In this document: in pieces, positions 1 to 43,057 of the stretch
Numbering within the stretch: position 1 is the stretch's first letter
Layout of the letters: every line of letters begins with the position of its first letter
Assembly (NCBI GenBank): GCA_019913005.1
Contig: JAIOHL010000320.1
Location: 1-43,057, forward strand
DNA from: Anaerolineae bacterium
GTDB lineage: Bacteria > Chloroflexota > Anaerolineae > Aggregatilineales > J027
DNA: 43,057 nt
Direction: 5' to 3'
Made by a program: the position numbers and the translations under genes
The notes under the pieces: generated by a model
What the model was told of the DNA's origin: nothing
What the model saw: the letters and a program-made list of their open reading frames with translations, nothing else
Databases searched by the model: none

Positions 1-156
1 ATGCAGCAGGCGGCGCGTGTGTCCGATTACACCGCCTTTATGCTGATGGGTCAAGAACGTGCGGGTGAACTGATTGAATTCAATCAAACTGATCGAATCT
101 TCACCCAGCCCGCCGATTCTCGCACCGAAGATTACATCACAGGGCGATTTGGCTGA
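1..156 (+). CDS. pstB: Phosphate ABC transporter ATP-binding protein PstB (C-terminal 51 residues, cut by window edge)
   Basis: The frame is open from base 1 to the TGA at 154-156 and encodes the typical PstB tail: a [12 protein letters not shown] stretch, a short acidic GELIEF segment, and a [10 protein letters not shown] terminus. PstB is the cytoplasmic ATPase of the PstSCAB high-affinity phosphate importer and works as a dimer under the PstA/PstC permeases. The ATG at base 1 is an internal methionine, not the start; the Walker and signature motifs lie upstream of the window. The stop overlaps the start of the next gene (arsC) in a TGATG arrangement. With phoU following, this marks the end of a pst operon. 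The identification rests on the C-terminal signature only. Confidence 0.85.
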
Positions 157-587
157 TGGCATCTTCCCCAAAAACAGTCTTGTTCCTTTGCACGGGGAAC
201 TCCTGTCGCAGTCAAATGGCCGAAGGGCTTGTCAATGGACACCTGCATGGGGCTTGGCAAGCCTTTTCGGCGGGAACAAACCCGGCCTCACAGGTTCACC
301 CATTGGCAATTCAGGTAATGGGAGAAATCGGCCTCGATATTTCGCAGAACATCCCAAAACATACTGAGGCTTTCAAGGGCCACACCTTTAATGTGGTCAT
401 CACCGTTTGTGATAACGCCGCCGAGAACTGTCCTATCTGGCTTGGCAAGGGCCACAGGCAGCATATTGGCTTTGATGACCCGGCTGCTTTTGTTGGTTCC
501 CCGGAAGACACAATAGCCGTTTTCCGTCGGGTACGGGATGAGATTCAAGAACAAGTTTTGCAGTGGTTAAAAAACTTTAATCCATAG
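156..587 (+). CDS. arsC: Arsenate reductase, thioredoxin-coupled (low-molecular-weight phosphatase fold)
   Basis: 143 residues, the usual length of pI258-type ArsC. The P-loop CTGNSCR lies at residues 12-18 (CX5R, nucleophile Cys12), and the redox pair Cys85 and Cys92 sits in a VCDNAAENCP segment. This is the three-cysteine arrangement used by thioredoxin-linked arsenate reductases, which reduce As(V) to As(III) in the cytoplasm. The ATG overlaps the pstB stop (TGATG), indicating translational coupling, and phoU follows 25 bases after its stop. Arsenate enters through phosphate importers, so placement inside a pst-phoU operon makes sense: the enzyme would be co-induced with Pst under phosphate starvation. 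No arsR or arsenite efflux gene is visible in the window. A protein tyrosine phosphatase is less likely because the distal cysteine pair is present. Confidence 0.9.
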   Translation: MASSPKTVLFLCTGNSCRSQMAEGLVNGHLHGAWQAFSAGTNPASQVHPLAIQVMGEIGLDISQNIPKHTEAFKGHTFNVVITVCDNAAENCPIWLGKGHRQHIGFDDPAAFVGSPEDTIAVFRRVRDEIQEQVLQWLKNFNP

Positions 588-612
588 TAAAATGGAGGGG
601 GACGAAGGGACT

Positions 613-1281
613 ATGGTCTTGCCAAATCGAACGATCTTAGACCAAGAAGAAAACGAACTACGCGACAATATTTTACGGATGAGTGATCTCACCGATAAAG
701 CCATTGATCGTTGCATCCAATCACTGCGCACCCAGAATATTGAATTGGCTCGTCAAGTGATTGCCGACGATCAAAAAATTAATGATTTACGATATGTGGT
801 AGAAGAACAGGGTTATAAAGTTCTGGCGCTGCAAGCTCCGGCTGCGCGAGACATGCGCAAGGTGGTTGTCGCCATACATATCGCGGTGGAATTAGAGCGT
901 ATGGCCGATCACGCAGCGGGTATTGCCAAACTATGTGTAGAACTCGCCAAAGAATCGCCCCTGAAGCCCTTTGTAGACATTCCGCGCATGGCCGAAATCT
1001 CCCGCGAGATGCTGAGGGATGGTATCGCTGCCTATATGGATGCCAACACCGAACTGGCCGCTATAGTAGTGGAACGCGATAATGAAGTAGATGAATTGGA
1101 CAAGCAGGTCTACCGAGAACTGCTAACTTACATGCTCCAAGACGCACGCAACATCAATCGCGCCACCTATTTATTATGGGTCTCGCACAATATGGAGCGT
1201 ATCGCTGATCGCATCACCAATATTTGTGAACGGGTACTGTTTATGGTGACGGGTAATGTCCGTCAAAACCCAGAAGATTAA
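613..1281 (+). CDS. phoU: Phosphate signalling complex protein PhoU
   Basis: About 222 residues, matching the PhoU family: two related three-helix bundles. Conserved elements are visible: ALQAPAARDMRKVV (around residues 75-88) followed by ELERMADHAAGIAK, then a second bundle with a NINRATYLLWVSHNMERIADRITNI-like region. PhoU associates with the Pst transporter and the PhoR-type kinase and down-regulates phosphate uptake and Pho signalling. I prefer the ATG at 613, because purine-rich GGAGGGG at 594-600 and GAAGGGA at 604-610 precede it; an in-frame ATG at 592 would add seven residues. It follows pstB and arsC on the same strand, so the three are probably one transcript, ending at the hairpin downstream. 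Confidence 0.92.
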   Translation: MVLPNRTILDQEENELRDNILRMSDLTDKAIDRCIQSLRTQNIELARQVIADDQKINDLRYVVEEQGYKVLALQAPAARDMRKVVVAIHIAVELERMADHAAGIAKLCVELAKESPLKPFVDIPRMAEISREMLRDGIAAYMDANTELAAIVVERDNEVDELDKQVYRELLTYMLQDARNINRATYLLWVSHNMERIADRITNICERVLFMVTGNVRQNPED

Positions 1282-1291
1282 GCAAGTTGAC

Positions 1292-1328
1292 CTCAGTTTT
1301 GGATAGCCCCAGCCTATTCAAAACTGAG
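1292..1328 (+). terminator. Hairpin downstream of phoU, probable transcription end
   Basis: CTCAGTTTTG at 1292-1301 pairs exactly with CAAAACTGAG at 1319-1328. A further five pairs (one G-T) extend the stem to about 15 bp around a seven-base loop. It begins 11 bases after the phoU stop. There is no strong T-run after it (the sequence continues CTTGTTC), so it may be a weak terminator or an RNA-stabilising hairpin. Confidence 0.5.
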
Positions 1329-1375
1329 CTTGTTCTAACGCGGATTTATTCATAACACCACAACATCGAGGCACC

Positions 1376-2221
1376 ATGCCAAGTGAATTATCGCGTGAAG
1401 ATTTCCCTCCAAATCCTGCCGAGAAGCTAGGCTATACACTCGAATTTAATGATGAATTCGATGGCCTTGAACTGGATGCCCGCCATTGGAGTCCTCATTA
1501 TTTGCCCCAATGGAGTTCACGTGAACAATCAGTGGCGAACTACTCATTTGAGAATGGTCATCTAGTCCTACAAATCACAAAAGATCAGCCCCCGTGGTGT
1601 CCAGAATTTGACGGGGATGTACGGGCTTCTTCCCTCTAAACTGGGGTATTTTCTGGCCCAGTTGGCAGTAAACTAGGCCAAAGCCGATTCAGTGACCAGC
1701 TCGTCGTCCGCGAAGCCCAACCGAACACTCGCAAATATACCCCGCAGTTCGGCTATTTTGAAACACGGGTCAAGGGCTTGGCAACAAGCGCGAATCATGT
1801 CGCCTTGTGGACGATTGGTTACGAAGATGTACCGGAGCGATCTGCCGAAATATGTATGTTTGAACTGTTGGGCAATGAGGCTGGCCGAGACTCCTCCATC
1901 GTCAGATATGGGGTGCATCCTTGGAGCGACCCAACCATACGCGACGAGTTTTTTATAGAGCAATTCCCAATAGACACCACCCAATTTCATATTTATGCGG
2001 TGGAGTGGACCCCGACTCATATTGATTTCTACATTGATAACGTGAAGATAAAAGCCATCCACCAGTCGCCGCAACATCCGATGCAGTTGATGCTCAGTAT
2101 TTTTGAACTTCCCTTTGCAGGCGCATGGAATGGGCAATATAATCTCAACGACCCCTATCCCAAAAAGTTCACGATTGATTATGTGCGCGGCTACCAACCA
2201 ATCAATGGCTATGGCACTTAG
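1376..2221 (+). pseudogene. GH16-like (concanavalin A-fold) glycoside hydrolase interrupted by one in-frame TAA
   Basis: One reading frame runs from the ATG at 1376 to the TAG at 2219-2221 and is broken only by TAA at 1637-1639. Both halves belong to one GH16/laminarinase-like protein of about 281 residues. The first half has the GYTLEFNDEFDG entry strand with the DxxHWSPHY turn typical of GH16. The second has RFGYFETRVKG-type strands, the active-site strand SAEICMFELLG (codons 1841-1873), and terminal strands for the second sheet. The catalytic motif is normally ExDxxE; here it is EICMFE (1847-1864), so both glutamates stay but the middle aspartate is cysteine. The TAA sits where family members commonly have CAA (SSLQTG-like), consistent with a C-to-T change. 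If translated separately, the pieces are an 87-residue N-terminal peptide and a C-terminal piece starting near 1778. There is no signal peptide. Sequencing error or readthrough cannot be excluded. Confidence 0.7.
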
Positions 2222-2271
2222 TCCATAATTTGCATTTCATACTGGCTGAGGCTACGAAATTTCTATTTTGC

Positions 2272-3819
2272 CTATCGGCCCAGTGTCCACATCCACACAT
2301 TTTGCAGGCGACAGTAGGCTTGCTGTGGGGTTGAAATCACAATATGCACTGCGAATGTCCCCGCTACAGGTTGTAATTGAATCTGTCCTACTAACCGTCC
2401 ATTGACGAACAAACTGCCCTGTTCGCCGTTTGCCACAATCGTGAACCAATTATTTTGATTGAGGCCGGGCAGAATCGCAGGGGATTCAATCGCCAATCCA
2501 TCTGGGGCGGCCTCACCATCCTGATAATGAATGAAATAGGCTTGGCCCAATGGGGTAAATAGCATGGTGGCAAAATTTGCACCGTCCTGCTGACGAAAAA
2601 TGACGCCACACGCTGTATCTTCCGGCCCTTCTAGCAACGCCGCGCTGAACCCCAACACATAGTCTTGATAAAGATTTTCGCCCAGCATTGGATAGGCGCT
2701 AAATCCCACATCAGATGTAAAAATGAAGGCCTCGCGCGCCAACGCTTGCACACCCCCCTCAACTGTTGGGATAAAATCAGAGGCTCGCAGTTCATCCACA
2801 ATCTCTTGGGGTGTGCCTTGATACGCATAAATTCGATCGCCCGGTTGATTTGGCCCAATCGCTCCCAATTTGGCCGGATCATCGGTATAAAAACGACTGG
2901 TGAGATTAATCTCTCGCAGTGTCACCACAATATTATCAGCATGGTCAGCATCGGCTCGCAGCAAAATCGCCGCCTCCCCTGCTTCCACAGGCAGCATATC
3001 CATTGGTGCATCCAATTGAGCCACCAAGAGCCGATTCATCGCCACAAAAATAGTGCTGGCCTCTTGCCAAAAACTGAACTCCACCCGTTCTCCCAACGGC
3101 AAATCTAGTGGGTCACTGCTTTCGATTCCCGCCAGTTCTCGACTATTCCCATCTAGCAGATTCAACTCCCAATAGCCATCCGAAGTCAATTGAAATAACC
3201 AGTAACGGCTGTTTTGGGGTATCTCACGCAGCCGAAATTCAAGTGTATAAACATCATCTGGCAAATCGGCTACCAATTCAAGATAAAAGTCCTCAGCAGG
3301 CAGGGCTTTAATGGATTCGCGGGCCAGCGATTCTCCTTCCGGCAAATTCACAACAGCACTGGTACGGCGGTCAGCATCTCGATTGCTATAGCCATTGAGG
3401 AGGATAAGCCGGTACTCACCTGAAGTTGGCCCAAAACCGCCTCCTTCACGATATACCCGAACGGTATATAAGCCATCTAATTCCAATGAGATGGCTTCCA
3501 AACGCGCATCGGTTGTCTCAAAGGCAGCATTGTCGTTGCTGGCAATAACCTCAGCATTGGGGTTTAGCAACGTCAGGACAACATCCAAATCGCCACTGAC
3601 CTTTTCGGCTACCAGTGAGATAATCTGCCCGGCCTGCCCCTCGAATTTCCATTCTTCCAGCACCAACCCTTCGCCCAATTGCCCCGTCACAGGCTGAAAC
3701 AGCTTAAGTATATTTTCTGACTGCCGCTTGTGGTCTGCCTGTATTGCATGAGGATGAGCAGAAGCGGTCATCGCTAACAGACTACAGAGGATAAACACAA
3801 TTCGGCATTTCAGTTTCAT
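2272..3819 (-). CDS. Secreted protein with PPC-type and LamG-like beta-sandwich domains
   Basis: 515 residues. The N-terminus has a Sec signal peptide (basic MKLKCR, hydrophobic core, probable cleavage near residue 21 after TASA). Residues about 45-145 resemble the bacterial pre-peptidase C-terminal (PPC) domain, with the GQAGQIISLVAEK and GxYTVRVYREGG strand patterns. Two further regions, about 180-310 and 370-515, share a strand order ending in a FVNGRLVGQIQL or VAMNRLLVAQLD element, as in LamG/DUF1080 concanavalin-like sandwiches. No catalytic residues can be named. It is probably exported and binds carbohydrate or protein. It converges with the broken GH16-like gene and diverges from the RAM-domain gene at 3970. 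The start is the only one that gives a signal peptide. I recognise the domains, not a specific function. Confidence 0.75.
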   Translation of the reverse strand: MKLKCRIVFILCSLLAMTASAHPHAIQADHKRQSENILKLFQPVTGQLGEGLVLEEWKFEGQAGQIISLVAEKVSGDLDVVLTLLNPNAEVIASNDNAAFETTDARLEAISLELDGLYTVRVYREGGGFGPTSGEYRLILLNGYSNRDADRRTSAVVNLPEGESLARESIKALPAEDFYLELVADLPDDVYTLEFRLREIPQNSRYWLFQLTSDGYWELNLLDGNSRELAGIESSDPLDLPLGERVEFSFWQEASTIFVAMNRLLVAQLDAPMDMLPVEAGEAAILLRADADHADNIVVTLREINLTSRFYTDDPAKLGAIGPNQPGDRIYAYQGTPQEIVDELRASDFIPTVEGGVQALAREAFIFTSDVGFSAYPMLGENLYQDYVLGFSAALLEGPEDTACGVIFRQQDGANFATMLFTPLGQAYFIHYQDGEAAPDGLAIESPAILPGLNQNNWFTIVANGEQGSLFVNGRLVGQIQLQPVAGTFAVHIVISTPQQAYCRLQNVWMWTLGR

Positions 3820-3969
3820 GTCTAACCAGTAACTTTCTTCAGGAAAAATTCGGTAAATTCACAACAAATCAGTTACGTCTGGTCTAGCATCCACTTCGCC
3901 TAGAGGGTATCATAGTTTTACACTATTGAGCGAAATGAAATTTAGAAAAATATCTTAGAGGGGTGCAAA

Positions 3970-4263
3970 ATGGTCAATGCAATTGTACTCATCAATGTGG
4001 AACGTGGGCAGGTCAACCCCGTTGCCCAACAAATTATTAACATTGATGGAGTTACGGATGTTTTTTCCATCGCGGGTCGTTACGATCTCGCCGCCATTTT
4101 GCGAACCGAATCTAATGAACATGTTGCAGAAATTGTCACGGTAATTATTCGGGGTATTAAGGGCATTCTTGCCACTGAAACCCTGATTGCTTTCAAAGCC
4201 TATTCCAAGTCGGACCTTGATGCAGCCTTTAGTATCGGGAATGAAGAACTCAACAACAAGTAG
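3970..4263 (+). CDS. Stand-alone Lrp/AsnC ligand-binding (RAM) domain protein
   Basis: 97 residues. The whole protein corresponds to the alpha-beta RAM domain of Lrp/AsnC regulators, with the pattern VLINVERGQVNPVAQQIINIDGV, then VFSIAGRYDLAAIL, then the ILATETLIAFKAY strand. There is no helix-turn-helix. Such SMRP-type proteins oligomerise and bind amino acids or related effectors, and may modulate full-length Lrp proteins. A good ribosome binding site, AGAGGGG (3957-3963), precedes the ATG by about six bases. The stop is eight bases from the ATG of the receiver-domain gene, suggesting co-expression. The divergent neighbour starts at 3819; I found no convincing -35/-10 pair in the 150-base gap. 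Confidence 0.85.
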   Translation: MVNAIVLINVERGQVNPVAQQIINIDGVTDVFSIAGRYDLAAILRTESNEHVAEIVTVIIRGIKGILATETLIAFKAYSKSDLDAAFSIGNEELNNK

Positions 4264-4271
4264 GACACCAA

Positions 4272-4631
4272 ATGCGTATTCTGTATCTCGAAGATGACCC
4301 CGCCAACCTCGCACTCTTTGATCGTATTGCCCAACTCTATGGGGATGAAATTATCACCGTCGCCCACCCTGAAGATGCCATTGCTGAATTACAATCTGAC
4401 GCATTCGATTTGATCGTCGCCGATGTGTATTTGGGCACAGGCGTGATGGACGGCATTGAATTTGCCGAATATCTACGAAGTGCCGGTCTACAAACTCCTA
4501 TTATTTCAATCACCGCCTATGATTTTGAAGAATATGAACGCCGCAGTGAAGAAGCGGGTGCGGAATATCATATTGTCAAACCCATTGCGGTGAATGACCT
4601 CATTGCTGTTATTAATCAGTTTCGGGCCTAG
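4272..4631 (+). CDS. Orphan single-domain response regulator (REC)
   Basis: 119 residues forming one CheY-like receiver domain and nothing else. The acidic pocket is Asp8/Asp9 (YLEDDP), the phospho-acceptor Asp51 (LIVADVYLG), the switch Thr81 (SITAYD) and the conserved Lys103 (HIVKPI). All key residues are present, so phosphorylation is expected. With no output domain it must act by protein-protein contact or as a phosphorelay intermediate. AGGA (4263-4266) precedes the ATG by five bases. It sits directly after the RAM-domain gene. No histidine kinase is adjacent; the nearest one in the window is at 39324-41723 and has an unusual H-box. A partner cannot be assigned. Confidence 0.9.
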   Translation: MRILYLEDDPANLALFDRIAQLYGDEIITVAHPEDAIAELQSDAFDLIVADVYLGTGVMDGIEFAEYLRSAGLQTPIISITAYDFEEYERRSEEAGAEYHIVKPIAVNDLIAVINQFRA

Positions 4632-4652
4632 TCGCCTTTAGGATGATGACGG

Positions 4653-6266
4653 GTGTCCGCTGAAAATCCTTCACTAAGTCGTCATCCCATTTTACAACTT
4701 GTCACTCAATTAACCCGCTCCGACCTCCTGCTCATTCTATTGATTGGGCTGGTGGCTTTTTCGGCGCGGGTGATACCCGAACCCCGTACCGTTGACGATG
4801 CCTTTATTACCTTTCGCTACAGCCGCAATCTCGTCGAGGCGGAAGGCTTCGTTTACAACCCCGACAGCAAGGTATTAGGCACTACTACCCCGCTTTATAC
4901 CCTGCTGATGGCGGGTTTTGGTGGGATTATGGGCGATCATTATCAGTGGTACGCCCTATTCATCAACGCCCTTGCCGATACCCTTTCCGTTGTGCTGCTT
5001 TATCTGCTGGCGCGATATTTAACAGGCAGTCGTCTGGCGGGTGGGCTTTTGGGACTGCTGTGGGCATTACTTTCCTACAGTGTCACTTTTGCCATTGGCG
5101 GTATGGAAACCAGCGTCCACAACTTGCTGATGATTGCCGCATGGGTCACCTATCTGGATAAGCAGCGTGGTTGGGTCGGTACGTTGGTGGCGTTGGGTCT
5201 CCTGACCCGTCCCGATGCCCTATTATGGGCCGCCCCGCTGATGCTCCATCAATTATGGACGGCATGGCGTGAACGCACCGCCGATCAAAATTTATGGTCA
5301 TGGCTACCCCTGCCGGATTATGTTGCCGGACTCATCATCGGCCTTCCTTGGGTCATCTTTGCCACGCTCTATTTTGGCAGCCCTCTGCCCCATACCATCG
5401 GCACAAAATCAGTGGTCTATCAAGTAGATGGCACGCAGGCCCTGATTAAGATGCTGCAACAGTTCGCCAATCCGATTGATCAATTTGAAATCTTGGGGCC
5501 AGTTGTGGGCACAGGTATCGGCTTGATTTTATTTCCTTTTCTGGCATTGGTCGGTCTTCGGGCAATGTTAAAACCCTACCCCCGTACCCTGCCGATTTTT
5601 CTCCATGCGTGGCTCTATCTCATTGTTTTTAGCGCCACCAATCCCTTGATTTTCCGCTGGTATCTGACCCCGCCCATGCCTGCCTATTTGTTGGCAATCG
5701 TCTGCGGCGCGTATTCATTAGGTCAGTCGCTCACGCCGTCAATTGGAGCACAGCGACTCAAATTCGTGGCCTATGGCTTGAGTGCCTTTGCCGTACTATG
5801 TGTCTTAGCAGGCTGGCAGCTAAAACCCGACCATCGCCCCAATCGCCCTGCCCCCAAAATGGCCTTCCACGAAATCGAATTGAATTATCAAACCGTTGCC
5901 GAGCGCCTTGTCCGTGAAGAAAATATCGGGCCAGACACCCTCATTGCTGCCGGGGATATTGGCGCAGTCGGTTTTTTCAGCCATGCCCGTATTTTGGATA
6001 CTATCGGCCTTGTCACCCATGATTTAAATCACTATTACGAAACCGATGGCTACCAAGACCTGATTCCCCAAGACGGCAATTATGCTATCCCGCCCCAACT
6101 GATTTTTGACCGTCAGCCCGATTACATCATCACAATGTTAGATTTTGTCAAACTTGGCTTACAACAAGACTCCCGTTTTGCCGAGCAATATGAACTGCTC
6201 TACGAAATCAAAACCAATTATTATGGCGGCGCGATGCTGGTTTACAAACGTATCGCCGTGCAGTGA
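4653..6266 (+). CDS. GT-C fold membrane glycosyltransferase (GT39/ArnT-like)
   Basis: 537 residues starting at GTG. About ten hydrophobic segments lie between residues 22 and 390, followed by a soluble C-terminal region of about 140 residues. After the first membrane helix comes the acidic loop TVDDAFITFRYSRNL (Asp48, Asp49) and GFVYNPDSKVLGTTTPLYTLL. This is the arrangement of GT-C enzymes that take sugars from polyprenyl-phosphate carriers, with the aspartate as presumed catalytic base facing the outside. The C-terminal GDIGAVGFFSHARILDTIGL-type segment is common in bacterial members. It opens the long run of co-directional envelope-glycan genes, but a promoter follows it at 6332, so it may be a separate unit. 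Donor and acceptor sugars cannot be read from sequence. Confidence 0.8.
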   Translation: MSAENPSLSRHPILQLVTQLTRSDLLLILLIGLVAFSARVIPEPRTVDDAFITFRYSRNLVEAEGFVYNPDSKVLGTTTPLYTLLMAGFGGIMGDHYQWYALFINALADTLSVVLLYLLARYLTGSRLAGGLLGLLWALLSYSVTFAIGGMETSVHNLLMIAAWVTYLDKQRGWVGTLVALGLLTRPDALLWAAPLMLHQLWTAWRERTADQNLWSWLPLPDYVAGLIIGLPWVIFATLYFGSPLPHTIGTKSVVYQVDGTQALIKMLQQFANPIDQFEILGPVVGTGIGLILFPFLALVGLRAMLKPYPRTLPIFLHAWLYLIVFSATNPLIFRWYLTPPMPAYLLAIVCGAYSLGQSLTPSIGAQRLKFVAYGLSAFAVLCVLAGWQLKPDHRPNRPAPKMAFHEIELNYQTVAERLVREENIGPDTLIAAGDIGAVGFFSHARILDTIGLVTHDLNHYYETDGYQDLIPQDGNYAIPPQLIFDRQPDYIITMLDFVKLGLQQDSRFAEQYELLYEIKTNYYGGAMLVYKRIAVQ

Positions 6267-6331
6267 GCCTACGTTTGCCCAACCGTGTAATTACATCACG
6301 TGGGCCTGCCGTGTAGATTTGTCCACCCCTC

Positions 6332-6340
6332 TGCTATAAT
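6332..6340 (+). promoter_or_regulatory. Extended -10 promoter upstream of the flippase-like gene
   Basis: TGCTATAAT contains a perfect -10 hexamer (6335-6340) with an upstream TGn extension; no good -35 lies at standard spacing. The start site would be near 6347, leaving a leader of about 38 bases before the TTG start at 6385. It lies in the 118-base gap after the GT-C gene and is the most likely promoter for the genes that follow. Confidence 0.6.
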
Positions 6341-6384
6341 GGCGCGGCGTTAAACTTTCTGGAACATAAGACGAGTAGAGTGCG

Positions 6385-7428
6385 TTGAAAAAGTGGCTGA
6401 CATTTGGCCTCGGCGCGGTAGTCAGTGTAGGAATTTTCGTCGCGTTGGTTGGCTCGGAACTGGATGCAGTACAAGATGAATTAGCACGGGCACGGTATAT
6501 CTATCTGCTACCCTGTGCCTTGCTGCTGTTTGCGGGACTGCTAACGCGGGCCATGCGCTGGCATATCCTGTTAGATAAAAAGGTCAGTGTGTGGCACAGT
6601 TTCCACATTATGAATGTCGGCTACTTTGTCAGTTCCATTCTGCCTTTCCGCATTGGTGATTTCGCACGGGCATGGCTGACTAGCCGCCTCAAATCACCTG
6701 TTTCTGGGTTTACCTCGCTTAGTACCATTGTGGTCGAGCGTTTAGTAGATCTGCTGTTTGTCGTGTTGGTATTGGGGGTCTGCCTCGCCGTTTTGGATGT
6801 CCCAAGTGAAGTCACATCCGTTGGTGTGTTAATGGGCACTGCCGCTCTGGTTGCCCTGATTACCCTCAGCATTTTTTCTGCCCGACCCACATTAGCCAAA
6901 TCGGTCTTAAGTTGGGTCGAAGGCTGGCTGCCGATTTTGCGCCGCTTAAAATTAGATGAACGGCTTGACCATATCTTGATAGGCTTTGCACCGATTGGTC
7001 GCCCCAAAACCGCCCTAACTGTTTTCTTCTGGACGTCCTTTTCGTGGTTTTTTTCCATTCTCGCAGGATATGCTCTCCTGTTTATGCTGTTTGATAAACC
7101 CAGCATCGAAGCCGCCGCTCTGTTTGTCGTCTTGGGGTCGTTCTCCGTCGCCCTGCCCGCCGTCCCCGGCAATCTCGGCCCATTTGAAGGCGCTGTCGTG
7201 GGTGGATTATGGATTGCAGGGCTAATTGAGAAAGCCACCGCCCCCGAAAACGCTCCGGCGATTGCGTTTGCCGCGATTTTGCACGCGCTGTTGATTGCCC
7301 TGTATATTATCTTTGGGTTGATCGGGCTGTATGTCGAACACACCTCGGTACGACAGGTGCGGCGCGGCGCATCTACCCTGACCGAACATGACACCAGCGT
7401 TAAAGTATTGGCGGAGGGGGTATCGTGA
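6385..7428 (+). CDS. Flippase-like membrane protein (LPG synthase TM region / UPF0104 family)
   Basis: 347 residues, start TTG. Around eight membrane helices are visible. The family hallmarks are the loop after helix 2 (RAMRWHILLD), the SSILPFRIGDFARAWL segment near residues 88-103, a TIVVERLVDLLF motif near 116-127, and ALPAVPGNLGPFEGAV around 253-268. This family covers the membrane domain of MprF and archaeal AglD-type proteins and is often called flippase-like. A role in moving lipid-linked sugars across the membrane is inferred from context. Its stop overlaps the GTG start of the GT4 gene by four bases (GTGA), so the two are translationally coupled. The extended -10 at 6332 probably drives it. 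Confidence 0.85.
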   Translation: MKKWLTFGLGAVVSVGIFVALVGSELDAVQDELARARYIYLLPCALLLFAGLLTRAMRWHILLDKKVSVWHSFHIMNVGYFVSSILPFRIGDFARAWLTSRLKSPVSGFTSLSTIVVERLVDLLFVVLVLGVCLAVLDVPSEVTSVGVLMGTAALVALITLSIFSARPTLAKSVLSWVEGWLPILRRLKLDERLDHILIGFAPIGRPKTALTVFFWTSFSWFFSILAGYALLFMLFDKPSIEAAALFVVLGSFSVALPAVPGNLGPFEGAVVGGLWIAGLIEKATAPENAPAIAFAAILHALLIALYIIFGLIGLYVEHTSVRQVRRGASTLTEHDTSVKVLAEGVS

Positions 7429-8660
7429 ATCACACCACACCCACTGAGGAGATCGTGACCTTATTAGACGACTATCGAGGGACAGATCGCCCTTTGCGAA
7501 TTTTGGCGGCGCTGCAATTTTACTTGCCCCATCGCACGGGCTATTCCCTGCATGTTCAGCGTGTCGCCGAGGGATTAGCCGCACGCGGTCACCACGTCAC
7601 GGTCTTAACTGCCCGTCATCACATTGACCTACCCCGCGATGAAACCATTAATGGCGTGCGTATTGTACGCCTTTGGGCACCCATCAAGGTCAGTCGGGGC
7701 ATGGTGATGCCTGCCTATCCTTGGTCAATGTGGGGTTTCCTACGCCAAAATGATGTTGTCTGGCTCAATTTGCCCATGTTGGAAACTGCCCTGACCGCTT
7801 TTTTGGCGAAACGGGCACAGTGCGGCCTAATCGCCACCCATCACGGTGATTTACTGCTAGGGCCGGGATTAAAAAACCAATTTATTCAATGGTTCACTTT
7901 CCAAAATTATCGCTATATGGCAGATCGGGCTAACCGCATCATTGCCTACAGCCATGATTACGCCGACCACAGCTATTATCTGGAAGATTATCGGGATAAG
8001 GTTTCGGTGATTTTCCCGCCCATTCAAATCCCCCACCCTGAACCGCAACGGGCCGCCGAACTCCGTGAACGCTGGCAGCATAATGGTGGCCCCATCATTG
8101 GCTATGCAGGCCGCTTTGTTAAAGAAAAACGCCCCGATCTGCTGATTCGCTCCCTCGAAATCATCAACGAACATTATCCTAATGCACGGGTCGCGTTTGC
8201 GGGGGAATATGACATTAAATATGAAAATACATGGGAAGAAAACCAACCGCTGGTGCGCCGTTTTGAGGAGCAGTTGATTTTCCTCGGCCTCATTACCAGC
8301 ACCCAAGCCCTTGCCAATTTTTACGCCGCCTGTGATGTCATTGTCCTGCCCAGCGACACGGAATGTTTTGCACTGGTGCAGGTCGAGGCCATGATGTGTG
8401 GCACGCCCATCGTCGCCACCGATATTCCCGGTGCGCGGGTGCCGTTGCAAGAAACGGGCATGGGCAAAATTGTGCCGCGCGGCGATCATCAAGCCATCGG
8501 CGAGGCAGTGGTTGAAATTCTGCAAAATCCTGAGCGGTACCGGCACACCCGCGAAGAAATCGAGACTTTTTTTAATTACGATGAAACCATCAGCCGCTAT
8601 GAAAAACACATGCGGAATGCTGCCCGCACCTCGATTTACCACAAAGATGAGGTGCGCTAA
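7425..8660 (+). CDS. Glycosyltransferase family 4 (GT-B fold)
   Basis: 411 residues, start GTG overlapping the preceding stop. The N-terminal Rossmann half (about 24-200) has the GYSLHVQRVAEGLAARGHHVTVLT signature. The C-terminal half begins at GYAGRFVKEKRPD (residues 226-238; Arg230 and Lys235 are the donor-phosphate ligands of GT4 enzymes) and contains the EX7E motif Glu313-Glu321 in ECFALVQVE, followed by GTPIVATDIPGA. These features indicate a retaining, nucleotide-sugar-dependent transferase in the cytoplasm or on the inner face of the membrane. It lies between the flippase-like gene and a methyltransferase, so it could build the lipid-linked sugar used by the GT-C enzymes downstream. 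The sugar is not predictable. Confidence 0.92.
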   Translation: MNHTTPTEEIVTLLDDYRGTDRPLRILAALQFYLPHRTGYSLHVQRVAEGLAARGHHVTVLTARHHIDLPRDETINGVRIVRLWAPIKVSRGMVMPAYPWSMWGFLRQNDVVWLNLPMLETALTAFLAKRAQCGLIATHHGDLLLGPGLKNQFIQWFTFQNYRYMADRANRIIAYSHDYADHSYYLEDYRDKVSVIFPPIQIPHPEPQRAAELRERWQHNGGPIIGYAGRFVKEKRPDLLIRSLEIINEHYPNARVAFAGEYDIKYENTWEENQPLVRRFEEQLIFLGLITSTQALANFYAACDVIVLPSDTECFALVQVEAMMCGTPIVATDIPGARVPLQETGMGKIVPRGDHQAIGEAVVEILQNPERYRHTREEIETFFNYDETISRYEKHMRNAARTSIYHKDEVR

Positions 8661-9512
8661 ATGGCTGTAGATAGACAAACCATAACCCGCCTCACTCGTA
8701 ATGAAGCGGATATGGCCTTTAAAAAGCGGGTTGAGACCATTTTTGAGTGGCTTCCCCCCGGCGACGATCAAGTCATATTAGATTGTGCCTGTGGTCGTGG
8801 CTTTTATTTGAATTACTATCGGCACGTCAGCAGTGTAAAGTTGATTGGGTTGGAACTCGAAAGTGACATTATCCGCAAGGCGCAAGCCAATGTCGGTCAC
8901 CTGCCCGATATTTTGTTGACCCAAGCCAATATCTACCACCTGCCCTTTGCCGACAGCAGTTTTGATGGCGTCATCCTCAGCGAAATTTTGGAGCATGTGG
9001 ATAACGATGTCGCAGGCCTCAAAGAGGTCTACCGGGTACTGAAACCGGGCGGGGTCGCCGCCATTACCGTGCCCAACGCCAATTATCCGTTCCTGTGGGA
9101 TCCCATCAATCGCACGCTGGAAAATGTCTTTCACACCAAAATTCGACATGGGCCACTGGCAGGCATTTGGGCCAATCATGTCCGACTCTATACAATCGAG
9201 CAATTGCGGAAAGCGGTCTCTTCTGCTGGATTCATGATAGAACAGGAACGTGCCTTTACGCACTACAGCTTTCCTTTTATTCACAATCTGGTGTATGGTC
9301 TAGGCAAACCCTTGCTCGAAAGTGGCCTCATGCCCGATAATCTGGCGGCGGCGGCTGACCGGACAACTTTTGATCAAAACGATGGCAGTTGGCGCAATCC
9401 AATTAATCTAGGTTTGGCAGTCTTGAATTTTTTTGACCGTCCCAACAAATTGGATGAGCCGCTGCATCGGAGTACGGTAAACTTGTGCATCAAAGCGCGT
9501 AAAAAAGCCTAA
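8661..9512 (+). CDS. Class I SAM-dependent methyltransferase
   Basis: 283 residues. Motif I is DCACGRG (residues 41-47). A second acidic residue lies in IGLELESD (about 63-69). VILSEILEHVDND (104-116) is the post-motif II strand, and LKPGG (127-131) the motif III loop, the usual order for the Methyltransf_11 family. The ATG directly follows the GT4 stop, with GAGG about eight bases upstream. The neighbours are glycosyltransferases, so the substrate is likely a sugar, lipid-linked glycan or other envelope precursor; this is an inference. The C-terminal 130 residues extend beyond the core fold and contain a TNHVRLYTIEQL-like region, common in methyltransferases of surface-polysaccharide clusters. 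Confidence 0.88.
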   Translation: MAVDRQTITRLTRNEADMAFKKRVETIFEWLPPGDDQVILDCACGRGFYLNYYRHVSSVKLIGLELESDIIRKAQANVGHLPDILLTQANIYHLPFADSSFDGVILSEILEHVDNDVAGLKEVYRVLKPGGVAAITVPNANYPFLWDPINRTLENVFHTKIRHGPLAGIWANHVRLYTIEQLRKAVSSAGFMIEQERAFTHYSFPFIHNLVYGLGKPLLESGLMPDNLAAAADRTTFDQNDGSWRNPINLGLAVLNFFDRPNKLDEPLHRSTVNLCIKARKKA

Positions 9513-9542
9513 TTTATCATCTTATGCCTTTAAACCGGACGC

Positions 9543-12293
9543 ATGACTGAATTTATTCCGAATTCCACCCCTGAAACTACGCCGCCAAGTGCCCCCATCT
9601 CTGCACCTGCGCGGCCTGCTTTTGATTTCGAGTCGCTGACGCTGTGGCAAGCCCTCTGGCTGTTCCTCTATCGGCCCGGACGAGTTGCCAACGAATTTTG
9701 GCGTGTCATTACAGAACCCGACCTATCCACTACCCAGAAATACCGCCGGCCCGATTCGCGGATTTTACAGGATACCCCGCTCGGTAGTGAATTTGTCTCC
9801 TCCGATATGCCCTATACCCCCGTCATTGACGACGCCGGGACACTTTTGCCAGAGGAACAGGCCGCCTTACAAGTCGCTGTCGCCCGTGCCGATGCCCGCT
9901 ATCGCACCAGCGACCTCACCTTGCCCGAACCGCCGGAATGGGCCAAAAATCTGCGTTTTGGGCAATATCTGGTTATTGAGAAAACCAGCGCCCTACAAGC
10001 CGGCATTTTGCTGATTGGATTTTTCTTCTCGCTAATTGGCATGGGCCTGCTGCGTTCATCGGCTGTTGACCCCCTCAAACGCGCAGCAGGCGATACCAAC
10101 GGTGCGTTTTTCTGGCTATTCTTCGGCGGCATCATCGCCCTAGTCGCGGCGGGGTTGGGCTGGCGTGAAAAATCGAAGCCCACCAAAACCATCATCGTTG
10201 AGGACGAACTCGACGAAGTGAGCGACGTTGACCCAATTCAAACAGGTATCCGTTTCTTCAATCGCCATTCCCTACGACTCGCCTTAGTACCCGTAGCCAG
10301 CCTATTTGCATGGTTCGCCTATGACAAAAACGCCGCCCTTACGCAAACAGGGGAAATTGAGGCCATCTTTACCACCACTGGTGTCATTGCTTGGTTCATG
10401 GCGACCTTCTTATGGTTTCTTATTTTTGCCGTAGACCTCAATAAAATTGCCCTCAAACTGCTGGTACGCCCCGATAACGTCATCCAGCCAAGCTCGCCGC
10501 CCGCGCCGCGCCGCCGGAGGGTCCAATTCCGTTGGGCCTATGTCGCTTTAACACTGATTTTCCTGCTGGCCTGCTATTTCCGTCTGCATAATCTCGATGG
10601 CGTACCCCCAGAGATGACCAGCGATCATATTGAAAAATTGCGGGATGCCTATCGCGTAGATCAAGGGTATCGTGGCATTTTTTTTGAAAACAACGAAGGC
10701 CGCGAAGGGTTTCAAATGTACTTTGCGGCGATTATCGGGGATTGGTTCGGCGTTGGTTTTAATTTCCGCGCCCTCAAGTATGCCACCATCGTCGAAGGCC
10801 TATTGACCGTTTTGCTGGCCTATTGGTTTGGCAAAGAAATGATCGGACGCGAAACCCGCGAACGTCAAGAATTGGGAAATTGGGTTGGCCTAGCAATGGC
10901 GGCCCTGCTTGCCATTAGTTCGTGGCACACCATGTTATCCCGCCTCGGCCTGCGGATTGCCCTGACCCCACTGACCACCCTAATCGTCGTGATTTTTCTG
11001 GTGCGGGCTGTTCGTTATAACCGCCGCATAGATTTTATCTTGATGGGGGTTGCACTGGGCATCGGCACCTATTTTTATCAGGCCAACCGGATGCTGCCGC
11101 TCTTGGTTGTGCCGATTGTGCTACTAGCCGCCCTCGCCAAAGCCAAAATCAACTGGAAAATCAGCGCCCATTACATGGTCAATCTGGCGATGGCTGGGTT
11201 GCTTGCGTGGGTGATTTATCTGCCCATGTATCGCTACTCGGTGGAAAACCCCGATGCCTTTTGGAAACGTACCTATGGACGACTTTTTGGCAATTACACC
11301 TTTGATTGCCGCAATGTGGAGGGCGAGACCCCCAGCTATTGCACCCCCTCAACGACTGTCGTCCTAGAACACATCATCAAGCATCATGACGTATTGTGGG
11401 ATAACTATATCCGTGCGTTTAAGATGTACTCATGGCAAGGCGACGGCATGTGGATTTTGAACGGGAGTGGCTATCCCGCGCTGGATGCCATCACCAACGC
11501 CTTATTACTCATGGGGTTGGGCATGTGGGTGGTGCTCATCATCAAACGCCGCGACATTGCCCTGCTTGCCATTCCTTTGGGCGTAATCGTGATGCTTTTG
11601 CCAAGTACACTGGCACTTACCCAAGTTACCGAAAATCCATCCTTTACGCGCACCAGTGGCACCATTCCGTTCATTTTTGTGATGGCGGCCTATCCACTGG
11701 GTTTGATGGCCCATGAAGCGACCAGAGCAGGTTATTCACGCAAGCCCTTTGTCGCCAGTTCTGCCCTGCTTGTCACCCTTTTGGTTGGTCTAGCCATCCC
11801 GTCCAACTACGATACCTACTTCAACGTCTATCGGGAAGGGTATGAAATTTCATGGAAGCCCTATACGCAGATTGCCGCCCCAGTGCGTGATTTTGCCGAA
11901 ACACGCGGGAGTTATGGTAATGCGTTTTATGTACATACTGAACACTGGCTAGATCACCGAATTTTGGGTACTGTAGCAGGCGATTTTGCTTGGCCCAATG
12001 GCCTACTCAAAGCCGAGGATGTTTACCAACAGATCGCTGGCAATCAGGGTACAGTCCATCAATATGACTCTACCAAGCCGCTGTTGTTTATGGTAAACAA
12101 ATCGAACGTTGCGGGCCTAGAGTGGCTGCAAACCTATTTCCCCGGTGGTGAAGTACGGGAAATTCGAGTCAAATTCAACAACAATTATTATGTCTATGAA
12201 GTGCCGGCAGGATGGCAATGGCTGATTATTCGGGTTACAGAACAAACCGCCCGATGGTCATGTATCACCAACTGTCCCCCCGGCCCCAAGTGA
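9543..12293 (+). CDS. Large GT39-like membrane glycosyltransferase with a cytoplasmic N-terminal extension
   Basis: 916 residues. The first 150 are soluble and rich in proline and acidic residues. Helices near 160-180 and 195-210 and another pair around 245-300 precede the GT-C core, which starts near residue 335. The core's first extracytoplasmic loop contains PPEMTSDHIEKLRDAYRV with Asp361 and Glu364, the expected position of the catalytic acid in PMT/ArnT-type enzymes, followed by NNEGREGFQMYF. At least ten further helices follow, then a soluble tail of about 130 residues. It lies 30 bases after the methyltransferase, without a clear Shine-Dalgarno sequence. It probably transfers a sugar from a polyprenyl phosphate to an external acceptor. 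The N-terminal helices are not part of the usual GT39 fold. Confidence 0.8.
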   Translation: MTEFIPNSTPETTPPSAPISAPARPAFDFESLTLWQALWLFLYRPGRVANEFWRVITEPDLSTTQKYRRPDSRILQDTPLGSEFVSSDMPYTPVIDDAGTLLPEEQAALQVAVARADARYRTSDLTLPEPPEWAKNLRFGQYLVIEKTSALQAGILLIGFFFSLIGMGLLRSSAVDPLKRAAGDTNGAFFWLFFGGIIALVAAGLGWREKSKPTKTIIVEDELDEVSDVDPIQTGIRFFNRHSLRLALVPVASLFAWFAYDKNAALTQTGEIEAIFTTTGVIAWFMATFLWFLIFAVDLNKIALKLLVRPDNVIQPSSPPAPRRRRVQFRWAYVALTLIFLLACYFRLHNLDGVPPEMTSDHIEKLRDAYRVDQGYRGIFFENNEGREGFQMYFAAIIGDWFGVGFNFRALKYATIVEGLLTVLLAYWFGKEMIGRETRERQELGNWVGLAMAALLAISSWHTMLSRLGLRIALTPLTTLIVVIFLVRAVRYNRRIDFILMGVALGIGTYFYQANRMLPLLVVPIVLLAALAKAKINWKISAHYMVNLAMAGLLAWVIYLPMYRYSVENPDAFWKRTYGRLFGNYTFDCRNVEGETPSYCTPSTTVVLEHIIKHHDVLWDNYIRAFKMYSWQGDGMWILNGSGYPALDAITNALLLMGLGMWVVLIIKRRDIALLAIPLGVIVMLLPSTLALTQVTENPSFTRTSGTIPFIFVMAAYPLGLMAHEATRAGYSRKPFVASSALLVTLLVGLAIPSNYDTYFNVYREGYEISWKPYTQIAAPVRDFAETRGSYGNAFYVHTEHWLDHRILGTVAGDFAWPNGLLKAEDVYQQIAGNQGTVHQYDSTKPLLFMVNKSNVAGLEWLQTYFPGGEVREIRVKFNNNYYVYEVPAGWQWLIIRVTEQTARWSCITNCPPGPK

Positions 12294-12300
12294 AACACCC

Positions 12301-15300
12301 ATGACTGACGCCGAGAACCGATTCCCAGACACGATTGAGACATCCCCCGGCCTTGAACCGGATTTAGAACCTGACACCCCATCGCCAGAATCAACATCTG
12401 ATGAAGGTGATGGCGCGTCTATAGCGACACCCCAGTTTGATTACCACGAAGCCTCCACTTCGGAAAAAGCCGCCCTTGCCCGTCGCTATGAATGGGGGAT
12501 CGCAAAAATCCCTTGGGCAGATGTGTTCTGTGCGCTGGTCTTGGTCGCATTGATGGCAGGTGGCTATTGGATGCGTTCGGTTGGACGTAACTGGGACGAC
12601 TATACCCATCTCCACCCCGATGAACGCTTTTTGACGCAGGTCGCCAGCGAAATCCACTCTGATTCTCCCTTGCGTCTCAGTCAAGGCGATACGATTGCCG
12701 CCAAAGCCGCTTGCGACAAAAAATATCCTCTGCCCCCAGCGGATGTCTTGAACGCGATGTCCCCTGCTGATCAAGCCGAAGCCTATGCCGAGGCGGGCAA
12801 AGGGGGCTATTTCGATACCGCCTGTTCCAACCTCAACCCGCATAACGTCGGTTATGGTTTTTATGTCTATGGCGAATTTCCGACCTTCAACACACGCATT
12901 TGGGCCGAAATTTATAATGACCTCACTGGGGAGAGTTGGTGGACGAGTTATAACGCCGTCCAGTTGGTTGGAAGGGCGGCCAGTTCCGTCGCCGACACCC
13001 TAACCATTTTGCTCATTTTCTTGATCGGGGCACGGTTGTTTAATCGCTGGGTTGGCCTTTTTGCGGCGGGTTTTTATGCCTTTGCCGCCTTCCCGATTCA
13101 GCAAAGCCACTTCTGGACAGCCGATGTTTTCACGTCCTTCTGGGTGGTACTGACCATTTATTTTGCCGTACTGGTCATGGACAACAGCAGCGCCTATCGC
13201 CAGCGGTTTGCGGCTCTTTCTTGGGTGGTGGGTGGAATTACGATCTGGATTTGGGAGATTGTCAATCAACAAGCGAATATAAAAGGTGTAGATGCGCTCG
13301 TCCACTATGACACCGAGTTTTATGTCCCATTGTTGGTCTATGTGGCCGTTCTGCTTGTGATGGGATTTGTCAGCAGTCTTGCCGCCGAACAGCGCCGCAC
13401 CGGACTTGAGGCAGCCACCTTTGCCATTAGCGTGATTCTGCTGTTCATCTTGGCTGCTTCTGGGATAATCGGCTGGTTCGGGGCGATTGCGACGGCCTTT
13501 GTCGCCCTAGTCCTCATGCTACTCTGGATTAGCGGATTACACACTTTGGGCGGCTACACAGGCTTTTGGACTTGGATAGCAGCGGCCTATGGCCTGTGGG
13601 TATTTGATGGCTTGGCCCATTATGACCAACCTACGCTCACCCCACTCGCCGTCTATCTGGTCTTTTTCGTGATTCTAGCCTTTATTAGCTCAATTATCCG
13701 TCAGCTAAAACCCGCCTCAACCCAATACCCCGCCCATCTCGTCATCATCATATTTCTGCTGGTTTTACTGGCGGTATGGAGTGCTGCCGCGCTGATTGAT
13801 GGCACGATTTCCGTCGAGGGCTTTTTCGCCTCTCTGGTGTTGGGTACGATTATCGCCGGGGCGAATGTGGCAGGCTTGCAAGATTATGCCGGGTTCGGGT
13901 TGGCGTTTGGGGCATCCCTAGCCGGACGTGTCAATGTCGCACCCCTGCTTGGTTTGGTATTACTGGCCGTCATCATTCGGGGCTTGTTTACCATTGACCG
14001 TCGTGCCCTCCATTTTGAGCGCCAACAGCAGATCGCCCGTTTGATGGTCGGCCTCATTATCACCGCCGTATTGACCATTGCGGCCTTCCGCGTCTTGCAA
14101 CCCCATGCCTTTAACGGGCCACATATTTACAACCTGAGCATCAACAGCTATTGGCAGGATGACCTGTCCGAAGTCAGAGGTCAGGTATCGGGTAAAAGTG
14201 ACTCGCCCCCCAATCATCAATGGGCTAACCGTGTACCCTATCTGTTCCCACTGCAAAACATCGTGTTATATGGCTTGGGGGTTCTGCTTGGATTATCTGC
14301 CGTTGTTGGGGTGATATGGGCGGTGGTCAATATATTGCGCCGTCAGCCCAATTGGACGCGGGTTGCCATTCCGGTTGCGTGGGCCGTCGTCTACTTTGCC
14401 TACTTCGGCAAAAATTGGGTCACGACCATGCGCTATTTCTTGCCCATTTACGCGGTCTTGACCCTGATGGCAAGCTGGGCACTGTGGGAAGCCATCACCA
14501 TTTCCTATCGCCGCCTTAAGATCAAACCGACCACGCTGCGTCGTCTTGCCTTTGGCCTTTCGACCCTTACGCTTGCCATTGTCACGGGCTACACCGCCGT
14601 CTATGGTTATGCCTTCACCAGTATCTATCGCCATCAACTTACCCGCGTCTCCGCCTCGCAGTATTTCCAAGAATTTGTCCCCGGTGATTTTGGCCTATGG
14701 GTCAAGCGTAGTGACGGTTCGGAGCGCATGATTAATGTCGGGATTTATCCAAGCGCCCTATTCCCGCAAATCGCCCATATCGCGGATGGGGAATCCATGA
14801 CGGTTGAAATCGCCCCCGAAATCAATTCGGAATTGGTGAGTGTGGTACTGCATCGTTTGGGCGACCCCAACCGTGACCCCGACCCTGAATTGGTCTCGGT
14901 GCAAATTTGGTCAAAAGATACCGTTCAAGGCCGTGTCTTATTGGGCGAAAAGACCATCAATGCCGACCTGAACGCGGCGGGGGGTGATTTTGGAACAGAG
15001 TACAGCTTGGAATTTACCCCCCCTCTCATCCTAGCTGCCACGCTGGATTCCGTCACTCCCATCACCTATGAGGTGGTGATTACGGCGGAACAGGGTGGCC
15101 CGATCATGCTTTCGGCCAACATTTCCGATCCTATTCTGCCGATCAATCCATCGCATATTTCGATGTATCTGCGCGACCCCATTGCGGACAGTCTCAATAT
15201 CCAAGAACTCGATTTGCCCGTGTTGGATGAGCTTTCCAATGTAGCCTATTTCACTGCTGGTTCACGTCAGGAATATAGCTTCATCTCCAATTCGAACGGT

Positions 15301-18300
15301 GTGATTGACCGTATTGAGATGCCGCATGTCGGCGACCCAATAGCCGACCCCGACCCCGAAACCATGCGCGTGCTGCTGGTGGATGATTTGACAGGCCTAC
15401 AAACGGGTGGGCAGGTCACAGGCGATTTCAACATGGTGCAAGACGGCCTCCGCACCTTTGGCGTCCCCGCCACCATCGAATTTGCCGAACCCTTCCCGGT
15501 GATAAAAGGCAATGTCTATAAACTGGTGGTCATGCCGGATGATTTCTTAGGCATATTCGGTCAGGTCGTCGTAACTGAACTCCCGTGGGACGACCCCGTG
15601 CCCACCAAAGTCTGCCCCCTGCCGTCTGACATAGAGTTCTCAAAAGACAACGCTTCCGGGTTGTGTGACATTACCGACGCGGGCATTGACCCTTATGGTT
15701 CTCATTATCTCGGTGTCGAAACCCATATTGGCGAATGGGATGATGTTGAGCAAAAACGGGACTTGCTGCTGCACTACCTCAACATCGGTGATTATTTTAC
15801 CGTTTCCAGCAACCGTTTCTATGACACCCTATCCCGCATCCCCTCGCGCTGGCCCATGACCAACCGCTACTATGAGGCATTGTTCTCCGGCGAACTGGGC
15901 TTGGAATTGGTCGAGTCGTTTACGTCCTATGCCAAAGTTGGCCCGTTTGAATGGCCCGACGAGGTATTGCCTACAGATAATGACTGGCCTCCTAATTGGC
16001 GTAATGAGTTCGAGGCCGAAGAAGCCTTCCATGTTTATGACCATCCGGCGGTCTTCATTTTCCGTAAGACTTCCGAGTATTCACCGGAAAAAGCCGCTGA
16101 AATCTTGGATGTAGAACTGCGTCGCGCCGACCAAGCCTATGGTGCGTTGCTGACCGATGCCGAACCGATCAATATCATCAAATGGGATGCCTTCGACGCC
16201 ACCCAAAGTCCGACAGCCCTGCAAATTCCGCAGTTCCAACAGGAAACCCAGCGCGAGGGCGGTACATGGTCGGAGATGTTTAACCGTGATTCCATTCTGA
16301 ACAAATATCAGGTGGTCGGGTTGATCGCTTGGTGGCTGTTGATGGTCGCCGTTGGGTGGATGGTTCTGCCCATGCTGGCACTCCTGTTTCCCGGATTGCC
16401 AGATCGTGGCTTCGGCGTGGGGAAACTGCTTGGCTGGATTTTGGTGGCGTGGGCCTCGTGGTTTACCAGTTCGCTTGGCATCAGAACGTGGAATCAAAGC
16501 GGCCTGCTCGCCTTGTTGCTCATTTTGGCACTCATCAACGCGGGGATTGCCTTTTGGAAACGGCATGAGCTACTTGAATTCATTTGGGAGCGCCGCCGCC
16601 ACCTGCTGATTGTCGAAGGCATCTCGCTGGCCCTTTTCCTGCTGCTGATTGGGGTACGCCTCGGCAATCCTGACCTCTGGCATCAAAATCTCGGTGGCGA
16701 AAAACCAATGGACTTTGCCTATCTCAATGGCATCCTCCGCAGCACCACCTTCCCACCCATTGATCCTTGGTTCACGGGTGGCTACATCAATTACTACTAT
16801 TGGGGCTGGGTGCTGGTCGGTGCGCCAATTAAAGCGCTCGGCATCGTCCCCACCATTGGCTATAACTTTGCCGTCCCCACCATCTTTGCGATGACGGGTA
16901 TCGGCGCGTTCAGTGTTGCCTACAACCTTGTGCATTGGAACAACGAACGCCACCGTCAAGAACCCAAATCACGTGAGGCACATGGCCCATTAGGGAACGC
17001 CTACATCGCCGGGGTTACTGCCTTAATGTTAACCGTCCTTCTGGGCAATCTGGATACCGTGCGTGTATTTGGCAACGCTGTGGCGCAGCAAGGCGGTTGG
17101 AAAGGCCCGCAAATCCTCAGTACCGTGCGTTATAACAAGGCTGTCAGCGAATTTGAGGAAGAAAATGGCCGTCTCCCCGACCCCGAAGAAGACAAAGACC
17201 TGCGGGAAGCCGCCGACAATTACAATTTGCTGGATGAGATCAAATTTGAATTCGACAAGGCCTCGTCATGGTTAGACGGTTTCCAAGAGGGCCTACCTGA
17301 CATCCTCGATGGCAAGCCGCTCCCAATGGCATCCAACCGCTGGTATTGGGGGCCAACCCGTGTGATAGGTGATCTTCCTGAACAGCGCGGCCACAACGCC
17401 ATCAACGAAATGCCCTATTTCACCTTCCTTTACGCCGACCTGCACGCCCATATGGTTGCGATGCCTATGACGTTGTTGGTGCTGCTGCTGGTCTTAGGCG
17501 AGATTTTCGGCGCAGGGCGTGGCTTACGCGGGCCTATCACCTCAGTTTTTGCCATGTTGTTACTTGGCCTTGTCGTCGGCCTACTAAAGCCCACTAACAC
17601 ATGGGACTGGCCCACTTATATGGGGATTACCGTCGCGGGTCTGACCTTTGCAGCATGGTTGGGTCAGGGTCGTCTGCGTGGTGAAGGTGAGCCTGTCGCG
17701 TTCTATTATCGCCTGCGTCGCCTGCTCGATTTACGCAATATGTTGTCCCTGTGGCCTCTGCTCTTGGTCATCCCGATGGGCATGATGCTCCGCAGTGGCC
17801 TATATCTCTACCAAAATCGCAGCTACGAGAACAAATTGCAGCAGGGCTTCGTTCCGACTCATTGCCAGAATCTGCCCGAAGATATTCTGCAATCGCAAAT
17901 CCCGCCAGCTTGTGATGGCCTCTTGAAACCAGAGATCACCGTCAACAGTATTGCCATGTGGGGCATTGGGGCGGTGGGCCTTGTCATCGTGCTCTATATC
18001 GCCGCGATGGTCTTGATGGGCAACCGCTTTGATCGGCGCGGTATCCTCGGTTGGATCGGGTCACTGGTCGCTTTCGGGGCCTTCAGCCTCATTGCCATCT
18101 ACCCCTACGAACGTTTCTTCGCCACCGCCTATGGCAAAATCTTGCCGTGGGAAAGTGATAAAACGCCGCTGTGGGCCTATGTGGATATTCACGGCGTATT
18201 CTTGTTTATCATCTTCTCTCTGCTGATGTGGCAGACCATTCGCTGGCTCAAATCTCATAAAGTCGGCGAACTGCGCCAGTATGGGTTGGCAGCACTCGGA

Positions 18301-19413
18301 GGTTTGTTATTCCTGCCTGCCGTTCTATTGGTGACATTGGTCATGGGGGTCTTTGGGGAATATCGTGTCTTGATTGCCGCCCTACCCCTCTTTGCGTGGT
18401 GCATTTTCCTATTCTTGCTGCCGGGTCAAAGTGCCATCGAACGTGCCATCTACACCATTGCTGCCCTCGCCCTCGCCTTAACGATGGCCGTAGAACTCGT
18501 GGTACTCGAAGGCGATATTGGTCGTCAGAATACGGTCTTTAAGTTTTATATTCAAGCGTGGTTGCTGTTTAGTATCGCCTGCGGGGTGGGATTGGCATGG
18601 CTCATCCGGGCCGCCGAACAATGGAGCATTCCGATACGCGGAGTCTGGCAAACGGCGACAGCTACCCTGTTAAGTATCGCCCTGCTCTATCCCATTATGG
18701 CAACCCAAGCCCGTTTCCTTGACCGTATGAACGCGAAGGAAACCCCGCTGACCCTTGATGGCATGGCCTATATGGAAGTCGCCCCACATGGCGAATATGC
18801 CGACCCGCAAGATCAAACCACCAGCGTTTGGTTTAATCTCAGCGGCGACTATGAATTGATTCGCTGGATGCAGGACAATGTACGGGGCACGCCTACCATT
18901 ATTGAAGCGCAACTCAGCGAATATCGCTGGGGCAGTCGTGTCAGCATCTATACAGGCCTCCCCACCATCTTGGGCTGGAATTTCCACCAACGTCAGCAGC
19001 GCAACATCAACCTGCTCAACAACATGGTCTGGAATCGTGCCAACAATGTGCAGGCGTTTTATACCACCACCGACATTCAAACGGCGTGGGATTTGATCCG
19101 CTTCTATAAAGCCGAGTATATTGTGGTCGGTACATTGGAGCGCATTCAATACCGCGACTTCCGCACCGACCCTGATGGCACCTTCCAGCAACATCAAGCG
19201 CCGGGGATTGCCAAGTTTGACACAATGGTAGAAATGGGCCTGCTCGAAGTTGTTTATGAAAATCCGGTGTGTGTCATGCCCGATATTCGAGATGTTGAAA
19301 AATGCCCACCGGAACGCATCAGCACCGACAAAATCTATCGCGTCATATCCGATGTTCGCACCGTTTTAGATTTACCCGCCAATCAACAAATTTTTGGCAA
19401 GGTCACACCCTAA
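12301..19413 (+). CDS. Giant fusion protein: GT39-like module, beta-sandwich repeats and Chlor_Arch_YYY (DUF2298) module
   Basis: 2370 residues. Residues 1-75 are acidic and soluble. About 75-785 form a GT-C-like module with a WDDYTHLHPDER loop (Asp99/Asp100 and Asp107/Glu108) after the first helix. About 790-1330 are hydrophilic and presumably outside; they include two copies of a unit opening with GDPxxDPDPE (854-863 and 1011-1020). About 1335-2370 are the YYY module, with a GEKPMDFAYLNGI segment, the hallmark YYYWG at 1498-1502, an ADLHAHM segment, an NTVFKFYIQAW segment and a soluble end. The YYY family is known from Chloroflexi and some archaea and has no established biochemical role. 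The gene lies seven bases after the previous one and two bases before the next, which encodes a second YYY module. The whole frame is intact. Confidence 0.85.
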   Translation: MTDAENRFPDTIETSPGLEPDLEPDTPSPESTSDEGDGASIATPQFDYHEASTSEKAALARRYEWGIAKIPWADVFCALVLVALMAGGYWMRSVGRNWDDYTHLHPDERFLTQVASEIHSDSPLRLSQGDTIAAKAACDKKYPLPPADVLNAMSPADQAEAYAEAGKGGYFDTACSNLNPHNVGYGFYVYGEFPTFNTRIWAEIYNDLTGESWWTSYNAVQLVGRAASSVADTLTILLIFLIGARLFNRWVGLFAAGFYAFAAFPIQQSHFWTADVFTSFWVVLTIYFAVLVMDNSSAYRQRFAALSWVVGGITIWIWEIVNQQANIKGVDALVHYDTEFYVPLLVYVAVLLVMGFVSSLAAEQRRTGLEAATFAISVILLFILAASGIIGWFGAIATAFVALVLMLLWISGLHTLGGYTGFWTWIAAAYGLWVFDGLAHYDQPTLTPLAVYLVFFVILAFISSIIRQLKPASTQYPAHLVIIIFLLVLLAVWSAAALIDGTISVEGFFASLVLGTIIAGANVAGLQDYAGFGLAFGASLAGRVNVAPLLGLVLLAVIIRGLFTIDRRALHFERQQQIARLMVGLIITAVLTIAAFRVLQPHAFNGPHIYNLSINSYWQDDLSEVRGQVSGKSDSPPNHQWANRVPYLFPLQNIVLYGLGVLLGLSAVVGVIWAVVNILRRQPNWTRVAIPVAWAVVYFAYFGKNWVTTMRYFLPIYAVLTLMASWALWEAITISYRRLKIKPTTLRRLAFGLSTLTLAIVTGYTAVYGYAFTSIYRHQLTRVSASQYFQEFVPGDFGLWVKRSDGSERMINVGIYPSALFPQIAHIADGESMTVEIAPEINSELVSVVLHRLGDPNRDPDPELVSVQIWSKDTVQGRVLLGEKTINADLNAAGGDFGTEYSLEFTPPLILAATLDSVTPITYEVVITAEQGGPIMLSANISDPILPINPSHISMYLRDPIADSLNIQELDLPVLDELSNVAYFTAGSRQEYSFISNSNGVIDRIEMPHVGDPIADPDPETMRVLLVDDLTGLQTGGQVTGDFNMVQDGLRTFGVPATIEFAEPFPVIKGNVYKLVVMPDDFLGIFGQVVVTELPWDDPVPTKVCPLPSDIEFSKDNASGLCDITDAGIDPYGSHYLGVETHIGEWDDVEQKRDLLLHYLNIGDYFTVSSNRFYDTLSRIPSRWPMTNRYYEALFSGELGLELVESFTSYAKVGPFEWPDEVLPTDNDWPPNWRNEFEAEEAFHVYDHPAVFIFRKTSEYSPEKAAEILDVELRRADQAYGALLTDAEPINIIKWDAFDATQSPTALQIPQFQQETQREGGTWSEMFNRDSILNKYQVVGLIAWWLLMVAVGWMVLPMLALLFPGLPDRGFGVGKLLGWILVAWASWFTSSLGIRTWNQSGLLALLLILALINAGIAFWKRHELLEFIWERRRHLLIVEGISLALFLLLIGVRLGNPDLWHQNLGGEKPMDFAYLNGILRSTTFPPIDPWFTGGYINYYYWGWVLVGAPIKALGIVPTIGYNFAVPTIFAMTGIGAFSVAYNLVHWNNERHRQEPKSREAHGPLGNAYIAGVTALMLTVLLGNLDTVRVFGNAVAQQGGWKGPQILSTVRYNKAVSEFEEENGRLPDPEEDKDLREAADNYNLLDEIKFEFDKASSWLDGFQEGLPDILDGKPLPMASNRWYWGPTRVIGDLPEQRGHNAINEMPYFTFLYADLHAHMVAMPMTLLVLLLVLGEIFGAGRGLRGPITSVFAMLLLGLVVGLLKPTNTWDWPTYMGITVAGLTFAAWLGQGRLRGEGEPVAFYYRLRRLLDLRNMLSLWPLLLVIPMGMMLRSGLYLYQNRSYENKLQQGFVPTHCQNLPEDILQSQIPPACDGLLKPEITVNSIAMWGIGAVGLVIVLYIAAMVLMGNRFDRRGILGWIGSLVAFGAFSLIAIYPYERFFATAYGKILPWESDKTPLWAYVDIHGVFLFIIFSLLMWQTIRWLKSHKVGELRQYGLAALGGLLFLPAVLLVTLVMGVFGEYRVLIAALPLFAWCIFLFLLPGQSAIERAIYTIAALALALTMAVELVVLEGDIGRQNTVFKFYIQAWLLFSIACGVGLAWLIRAAEQWSIPIRGVWQTATATLLSIALLYPIMATQARFLDRMNAKETPLTLDGMAYMEVAPHGEYADPQDQTTSVWFNLSGDYELIRWMQDNVRGTPTIIEAQLSEYRWGSRVSIYTGLPTILGWNFHQRQQRNINLLNNMVWNRANNVQAFYTTTDIQTAWDLIRFYKAEYIVVGTLERIQYRDFRTDPDGTFQQHQAPGIAKFDTMVEMGLLEVVYENPVCVMPDIRDVEKCPPERISTDKIYRVISDVRTVLDLPANQQIFGKVTP
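14860..15360 (+). repeat. Duplicated soluble unit inside the giant YYY protein
   Basis: The encoded motif GDPNRDPDPE (DNA from 14860) recurs as GDPIADPDPE (DNA from 15331), 157 residues apart. Each is preceded by a hydrophobic strand and followed by a VQIW or VLLVDD strand and a Gly/Asn-rich segment. This looks like two diverged copies of a beta-sandwich of about 155 residues in the extracytoplasmic part of the protein. The outer borders of the two copies were not defined. Confidence 0.55.
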
Positions 19414-19415
19414 AA

Positions 19416-22400
19416 ATGGCACAAATTCAGCAATCAACTTCATCGCGCCGTAACTCCAGCGCATTCAACCCACTTTGGCTGTTATGGCTCATTCCAGCAG
19501 CAGCAGTAGTCGTGTCTATCGCCAACTATTTTGGCTGGTTCTATTTCGATGGCGTCATTCCCAAATTTGACAGCCTGCGCTGGGAATTATTCACCGATTG
19601 GGCCGGACGCGAACTTGGTGACGTGCTGGTCTGGTGGCTGCTGGTGACGTTAGCTGGCGCGGCAGTGTTCCCTTTGATGTTCCGCCTCATGCCCGGTCTC
19701 TCCGATAGGGGCTACACATTGGCGCGGGCCGCTGGTTTGATGCTGATCGGTTATATTTTCTGGTTTCTTGCCAGTATCGGTGTCCTCCGTAACGAAGTTG
19801 GCGGGATGGTTTTTGCATGGATTGTGGTCATTGTCTTAAGTTTAGTTGCATGGTTTCGCGGATCAGATTGGCCTGCGCGGGCGGAATTCAGTGCATGGCT
19901 ACGCGAACACCTGCCCTTGATTATTTTCACCGAAGTGCTGTTCCTCGGCGCGATGATTATTTGGGCCTTTGTGCAAGCCCATAACCCCGAAATTACCTCC
20001 ACCGAAAAACCGATGGAGATGGCTTTTATCAACGGCGTCCGCAACTCTGCCACCTTCCCACCCAAAGACCCTTGGATGGCGGGCTATGCCATCAGCTACT
20101 ATTATTTTGGCTATGTCATCACCGCCTCCCTTGCCGATTTAAGCGGCGTGACTACGGGAATCGCCTTCAAATTGGTCAACCCGCTGTTGTTTGCCATGAC
20201 CCTCACCGGAATTTTTGGCATCACCTATAATCTCGTTCGGGCGGGTGGTCATTTACGCACATGGCGCGTGGGTAATCGTCACGCCGCCCTTGCCACAGGC
20301 CTATTAGCCGCGTTTTTCATTACCATCATGGGCAATTTAGGCACGCTGTTGGTTGAAATGCCCTATCGCGGGTACACCGCCGAAACGCCGATTATCAAAG
20401 ATGTGGTAAACGCCGATTATTTCGATTTTTGGGATGTGCGGGATCGTACCGGGCCATTCATGGTGCAAAACGTCACCGACCCCCAAACAGGCTTGCCGGC
20501 TGTGCATCTGCTCGATACCGATACCTATGTCAGCCCCGAAGACCCAGTGACACAGGGCTATAATTTTGCCCCTGACGATGACCGTGATGGTATTCCCAAT
20601 TGGGATGATACCGATGATGCCGAACTCGAGGAAGCGGGCAATAAGTGGGAATTTTGGTGGTGGTTTAAACAAAGCCGCCTTATTTATGACAAAAAATTCA
20701 GCGGTGGTTACGAAGAAGCTATCACCGAATTTCCTCAGTTCAGCTTTATCTTGGGTGATAATCACCCGCATGTCTTGGCCCTGCCCTTCACCCTCCTAAT
20801 CATTGGCCTAGCCACCAGCCTTGCCATGCGGCCCACCAAACTCGCCGATTGGGAAATCTTCCTTTACGGTGTATTTTTCGGCGGCATTGTCTTTATGAAT
20901 GCGTGGGATGCCCTCTATCTTGGCCTCTTAATCGGGGCGGAGGCACTGCGCCGCTTAATGCACAATGGCACCGGCAGTTTAAACGGCTTTGGTGAATTGG
21001 GCCGCGTCATCACCCTAGAGACGCGCCGCAAACAAAATCTCTATCTGGTCGGGCCAGTGTTTATCGCCCTCATGTTGCTTTTCGCCACCTCCGATACATT
21101 GGGCGATGGCTTATCTATCGGCGAAATCCTCATCGGTCTGATATTGGTCGCCCCCGTTACCCTGATTGTCAATTGGGCTTTAGATGACAACGATTGGGGG
21201 TCAGTGGTTCGGCTCGGTGGGTCACTGATGATTTTGTTTGTCCTGTTCTATCTGCCATGGCTGGTCAGTTTCACCAGTCAATCGCAGGGCATGTCGGTCA
21301 ATTTGATTTATCCCACCCGTTCCCAACAGCTATTTTTGCAATTCGGCATTTTCGGCCTGCTGATTTTGCCCTTCATTCTCCAGCAAATGGGACGAGCGGG
21401 GCGGCGCATTCGGTACGGCGCGGTGATCGGGTTAATCTTGCTCGGTTTGATCTTTGCCATTGGTGTCCCATTGTTCTCTGCTTATATTGTGGATAGTCGC
21501 ACCTGCCCCCTGCAAAAAGGTCAAGAAGGACTCATCGGGACACTTGCCGAACCCGCCCGTTCCAATTGCCAAGCACGCTTTCGGCTGTTTAGTGAGCTAC
21601 GCGATGATAATGAAATCCGCCAAGTCAAACTTTTGGGGCAGGACTTAGGCGAACTCTCCAAGACACGCTTGACCCTCTATACCGTCTATCAGCGCCGACT
21701 TGGAGCAGTCATTGGTCAATTGGCACTTCTGACCATCGCCGCCATCATCATGATGCGCCTGTTTGCCCGCAATCTGAACTCCCATGACACCGATAAACCT
21801 ACCCCGATTATTGATTACAGCCCCGGCACTGGGGTCGCCCTCTTGCTCATTGCGATGGGCGTGGTCACGACCTTTGTTCCCGATGTCATCTACCTGATTG
21901 ACAACTTCGGCAACCGCATGAACACCATCTTTAAGCTCTACTATCAAAGTTGGGCCTTGTTCAGCATCGGCGCGGCCTACGCGATCTTTGCCGTTTTGAA
22001 CGGCGCTCCCAATCGAGCCGATGAGGAAAATCGCATTGCCCCGGTGTCCATTTTTGTGCTGCGCGGGGTCTATGTGGTAGGGCTGCTCTATCTTTTGTGG
22101 GGGGGGGCGCTGTATCCTTATTATGTGGTACGGTCACGGGCACTATACGAAACGAATTTGGATGACCAATTGGCGATGATTGAGGATTGCCGAGCCGTCG
22201 GTGCAACCGATTGCCCCGGCGTTCCAAAAATCTCGCTGGATGCTGGCCCAACCATCATACAGGCGATTGGAACAGACGAATGGAAACTCATCAACGAATG
22301 TTTTATGAATCTCGAACCCCGCAAAAATGAGGCGGTTTTGGTTGAGACCCCCGGCGGCGGCTACACTGCCCATCTAGGCCGAGTCAGCATGTTGACGGGC

Positions 22401-22691
22401 ATCCCCACCTTGCTCGGTTGGGACAATCATGAACGACAGTGGCGTGGCGATACCTACGACGATGTGGCGGGCAATCGTGAAGGCGATATTTTTACCCTCT
22501 ACACCACTGAGGATTGGAACGCCGCGCAGGATATTATAGATAAATACGGCATTGATTATGTTATGGTCGGCAATTCGGAGTTTAATACCTATGGCGGTCA
22601 AGACTCCAACGGCCTCAGCAAATTTAGCGAACTTTTAGACCCGGTTTGTCACGAAGGCAGTGTGGCCCTCTATCGGGTCAGTGCGGAATAG
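19416..22691 (+). CDS. Chlor_Arch_YYY (DUF2298) membrane protein, single-module form
   Basis: 1091 residues from the ATG at 19416, two bases after the preceding stop. The frame is open further upstream, but that part only overlaps the previous gene. The hallmark YYYFG is at residues 228-232, within a TEKPMEMAFING ... TFPPKDPWMAGYAISYYYFGY stretch that parallels the end of the preceding giant protein. Other shared landmarks are PGLSDRGY near the start, NTIFKLYYQSW, and the late TGIPTLLGWDNHERQWRG segment. Many membrane helices are present. A hydrophilic insert at about 386-401 reads DDDRDGIPNWDDTDD and resembles a thrombospondin type 3 calcium-binding repeat. Function is unknown; context suggests surface-glycan assembly. 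It and the upstream YYY module look like tandem duplicates. Confidence 0.85.
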   Translation: MAQIQQSTSSRRNSSAFNPLWLLWLIPAAAVVVSIANYFGWFYFDGVIPKFDSLRWELFTDWAGRELGDVLVWWLLVTLAGAAVFPLMFRLMPGLSDRGYTLARAAGLMLIGYIFWFLASIGVLRNEVGGMVFAWIVVIVLSLVAWFRGSDWPARAEFSAWLREHLPLIIFTEVLFLGAMIIWAFVQAHNPEITSTEKPMEMAFINGVRNSATFPPKDPWMAGYAISYYYFGYVITASLADLSGVTTGIAFKLVNPLLFAMTLTGIFGITYNLVRAGGHLRTWRVGNRHAALATGLLAAFFITIMGNLGTLLVEMPYRGYTAETPIIKDVVNADYFDFWDVRDRTGPFMVQNVTDPQTGLPAVHLLDTDTYVSPEDPVTQGYNFAPDDDRDGIPNWDDTDDAELEEAGNKWEFWWWFKQSRLIYDKKFSGGYEEAITEFPQFSFILGDNHPHVLALPFTLLIIGLATSLAMRPTKLADWEIFLYGVFFGGIVFMNAWDALYLGLLIGAEALRRLMHNGTGSLNGFGELGRVITLETRRKQNLYLVGPVFIALMLLFATSDTLGDGLSIGEILIGLILVAPVTLIVNWALDDNDWGSVVRLGGSLMILFVLFYLPWLVSFTSQSQGMSVNLIYPTRSQQLFLQFGIFGLLILPFILQQMGRAGRRIRYGAVIGLILLGLIFAIGVPLFSAYIVDSRTCPLQKGQEGLIGTLAEPARSNCQARFRLFSELRDDNEIRQVKLLGQDLGELSKTRLTLYTVYQRRLGAVIGQLALLTIAAIIMMRLFARNLNSHDTDKPTPIIDYSPGTGVALLLIAMGVVTTFVPDVIYLIDNFGNRMNTIFKLYYQSWALFSIGAAYAIFAVLNGAPNRADEENRIAPVSIFVLRGVYVVGLLYLLWGGALYPYYVVRSRALYETNLDDQLAMIEDCRAVGATDCPGVPKISLDAGPTIIQAIGTDEWKLINECFMNLEPRKNEAVLVETPGGGYTAHLGRVSMLTGIPTLLGWDNHERQWRGDTYDDVAGNREGDIFTLYTTEDWNAAQDIIDKYGIDYVMVGNSEFNTYGGQDSNGLSKFSELLDPVCHEGSVALYRVSAE

Positions 22692-22702
22692 GATTGTTTT
22701 GC

Positions 22703-24991
22703 ATGGAAGTCCCCATGAATTTAGAATCCCGTCCTACCGTCAGCGGAATACGCCTCAATATTTCCGGTGAAGTGCTGATCTATCTCGCCCTGCTGCTTAT
22801 GGCGGGTGCGCTACGCCTGATCTCCCTCGATCACGCCCCCTTGACCAACCGTGAGGCCCATGACGCTCTTGCCGCCTTACGCTTGGTCAATACGCGCGTG
22901 CCGGGGGACGCGGTGGTCGCCGACAGTCCCACGATGGCCTTTGTCAATATGCTCCTGTTTATTTTCTTGGGCAATGCCGACAGCGTGGCTCGCTTGGGTA
23001 CAGCCATCGTCGGCACATTATTGGTCTTAGGCCCACTCTTGTGGCGAGGCTTTTTAGGGCGTGTCACGGCATTGAGCTTCGCACTCTTGCTGACCTTTTC
23101 CCCAGTGGCAATGGCGGCTTCCCGCACAATGGGCGCGGCGACATGGACAATGGCAACGGTGTTTATCGGCGGCTGGTGTCTCTGGCAGTATATCCAGACC
23201 CGCAGCAATGCCTATGCCATCAGCGCGACAATGGCAGGCAGCGCGATTTTGCTCCTCACCGAAACGACAGGCATCGTGACTGCCATCGGTCTAGTATGTG
23301 GCTTGGCGCTGGCCCTGTGGTCATCCCGTAATCTAATTTCGGAAACCGACGCCAAAACGCCCGTCGAGACCCTGCGCGAAATTTCCAAATCATGGCCTTT
23401 GGTTGAAGGGCTAATGGGCGCATTAGCCTTAGTGCTGGTGGTCGGTACGGCACTGTTTTTCGCCCCATCCGGCCTGACCGCTACGGGCAACACCATCAGC
23501 CAATTTATTGACGGTATCAACCAGCGCACGGAAGGTGTCCCGTATCCTTACGCTTTTGTCGTCAGCCTACGTTATGATCTCGGCCTTGTCCTGTTTGGCT
23601 TGGTCGGCCTCTATTTCGCCTTGAGTGAGGGCAATTTCCTAACCCGCTTTTTTGCTGGTTGGTTCATGTGGGCCATTCTCGCCGCCATCCTCTACCCCGG
23701 CGCAACGCCTGATGCCGCCTTGTGGATTACCATGCCCGCCGCTGGCTTGGGGGCGTTTATCATCACCCGCATGTGCCACAGCGCCCAAACGGGTTATTGG
23801 ATTGTGCCCAATTGGGGCATCCCGGCTCATGCCATCGGGGTAGCGCTCTTACTGACAGCCCTCTCAGTGAATGGCTTGGTCGTGGGGCGTGCTTTACAGC
23901 GCGAAGCCTTCCCCGGCAATTATAAACCCATCAATTTTACTGCCACCGAAAAATCACAGGGAACACTGACTTCTGGCGCACGCATCGGCTCCTTTTACGA
24001 TCCCCAAAATTCACTCAGTACCTTCCCACTGTACGTCACGGTTCAGCCAACCGCGCTGGTGGTGCAGATTTGGCGCCTCGATGGCAACATCGCCCCCCAG
24101 CTAACCGTCTTGGACGAAAACCAGCAGGTCATCTATGGCCCATTTGCCTATCCCCAAGACAGCGGGAAAGGCATTGTTGAGCGCTTAGATTTACCCACAG
24201 GCACTTATTTTCTAAATGTTTCGCCTTCCACTGAGACTCTAAACGAACGTGGGCAATATCTGGTCATGACCTATCCCGCCGATTACAAAGAACGGGATAG
24301 CTTCTATTTGGATATTCCCTATATCCTTGCCACGTTCCGCATTTTGCAGGCCAATCCCCCCCTGCCTGTCACCGCGCCGCTGGTGTTGTTGTTCTCTCTC
24401 CTCCTGCTGATTATTCTATTTTTCTTGGTAGGTAGTCTATGGGGCAGCCGAGCCGCGTGGCGTGGATTGGGTTTAGGCATGTTGGCCTATTTCAGTCTGT
24501 ACGGTATTGGATTAGGTTGGCAGGCCAGTGTCACTTTTGCCGAAGACCCCCGTGAACTGTGGCAAAGCCGCGACACCGCCGTGAATTATGACGCGCTGGT
24601 GGACACCTTGAAATTTATGTCTCGTCAGGATAACGGTGAAGAATATCGTATTGACATCACCGCCCAAGCGCCGGATGATGGTGCATTAGCATGGGCGCTG
24701 CGTAATTTTGAACGAACCCAGTTCGTCGAAGGCATAGGCATCGAAATTAACTCCGCCGTTGTCATCGCGCCCCCCACTCCAACCGGGCAACCGTTGGACA
24801 TCGGTGCGGATTATGTGGGCCAAGATGTCATCCTGACCCGCCATTACGAACTCAGTTGGCTCAATTGGGTGGATGCCCTCGGTTGGCTGACCCTACGCGA
24901 AACCCGTTATCCAACCGTGCCAGATCAAAAGATGATGTTATGGGTACGTAAAGATGTGTATGGGGTGGATGAAGTCCTGACCAGCCAGTGA
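22703..24991 (+). CDS. GT39-like membrane protein with an inserted PPC-like beta-sandwich
   Basis: 762 residues from the ATG at 22703; an ATG at 22715 with GGAAG five bases upstream is an equally good start. After the first helix, the loop HAPLTNREAHDALAALRL occupies the place of the GT-C catalytic loop, but with only one Glu and a downstream Asp, so activity is uncertain. About ten helices follow up to residue 405. Residues about 420-530 form a soluble domain with VVQIWRLDGNIAPQLTVLDE and LPTGTYFLNVSP strands, resembling a PPC domain. Two more helices (about 550-600) and a soluble C-terminal region of about 150 residues follow. It starts 11 bases after the YYY gene, so it is probably in the same transcript. 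It may be a glycosyltransferase or an accessory subunit of the YYY proteins. Confidence 0.75.
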   Translation: MEVPMNLESRPTVSGIRLNISGEVLIYLALLLMAGALRLISLDHAPLTNREAHDALAALRLVNTRVPGDAVVADSPTMAFVNMLLFIFLGNADSVARLGTAIVGTLLVLGPLLWRGFLGRVTALSFALLLTFSPVAMAASRTMGAATWTMATVFIGGWCLWQYIQTRSNAYAISATMAGSAILLLTETTGIVTAIGLVCGLALALWSSRNLISETDAKTPVETLREISKSWPLVEGLMGALALVLVVGTALFFAPSGLTATGNTISQFIDGINQRTEGVPYPYAFVVSLRYDLGLVLFGLVGLYFALSEGNFLTRFFAGWFMWAILAAILYPGATPDAALWITMPAAGLGAFIITRMCHSAQTGYWIVPNWGIPAHAIGVALLLTALSVNGLVVGRALQREAFPGNYKPINFTATEKSQGTLTSGARIGSFYDPQNSLSTFPLYVTVQPTALVVQIWRLDGNIAPQLTVLDENQQVIYGPFAYPQDSGKGIVERLDLPTGTYFLNVSPSTETLNERGQYLVMTYPADYKERDSFYLDIPYILATFRILQANPPLPVTAPLVLLFSLLLLIILFFLVGSLWGSRAAWRGLGLGMLAYFSLYGIGLGWQASVTFAEDPRELWQSRDTAVNYDALVDTLKFMSRQDNGEEYRIDITAQAPDDGALAWALRNFERTQFVEGIGIEINSAVVIAPPTPTGQPLDIGADYVGQDVILTRHYELSWLNWVDALGWLTLRETRYPTVPDQKMMLWVRKDVYGVDEVLTSQ

Positions 24992-25012
24992 GGGATTCAG
25001 CGCTCCACTGTG

Positions 25013-25018
25013 TATTAT
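25013..25018 (+). promoter_or_regulatory. Possible -10 element just upstream of the ECF sigma gene
   Basis: TATTAT lies only seven bases before the ATG at 25026, in an AT-rich patch (TGTATTATAAAAATT) that stands out from its surroundings. No Shine-Dalgarno sequence precedes the ATG and no good -35 is visible. If used, the transcript would be leaderless or nearly so. Tentative. Confidence 0.25.
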
Positions 25019-25025
25019 AAAAATT

Positions 25026-25625
25026 ATGGACACAAAACACGACGACCCAATTCTCAATCCGTTGATGACCCGCATTCAACGCGGCGACCAAACGGCCTGC
25101 ACCGACCTGTATGACCTATATGCGCCGGGTGTCTATCGCTTGGCCTATAGCGTCTTGCTGCATCGTCAGGATGCGGAAGATGTAGTACAAGAAGTGTTTG
25201 TCTATGTCTTTCGCAATCTCAAATTGTATGATCCCAATCGGGGTCAATTCCGCACATGGCTTTATACGATTACCATCAGTCGCTGCCGCAATGCCCGCCG
25301 CCGCAAGATGCTGCCCACCGTCGCCCTAAGCGATTTATTATTGCTCGGCCTTGAACCGCACGGGCCAGAAAGCGAAAATCCAGAGGCCGCCAGTCTGCGT
25401 GAGGACGCCAACCGCGTCTTGGCCCAAGCCCTCAAAACGCTTTCATCCCGTCTGCGTGAAGCCGTCGCCTTGCGTTATGGGCAGGGATTGACCTATCGTG
25501 AAATGGGCGAAATTCTGAACATCCCGCCAAAAACCGCTGAGTCGCGCATTCGTTTGGCTCATGAAGCCCTCCGCAGTGCGATGCAGCCGAATGATATTGC
25601 ATTACTAGAGGAATTTTTAGGATAG
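25026..25625 (+). CDS. ECF-type RNA polymerase sigma factor (sigma-70 family)
   Basis: 199 residues. Region 2 spans about 24-93, with DAEDVVQEVF (49-58, the core-binding helix) and the FRTWLYTITISRCRNARRR segment for -10 recognition. Region 4 spans about 134-186, with the LSSRLREAVALRYGQGLTYREMGEILNIPPKTAESRI helix-turn-helix. Regions 1 and 3 are absent, as in ECF factors. It is followed two bases later by a membrane-anchored putative anti-sigma factor, the standard arrangement for signalling across the membrane. Position between the YYY/GT-C genes and the Agl23-like gene suggests control of envelope glycan genes, but no target promoter can be proven here. Confidence 0.93.
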   Translation: MDTKHDDPILNPLMTRIQRGDQTACTDLYDLYAPGVYRLAYSVLLHRQDAEDVVQEVFVYVFRNLKLYDPNRGQFRTWLYTITISRCRNARRRKMLPTVALSDLLLLGLEPHGPESENPEAASLREDANRVLAQALKTLSSRLREAVALRYGQGLTYREMGEILNIPPKTAESRIRLAHEALRSAMQPNDIALLEEFLG

Positions 25626-25627
25626 CT

Positions 25628-26263
25628 GTGGACATCAAGGAGCAACTTTTAGCCTATCTGGAAGGGACCCTCACTCCGGCTCAACGGCGCGAGGTCGTGC
25701 GGCGTTTGGCTACCTCGCATCAATGGCAGAATGAGCTAGAGGCCATCCAATATTCCCAATCTCAACTCAAGCGCGAAATGCCTGCGTTTGGCTGTCCTAC
25801 CCACAAGCAGTTAACCGCGCTGTTGCCGGATATATTGGAAAAATCCAAACACCCGTCACCTTTGCGCGAAAAAGTGGATTGGACACAGGGCGGGATGCTG
25901 TTGTGCATGATCGCGGTCATGTTGATGATGGTGCCTATCCTGATTCGGGCACAAACCGCTGTGCTGGCTTCGACCAATCTTAAAAATATTCCGGCGACCA
26001 CCAATACGCCTGCTGCCATTCGGGTCAACACGCTCGAAGTGCCCCGTGCAGTGGTCGCGTCGTCCAGCGGGGCGACTGTGGTCGAAGCAGTGGCCTATCG
26101 CATCCAAGCGGATTTTCAATATTGTGATCTGCGCACGGGACTCTTTTTGCCTATTTCACCCCGCACCCGCTCGGATGTCCGGGTGGTTGGGTTGACCCCT
26201 GCTCCTGTACCCGGTTCGACACTTGAACCAAGCCGCGAGGCCGCCGTTGAAACTCGTCAGTAA
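25628..26263 (+). CDS. Putative membrane-anchored anti-sigma factor
   Basis: 211 residues, start GTG two bases after the sigma-factor stop. The N-terminal segment LLAYLEGTLTPAQRREVVRRLATSHQWQNELEA (about 7-39) has the helix pattern of anti-sigma domains, but the zinc ligands of the ZAS type (HxxxCxxC) are missing. A single membrane helix is at about 88-106 and the remaining 105 residues would be outside, with no recognised sensor domain. Assignment rests on the pairing with the ECF gene, the N-terminal pattern and the single-pass topology. In the family model it would hold the sigma factor at the membrane until an external signal releases it. Confidence 0.7.
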   Translation: MDIKEQLLAYLEGTLTPAQRREVVRRLATSHQWQNELEAIQYSQSQLKREMPAFGCPTHKQLTALLPDILEKSKHPSPLREKVDWTQGGMLLCMIAVMLMMVPILIRAQTAVLASTNLKNIPATTNTPAAIRVNTLEVPRAVVASSSGATVVEAVAYRIQADFQYCDLRTGLFLPISPRTRSDVRVVGLTPAPVPGSTLEPSREAAVETRQ

Positions 26264-26276
26264 TTCGCCTTAAATC

Positions 26277-26285
26277 TGCTATACT
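26277..26285 (+). promoter_or_regulatory. Extended -10 promoter upstream of the Agl23-like gene
   Basis: TGCTATACT is a TGn-extended -10 (hexamer 26280-26285), nearly identical to TGCTATAAT at 6332-6340. It lies 14 bases after the anti-sigma stop, and the start site would be near 26292. This supports the ATG at 26327 as the translation start, since the in-frame TTG at 26285 would lie upstream of the transcript. Confidence 0.55.
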
Positions 26286-26326
26286 TGGACGACCATCTTA
26301 TACCAGAGAAGAACAATTTTCGACTT

Positions 26327-29300
26327 ATGGCAACATTAAACCCAACCGCCCAAAACGACGGGCCACCCGTCTTAGAAAAAGCCCTTCAGCGACTGTATAC
26401 GCTCAATTTTGAAACCATTGCTTACGTCATCATCTTTGCGGTGGCGGTCATCAGTCGGTTTTGGGATGTCGGCGCACGTGTCATGAGCCACGACGAAAGT
26501 CTCCACACCTACTATTCGTGGAAGCTATACGACGCAGGCGATTTTCAACATACCCCCCTGATGCACGGGCCAGTGATTTTCCATATGGTCGCGTTTTTCT
26601 ATTGGCTGTTTGGCCCCAGCGATTTTAGTGCCCGTGTCTACCCGGCGGTGCTGGGGGTGTTGTTGGTCATGTTCCCGCTGTTGTTTAGGCGTTGGATCGG
26701 CAAAACCGGGGCGATCATCACCAGCATCGGCCTGATTATCTCACCAATGATCTTGTTTCACAGCCGCTATATCCGTGAAGACATCCCGTCCGTTTTCTTC
26801 ACGCTGGTCATGTTCTATGGCATTATGCAGTACATAGATGGCGAAAAACCCCGTCGTCCGGTCTGGCTGGCGGTGATTGGCGGCGGGTTGCTGCTCTCCC
26901 TTGCCAGCAAAGAAGTCGCCTTCATGTATATTGCCATTATTGGTAGCTTCTTTACCCTCTATTGGGTGCTGCGGATCATCCAAGACCTGAATTTCAGACG
27001 TCAAATCTCAGTGGATGAGGTCTATGTACTCAATCCAACCATTGGCGATGAACAAGAGGTCGTCAAATCTACCCCGATTGAAACCCCTACCCCGCTTTGG
27101 CAATTGTTGTTTGGGCATGTGGTCACGCTCGCCTTTGCAGGCATTTTGGGGTATCTGGCAGGTCATCTATTGGGCATCTTTACCGAAGCGCTGCAACCGG
27201 GGAACATGTTGCTTGGCCCACTCAGTCTCACTCAAGGCCGATTTTTCACGCTGGTTTTTGCTGCCGTCTTTTTTATCTTGGCAGAATTGTTTGGCCCAAC
27301 ACGCGGGCTATTAGTCCTCTTCCTCGGTCGTGGCGCACGCCTCGTCAAAACCCGCCCCGAACCCAATGTCGCCCAAATGGTTGTCAATTTGCTGGCCGAC
27401 GCCCGCAGTACCATTATCTTGATTACAGCGGGGTTGGTGATTGGTGGGGTTTCGGCGCTGTGGGTCTTTAGCATTTTGGACATCATCAAGCCCGAAACTG
27501 TCTTTGAAGAATTCACCTTTGCCCAACGCATCCAAGAGCAGGCCGCCACTAACCCCAATATCATCAATGAGCTACCCGGCCCCGGCCAAAAAATGGAGGC
27601 CATTGATATTCGAGTTAGTGAAACCGAACTCGGCCACGCCGCGACATGGCTACTTGTCCCCATCGGCGTGATTTGTTTCCTGACCATCCTGATTGCCGCT
27701 CTCAAGACCCCGACCACTTTGCGATTTACACCGGGGGATGCGGCTGTTGTGATCGGTGGGGTAGCGCTCAACGTTATCGTGCTATTTTTGAATGTTGTCG
27801 GGCCAGATTTTGGTCTACCCAAAGCCGCCCTATGGATTTTGCTGCCCATTGATCTGCTCGTTGTGGCCTTCCTGCTGCGCCCTCCTTGGCAAGATGTCTT
27901 GATTATTTTCTTGGTTGCCACGATCTTTTTTGGGGTATTGTTGGTAGCTGAACGGCGCAGTTTGAAGACCGAGGAAGGCGAACAGCAGTCGCAATTTGCC
28001 GCCGACCCCAATGCCGCTGAGATTCAGCAGGATGTCCAACACCACAACAAATATATATGGTTCTCGTGGCTGGCGGGGACAATTATTACCGCAGCCGTAC
28101 TATTGACCCGCATGTTTACCAACTGGTGGGATTTCCTCAATCGCCAACCCGTCTTTGATGTTTTGATCGTGATTGGAACATTAGCGTTTCCGTGGTTGGC
28201 GGCCTTCCCGCTGTTTTGGGCAGGCTACACATTGGACGCCGCCCCACTCCCGGATGACACCTTTAAAGCCGCCATCTTGGTCGTCATTCCATTTTTCTTG
28301 GTCAGTGCCTCAGTTGGCTTGGCATGGAATTATCGGCTCTGGCCTATTCCGCTGGCGGTATTTGCTTTGTTATTTGTCGTCTTCTTCACGACCTTTTTTA
28401 CCAACGGCAATGGCGTCGGAACAGGTTTGATCGGCTCACTCGGTTATTGGCTAGAACAACAAGGGGTGCGGCGCGGTAGTCAACCGCAGTATTATTACAC
28501 CTTCCTTGAAATCCCGGTCTATGAATTTTTGCCGACCATCATTGCCAGTATCGCCGGGTTTGCGGGTCTATCAGGTCTGTTTGAATTCCGCCAAAAAGCC
28601 AACCGCTATATTCGGGAGGCCGCCTATCACCAAAACGCCCAATCCGTCGCGCAAAGTGAAGCCGCACTCACTCCCGAACAATCCCGTTCTCTCTATGAAA
28701 TGGTCGGCAGCGAAGGCGAAACCCTCACCAGCATCTCAACCGAACTGATTGAGCAGGCCGAACGCAGCTATTCTGCTGGCGAGACACAGCTAGGGTCTCC
28801 CACCGTCGCAACCAATGTAGCAAGCCCAGCCTCCCCAACCGAAGCAGTAGCTACGGATGAAAACGGAAACAATCCCGCCCTGCCCGATTTAAGCGATTGG
28901 TTGGCCGAGCATGGTGAAAATGGCAATTACAGCCTACCCAACTGGGCACGCCCCTATGACCATGACGAAGAAATGGCTAAACGCACAGATGGCGACCCGA
29001 CCTATTTAGGCGGCTTCCCCTTCTTGCAGTTCATGGGCTATTGGAGCGTGATGATTATCGTTGCCCTCACGATGGCAGGCGAAAAGATGCCTTGGTTGAC
29101 CACTCATATCAGCGTGCCATTGATATTTGTTGGTGGTGCTTATCTGGGAACGGTTATTGATAAAATCCGCTGGTCAAGTGTCAAAGCCAGTGGTTGGGTA
29201 TTGTTGGCCTTTGTCGTGCCCGTATTCCTAATTGCCCTTGAGCAGTTGTTGATGCCAGCCTTCACGGGGGGTACCGACCTACCATTTCAGGGCCGTTCCC

Positions 29301-31582
29301 AGATGGAATTGGAAGCCACCGGACAGTGGATCGCCGCGCTCATTGGCGTCATCATCACGGGATATTTCATTGTACAGTTGACCATCCAGACCGGGTTTGA
29401 ACAAGCCCGCAAACTCATCTTTGTTTCGGCGACCATTTTGCTGGCGGTTCTGACCGCACGGGTGGCGTGGCTCGCAGCCTACATCAATTATGACTACCCC
29501 ACCGAATTTATGGTCTATGCCCACTCCGGCCCAGCGGTCAAGACGGTCATGGAAGATGTTTACTATCTGGCCGAACGCCACCCCGACGGCATGAACATGC
29601 GCATTGTCTATGATGACGAATCGTCATGGCCCTTTACATGGTATCTGCGCGATTTCCGCAATTACGGCTTTATGGTTGGCGAGGCCACCACTGTCAGCAG
29701 CAACCCTGCCCAGTTAGACGGCGCGGAAGTGGTCATCGTTGGCAACAAGAAAAACGCCGAAGTCGAGCGTATTCTCGGCAAAGATTACTATCGCTTCGAC
29801 TACATCCGGTTGTGGTGGCCCATGCAGGCCTATTTCAATCTGGACTACAACCGCATCGCCAATCTTTTTGAATCCGACACCACCAACCCTGCCGCCAGCT
29901 ATTATCGGCGGGCCATTTGGGACATCTGGTGGGCACGCGACTACAAAGGCTATGGGCAGGCTGAATGTATTGAGCGGGATATGCGCCAATGTCTGATTGA
30001 AGGCAGTGAAGACACCTATGACCCAACCTGTATCCAGCGCATTACTGGCGAATGTGGTGCCGACAGCCGCTATAACGTTGAAAACTGGCCCGTCTCCGAC
30101 GCACTGTATGTCTACGTTCACAAAGATTTCGTCGCCACCATTTGGGACAGCGGCCTTGATGGGCAAAGTGTCACTGAACGGTTGGTTCCCGATCCCGAAA
30201 ACGTGGTTCAGCGCGAAGTGGTCCCCAGTGCCGCGTTTGGTCAAGGCGAAATAACCGAGCCGCGCGACATTGAAGTAGACGCCGATGGTAATCTGGTCGT
30301 CGCCGACAACAAGAATCGCCGTATTGCCATCTACTCCCCCGACGGCACATTCCTACGGGAAATGGGGGTTGGTCAACTCAATGAATTATGGGGTGTCGCG
30401 GTCAGTCCAGTGGATGGTAACATCTATGCCGCCGACACTTGGAATCATCGCATTGTCGTCTTTAACCCCGCCGGTGAATTGATTGATACCTATGGTCGTA
30501 ATGGGGTCATTGCGGATGGCACGGATTCAATCGAAGGTTTCTATGGCCCACGCGATGTCGCGGTTGATAAGAACGGGTTCATCTACGTGGCCGACACAGG
30601 CAACCATCGTATCCGCGTCTATGACCAAAATTGGAACTATATCCGCGACATTGGGTCACGGGGCACAGGCGCAGGGCAGCTTCAAGAACCTGTCGGCATC
30701 GCCATCCATCCAATTTCCGGCGAACTCTATATCGCTGAAACATGGAATCAGCGTGTCTCGGTCTTCAAGCGCGATGGCATCTATGTCCGCAGTTGGGATG
30801 TCAACATGTGGGAAGGGACGCAGTTCTCACCCAACCGTCCCTATCTAACCATTTCGCCGGATGGCACGCTCATTTTCGTGGGTGATATGGACAGCAGTGG
30901 TGGCAACAGTGGCCCGCGTATCGTCGGATATGATCTCAGTGGTCAAGCGATGATTGCCTTCAATGGGGGTCTCGCCGTAGACGCGAATAATCTCGATCAA
31001 AATGGCAATATCGCAGGCGTTTTGATTGTAGGGGGTCTGGCCTTTGGTCAAAACGGGCAACTTTATGTCGCCGACTCTGGCACATCGCGCATCGTGGTCT
31101 TCCCGCCGACGGGTGTCACGGGCAACCTCGCCCCCATCCAAGACCCCAGTTATGGCACGGGTGAGAACACCTCTACAGGGAGTGAAACCACGCAGGGCGA
31201 AACCTTCCTGACCACCGCCGACATGGAATTTTTGGATGCGTTTGGCCTATCCTATTGGCGTATCCTCAGCACGGGTGATTACGAAGGTTACAAGACCCTC
31301 TTCTGCCCGGAAGTGTTAAGTTATATTCCAAATCGAGATACCTTCCTCAACACCATCGCCAAGAATTATTTGGGCGTGAACGTAGATCAAACCGTCTCGG
31401 TGCCTGAAATTGTTGATGGCAAAGTTATCATCCGGTGGAGCGGCTACATTGTGCGTGGCGTCGGTTCCGGCAATGAACAGGTCGAAACGATCAACACCGT
31501 CGTGCCCCTCGAAATGCAGCGCAGTGGTGCGGGTTGGTATATCTGTCCCGAACAACCCGTTTTCCGTCCCGGTGGCGGTTGA
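26327..31582 (+). CDS. Agl23-type GT-C protein fused to an NHL beta-propeller and a C-terminal NTF2-like domain
   Basis: 1751 residues. The N-terminal GT39-like module carries MSHDESLHTYYSWKL (Asp56-Glu57) and a HTPLMHGPVIFH segment, the signature of TIGR03663/Agl23 proteins of Chloroflexi and archaea. Membrane helices continue to about residue 720, then a hydrophilic Ala/Ser/Glu-rich stretch (about 760-890), more helices (about 900-1050) and a soluble region. Residues about 1305-1600 contain at least five NHL-type repeats (PRDIEVDADGNLVVADNKNRRI, WGVAVSPVDGNIYAADTWNHRI, PRDVAVDKNGFIYVADTGNHRI and so on), enough for a beta-propeller. The last 110 residues (about 1640-1751) resemble an NTF2-like cup. 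The ATG at 26327 is preferred because a probable promoter lies at 26277-26285. Likely substrates are lipid-linked sugars; the propeller may bind glycan or protein outside the cell. Confidence 0.85.
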   Translation: MATLNPTAQNDGPPVLEKALQRLYTLNFETIAYVIIFAVAVISRFWDVGARVMSHDESLHTYYSWKLYDAGDFQHTPLMHGPVIFHMVAFFYWLFGPSDFSARVYPAVLGVLLVMFPLLFRRWIGKTGAIITSIGLIISPMILFHSRYIREDIPSVFFTLVMFYGIMQYIDGEKPRRPVWLAVIGGGLLLSLASKEVAFMYIAIIGSFFTLYWVLRIIQDLNFRRQISVDEVYVLNPTIGDEQEVVKSTPIETPTPLWQLLFGHVVTLAFAGILGYLAGHLLGIFTEALQPGNMLLGPLSLTQGRFFTLVFAAVFFILAELFGPTRGLLVLFLGRGARLVKTRPEPNVAQMVVNLLADARSTIILITAGLVIGGVSALWVFSILDIIKPETVFEEFTFAQRIQEQAATNPNIINELPGPGQKMEAIDIRVSETELGHAATWLLVPIGVICFLTILIAALKTPTTLRFTPGDAAVVIGGVALNVIVLFLNVVGPDFGLPKAALWILLPIDLLVVAFLLRPPWQDVLIIFLVATIFFGVLLVAERRSLKTEEGEQQSQFAADPNAAEIQQDVQHHNKYIWFSWLAGTIITAAVLLTRMFTNWWDFLNRQPVFDVLIVIGTLAFPWLAAFPLFWAGYTLDAAPLPDDTFKAAILVVIPFFLVSASVGLAWNYRLWPIPLAVFALLFVVFFTTFFTNGNGVGTGLIGSLGYWLEQQGVRRGSQPQYYYTFLEIPVYEFLPTIIASIAGFAGLSGLFEFRQKANRYIREAAYHQNAQSVAQSEAALTPEQSRSLYEMVGSEGETLTSISTELIEQAERSYSAGETQLGSPTVATNVASPASPTEAVATDENGNNPALPDLSDWLAEHGENGNYSLPNWARPYDHDEEMAKRTDGDPTYLGGFPFLQFMGYWSVMIIVALTMAGEKMPWLTTHISVPLIFVGGAYLGTVIDKIRWSSVKASGWVLLAFVVPVFLIALEQLLMPAFTGGTDLPFQGRSQMELEATGQWIAALIGVIITGYFIVQLTIQTGFEQARKLIFVSATILLAVLTARVAWLAAYINYDYPTEFMVYAHSGPAVKTVMEDVYYLAERHPDGMNMRIVYDDESSWPFTWYLRDFRNYGFMVGEATTVSSNPAQLDGAEVVIVGNKKNAEVERILGKDYYRFDYIRLWWPMQAYFNLDYNRIANLFESDTTNPAASYYRRAIWDIWWARDYKGYGQAECIERDMRQCLIEGSEDTYDPTCIQRITGECGADSRYNVENWPVSDALYVYVHKDFVATIWDSGLDGQSVTERLVPDPENVVQREVVPSAAFGQGEITEPRDIEVDADGNLVVADNKNRRIAIYSPDGTFLREMGVGQLNELWGVAVSPVDGNIYAADTWNHRIVVFNPAGELIDTYGRNGVIADGTDSIEGFYGPRDVAVDKNGFIYVADTGNHRIRVYDQNWNYIRDIGSRGTGAGQLQEPVGIAIHPISGELYIAETWNQRVSVFKRDGIYVRSWDVNMWEGTQFSPNRPYLTISPDGTLIFVGDMDSSGGNSGPRIVGYDLSGQAMIAFNGGLAVDANNLDQNGNIAGVLIVGGLAFGQNGQLYVADSGTSRIVVFPPTGVTGNLAPIQDPSYGTGENTSTGSETTQGETFLTTADMEFLDAFGLSYWRILSTGDYEGYKTLFCPEVLSYIPNRDTFLNTIAKNYLGVNVDQTVSVPEIVDGKVIIRWSGYIVRGVGSGNEQVETINTVVPLEMQRSGAGWYICPEQPVFRPGGG

Positions 31583-31591
31583 TTTTGGTAA

Positions 31592-31620
31592 GGGCGAGGC
31601 TTCCAACCTCGTCCTTTTTT
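31592..31620 (+). terminator. Rho-independent terminator after the Agl23-like gene
   Basis: GGGCGAGG (31592-31599) pairs with CCTCGTCC (31607-31614) with one G-T pair and a seven-base loop, followed directly by six T residues. It begins ten bases after the stop codon and should end the long glycan-gene transcript. Confidence 0.8.
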
Positions 31621-31660
31621 ATGCAAACATAAAATTTGCACAAAAATTTCCACCACCTGC

Positions 31661-31689
31661 TTGATTACATCTCAATAGAATTGTAGAAT
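31661..31689 (+). promoter_or_regulatory. Sigma-70-like promoter of the fmdB gene
   Basis: TTGATT (31661-31666) and TAGAAT (31684-31689) are separated by exactly 17 bases. The predicted start near 31696 leaves a leader of about 57 bases before the ATG at 31753. It lies between a terminator and fmdB in an AT-rich gap. Confidence 0.6.
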
Positions 31690-31752
31690 TTTAGGGTGTA
31701 TCATGTGCATGTGATATCTCGTCAGGTTAGTTAGAGTGATGGTGAAACGCCT

Positions 31753-32049
31753 ATGCCCTTATATGCCTATCAGTGTCGCACGTGCGGCCACGAATTTGAA
31801 ACCCGCCAAAGTTTTCATGATGCCCCGTTGACGGATTGCCCCAACTGCCAGACCAAAAACGCCGTCTTCCGCGTCATTCAAGCCGCTGGAGTGGTCTTCA
31901 AGGGTTCTGGTTGGTATATTACGGATAGCAAAGGCAAGAAAGACAGCGTGTTGGGCAACGCGAAGTCCAATAGCACTGCTTCAACGACAACCGAAACCAG
32001 CACCCCCGCTGAGACCAAAGCCAAACCCGCTGAGGCTGCCGCCGACTAA
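31753..32049 (+). CDS. FmdB family zinc-ribbon protein
   Basis: 98 residues. The N-terminal 50 residues are a classic FmdB/CxxC_CXXC_SSSS zinc ribbon: MPLYAYQCRTCGHEFE with Cys8 and Cys11, then DCPNCQ with Cys29 and Cys32, and the VFKGSGWYITD strand. The C-terminal 40 residues are a low-complexity Ser/Thr/Ala/Lys tail. FmdB was named from a formamidase operon regulator, but most members have no known role. GGTGA lies seven bases before the ATG. It is a single-gene unit with its own promoter and terminator. Confidence 0.92.
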   Translation: MPLYAYQCRTCGHEFETRQSFHDAPLTDCPNCQTKNAVFRVIQAAGVVFKGSGWYITDSKGKKDSVLGNAKSNSTASTTTETSTPAETKAKPAEAAAD

Positions 32050-32078
32050 CCCAACCAATTCCCGCATCGAATTTCGCT

Positions 32079-32105
32079 GCCTGAGAAACAATGCTCAGGC
32101 TTTTT
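32079..32105 (+). terminator. Rho-independent terminator of fmdB
   Basis: GCCTGAG (32079-32085) pairs perfectly with CTCAGGC (32094-32100) over an eight-base loop, followed by five T residues. It lies 30 bases after the fmdB stop and just before the end of the convergent TIR-FHA gene. Confidence 0.8.
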
Positions 32106-32108
32106 CGT

Positions 32109-33281
32109 TTATGCGCGAAATTGCAGCACTACCGACTTCCCCAAGCGGATCATGTCCCCATTCTCAATCGGCACAACCTCCCCCCGCAGCAAAGGCTTAT
32201 CATAAAACACCGTGCGTTCGCGGACATCCAAATTTTCTAGATAATAGCGGCCTGTCTCGTCATCTAAAAACACCATGCACTGACGCCTCGCAATCGCCCG
32301 ATCCCGCAACGGCACATCCACCTTTACCCCCCGCCCAACCGTCAGTGCAAAATCATCCATCGGCCAAATCTGCCCCACATCACGTTTGGCCTTGCTTTGG
32401 ATGACCTCCAAATAAACTTCCGGTATTTTGGCAGCCTCCTCAGTCTCAATATTGGCACGGGTTTGGGCCATTTGACGCCGCTGCTCAAGTCGCCACTGTC
32501 GTCGCTGGCGTTGGGTCACAATTCGCCCAATTAATGCGACGGCCACCACGACGATCAACAAGCTGACCAGCCACGCCTCAGCAGAAATTCCACCAGTCGT
32601 GGAGTCGCCCGATTGAGAGGCGGCAAAAAGCAGCAATACCACCAGTACCAACCCAATCAATATCCCAATCGTATTAAGAATCATTCGCAAAAACGTGGGT
32701 TTTGGGCGAGGGGGTAAAGGCTCTTCCGCTGGCTTCGGCTTAGAGGGGGTTGGAGGACGCCGAGGGGTGGCTGCGATTGGACGTGGTGTTGGTTCGGGTC
32801 GCGCCGCCCGACTTACCGCATCCGCCCGCGAGGATAATGGCTCTGAAATCGGCAAACTCTCACTGGCAGCACTTGGGGCAGGTCCAATCCATTTTTGCAA
32901 TTGCGCCATGCCATCCGGTTCTCGAAAATCAGCCCGACGCTGCCGGAGCAAATCAAATGGCATCCAATGTTCCGCCCCGGGGGGTGCATCGGGGACAATG
33001 CACGCAATGACCGGACGCCCTGTTCGCAAAAAAGGCCGCCACCACGCTTCAAATGCAGCGGCGGATTCCCCCAATGCACTTTCTTTGGAGACCACTGCCA
33101 ATAAATGCGTCGCTTTTTGCAACGCAGCCGCTGTTTTGCGCTGCAATATGGCATCTTCGGGGTCACTCTCCGGCGGCTCCATATACAGCGTATACCCGGC
33201 CTCACGCAGTTGTTGATGAAACCCTTGCGCCCATTCGGTATCAATCGGTGCATAAAGAAGAAATAATTTTGGGCTGGTCAT
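32109..33281 (-). CDS. Membrane-anchored TIR-FHA protein
   Basis: 390 residues. Residues 1-133 are a TIR/TIR_2-like domain: KLFLLYAPIDTEWAQGFHQQLREAGY (box 1 and helix A), THLLAVVSKESALGESAAAFEAWWRPFL with Glu78 at the position of the catalytic glutamate of NAD-cleaving TIR domains, and RPVIACIVPD. A Pro-rich linker (about 142-196) leads to two membrane helices (about 199-221 and 236-253), a basic/coiled segment (255-285), and a C-terminal FHA domain (about 303-390) with TVGRGVKVDVPL, RAIARRQCMV, DVRERTVFYD and NGDMIRLG. FHA domains bind phosphothreonine peptides. Both TIR and FHA ends would face the cytoplasm. Its start overlaps the methyltransferase stop by four bases and it is the last gene of a four-gene operon. 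NADase activity is not proven. Confidence 0.85.
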   Translation of the reverse strand: MTSPKLFLLYAPIDTEWAQGFHQQLREAGYTLYMEPPESDPEDAILQRKTAAALQKATHLLAVVSKESALGESAAAFEAWWRPFLRTGRPVIACIVPDAPPGAEHWMPFDLLRQRRADFREPDGMAQLQKWIGPAPSAASESLPISEPLSSRADAVSRAARPEPTPRPIAATPRRPPTPSKPKPAEEPLPPRPKPTFLRMILNTIGILIGLVLVVLLLFAASQSGDSTTGGISAEAWLVSLLIVVVAVALIGRIVTQRQRRQWRLEQRRQMAQTRANIETEEAAKIPEVYLEVIQSKAKRDVGQIWPMDDFALTVGRGVKVDVPLRDRAIARRQCMVFLDDETGRYYLENLDVRERTVFYDKPLLRGEVVPIENGDMIRLGKSVVLQFRA

Positions 33282-34198
33282 GTAATCAAACGCCCCACGA
33301 CCAACGCAGGCGTATCGGCGCGACGTAAAGTTTGGGCAATTTTGTTGACGGGATTCCCCATCGGCGTCACCCGTCGGCGCTCCACCTCAAGACCCACCTC
33401 GCGCATCACCTTCTCCGCTAGGCTGACCAAATCTGGCTTACCATTCGGATCGTCATCCAACAAATCCAGCATAACGACCAGATGCCCCCCCGGTTGCAGC
33501 AATTCAGCCGCCTCTCGTAACGTCCGTTCAGGTTGGGCATATTTCTCTAGGCTAAAACTAAACACCACCAGATCAAACACCTCGGTTTTAAATGGCAGGC
33601 TTTCCCACGCCGTCTGCACTCGCAAATACCGTGCATACGGATAGGTCGTCAACCCATATGGCCCAATGTGCTGACTCATCCCAATGGTATTAAAACCCGA
33701 TACATCGAGGCAGTAGGCGAACCAACCTGTGCTGTCCGAAATATCCAGCGCATACCCCATTGAACCAATCGGCAGCATTTCAGCATCTCGTCGCGCCGCT
33801 TCCAAAATACGCCAAAATTCCGCCGTGACATTCGCCCGCCGTTGCCAATAAAGCGCAGGCCACCCTGCCAATCCCGTTTGGGGTAGCTGCCGAAACGTAT
33901 CCACATCCGGTGGCAGCCATCCTTGTGCCTGAAACTTCTGGGCCATCGCCGACGATTCCTGATCGAAAGCGACGGTCTGTTTGGGTGTCACCAAACGATA
34001 CACCCCATCTTGGAGCGGATAGACATGCTTTGCGTCGTGCTCGCAGACAAGCCCACTACCCGTCTGGGTTAATGCGCTGCCATCCACCGGACAGCGTAAA
34101 AAAGAGAGATGAATACCCCCGCGCTTTTTGAGTCGTTCTTGGGTCAACTGGGGTGGGGTTGACCCATTACCATTTCCATATGAATATGAATCACCCAT
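33278..34198 (-). CDS. SAM-dependent methyltransferase with a Trm112-like N-terminus
   Basis: 306 residues. After a Gly/Ser-rich start, residues 31-70 (FLRCPVDGSALTQ ... CEHDAKHVYPLQDGVYRLV, Cys36 and Cys52 with His54/His58) resemble the zinc-binding head of RlmA-like or Trm112-type proteins, with some ligands missing. The methyltransferase domain follows from about residue 140: YALDISDSTGWFAYCLD is a degenerate motif I, FDLVVFSFSLEKYAQPERTLREAAELLQPGGHLVVML covers motifs II-III. The motif I loop lacks the usual GxGxG, so SAM binding is less certain. It overlaps the TIR-FHA gene by four bases and the small membrane protein by eight bases. A substrate cannot be named. Confidence 0.78.
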   Translation of the reverse strand: MGDSYSYGNGNGSTPPQLTQERLKKRGGIHLSFLRCPVDGSALTQTGSGLVCEHDAKHVYPLQDGVYRLVTPKQTVAFDQESSAMAQKFQAQGWLPPDVDTFRQLPQTGLAGWPALYWQRRANVTAEFWRILEAARRDAEMLPIGSMGYALDISDSTGWFAYCLDVSGFNTIGMSQHIGPYGLTTYPYARYLRVQTAWESLPFKTEVFDLVVFSFSLEKYAQPERTLREAAELLQPGGHLVVMLDLLDDDPNGKPDLVSLAEKVMREVGLEVERRRVTPMGNPVNKIAQTLRRADTPALVVGRLIT

Positions 34199-34487
34199 GC
34201 GCTGACTTGCCTCGCTGTATCAATACCCACACCCCAAAGACCGCCAAACCCAACAGCGGCCCTACACACATGGCCGAGATAATCCGGATGGAATCATTAT
34301 CCCAGCCCACTGCCCCTGTCAGCAAATAAACCAAGACGGCTCCAATCACAAACGACACCAGCAGCACCCCACCCAACATGCTGCCTTTGATAACGGCCTG
34401 CTGCACAATGACCTGTGGTTGGTTGGTTGCTGGTTGATTGTCCTCAGCCACTCGCTCTTGAGTTGGGTCTTTCTCAATTTCACTCAC
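34191..34487 (-). CDS. Small two-helix membrane protein of unknown function
   Basis: 98 residues: a charged and Gln-rich N-terminal segment of about 34 residues, then two membrane helices (about 36-58 and 68-91) joined by a short GWDNDS loop, and a basic end. Both ends would be cytoplasmic. I do not recognise a family. Its ATG overlaps the end of the zinc-ribbon membrane protein by four bases and its own 3' end overlaps the methyltransferase start by eight bases, which supports it as a real, translationally coupled gene in this operon. Confidence 0.7.
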   Translation of the reverse strand: MSEIEKDPTQERVAEDNQPATNQPQVIVQQAVIKGSMLGGVLLVSFVIGAVLVYLLTGAVGWDNDSIRIISAMCVGPLLGLAVFGVWVLIQRGKSAHG

Positions 34488-35101
34488 CCTGACTTCTCCT
34501 CATCCGGAATATCTGGAAATAAAAGAACCCCACAGTTAACACAGCGCCGTGCTTTAGGGTCATTCGGCGACAAGCAGTTGGGACAGGCCCGATAGTAGCC
34601 GCTTAGGATTCGCTCTGGGTCATTCATGGGCAACCGTGACAATCGCTGAATTACCGGGTCTTCTTTGGGGATAATCCGCTCCAAAATAAGCACCACCACC
34701 AGCATTAGCAGTGACGAACCCGTAAGCCAATAGCCCACACGCAAATGACTGACCTGCGTCCACGCCATGTCGTCGTCTACACCAAACGCCGCATAAAACC
34801 ATGCCATCGAAATAATGGCAAATAACCCCAAGCGCCACGCCAATTTGTACCACAACACCTCATCATAAAACATCATCCCCATCACCCCGCGTACCATGCT
34901 GACAATCGCGGTGATCGGCAGTATCGCCAACAAAGCCCAAGGCGAAACCAAGCTGTAGGGGAAGTAAAAATTGTCAAATATTCGCTCAATTAAATCAATA
35001 GCCGTTCCACCACGCACATGCCATGGCAAAAATAGCGCCACCAACAAACTCAGCGCCGCCACAAATTGCATCGCATAGGTCGCCCGAAAATACTTACGCA
35101 T
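34484..35101 (-). CDS. Membrane protein with a C-terminal zinc ribbon
   Basis: 205 residues from the ATG at 35101. Four membrane helices (about 11-27, 55-70, 91-106 and 123-142) are followed by a soluble end with a four-cysteine ribbon, CPNC (173-176) and CVNC (187-190), and an acidic tail. No family is recognised. The frame is open further upstream, but this start has GGAGG ten bases before it and a TATACT -10 element about 24 bases upstream, so a longer product is unlikely. It is the first gene of the operon that runs to the TIR-FHA gene and is divergent from glgP. Confidence 0.75.
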   Translation of the reverse strand: MRKYFRATYAMQFVAALSLLVALFLPWHVRGGTAIDLIERIFDNFYFPYSLVSPWALLAILPITAIVSMVRGVMGMMFYDEVLWYKLAWRLGLFAIISMAWFYAAFGVDDDMAWTQVSHLRVGYWLTGSSLLMLVVVLILERIIPKEDPVIQRLSRLPMNDPERILSGYYRACPNCLSPNDPKARRCVNCGVLLFPDIPDEEKSG

Positions 35102-35124
35102 GGCTGGAATGCCTCCATATCTAA

Positions 35125-35130
35125 AGTATA
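35125..35130 (-). promoter_or_regulatory. -10 element of the TIR-FHA operon
   Basis: On the minus strand TATACT lies 24 bases before the ATG at 35101, with GGAGG (plus-strand CCTCC, 35112-35116) between. TTGGTT is present upstream on the same strand, but only 14 bases from it, so the -35 is unclear. Confidence 0.45.
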
Positions 35131-35252
35131 CCGCAGGCAGGTTTAACCAAATTGTCCATATTGCAAGGTTGCCTTTTTTCATGGCGCGGCTTATGCTGGT
35201 GAGTGACGCCTATTTTCTCTGCGTCTTTTGTGTCTCTAGCATCTTGGTAGCT

Positions 35253-35281
35253 TTGCAGCTTTATTGAACAGGTTCTATTAT
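35253..35281 (+). promoter_or_regulatory. Sigma-70-like promoter of glgP
   Basis: TTGCAG (35253-35258) and TATTAT (35276-35281) are separated by 17 bases. The start site would be near 35288, which favours the ATG at 35312 over the in-frame TTG at 35264, since the TTG lies upstream of transcription. Confidence 0.5.
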
Positions 35282-35311
35282 GCAAATAAAACACAGGAGT
35301 TCCTCACGACG

Positions 35312-37885
35312 ATGATTCGCCCTGTTACAACAGTAGAAGTCTCTCCTAAACTCCCGCCCGAACTGAAACCCCTCCTTGATTTAGCATACAATTTACGTTG
35401 GTCTTGGGATCATGAATCTGTAGAGCTTTTCCGTCGCCTTGATGGTGAACTATGGATTAGTTCTAACTACAACCCGGTCTGGATGTTGGGCCTGATTTCC
35501 CAACAAACCCTTGATGCGGTTGCCCGCGACACCTCATTTCTGAATCAACTTAAGCGGGTCGTTGAGGGTTTTAATGAGTACATGACCAGCGCCGATACAT
35601 GGTACGAGCGCACGCATGGCAAAGCAGAAAAACCCCATATCGCCTATTTCAGTATGGAATTTGGTCTGACCACCGCCCTCCAAACCTATTCCGGTGGTCT
35701 CGGTGTCTTAGCAGGCGACCATCTCAAGAGTGCCTCAGACTTAGGGTTGCCATTGGTTGGCGTTGGGATGCTTTATCAAGAGGGCTATTTCCAGCAGTAT
35801 CTCAATCAAGATGGCTATCAGCAAGAATCCTATCCCATCAATGACTACGCCAATTTGCCCATTCGACCCGTGATGGGGGCCGATGGTAAACGCCTTGAAA
35901 TTTCCGTACCATTAGGCAAAGTCAATGTCTATGCCTATGTATGGAAGGTAGCAGTGGGTCGGGTCAATCTCTACCTGCTGGACGCCAACCACCCTTTGAA
36001 TTCAGGTGACCTCTATAACCTGACTGATCGCCTCTATGGGGGAGATCGCCGCACCCGTATCCAGCAGGAAATTCTGTTTGGCATCGGCGGCATCCGTATG
36101 TTAGAAGCCCTCAATCTGCGGCCCCAAGTCATCCACATGAACGAAGGCCATAGTGCCTTTAGTGCCCTCGAACGTATCCGCATTTTCATGAAAGAAAATC
36201 CCGGTGTCACGTTTGATGAAGCCCGCAATATCTTGGCAACTGCCAGCGTTTACACTATCCACACCCCGGTGTCGGCAGGTCTGGAACGCTTCGGTTATGA
36301 TCTGATTGACGAATATCTGACATGGCTGTGGCAGGAATTGGGCCTCACTCGTGACCAGTTCCACGATCTAGGCCGCGAACGCATGGGGACTTATACCCTC
36401 TTCTCGATGCCCGTCATGGCCCTCAAGATGTCTGCCGCCACCAACGCCGTCAGCAAATTGCATGGCGATGTCTCCCAACAAATGTGGCAGTGGCTTTTCC
36501 CCGAAGTGCCCCAGACCGAAGTCCCGATTCAACATGTCACCAATGGGGTACACGTCAAGACATGGGTCAGCCGCGATATGGCAAGTCTCTTTGACCGCTA
36601 CCTTGACCCCTCATGGCGAACCAATGCCGCCGAAGAAGATGTCTGGAATGAGGTTGACCGTATCCCCGACACTGAAATTTGGCGCGTTCATGAGCGTCGT
36701 CGTGCCCGTCTGGTCGCCTTTGCCCGTACCCGTCTAAAAGAACAACTCGTGCGACGTGGCATGTCACAAGCCGAGGTGGAATCCGCCGAAGAAGTGCTGA
36801 ACCCGGAAGCCTTGACCATCGGCTTTGCACGTCGTTTTGCCACCTACAAACGCGCTACTCTCTTGTTCCGTGACCCGGTGCGCTTGGAACGGATGCTCAA
36901 CAATTTTGACCGTCCGGTGCAGTTCATCTTCGCTGGCAAAGCCCACCCGCATGACCAACCCGGCAAAGAATTTATCCGTCAGGTGGTCAAATTCGCCAGC
37001 GCACCCGAATTCCGCCACTCTGTCATTTTTCTTGAAAATTATGACATGAACGTCGCGCACTATCTGGTTCAAGGCGTGGACGTGTGGCTGAACAACCCGC
37101 GTCGCCCCCAAGAAGCCAGCGGTACCAGTGGCATGAAGGTGATCTATAACGCGGGGCTGAACTGTAGTATCTTGGATGGGTGGTGGGCCGAAGCCTATAG
37201 CCCCGAAGTCGGCTGGGCCATCGGCAATGGCGAGGAGTACAACACCGAACAAGAAGAGCTTCAGGACTACATCGAAAGCCAAGCCCTCTATAACATGTTG
37301 GAGAAAGACCTGATTCCGCTGTTCTATGATCGAGGGCGCGACAATCTCCCGCGTGAATGGATGCGCAAGGTCAAAGCCAGCATGAAGACTCTCTCCCCCT
37401 TCTTCAACACGGATCGTATGGTTGAAGAATACACTACCAAATTCTATCTCCCCTCCCGTGATCGTATCCAAGCCCTGACCAAAGACAGCCTCAAAGACGG
37501 TAAGCAGTATGCCGACTGGCTGATTGATGTTCGTCGTGCTTGGCCCAATATCAGCATTCAAAAAGTGCAGGCCTCAACCGAGCACGTAACCGTTGGTGAA
37601 GCGCTCAAGGTCGAAGCATGGGTCAATCTAGGGGCACTCAAACCCAATGATGTGGTGGTACAACTCTATTCCGGCTCACTCGACAGCAAGGGCATGTTGC
37701 AAAGTGGTAGCGCCGTTGATATGGAGGCCAATGGCAAACCGCAGGGCGCACTTTATCACTTTGAGGCCACCCTCAACTACACCCAAACGGGTGAACAGGG
37801 TATTTCCGTGCGGGTGCTGCCCAAACACACCTATCTCGCCGACCCCATTCTGACCGGCCTGATCCACTGGGCCGACAGCGAATAG
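35312..37885 (+). CDS. glgP: Alpha-glucan (maltodextrin/glycogen) phosphorylase, GT35
   Basis: 857 residues. The N-terminal DUF3417-type segment (LPPELKPLLDLAYNLRWSWDHE) and YFSMEFGLTTALQTYSGGLGVLAGDHLKSASDLGLPLVGVGMLY are those of the Thermotoga/Chloroflexi-type short alpha-glucan phosphorylases (TIGR02094). The pyridoxal phosphate site is EASGTSGMK with Lys609, followed by LNCSILDGWWAEAY. IHMNEGHSAF and ARRFATYKRATLLF segments are also conserved. The enzyme splits alpha-1,4-glucans with phosphate to glucose-1-phosphate in the cytoplasm. The last 100 residues (from about 755) form an added beta-rich domain that many members share. AGGAG lies 13 bases before the ATG. It is a single-gene unit. 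Confidence 0.95.
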   Translation: MIRPVTTVEVSPKLPPELKPLLDLAYNLRWSWDHESVELFRRLDGELWISSNYNPVWMLGLISQQTLDAVARDTSFLNQLKRVVEGFNEYMTSADTWYERTHGKAEKPHIAYFSMEFGLTTALQTYSGGLGVLAGDHLKSASDLGLPLVGVGMLYQEGYFQQYLNQDGYQQESYPINDYANLPIRPVMGADGKRLEISVPLGKVNVYAYVWKVAVGRVNLYLLDANHPLNSGDLYNLTDRLYGGDRRTRIQQEILFGIGGIRMLEALNLRPQVIHMNEGHSAFSALERIRIFMKENPGVTFDEARNILATASVYTIHTPVSAGLERFGYDLIDEYLTWLWQELGLTRDQFHDLGRERMGTYTLFSMPVMALKMSAATNAVSKLHGDVSQQMWQWLFPEVPQTEVPIQHVTNGVHVKTWVSRDMASLFDRYLDPSWRTNAAEEDVWNEVDRIPDTEIWRVHERRRARLVAFARTRLKEQLVRRGMSQAEVESAEEVLNPEALTIGFARRFATYKRATLLFRDPVRLERMLNNFDRPVQFIFAGKAHPHDQPGKEFIRQVVKFASAPEFRHSVIFLENYDMNVAHYLVQGVDVWLNNPRRPQEASGTSGMKVIYNAGLNCSILDGWWAEAYSPEVGWAIGNGEEYNTEQEELQDYIESQALYNMLEKDLIPLFYDRGRDNLPREWMRKVKASMKTLSPFFNTDRMVEEYTTKFYLPSRDRIQALTKDSLKDGKQYADWLIDVRRAWPNISIQKVQASTEHVTVGEALKVEAWVNLGALKPNDVVVQLYSGSLDSKGMLQSGSAVDMEANGKPQGALYHFEATLNYTQTGEQGISVRVLPKHTYLADPILTGLIHWADSE

Positions 37886-37890
37886 AAATC

Positions 37891-37917
37891 AAAAAGGAGG
37901 GTTTGATGGCCCTCCTT
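37891..37917 (-). terminator. Rho-independent terminator, mainly for yceI
   Basis: AAGGAGGG (37894-37901) pairs with CCCTCCTT (37910-37917) over an eight-base loop. Read on the minus strand it ends in a T-run (plus-strand AAAAA at 37891-37895), so it best fits the end of the yceI transcript. Read on the plus strand it follows the glgP stop by six bases but lacks a T-run, so it may act as a weaker bidirectional stop. Confidence 0.65.
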
Positions 37918-37961
37918 CTGATCTACCCATTTTTACCAATACATCTCAACCGAGGATAACA

Positions 37962-38510
37962 CTACGCACTGGCCGCTATGGGTTCAACTACCAAAGCCGC
38001 TTCAACATCCAATTCAATCTTGATTTCCTTGCCAACCAGCACGCCACCCGTTTCCAGTGCGACGTTCCAAGTCAGGCCAAAATCTTCACGGTTAATCTTG
38101 GTGGTGGCATTAAACCCAATGACCTTTGCCCCCCAAGGATTCGTGTTTTCGCCCAAAAATTCCGTCTCCAAAACCACCTGACGGGTCACGCCATGAATGG
38201 TCAGATCGCCATAGATTTTGCCCGCATTGTCGCCCTTGACTTCGATTTTGGTACTCTTGAAGGTGATATTGGGGTGATTGGCGACATCAAAGAAATCGGC
38301 ACTCCGCAGGTGGTTATCGCGGTCATTTGCCCCAGTGTTGATGCTGTTGGCATCAATCGTGACTTCCACCGACCCCGCCGCAGGATTGGCCGGATCAAAA
38401 TCAATCATGCCGCTGAAATTTTGGAATGAGCCGCGCACAGTAGTCACCATCATGTGCCGGACAGAAAAATTAACACCGCTGTGTGAATTATCAATGCTCC
38501 ATTTAGCCAT
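37962..38510 (-). CDS. yceI: YceI family (lipocalin-like, polyisoprenoid-binding) protein
   Basis: 182 residues from the ATG at 38510. The family pattern is complete: WSIDNSHSGVNFSVRHMMVTTVRGSFQNFSG, then DANSINTGANDRDNHLRSADFFDVANHPNITFKS, then DLTIHGVTRQVVLE and a closing INREDFGLTWN. YceI proteins form a beta-barrel that binds long polyisoprenoid chains. No signal peptide is visible, unlike the E. coli protein, so it is likely cytoplasmic. The frame is open upstream to 38588, but a -10 element (38579-38584) overlaps that extension, so 38510 is preferred. It lies downstream of a tetR gene on the same strand, with a palindrome just after its promoter. Confidence 0.92.
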   Translation of the reverse strand: MAKWSIDNSHSGVNFSVRHMMVTTVRGSFQNFSGMIDFDPANPAAGSVEVTIDANSINTGANDRDNHLRSADFFDVANHPNITFKSTKIEVKGDNAGKIYGDLTIHGVTRQVVLETEFLGENTNPWGAKVIGFNATTKINREDFGLTWNVALETGGVLVGKEIKIELDVEAALVVEPIAASA

Positions 38511-38555
38511 TGGAAAGGTCTCCCCAGTTGTTCTCTCGTTATTCTCATCATCAAA

Positions 38556-38569
38556 CGGACTGTAGTCCG
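38556..38569. promoter_or_regulatory. Palindromic candidate operator for the TetR regulator
   Basis: CGGACT-GT-AGTCCG is a perfect inverted repeat of two six-base arms with a two-base centre. It lies three to sixteen bases after the predicted yceI start site, a usual place for repressor blocking, and the adjacent upstream gene encodes a TetR protein. A related but weaker GGAC-GTCC pair is at 38627-38638. Confidence 0.45.
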
Positions 38570-38578
38570 AATAAATAA

Positions 38579-38607
38579 AGAATAACATATGACTGGGAGG
38601 TTGTAAA
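38579..38607 (-). promoter_or_regulatory. Sigma-70-like promoter of yceI
   Basis: On the minus strand TTTACA (38607-38602) and TATTCT (38584-38579) are 17 bases apart. The start site would be near 38572 and the leader to the ATG at 38510 about 60 bases. Confidence 0.5.
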
Positions 38608-38640
38608 TTAGAATCGCATTAGAAAGGGACGAGTGTCCGT

Positions 38641-39225
38641 TTATGCCAAAAGTCGCATCACGGTATTGAGGAGGCCGTTGATAATCTGGGTCGAGCCGTA
38701 GCCCATGACCTTACGTTGAAAGTACGCCACATGGACATCCAACATGATATATAGCATGTCCGCCGTGTAGTCCACATCCATCGGGCGGCCCGTTTGAACG
38801 AGAAGTGCGCGGATGGTCTGTCGCCACCACATATGGGCTGGATGCCCCAAGCCCATCGCTTCCATCTGGCCCATTCCTTCACACAATAGTGAGCCATTCT
38901 GCTCGACAAAATTTGCCACCTCAACCAAGAACCAGCACAACGCCTCCACTGGGTCGCCACCCTCACTCAATCGAATGAGCGTCCGTTCCTGCAATTCACG
39001 TTGTTCATGATCCAGCAGCGCATGACACAAATCTGCCTTATCGGTGAAATGCCGATACAGCGTCCCTTTGCCCACCCCCGCAGCATCCGCGATAGACGAC
39101 ATCGAAACGTTTTCGACGCCTTGTTCCGCAAATAACTGACGGGCAGTTTTGAGCAGCAATTCTCGGTTTTTTACCGCGTCAGCACGGGTCGGACGTAGTT
39201 CTTCCTGAAGCAGTAGGTTATTCAT
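38641..39225 (-). CDS. TetR/AcrR family transcriptional regulator
   Basis: 194 residues. The N-terminal DNA-binding domain (about 16-65) reads NRELLLKTARQLFAEQGVENVSMSSIADAAGVGKGTLYRHFTDKADL, with the standard helix-turn-helix and the GTLYRHF motif. The C-terminal helical part would bind a ligand and dimerise; no ligand can be inferred. It lies just upstream of yceI on the same strand, with a promoter and a palindrome between them, so it may control yceI. A TATAAT -10 on the minus strand at 39283-39278 lies about 53 bases before its ATG. It is downstream of the sensor-kinase gene, separated by 98 bases. Confidence 0.92.
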   Translation of the reverse strand: MNNLLLQEELRPTRADAVKNRELLLKTARQLFAEQGVENVSMSSIADAAGVGKGTLYRHFTDKADLCHALLDHEQRELQERTLIRLSEGGDPVEALCWFLVEVANFVEQNGSLLCEGMGQMEAMGLGHPAHMWWRQTIRALLVQTGRPMDVDYTADMLYIMLDVHVAYFQRKVMGYGSTQIINGLLNTVMRLLA

Positions 39226-39277
39226 AGGGGTGTTTCACGTTGTTGTTGCTAGTCTGCCGTTATGAAATCATTCTACC

Positions 39278-39283
39278 ATTATA
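39278..39283 (-). promoter_or_regulatory. -10 element of the tetR gene
   Basis: A consensus TATAAT on the minus strand about 53 bases upstream of the tetR ATG, in the gap between the kinase and tetR genes. TG directly precedes it; no good -35 is seen. Confidence 0.45.
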
Positions 39284-39323
39284 CATCAACGCCATAAGAG
39301 TCTTATTTGTTCCGTTCAGAATC

Positions 39324-41723
39324 CTACTTGTTCCGTGCTATTTTTTCGACCTTATCCGCTTTTTCAGCCATGCTCCATTTTTTAAGCAGTTCCACCTCGC
39401 GGGTCTCTAATTTGAATTTCTCAGCCGTCTCATGGGCATCCGGCATCTCAAGCGTCACAGGCGAAGTCAACGGCAGCGACATTTCCACAATCGTGCCCTG
39501 CCCCGCGATGCTTTCTAGGGTCATTTCACCGCCATGTGTCCGCACAATTTTGCGCGAAAGATAAAGTCCTTGACCCGTCCCCGGCGTTTCAATCACTTTG
39601 CCATCTGGCAGGGTCGGGGTTCCACGATAAAACCGTTGGAAGATATTCGGCAGGTCTTGTGCCAAAATACCGACCCCTTGATCTTCCACTCGAATCAGCG
39701 CGGTGCTTTTTTCAGCCTGTTCAATCGCCGTGATCTGAATGGTGCTGTTGGGTGGGGAATACTTAATCGCATTATCCACCACATTCCCGATGGCCCAACG
39801 CAGTCGGCGCTCATCTCCCAAGACATAACATGCCTCAGTCGGTAGTCTAACCTCAAGCAATACTTCGGCTGCCGCTGCCGCTTTTTTCCATTGGGCTGCC
39901 ACCCGCCACATCACATCACTCAGCAAAATGGGTTTTTGCCCGCGCTCCAAATCCTGCCGATTGATCGTATTCAACTCACGTAGTTCACCAATAATTCGCT
40001 GCATCGCCCGTGCGTTCCGCGCAATTTCACGCGCAAACAGCATCAGCGAATCGCTAGTCGGGGTTCCGCGCAAGTCCACCGCTCGCAATGCCGCGTCTTG
40101 GGCCACATGCGACACGGGTAGATGCACCTCATCCGACAATTTCTCGACCAATACTTCATGCCGCTGTTCACGTTGCACCATCTCGGTAATATCGCGCAGC
40201 GTGACCAATTTTCCAAGCCGCCCCCCTGTTACCGTCACAATCGCCGCGACTTGAGCCTCCAAGATGCGGTCTTGATGCAGTACCGGCACGGGCTGACCCA
40301 TCGCATACAACCCCGGTGCAAGGGCAGGCCCCAGCGTTTCGGTGGTTGCCGCCGTCAATTGCTGAAACGATGCCGAGCGTAAAGTTCGGATGCCGCCAAT
40401 CAGATTACGCGCCTGCGTATTCATCATCAACACCCGACCATCACTATCTAAGACGATCAGGCCATCCGGCAAACTTTCCAAAATCGCGGCCAGTCGAGAA
40501 TTTTCACGTCGTTCGCGCCGCAAACTTTTGACCATCAAATCATTCTGCTGTCCCATCACATCTGCAAAATGATCCAGCGCCCCACCCAATACCCCGATTT
40601 CATCATTGGCACGCAAACGGCTTCGGGCGTCCAATTGACCTGCCGCCAACGCCTCTGCCGTCCGCCGAACGCGATTGACACGGCTCAACAGCCGCACGGT
40701 AAATAGATAGAAAACAATCAAAATCGCCGCCGTCAAGGTTGCAAAGGTTAGGCTGGTCAATTGCCGGGCCATATCACCGCTGTAAGCCACGTAGGTAGGC
40801 TGATAAATCCCCAGTACCCCAATCGGCTGTGTATCTACGGTAAAGGGGATATACGCCACCTGATAGCGTTCGCCATCAAGCGTAATATTTTCTGTCGGCA
40901 CTTGCCCTACCAAGCCCAATGTCTGGTTTACCGTTTCCAGTGGCAAATGAAGTGCATTCAAAACCGCCTCATTATCTGGCAAGGTAGTACGTAACAAACG
41001 ACCATCCCCCGCAAACACCGCCAAGTTCTCGGCTGCGGGGCTATCCAGCAAAGCCAACACATGGTCAAGCCGCCGACCCACCGTCACAATCCCCATCATT
41101 TGGTCAGTCGGGCTAAAGATCGGCCCACTCGTCACCAGCATTACGCCTAGCCCGGTCTGCACAAAACCACTGCGCGGCTGCTGGCTCATGGCCTGAAAAA
41201 TGGGTTCAAGACTAGAAACATCACTCTTTTCCGCAACGGTATAATCCACCAGCCCGTCTATCTCGACGCGCTGTAGGCTGAGGATTTCTTGGGAATCTGC
41301 TCCGGTCACGATCACGAGGTCTAAAGTGGCTAGTTCGGCAAGGGGTTCAATCAACGTTTGTAATGCTGGGCCGTTCTGTGCGGCGACATTTTCCAGTACC
41401 CCGCTGGTAAACGTGATACGACGAATTTCTTCACGCATCTCCACCCCAATTTGGGCGGTTTGGGCGGAGAGGGTCTGGCTTCGCACCAGCACATCCCGCA
41501 CCTCGTCGTCCTCCTGTGTGCGCATGAGATTTTGTGATACCAGATAAGCTCCGGTGGTCACAATGACCAGCATCACGGCAAACAGGGGGACGAGCAGACG
41601 GGTGCGTAAACTCACATAATCGGCAGATGGCTGGATCGGCTTGGCGCGAAAAGGAATAATGGGCGTGGTCGTTTCATTCTCAAAATCACGCGCGACCACG
41701 ATTGATTTATTTTTTCGCCCCAT
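39324..41723 (-). CDS. Membrane sensor histidine kinase-like protein with a non-canonical H-box
   Basis: 799 residues from the ATG at 41723; a GTG four codons upstream is an alternative. Order: cytoplasmic start, membrane helix (about 43-65), large extracytoplasmic Cache-like sensor (about 66-320), second helix (about 322-345), HAMP (346-398), PAS (about 408-515, RLAAILESLPDGLIVLDSDGRVLMMN), a dimerisation helix pair, and a HATPase domain (about 626-752). The ATPase has an N-box (GNVVDNAIKYS), G1 (DQGVGI), F-box (FQRFYRG) and G2 (GTGQGL), all intact. In the H-box the normal SHELRTPL is SDEVHLPV: Asp531 stands where the phospho-acceptor His should be; His534 and His539 are nearby. The C-terminal 40 residues are charged and helical. 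No response regulator gene is adjacent. Confidence 0.88.
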   Translation of the reverse strand: MGRKNKSIVVARDFENETTTPIIPFRAKPIQPSADYVSLRTRLLVPLFAVMLVIVTTGAYLVSQNLMRTQEDDEVRDVLVRSQTLSAQTAQIGVEMREEIRRITFTSGVLENVAAQNGPALQTLIEPLAELATLDLVIVTGADSQEILSLQRVEIDGLVDYTVAEKSDVSSLEPIFQAMSQQPRSGFVQTGLGVMLVTSGPIFSPTDQMMGIVTVGRRLDHVLALLDSPAAENLAVFAGDGRLLRTTLPDNEAVLNALHLPLETVNQTLGLVGQVPTENITLDGERYQVAYIPFTVDTQPIGVLGIYQPTYVAYSGDMARQLTSLTFATLTAAILIVFYLFTVRLLSRVNRVRRTAEALAAGQLDARSRLRANDEIGVLGGALDHFADVMGQQNDLMVKSLRRERRENSRLAAILESLPDGLIVLDSDGRVLMMNTQARNLIGGIRTLRSASFQQLTAATTETLGPALAPGLYAMGQPVPVLHQDRILEAQVAAIVTVTGGRLGKLVTLRDITEMVQREQRHEVLVEKLSDEVHLPVSHVAQDAALRAVDLRGTPTSDSLMLFAREIARNARAMQRIIGELRELNTINRQDLERGQKPILLSDVMWRVAAQWKKAAAAAEVLLEVRLPTEACYVLGDERRLRWAIGNVVDNAIKYSPPNSTIQITAIEQAEKSTALIRVEDQGVGILAQDLPNIFQRFYRGTPTLPDGKVIETPGTGQGLYLSRKIVRTHGGEMTLESIAGQGTIVEMSLPLTSPVTLEMPDAHETAEKFKLETREVELLKKWSMAEKADKVEKIARNK

Positions 41724-41803
41724 AAATCGCCCCACAGAACAATTGTGCTTACCTTAAAGAATGCCCCAAGAGGCATCGGATTGCAAGTCACCCAACAACA
41801 TTC

Positions 41804-41839
41804 TAACCAATAGGTTTCCCATATGAAACTAATTGGTTA
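41804..41839. repeat. Long imperfect inverted repeat between divergent genes
   Basis: TAACCAAT (41804-41811) pairs with ATTGGTTA (41832-41839), and after one mismatch and a G-T pair GTTTC (41814-41818) pairs with GAAAC (41825-41829), leaving a six-base centre CCATAT. It lies between the divergent kinase and metallopeptidase genes and its right arm overlaps the likely -35 of the latter, so it could be an operator; as RNA it would form a hairpin. Confidence 0.6.
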
Positions 41840-41859
41840 CTCTCTACGTCCTTTATAGT
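41833..41859 (+). promoter_or_regulatory. Possible promoter of the metallopeptidase gene
   Basis: TTGGTT (41833-41838) and TATAGT (41854-41859) are 15 bases apart, shorter than the usual 17. The leader to the ATG at 41899 would be about 33 bases. The -35 is inside the right arm of the inverted repeat. Tentative because of the spacing. Confidence 0.35.
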
Positions 41860-41898
41860 GAGAAATGCAATGGATAGAGTTTTCAAACAAGGATCATT

Positions 41899-43057
41899 AT
41901 GCGCTCAAATCAACTCCCTACACGTTTCGGTCTTATCGCCATTACCCTGAGTGTGGTATTGGTGACAATCATGCTCAGTACCGTCGGTCTACAAGCGACG
42001 GCCCAATCTGGCCCGACTTCCACCCCCACCCAGTCGAGTGGTGCTGGAACAACCGCCCTCATTGCGGATGATACCAATCCCTATGATGAACCCGCCGAAT
42101 ACACTGGCGACGCGGAATGGACACTCACCGATTTGACCTTCCAAAGCAATTATCCCAATGGCTTTGAATTCCATGCCAAACCCACTAGCAGCAAAGGCAC
42201 AGTCGTATCCGCCTCTGTCCAGTGGTCACACAACCCCCATGCAGATCGGGCACGTGCCATCGGTGAGGTAGACGCCACTGGCATCGCTACCGCCATCTGG
42301 GACGCCACCAGCAACCGCGTTCCCCCATGGGTCGCCGTCAATTATCGTTGGTCATTTACCGACAGCGCCGGCAACAGCTATCAAACCGAGTGGATTTTAG
42401 GTGCGGAATATGAAGACACCACCCGCCAATGGACACGTGCCGAATCCGAGGACATTATCGTGTTTATCGAAGACGGCCTTACCCAAGAAGTGATTGATAT
42501 GACCTTCGACGCGATGGAGGAACGCCGTCCCGACTTTATCGCCCTCTTTGGTCGTCAACTCGCCTACAAACCGCGTGCTATCCTCTTCTTCGATTACGAC
42601 ACCTTCCTAGAATGGCGCGGCGTCACGGTCAACACCAACAACACCATCCTCGCAGGTCAGACCACTGATTATTGGGGCGCGACGGTGCAAGCCTTCCTGT
42701 TTGGGGATTTGGAAGAAATGACCTTTGGCACTGTCCCCCACGAAATCGCCCATCTCTATCAGGCCGATCTCTATGATTTCCGTGCGCCGGGGTGGTGGAT
42801 CGAAGGCAACGCGACCTACTTTGAAATCTCCAAAGGCTACGATTATGAACAGCGGGTGCGTGACCTTGCCTTCTTTTACGACATCCCCCCACTGCTGCAA
42901 GGACTTGGCCCCGTCCCCAACGACCTCGGCCCCGATGAACGTGGACGCTTGGGTTATGACACGGGCTACACGTTCAATGAATGGCTGATTGATAACTATG
43001 GCCCCGAAGCCCATCTACAAATCGTGCAGTTGCTCGAAGAAGGGGTCTATCGCAATG
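41899..43057 (+). CDS. Secreted gluzincin metallopeptidase (peptidase MA-like), 3' end beyond window
   Basis: The frame is open from the ATG at 41899 (AAGGA five bases upstream) to the window end, giving 386 residues without a stop. The N-terminus is a signal peptide or anchor (about 9-36, hydrophobic, ending LQATAQS), followed by a Ser/Thr-rich spacer and a beta-sandwich-like region (about 70-175, with AEWTLTDLTFQSNYPNGFEFHA and VAVNYRWSFTDSAGN). The catalytic part has a zinc motif HEIAH (281-285) and WWIEGNATYFE with Glu302 as probable third ligand, the pattern of the peptidase MA family and other gluzincins. It probably hydrolyses peptide bonds outside the cell. The gene is divergent from the kinase; the inverted repeat between them may regulate both. 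Substrate unknown. Confidence 0.85.
   Translation, partial: MRSNQLPTRFGLIAITLSVVLVTIMLSTVGLQATAQSGPTSTPTQSSGAGTTALIADDTNPYDEPAEYTGDAEWTLTDLTFQSNYPNGFEFHAKPTSSKGTVVSASVQWSHNPHADRARAIGEVDATGIATAIWDATSNRVPPWVAVNYRWSFTDSAGNSYQTEWILGAEYEDTTRQWTRAESEDIIVFIEDGLTQEVIDMTFDAMEERRPDFIALFGRQLAYKPRAILFFDYDTFLEWRGVTVNTNNTILAGQTTDYWGATVQAFLFGDLEEMTFGTVPHEIAHLYQADLYDFRAPGWWIEGNATYFEISKGYDYEQRVRDLAFFYDIPPLLQGLGPVPNDLGPDERGRLGYDTGYTFNEWLIDNYGPEAHLQIVQLLEEGVYRN

What the first reader, a model, noticed from the sequence alone, without database searches (positions are those of the whole stretch)
4653..31582. A 27 kb co-directional locus of giant GT-C proteins, two YYY modules, a flippase-like protein and an ECF switch: a candidate undescribed envelope-glycan system
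Seen: six GT-C-like membrane proteins totalling about 7,400 residues, with a flippase-like protein, a GT4 enzyme, a methyltransferase and an ECF sigma/anti-sigma pair, all on the plus strand and mostly with tiny gaps. Known: GT-C enzymes use polyprenyl-phosphate sugars; Chlor_Arch_YYY and Agl23-type proteins have no established biochemical role. Inference: a dedicated surface glycan or protein-glycosylation machine controlled by envelope stress.
Basis: partly seen in the sequence, partly recalled or inferred. Interest (0 to 1): 0.7.

Follow-up and report, generated by a model that had tools for sequence, protein, structure and literature searches.

The report
Chloroflexota giant surface-sugar transferase cluster
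This bacterial DNA carries a real and widely conserved cluster of very large membrane enzymes that probably attach sugars to molecules on the cell surface, in a group of bacteria where the usual enzyme for that job was not found; a smaller version of the cluster also occurs in archaea.

Summary
4653-31582 carries 11 plus-strand genes, six of them polytopic GT-C-like proteins (7,498 aa). The core order (giant GT-C+DUF2298 protein, second DUF2298, short TIGR03663-like, TIGR03663+NHL) recurs in Chloroflexota: 54 of 66 testable named loci have a TIGR03663-type gene within 3 kb downstream of DUF2298. Some archaeal and Chloroflexota loci have a smaller core: DUF2298 with a GT2, a TIGR00374 flippase-like protein, a PRK07233 flavoprotein and TIGR03663. 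AlphaFold models give the GT-C fold to DUF2298 and to the giant protein's N-half; DUF2298's C-terminal domain matches that of AglB (Z 10.2). Profile comparison relates four of the families to archaeal AglB, with clean reversed controls. STT3 gives only weak partial matches in 35 Chloroflexota genomes, but clear ones in 21 of 21 archaeal genomes. The short TIGR03663 paralogue lacks the HDE motif in 34 of 34 rows yet always keeps one glutamate. Best reading: an enlarged multi-component extracytoplasmic glycosylation system using lipid-phosphate sugars; a surface-protein acceptor is plausible but unproven. The ECF switch is local (7 of 80 named loci). New variant of a known kind.

The parts
4653..6266 (+). 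GT-C-like membrane protein (PMT_2), 537 aa; weakly tied to the cluster
   Evidence: no relative in the neighbourhood loci
6385..7428 (+). FLIP: LPG_synthase_TM/TIGR00374 flippase-like protein
   Evidence: homologue in the same place in G240
7425..8660 (+). GT4 glycosyltransferase, no TM segment
   Evidence: a homologue is in 20 of 78 named loci
8661..9512 (+). SAM methyltransferase (Methyltransf_11/25)
   Evidence: 72% identical homologue in L168
9543..12293 (+). GTC916: membrane protein with no Pfam/NCBIfam hit; GT-C by profile comparison with AglB (HH probability 95.4)
   Evidence: a homologue lies immediately upstream of BIG in 17 of 30 testable loci
12301..16290 (+). N-half of BIG: GT-C module with HPDE motif, beta-sandwich domains and a small C-terminal alpha/beta part
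   Evidence: model of 12478-16050, pLDDT 74.9, pTM 0.73; VIA Z 27.7 to STT3, 27.1 to ArnT
16291..19413 (+). C-half of BIG: first DUF2298/TIGR03662 (YYY) module
   Evidence: 463.6 bits to TIGR03662
19416..22691 (+). YYY2: second DUF2298/TIGR03662 protein (listed ORF start 19302)
   Evidence: model pLDDT 79.7, pTM 0.86; GT-C fold
22703..24991 (+). A23s: short TIGR03663-like paralogue, HDE/HGP motif absent, single Glu kept (listed ORF start 22646)
25026..25625 (+). ECF sigma factor
   Evidence: related ECF inside the cluster in 7 of 80 named loci
25628..26263 (+). probable one-TM anti-sigma factor
   Evidence: weak match below cut-off, position, one TM segment
26285..31582 (+). A23NHL: TIGR03663 (Agl23-like GT-C) with NHL beta-propeller and C-terminal tail; HDE..HGP motif intact
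   Evidence: TIGR03663 203.9 bits; NHL E 2.6e-36; family profile against NHL structures E 1e-95

Best explanation
The locus is a Chloroflexota-expanded multi-component extracytoplasmic glycosylation system. Inferred working: polyprenyl-phosphate sugars are made in the cytoplasm (by a GT2 synthase that sits beside DUF2298 in several archaeal loci and in at least one Chloroflexota genome, and presumably lies elsewhere in this genome) and reach the outer face with the help of FLIP and/or a TIGR03663 protein. There the GT-C enzymes (the BIG N-module, the two DUF2298 modules, the TIGR03663 pair, GTC916) each move a sugar or short glycan onto a surface acceptor. DUF2298 would work like a distant STT3/AglB- or PMT-type transferase: conserved EKP and DPW acids in the first outer loop, a second conserved E..D.H.H motif, and an AglB-like C-terminal domain in which the WWDYG region is replaced by another strongly conserved motif. 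The NHL propeller and the beta-sandwiches of BIG would hold acceptor or glycan outside the membrane; GT4 and the methyltransferase would prepare or cap the glycan inside. In some lineages an ECF/anti-sigma pair would time expression. I favour a surface protein (O-glycan on S-layer- or pilin-like proteins) over a polymer. Shown here: the genes, the conserved order, the GT-C folds of two modules, profile homology to AglB, the motif patterns, the lack of a clear STT3. Inferred: donor, direction, acceptor and every enzymatic step.
For: Gene order: of 78 named loci with a stand-alone DUF2298, 66 have at least 1.5 kb downstream and 54 of these have a TIGR03663-type gene within 3 kb on the same strand (55 with L198, whose ORFs overlap); BIG lies upstream in 36 of 60 with at least 3.5 kb. 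In genomes with few contigs, chosen for having TIGR03662, a TIGR03663 place lies within 5 kb of a DUF2298 place in 19 of 32. Fold: for DUF2298 the first 25 VIA rows are GT-C enzymes (STT3 Z 15.6, 7.2 A, 478 aligned; DPY19 14.8; Pmt2 14.0; AglB 13.8; ArnT 13.0; AftA 12.4; PglB 12.1) and rows 26-27 are the isolated AglB C-terminal domain (Z 10.2, 2.8 A, 119 aligned). BIG N-half: STT3 Z 27.7, ArnT 27.1, Pmt2 25.9. Homology: DUF2298, BIG-N, A23NHL and GTC916 profiles against archaeal AglB give HH probabilities 94.4-97.4 (E 9e-8 to 1.5e-11); against reversed AglB 0.4-5.2; FLIP as negative control 0.1. Smaller core with GT2, FLIP and PRK07233; PRK07233 over cut-off in 34 of 35 Chloroflexota genomes and, at E <= 1e-50 among 14 controls, only in Haloferax and Methanosarcina, the same two as TIGR03662. 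STT3: best 26.8 bits, partial, in 35 Chloroflexota genomes. Known need: the archaellum filament of Litorilinea aerophila (Chloroflexota) carries probable O-glycans on Thr66 and Thr145, and the authors only suppose that existing bacterial machinery was repurposed (PMC12488501, passages read).
Against: No donor synthase and no acceptor gene was recognised in the window. DUF2298 has no sequence-level PDB match, no PF02516 hit and no direct profile match to A23NHL or GTC916 (1.2 and 2.1); its AglB profile match covers columns 358-823 of 823, not the first outer loop. The WWDYG region holds another motif, so any acceptor may differ from a sequon. Whole-model rmsd to STT3 is 7.2 A and only one Foldseek hit is at or below E 0.001. 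In 13 of 32 genomes no TIGR03663 place used lies within 5 kb of DUF2298. A23NHL is downstream in only 18 of 53 loci with at least 7 kb. In 12 of 20 archaeal loci none of flavoprotein, GT2, FLIP or TIGR03663 was seen near DUF2298 at the thresholds used. Systems acting on polymers use the same kinds of part, so anatomy alone does not favour a protein. Archaeal genomes have both DUF2298 and STT3, so DUF2298 is not simply a replacement.
Confidence: 0.6

Rival explanations
1. The system builds or decorates an extracellular polysaccharide or cell-wall lipoglycan (as Emb/Aft arabinosyltransferases or teichoic-acid and O-antigen side-chain systems do), not proteins.
For: Multi-component systems with a polyprenyl-P-sugar synthase, a flippase and a GT-C on polymer acceptors are well documented (PMC8035078, PMC11127046, passages read). 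BIG-N also matches EmbB and AftD (Z 15.6). GT4 and a methyltransferase, common in polysaccharide loci, lie next door.
Against: No polymerase, Wzx/Wzy, ABC exporter or LCP-type gene was recognised among the 20 window ORFs scanned. The closest folds for BIG-N are STT3, AglB, ArnT and PMT rather than Emb, and DUF2298 carries an AglB-type C-terminal domain.
Confidence: 0.28
2. The TIGR03663 and DUF2298 proteins are mainly carriers/flippases (as proposed for Agl23), not transferases.
For: Purified Haloarcula Agl23 translocates a lipid-linked oligosaccharide in liposomes (PMC11182771, passages read). The short paralogue lacks the HDE motif in 34 of 34 rows.
Against: NHL paralogues keep HDE in 17 of 20 rows, the DUF2298 EKP/DPW acids and the E/D/H motif are invariant or nearly so over 61 sequences, and the short paralogue keeps one Glu in 34 of 34 rows; transport alone would not obviously require these.
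Confidence: 0.1
3. A mere bystander assembly: independent large membrane genes that drifted together.
For: No TIGR03663 place used lies within 5 kb of DUF2298 in 13 of 32 genomes; GT4, the methyltransferase, FLIP and the ECF vary between loci.
Against: Order and strand of the core are kept in most named loci and parts of it in archaea; BIG-type and stand-alone DUF2298 modules fall in separate parts of the tree (a clade of 68 BIG-type plus 5 others, support 0.998), which suggests an old duplicated pair.
Confidence: 0.02

Closest known systems
Multi-component (three-component) transmembrane glycosylation systems (GtrAB-Gtr, CsbB-GtcA-YfhO, GT136 pentofuranose systems)
   Same: Polyprenyl-P-sugar synthase + flippase + extracytoplasmic GT-C; a GT2 and a flippase-like gene lie with DUF2298 in several archaeal loci and in L132
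   Different: Flippase-like part is TIGR00374/LPG_synthase_TM, not GtrA or MATE; several GT-Cs instead of one; a PRK07233 flavoprotein partner in the smaller core; NHL and beta-sandwich domains; in the window no GT2 was recognised in the cluster
Haloferax AglD/AglR/AglS mannose addition to the S-layer N-glycan
   Same: Dolichol-phosphate sugar made inside, moved out, then transferred outside by a dedicated transferase (PMC3871713, passages read); a GT2-FLIP fusion (AglD-like by recalled architecture) lies beside DUF2298 in L238, L239 and L256
   Different: AglS was not compared here; no such N-glycan acceptor is known to me in Chloroflexota
STT3/AglB/PglB oligosaccharyltransferases (GT66, PF02516)
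   Same: GT-C fold and C-terminal globular domain; profile homology
   Different: No PF02516 match; the WWDYG region faces RVSxxTGLPTxLGWxxHE; duplicated, and fused to another GT-C in BIG
Agl23 (TIGR03663)
   Same: Window 26285-31582 scores 203.9 bits against a cut-off of 126.25
   Different: Adds an NHL propeller; a motif-poor paralogue lies three genes upstream; flippase activity untested
Mycobacterial EmbA/B/C and AftD
   Same: Very large GT-C enzymes (Z 13.5-15.6 to BIG-N); extracellular beta-sandwich domains in these enzymes are recalled
   Different: Lower fold similarity than STT3, PMT or ArnT; no sequence match

Membership tests
GT-C glycosyltransferase superfamily | GT-C transmembrane fold | tested here: met
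   DUF2298 and BIG-N models: top 25 and top 40 VIA rows are GT-C enzymes; GTC916 and TIGR03663 by profile only; the 537-aa protein by a Pfam match only
GT-C glycosyltransferase superfamily | conserved acidic residue(s) in the first outer loop | tested here: met
   DUF2298 EKPM and DPW; BIG HPDE; A23NHL HDE in 17 of 20 rows; that the loop faces outside is inferred from helix positions in the models
GT-C glycosyltransferase superfamily | uses a polyprenyl-phosphate(-sugar) donor | not testable with these tools
   needs biochemistry
TIGR03662/DUF2298 (Chlor_Arch_YYY) | model score over cut-off | tested here: met
   463.6 and 403.6 bits against 300.25
TIGR03663 (Agl23), 26285-31582 | model score over cut-off | tested here: met
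   203.9 bits against 126.25
TIGR03663 (Agl23), short paralogue 22646-24991 | model score over cut-off | tested here: not met
   77.5 bits; HDE/HGP motif absent
STT3 / GT66 (PF02516) | sequence family match | tested here: not met
   no PF02516 hit for the 20 window ORFs scanned at E <= 0.01
STT3 / GT66 | WWDYG motif in the C-terminal domain | tested here: not met
   DUF2298 has RVSxxTGLPTxLGWxxHE in the region aligned to it
Multi-component transmembrane glycosylation system | polyprenyl-P-sugar synthase (GT2) in the gene set | tested here: inconclusive
   GT2 beside or near DUF2298 in L132 and in 8 of 20 archaeal loci; not recognised in the window; not searched elsewhere in the window's genome
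Multi-component transmembrane glycosylation system | GtrA- or Wzx/MATE-type flippase | tested here: not met
   the flippase-like protein is TIGR00374/LPG_synthase_TM
ECF sigma/anti-sigma pair | sigma regions 2 and 4; one-TM anti-sigma encoded next to it | tested here: inconclusive
   sigma clear; anti-sigma weak, 24.8 bits below cut-off, one TM segment

The most novel reading that the evidence does not exclude
DUF2298 and the BIG N-module are a new, unclassified branch of STT3-fold protein glycosyltransferases that carries out surface-protein (probably O-) glycosylation in Chloroflexota, where canonical STT3 seems to be missing, using an acceptor-reading motif (RVSxxTGLPTxLGWxxHExQWRG) in place of WWDYG, and working as paired assemblies in which a motif-poor Agl23 paralogue with one conserved glutamate partners an NHL-propeller Agl23 enzyme.
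Probability: 0.3. Interest if true: 0.82.

Novelty: new variant of a known kind. Interest (0 to 1): 0.62.

Why it matters
I found no described function for DUF2298 (two papers name it; passages of one were read, the other was seen only in the listing), yet TIGR03662 is over cut-off in 193 of 301 genomes of this phylum. Placing it in the GT-C fold next to AglB, often in one gene neighbourhood with a GT2, a flippase-like protein, a flavoprotein and Agl23, gives testable roles. It also offers candidate genes for how Chloroflexota, in which no clear STT3 was found, could glycosylate surface proteins such as the archaellum filament of Litorilinea aerophila.

Tried and rejected
Tried without result: a sequence-profile search of DUF2298 in the PDB gave only chance hits (mostly triosephosphate isomerases, best E 0.056). 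The promoter/terminator scan of 3800-9600 found no more sites than shuffles (8 promoter-like found, 7.0 expected; 5 terminator-like, 6.6 expected). Genes near L131/L132 such as ftsY, trpE, ilvE, purD and an MFS transporter look like housekeeping neighbours, not parts.

Considered and rejected: DUF2298 as a bacterial STT3 (no PF02516 match, no WWDYG); A23s as a decayed enzyme (the kept Glu in 34 of 34 rows argues for a changed rather than a dead protein). The HH match of A2 to A3 (98.1) is an artefact: the A3 rows include the start of the DUF2298 module.

Rows dropped: five rows labelled 's' or 'sB' are not the short paralogue (split or cut A23NHL genes L176_16509 and L199_14508; GTC916-like L185_18196 and L205_19306; a misread ORF L189_17565). 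I dropped them before stating 34 of 34 (33 named rows plus the window). None of the 34 has HDE; four (L149, L153, L176, L211) still have DE. The three of 20 NHL rows without HDE are HDD (L194), a split ORF (L176_18500) and a GTC916-like protein (L211_17318). Of 23 further rows with neither BIG nor NHL in view, 14 have HDE, 4 YDE and 5 neither.

Limits: the tree was midpoint-rooted, because the 20 archaeal sequences were not monophyletic. The clade of 68 BIG-type modules also holds 5 labelled stand-alone: taking them to be the five printed for the slightly larger clade, four begin at a contig edge (truncated BIG genes) and one is an 821-aa ORF in L170; one BIG-type label lies outside (L107, probably a stand-alone gene read with too early a start). 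The ORF caller took antisense frames in a few loci (L107, L119); this was repaired by profile search, whose printed map was cut (L154 in part to L171 in part). The named loci are the best 80 of 524 confirmed relatives, so they favour close relatives. The 33 genomes and (with G000 and G240) 58 and 82 were picked for few contigs and a TIGR03662 match, so they cannot show whether genomes without DUF2298 lack PRK07233; only G021 speaks to that. Places for one search were copied by hand, leaving out second pieces of one gene and most TIGR03663 matches weaker than about 1e-10; G021 had no place over the cut-off. The 20 archaeal loci were picked by me from the matches to span scores, and L242 is the same place as L204. 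AglB sequences came from 16 of the 25 loci L258-L282, two of them short fragments. Alignments used part of what was on hand: YYY2 60 of 77 relatives (A2), BIG 36 of 38 (A3), A23NHL 18 of 19 (A4), GTC916 18 of 20 (A5), each plus the window. Seven short or flanking window ORFs were not scanned for families.
Full report
What is in the window. The window is the whole contig C239 of a 7.6-Mb genome in 365 contigs. It is Chloroflexota, probably class Anaerolineae: most of its named relatives are, and G104, listed as same class, has a contig of the same length (246,991 b) and gene map as the Bellilinea caldifistulae contig of L203. Between 4653 and 31582 eleven genes run on the plus strand. Pfam and NCBIfam identify a PMT_2 protein, a TIGR00374/LPG_synthase_TM flippase-like protein (FLIP), a GT4, a methyltransferase, a 916-aa membrane protein without a family (GTC916), a 2370-aa giant (BIG), a second DUF2298/TIGR03662 protein (YYY2), a short TIGR03663-like protein (A23s), an ECF sigma factor, a probable anti-sigma factor, and TIGR03663 fused to an NHL propeller (A23NHL). 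The six GT-C-like ORFs total 7,498 aa and all gaps but the first (118 b) lie between -112 and +34 b; the two larger overlaps vanish with later starts.

Is it conserved? In G240, the only genome listed as same order, the order FLIP-GT4-MT-GTC916-BIG-YYY2-A23s-ECF-small gene-A23NHL is the same; the 537-aa first gene is absent there. Of 80 named loci found by similarity to DUF2298, 78 have a stand-alone DUF2298 gene. Of the 66 with enough downstream sequence, 54 have a TIGR03663-type gene within 3 kb on the same strand, mostly overlapping or within about 200 b; 36 of the 60 with enough upstream sequence have BIG upstream; 18 of 53 with at least 7 kb downstream have A23NHL; GTC916-like genes are in 25, GT4 in 20 and FLIP in 15 of 78. 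GTC916 lies directly upstream of BIG in 17 of 30 testable loci. In 32 genomes with few contigs and a TIGR03662 gene over cut-off, 19 have a TIGR03663 place within 5 kb of DUF2298; in the other 13 none of the places used is that near. Chance neighbours at such distances would be a few per cent at most (my estimate from some ten TIGR03663 matches per genome; 11 in this one). TIGR03662 is over cut-off in 193 of 301 and TIGR03663 in 191 of 301 genomes of the phylum. In a midpoint-rooted tree of 203 DUF2298 modules, a clade with support 0.998 holds 68 of 70 BIG-type modules plus 5 others, most of them BIG genes cut by contig edges; stand-alone modules lie elsewhere, so the duplicated pair looks old. 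In L128, L217, L222 (Dictyobacter kobayashii) and L223 (Ktedonobacteraceae) the BIG N-module is a separate gene upstream of DUF2298, which, with the fusion elsewhere, suggests that the two halves work together.

The smaller core. In loci without BIG in view, among them several titled Dehalococcoidia or SAR202, DUF2298 is followed by TIGR03663, FLIP and a PRK07233 flavoprotein: the flavoprotein (over 200 bits) is in 11 of 80 named loci, none of which has BIG in view, and 9 of the 11 also have FLIP. In L132 (unnamed Chloroflexota genome) a GT2, with below-cut-off matches to PgfS, AglJ and a haloarchaeal dolichyl-phosphate hexose transferase, lies between two DUF2298 genes. Of 20 archaeal loci fetched, 6 have the flavoprotein at over 300 bits, 8 a GT2 at over 180 bits, 7 FLIP (3 as GT2-FLIP fusions) and 3 TIGR03663; 12 show none of these at those thresholds. 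PRK07233 is over cut-off in 34 of 35 Chloroflexota genomes picked for TIGR03662 matches (the exception, G021, has no TIGR03662 over cut-off) and, at E <= 1e-50 among 14 controls, only in Haloferax and Methanosarcina, the two in which TIGR03662 rings.

Fold and homology. AlphaFold on 61 sequences gives YYY2 pLDDT 79.7, pTM 0.86. Foldseek's best PDB hit is AglB, E 3e-4, the only one at or below 0.001. In VIA the first 25 rows are GT-C enzymes (row 19 is a translocon entry whose chain I take to be STT3), rows 26-27 are isolated AglB C-terminal domains, then Z falls to 7.1 and unrelated proteins. The C-terminal domain (949-1089) matches 3vu0 at Z 10.2, 2.8 A over 119 residues. BIG's N-half (pTM 0.73; about 258-460 poorly predicted) matches STT3 (Z 27.7), AglB (27.4), ArnT (27.1) and Pmt2 (25.9); its beta-sandwich part matches various jelly rolls at Z 7.4-8.5. 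By sequence profile BIG-N finds AglB in the PDB at E 4.8e-5 and GTC916 at 2.6e-4. Profile comparison with AglB sequences from the archaeal genomes gives HH probabilities of 94.4 (DUF2298), 97.4 (BIG-N), 96.3 (A23NHL) and 95.4 (GTC916); against reversed AglB 0.4-5.2; FLIP gives 0.1. The DUF2298 match covers columns 358-823 of 823, so the first outer loop is not part of it. In it, AglB's WWDYG faces the LTGIP of YYY2 within the conserved RVSxxTGLPTxLGWxxHE. DUF2298 was not matched to A23NHL or GTC916 directly (1.2 and 2.1) and is the most divergent of the four.

Motifs. Invariant or nearly so in 61 DUF2298 sequences are E197 (EKP), D218 and W220 (DPW), Y228-Y230, E438, D448, H450, H452, R834, N836 and T837 (YYY2 numbering). 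Both window modules keep EKPM, DPW and D.H.H. In TIGR03663, rows with an NHL domain keep HDE in 17 of 20, while the short paralogue lacks HDE and HGP in 34 of 34 rows but has Glu at the same place in 34 of 34 (after dropping the five misassigned rows named in Tried and rejected; four of the 34 keep DE). That regularity suggests a changed job rather than decay.

STT3. PF02516 finds only partial matches of at most 26.8 bits in 35 Chloroflexota genomes (15 of 35 at E <= 0.001, 5 of 35 over the 24.5-bit cut-off, each about 90-175 of 405 positions), but 21 of 21 archaeal genomes have clear ones (best E 8e-15 to 2e-54). So a canonical oligosaccharyltransferase appears to be missing where the expanded system lives, while archaea have both.

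How it most likely works. The parts fit the logic of multi-component transmembrane glycosylation: a synthase charges a polyprenyl phosphate, a flippase turns it outward, a GT-C transfers the sugar (PMC8035078 and PMC11127046, passages read; Haloferax AglD/AglR/AglS, PMC3871713, passages read). The Chloroflexota version multiplies the GT-C step and adds propeller and sandwich domains, presumably outside the membrane. Haloarcula Agl23 translocates a lipid-linked oligosaccharide in liposomes (PMC11182771, passages read), so TIGR03663 could help flipping. The acceptor is open. A surface protein is attractive because the archaellum filament of a Chloroflexota member carries probable O-glycans at Thr66 and Thr145, and its authors only suppose that existing bacterial machinery was repurposed (PMC12488501, passages read). 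Whether that species has this cluster was not tested; two loci titled Caldilineaceae, its family, do (L175, L199).

Regulation. An ECF gene over 150 bits to the window's profile lies inside the cluster in 7 of 80 named loci: five times between the two TIGR03663 paralogues, once between BIG and YYY2, once between YYY2 and A23s; also in G240. Weaker ECF matches are in three more loci (10 of 78 with any). It is an add-on of some lineages. What it senses is unknown.

Known or new. From memory, the TIGRFAM notes already say that TIGR03662 and TIGR03663 often co-occur in Chloroflexi and archaea; I did not see them in a call. In the held library DUF2298 occurs in 2 papers: passages of one list it in a gene table, the other was seen in the listing only. 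TIGR03662 and TIGR03663 occur in none of the papers found, and PF10060 and PRK07233 in none (also 106). New as far as those searches reach: the fold and AglB relation of DUF2298 and BIG, the neighbourhood with PRK07233 and GT2 in both domains, the motif split between the two Agl23 paralogues, and the contrast with STT3. I rate it a new variant of a known kind.

Noticed in passing
window 32109-33281 (-): Protein with an N-terminal TIR_2 domain, a membrane-like middle part and a C-terminal FHA domain; unusual combination, possibly signalling or defence.
   Followed up: no
window 33278-34198 (-): Methyltransferase with an N-terminal Trm112p-like stretch, overlapping the TIR-FHA gene by four bases.
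   Followed up: no
window 35264-37885 (+): Alpha-glucan phosphorylase (TIGR02094, 854.6 bits; also 822.4 bits, below cut-off, to the Thermococcales maltodextrin phosphorylase model).
   Followed up: no
window 592-1281 (+) and 39324-41735 (-): PhoU and a WalK/PhoR-like sensor kinase lie on the two flanks of the cluster.
   Followed up: no
L143 (G000:C322; 8690-13594 of the locus): The same genome holds a second, lone BIG-type protein of 1634 aa with a GTC916-like gene on the opposite strand.
   Followed up: partly
L145 (G000:C263; 4833-9593): Two large GTC916-like genes in tandem (800 and 773 aa) in the same genome; the 26.8-bit partial STT3 match lies in the second.
   Followed up: partly
L131 and L132: ftsY lies directly upstream of DUF2298 in both loci.
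   Followed up: no
L161, L162, L165, L210: DUF2298 relatives in contigs titled Methylomirabilis, Firestonebacteria, Goldiibacteriota and Acidobacteria, with a TIGR03663-type gene directly downstream in L161, L165 and L210: spread beyond Chloroflexota and archaea, or misbinned contigs.
   Followed up: no
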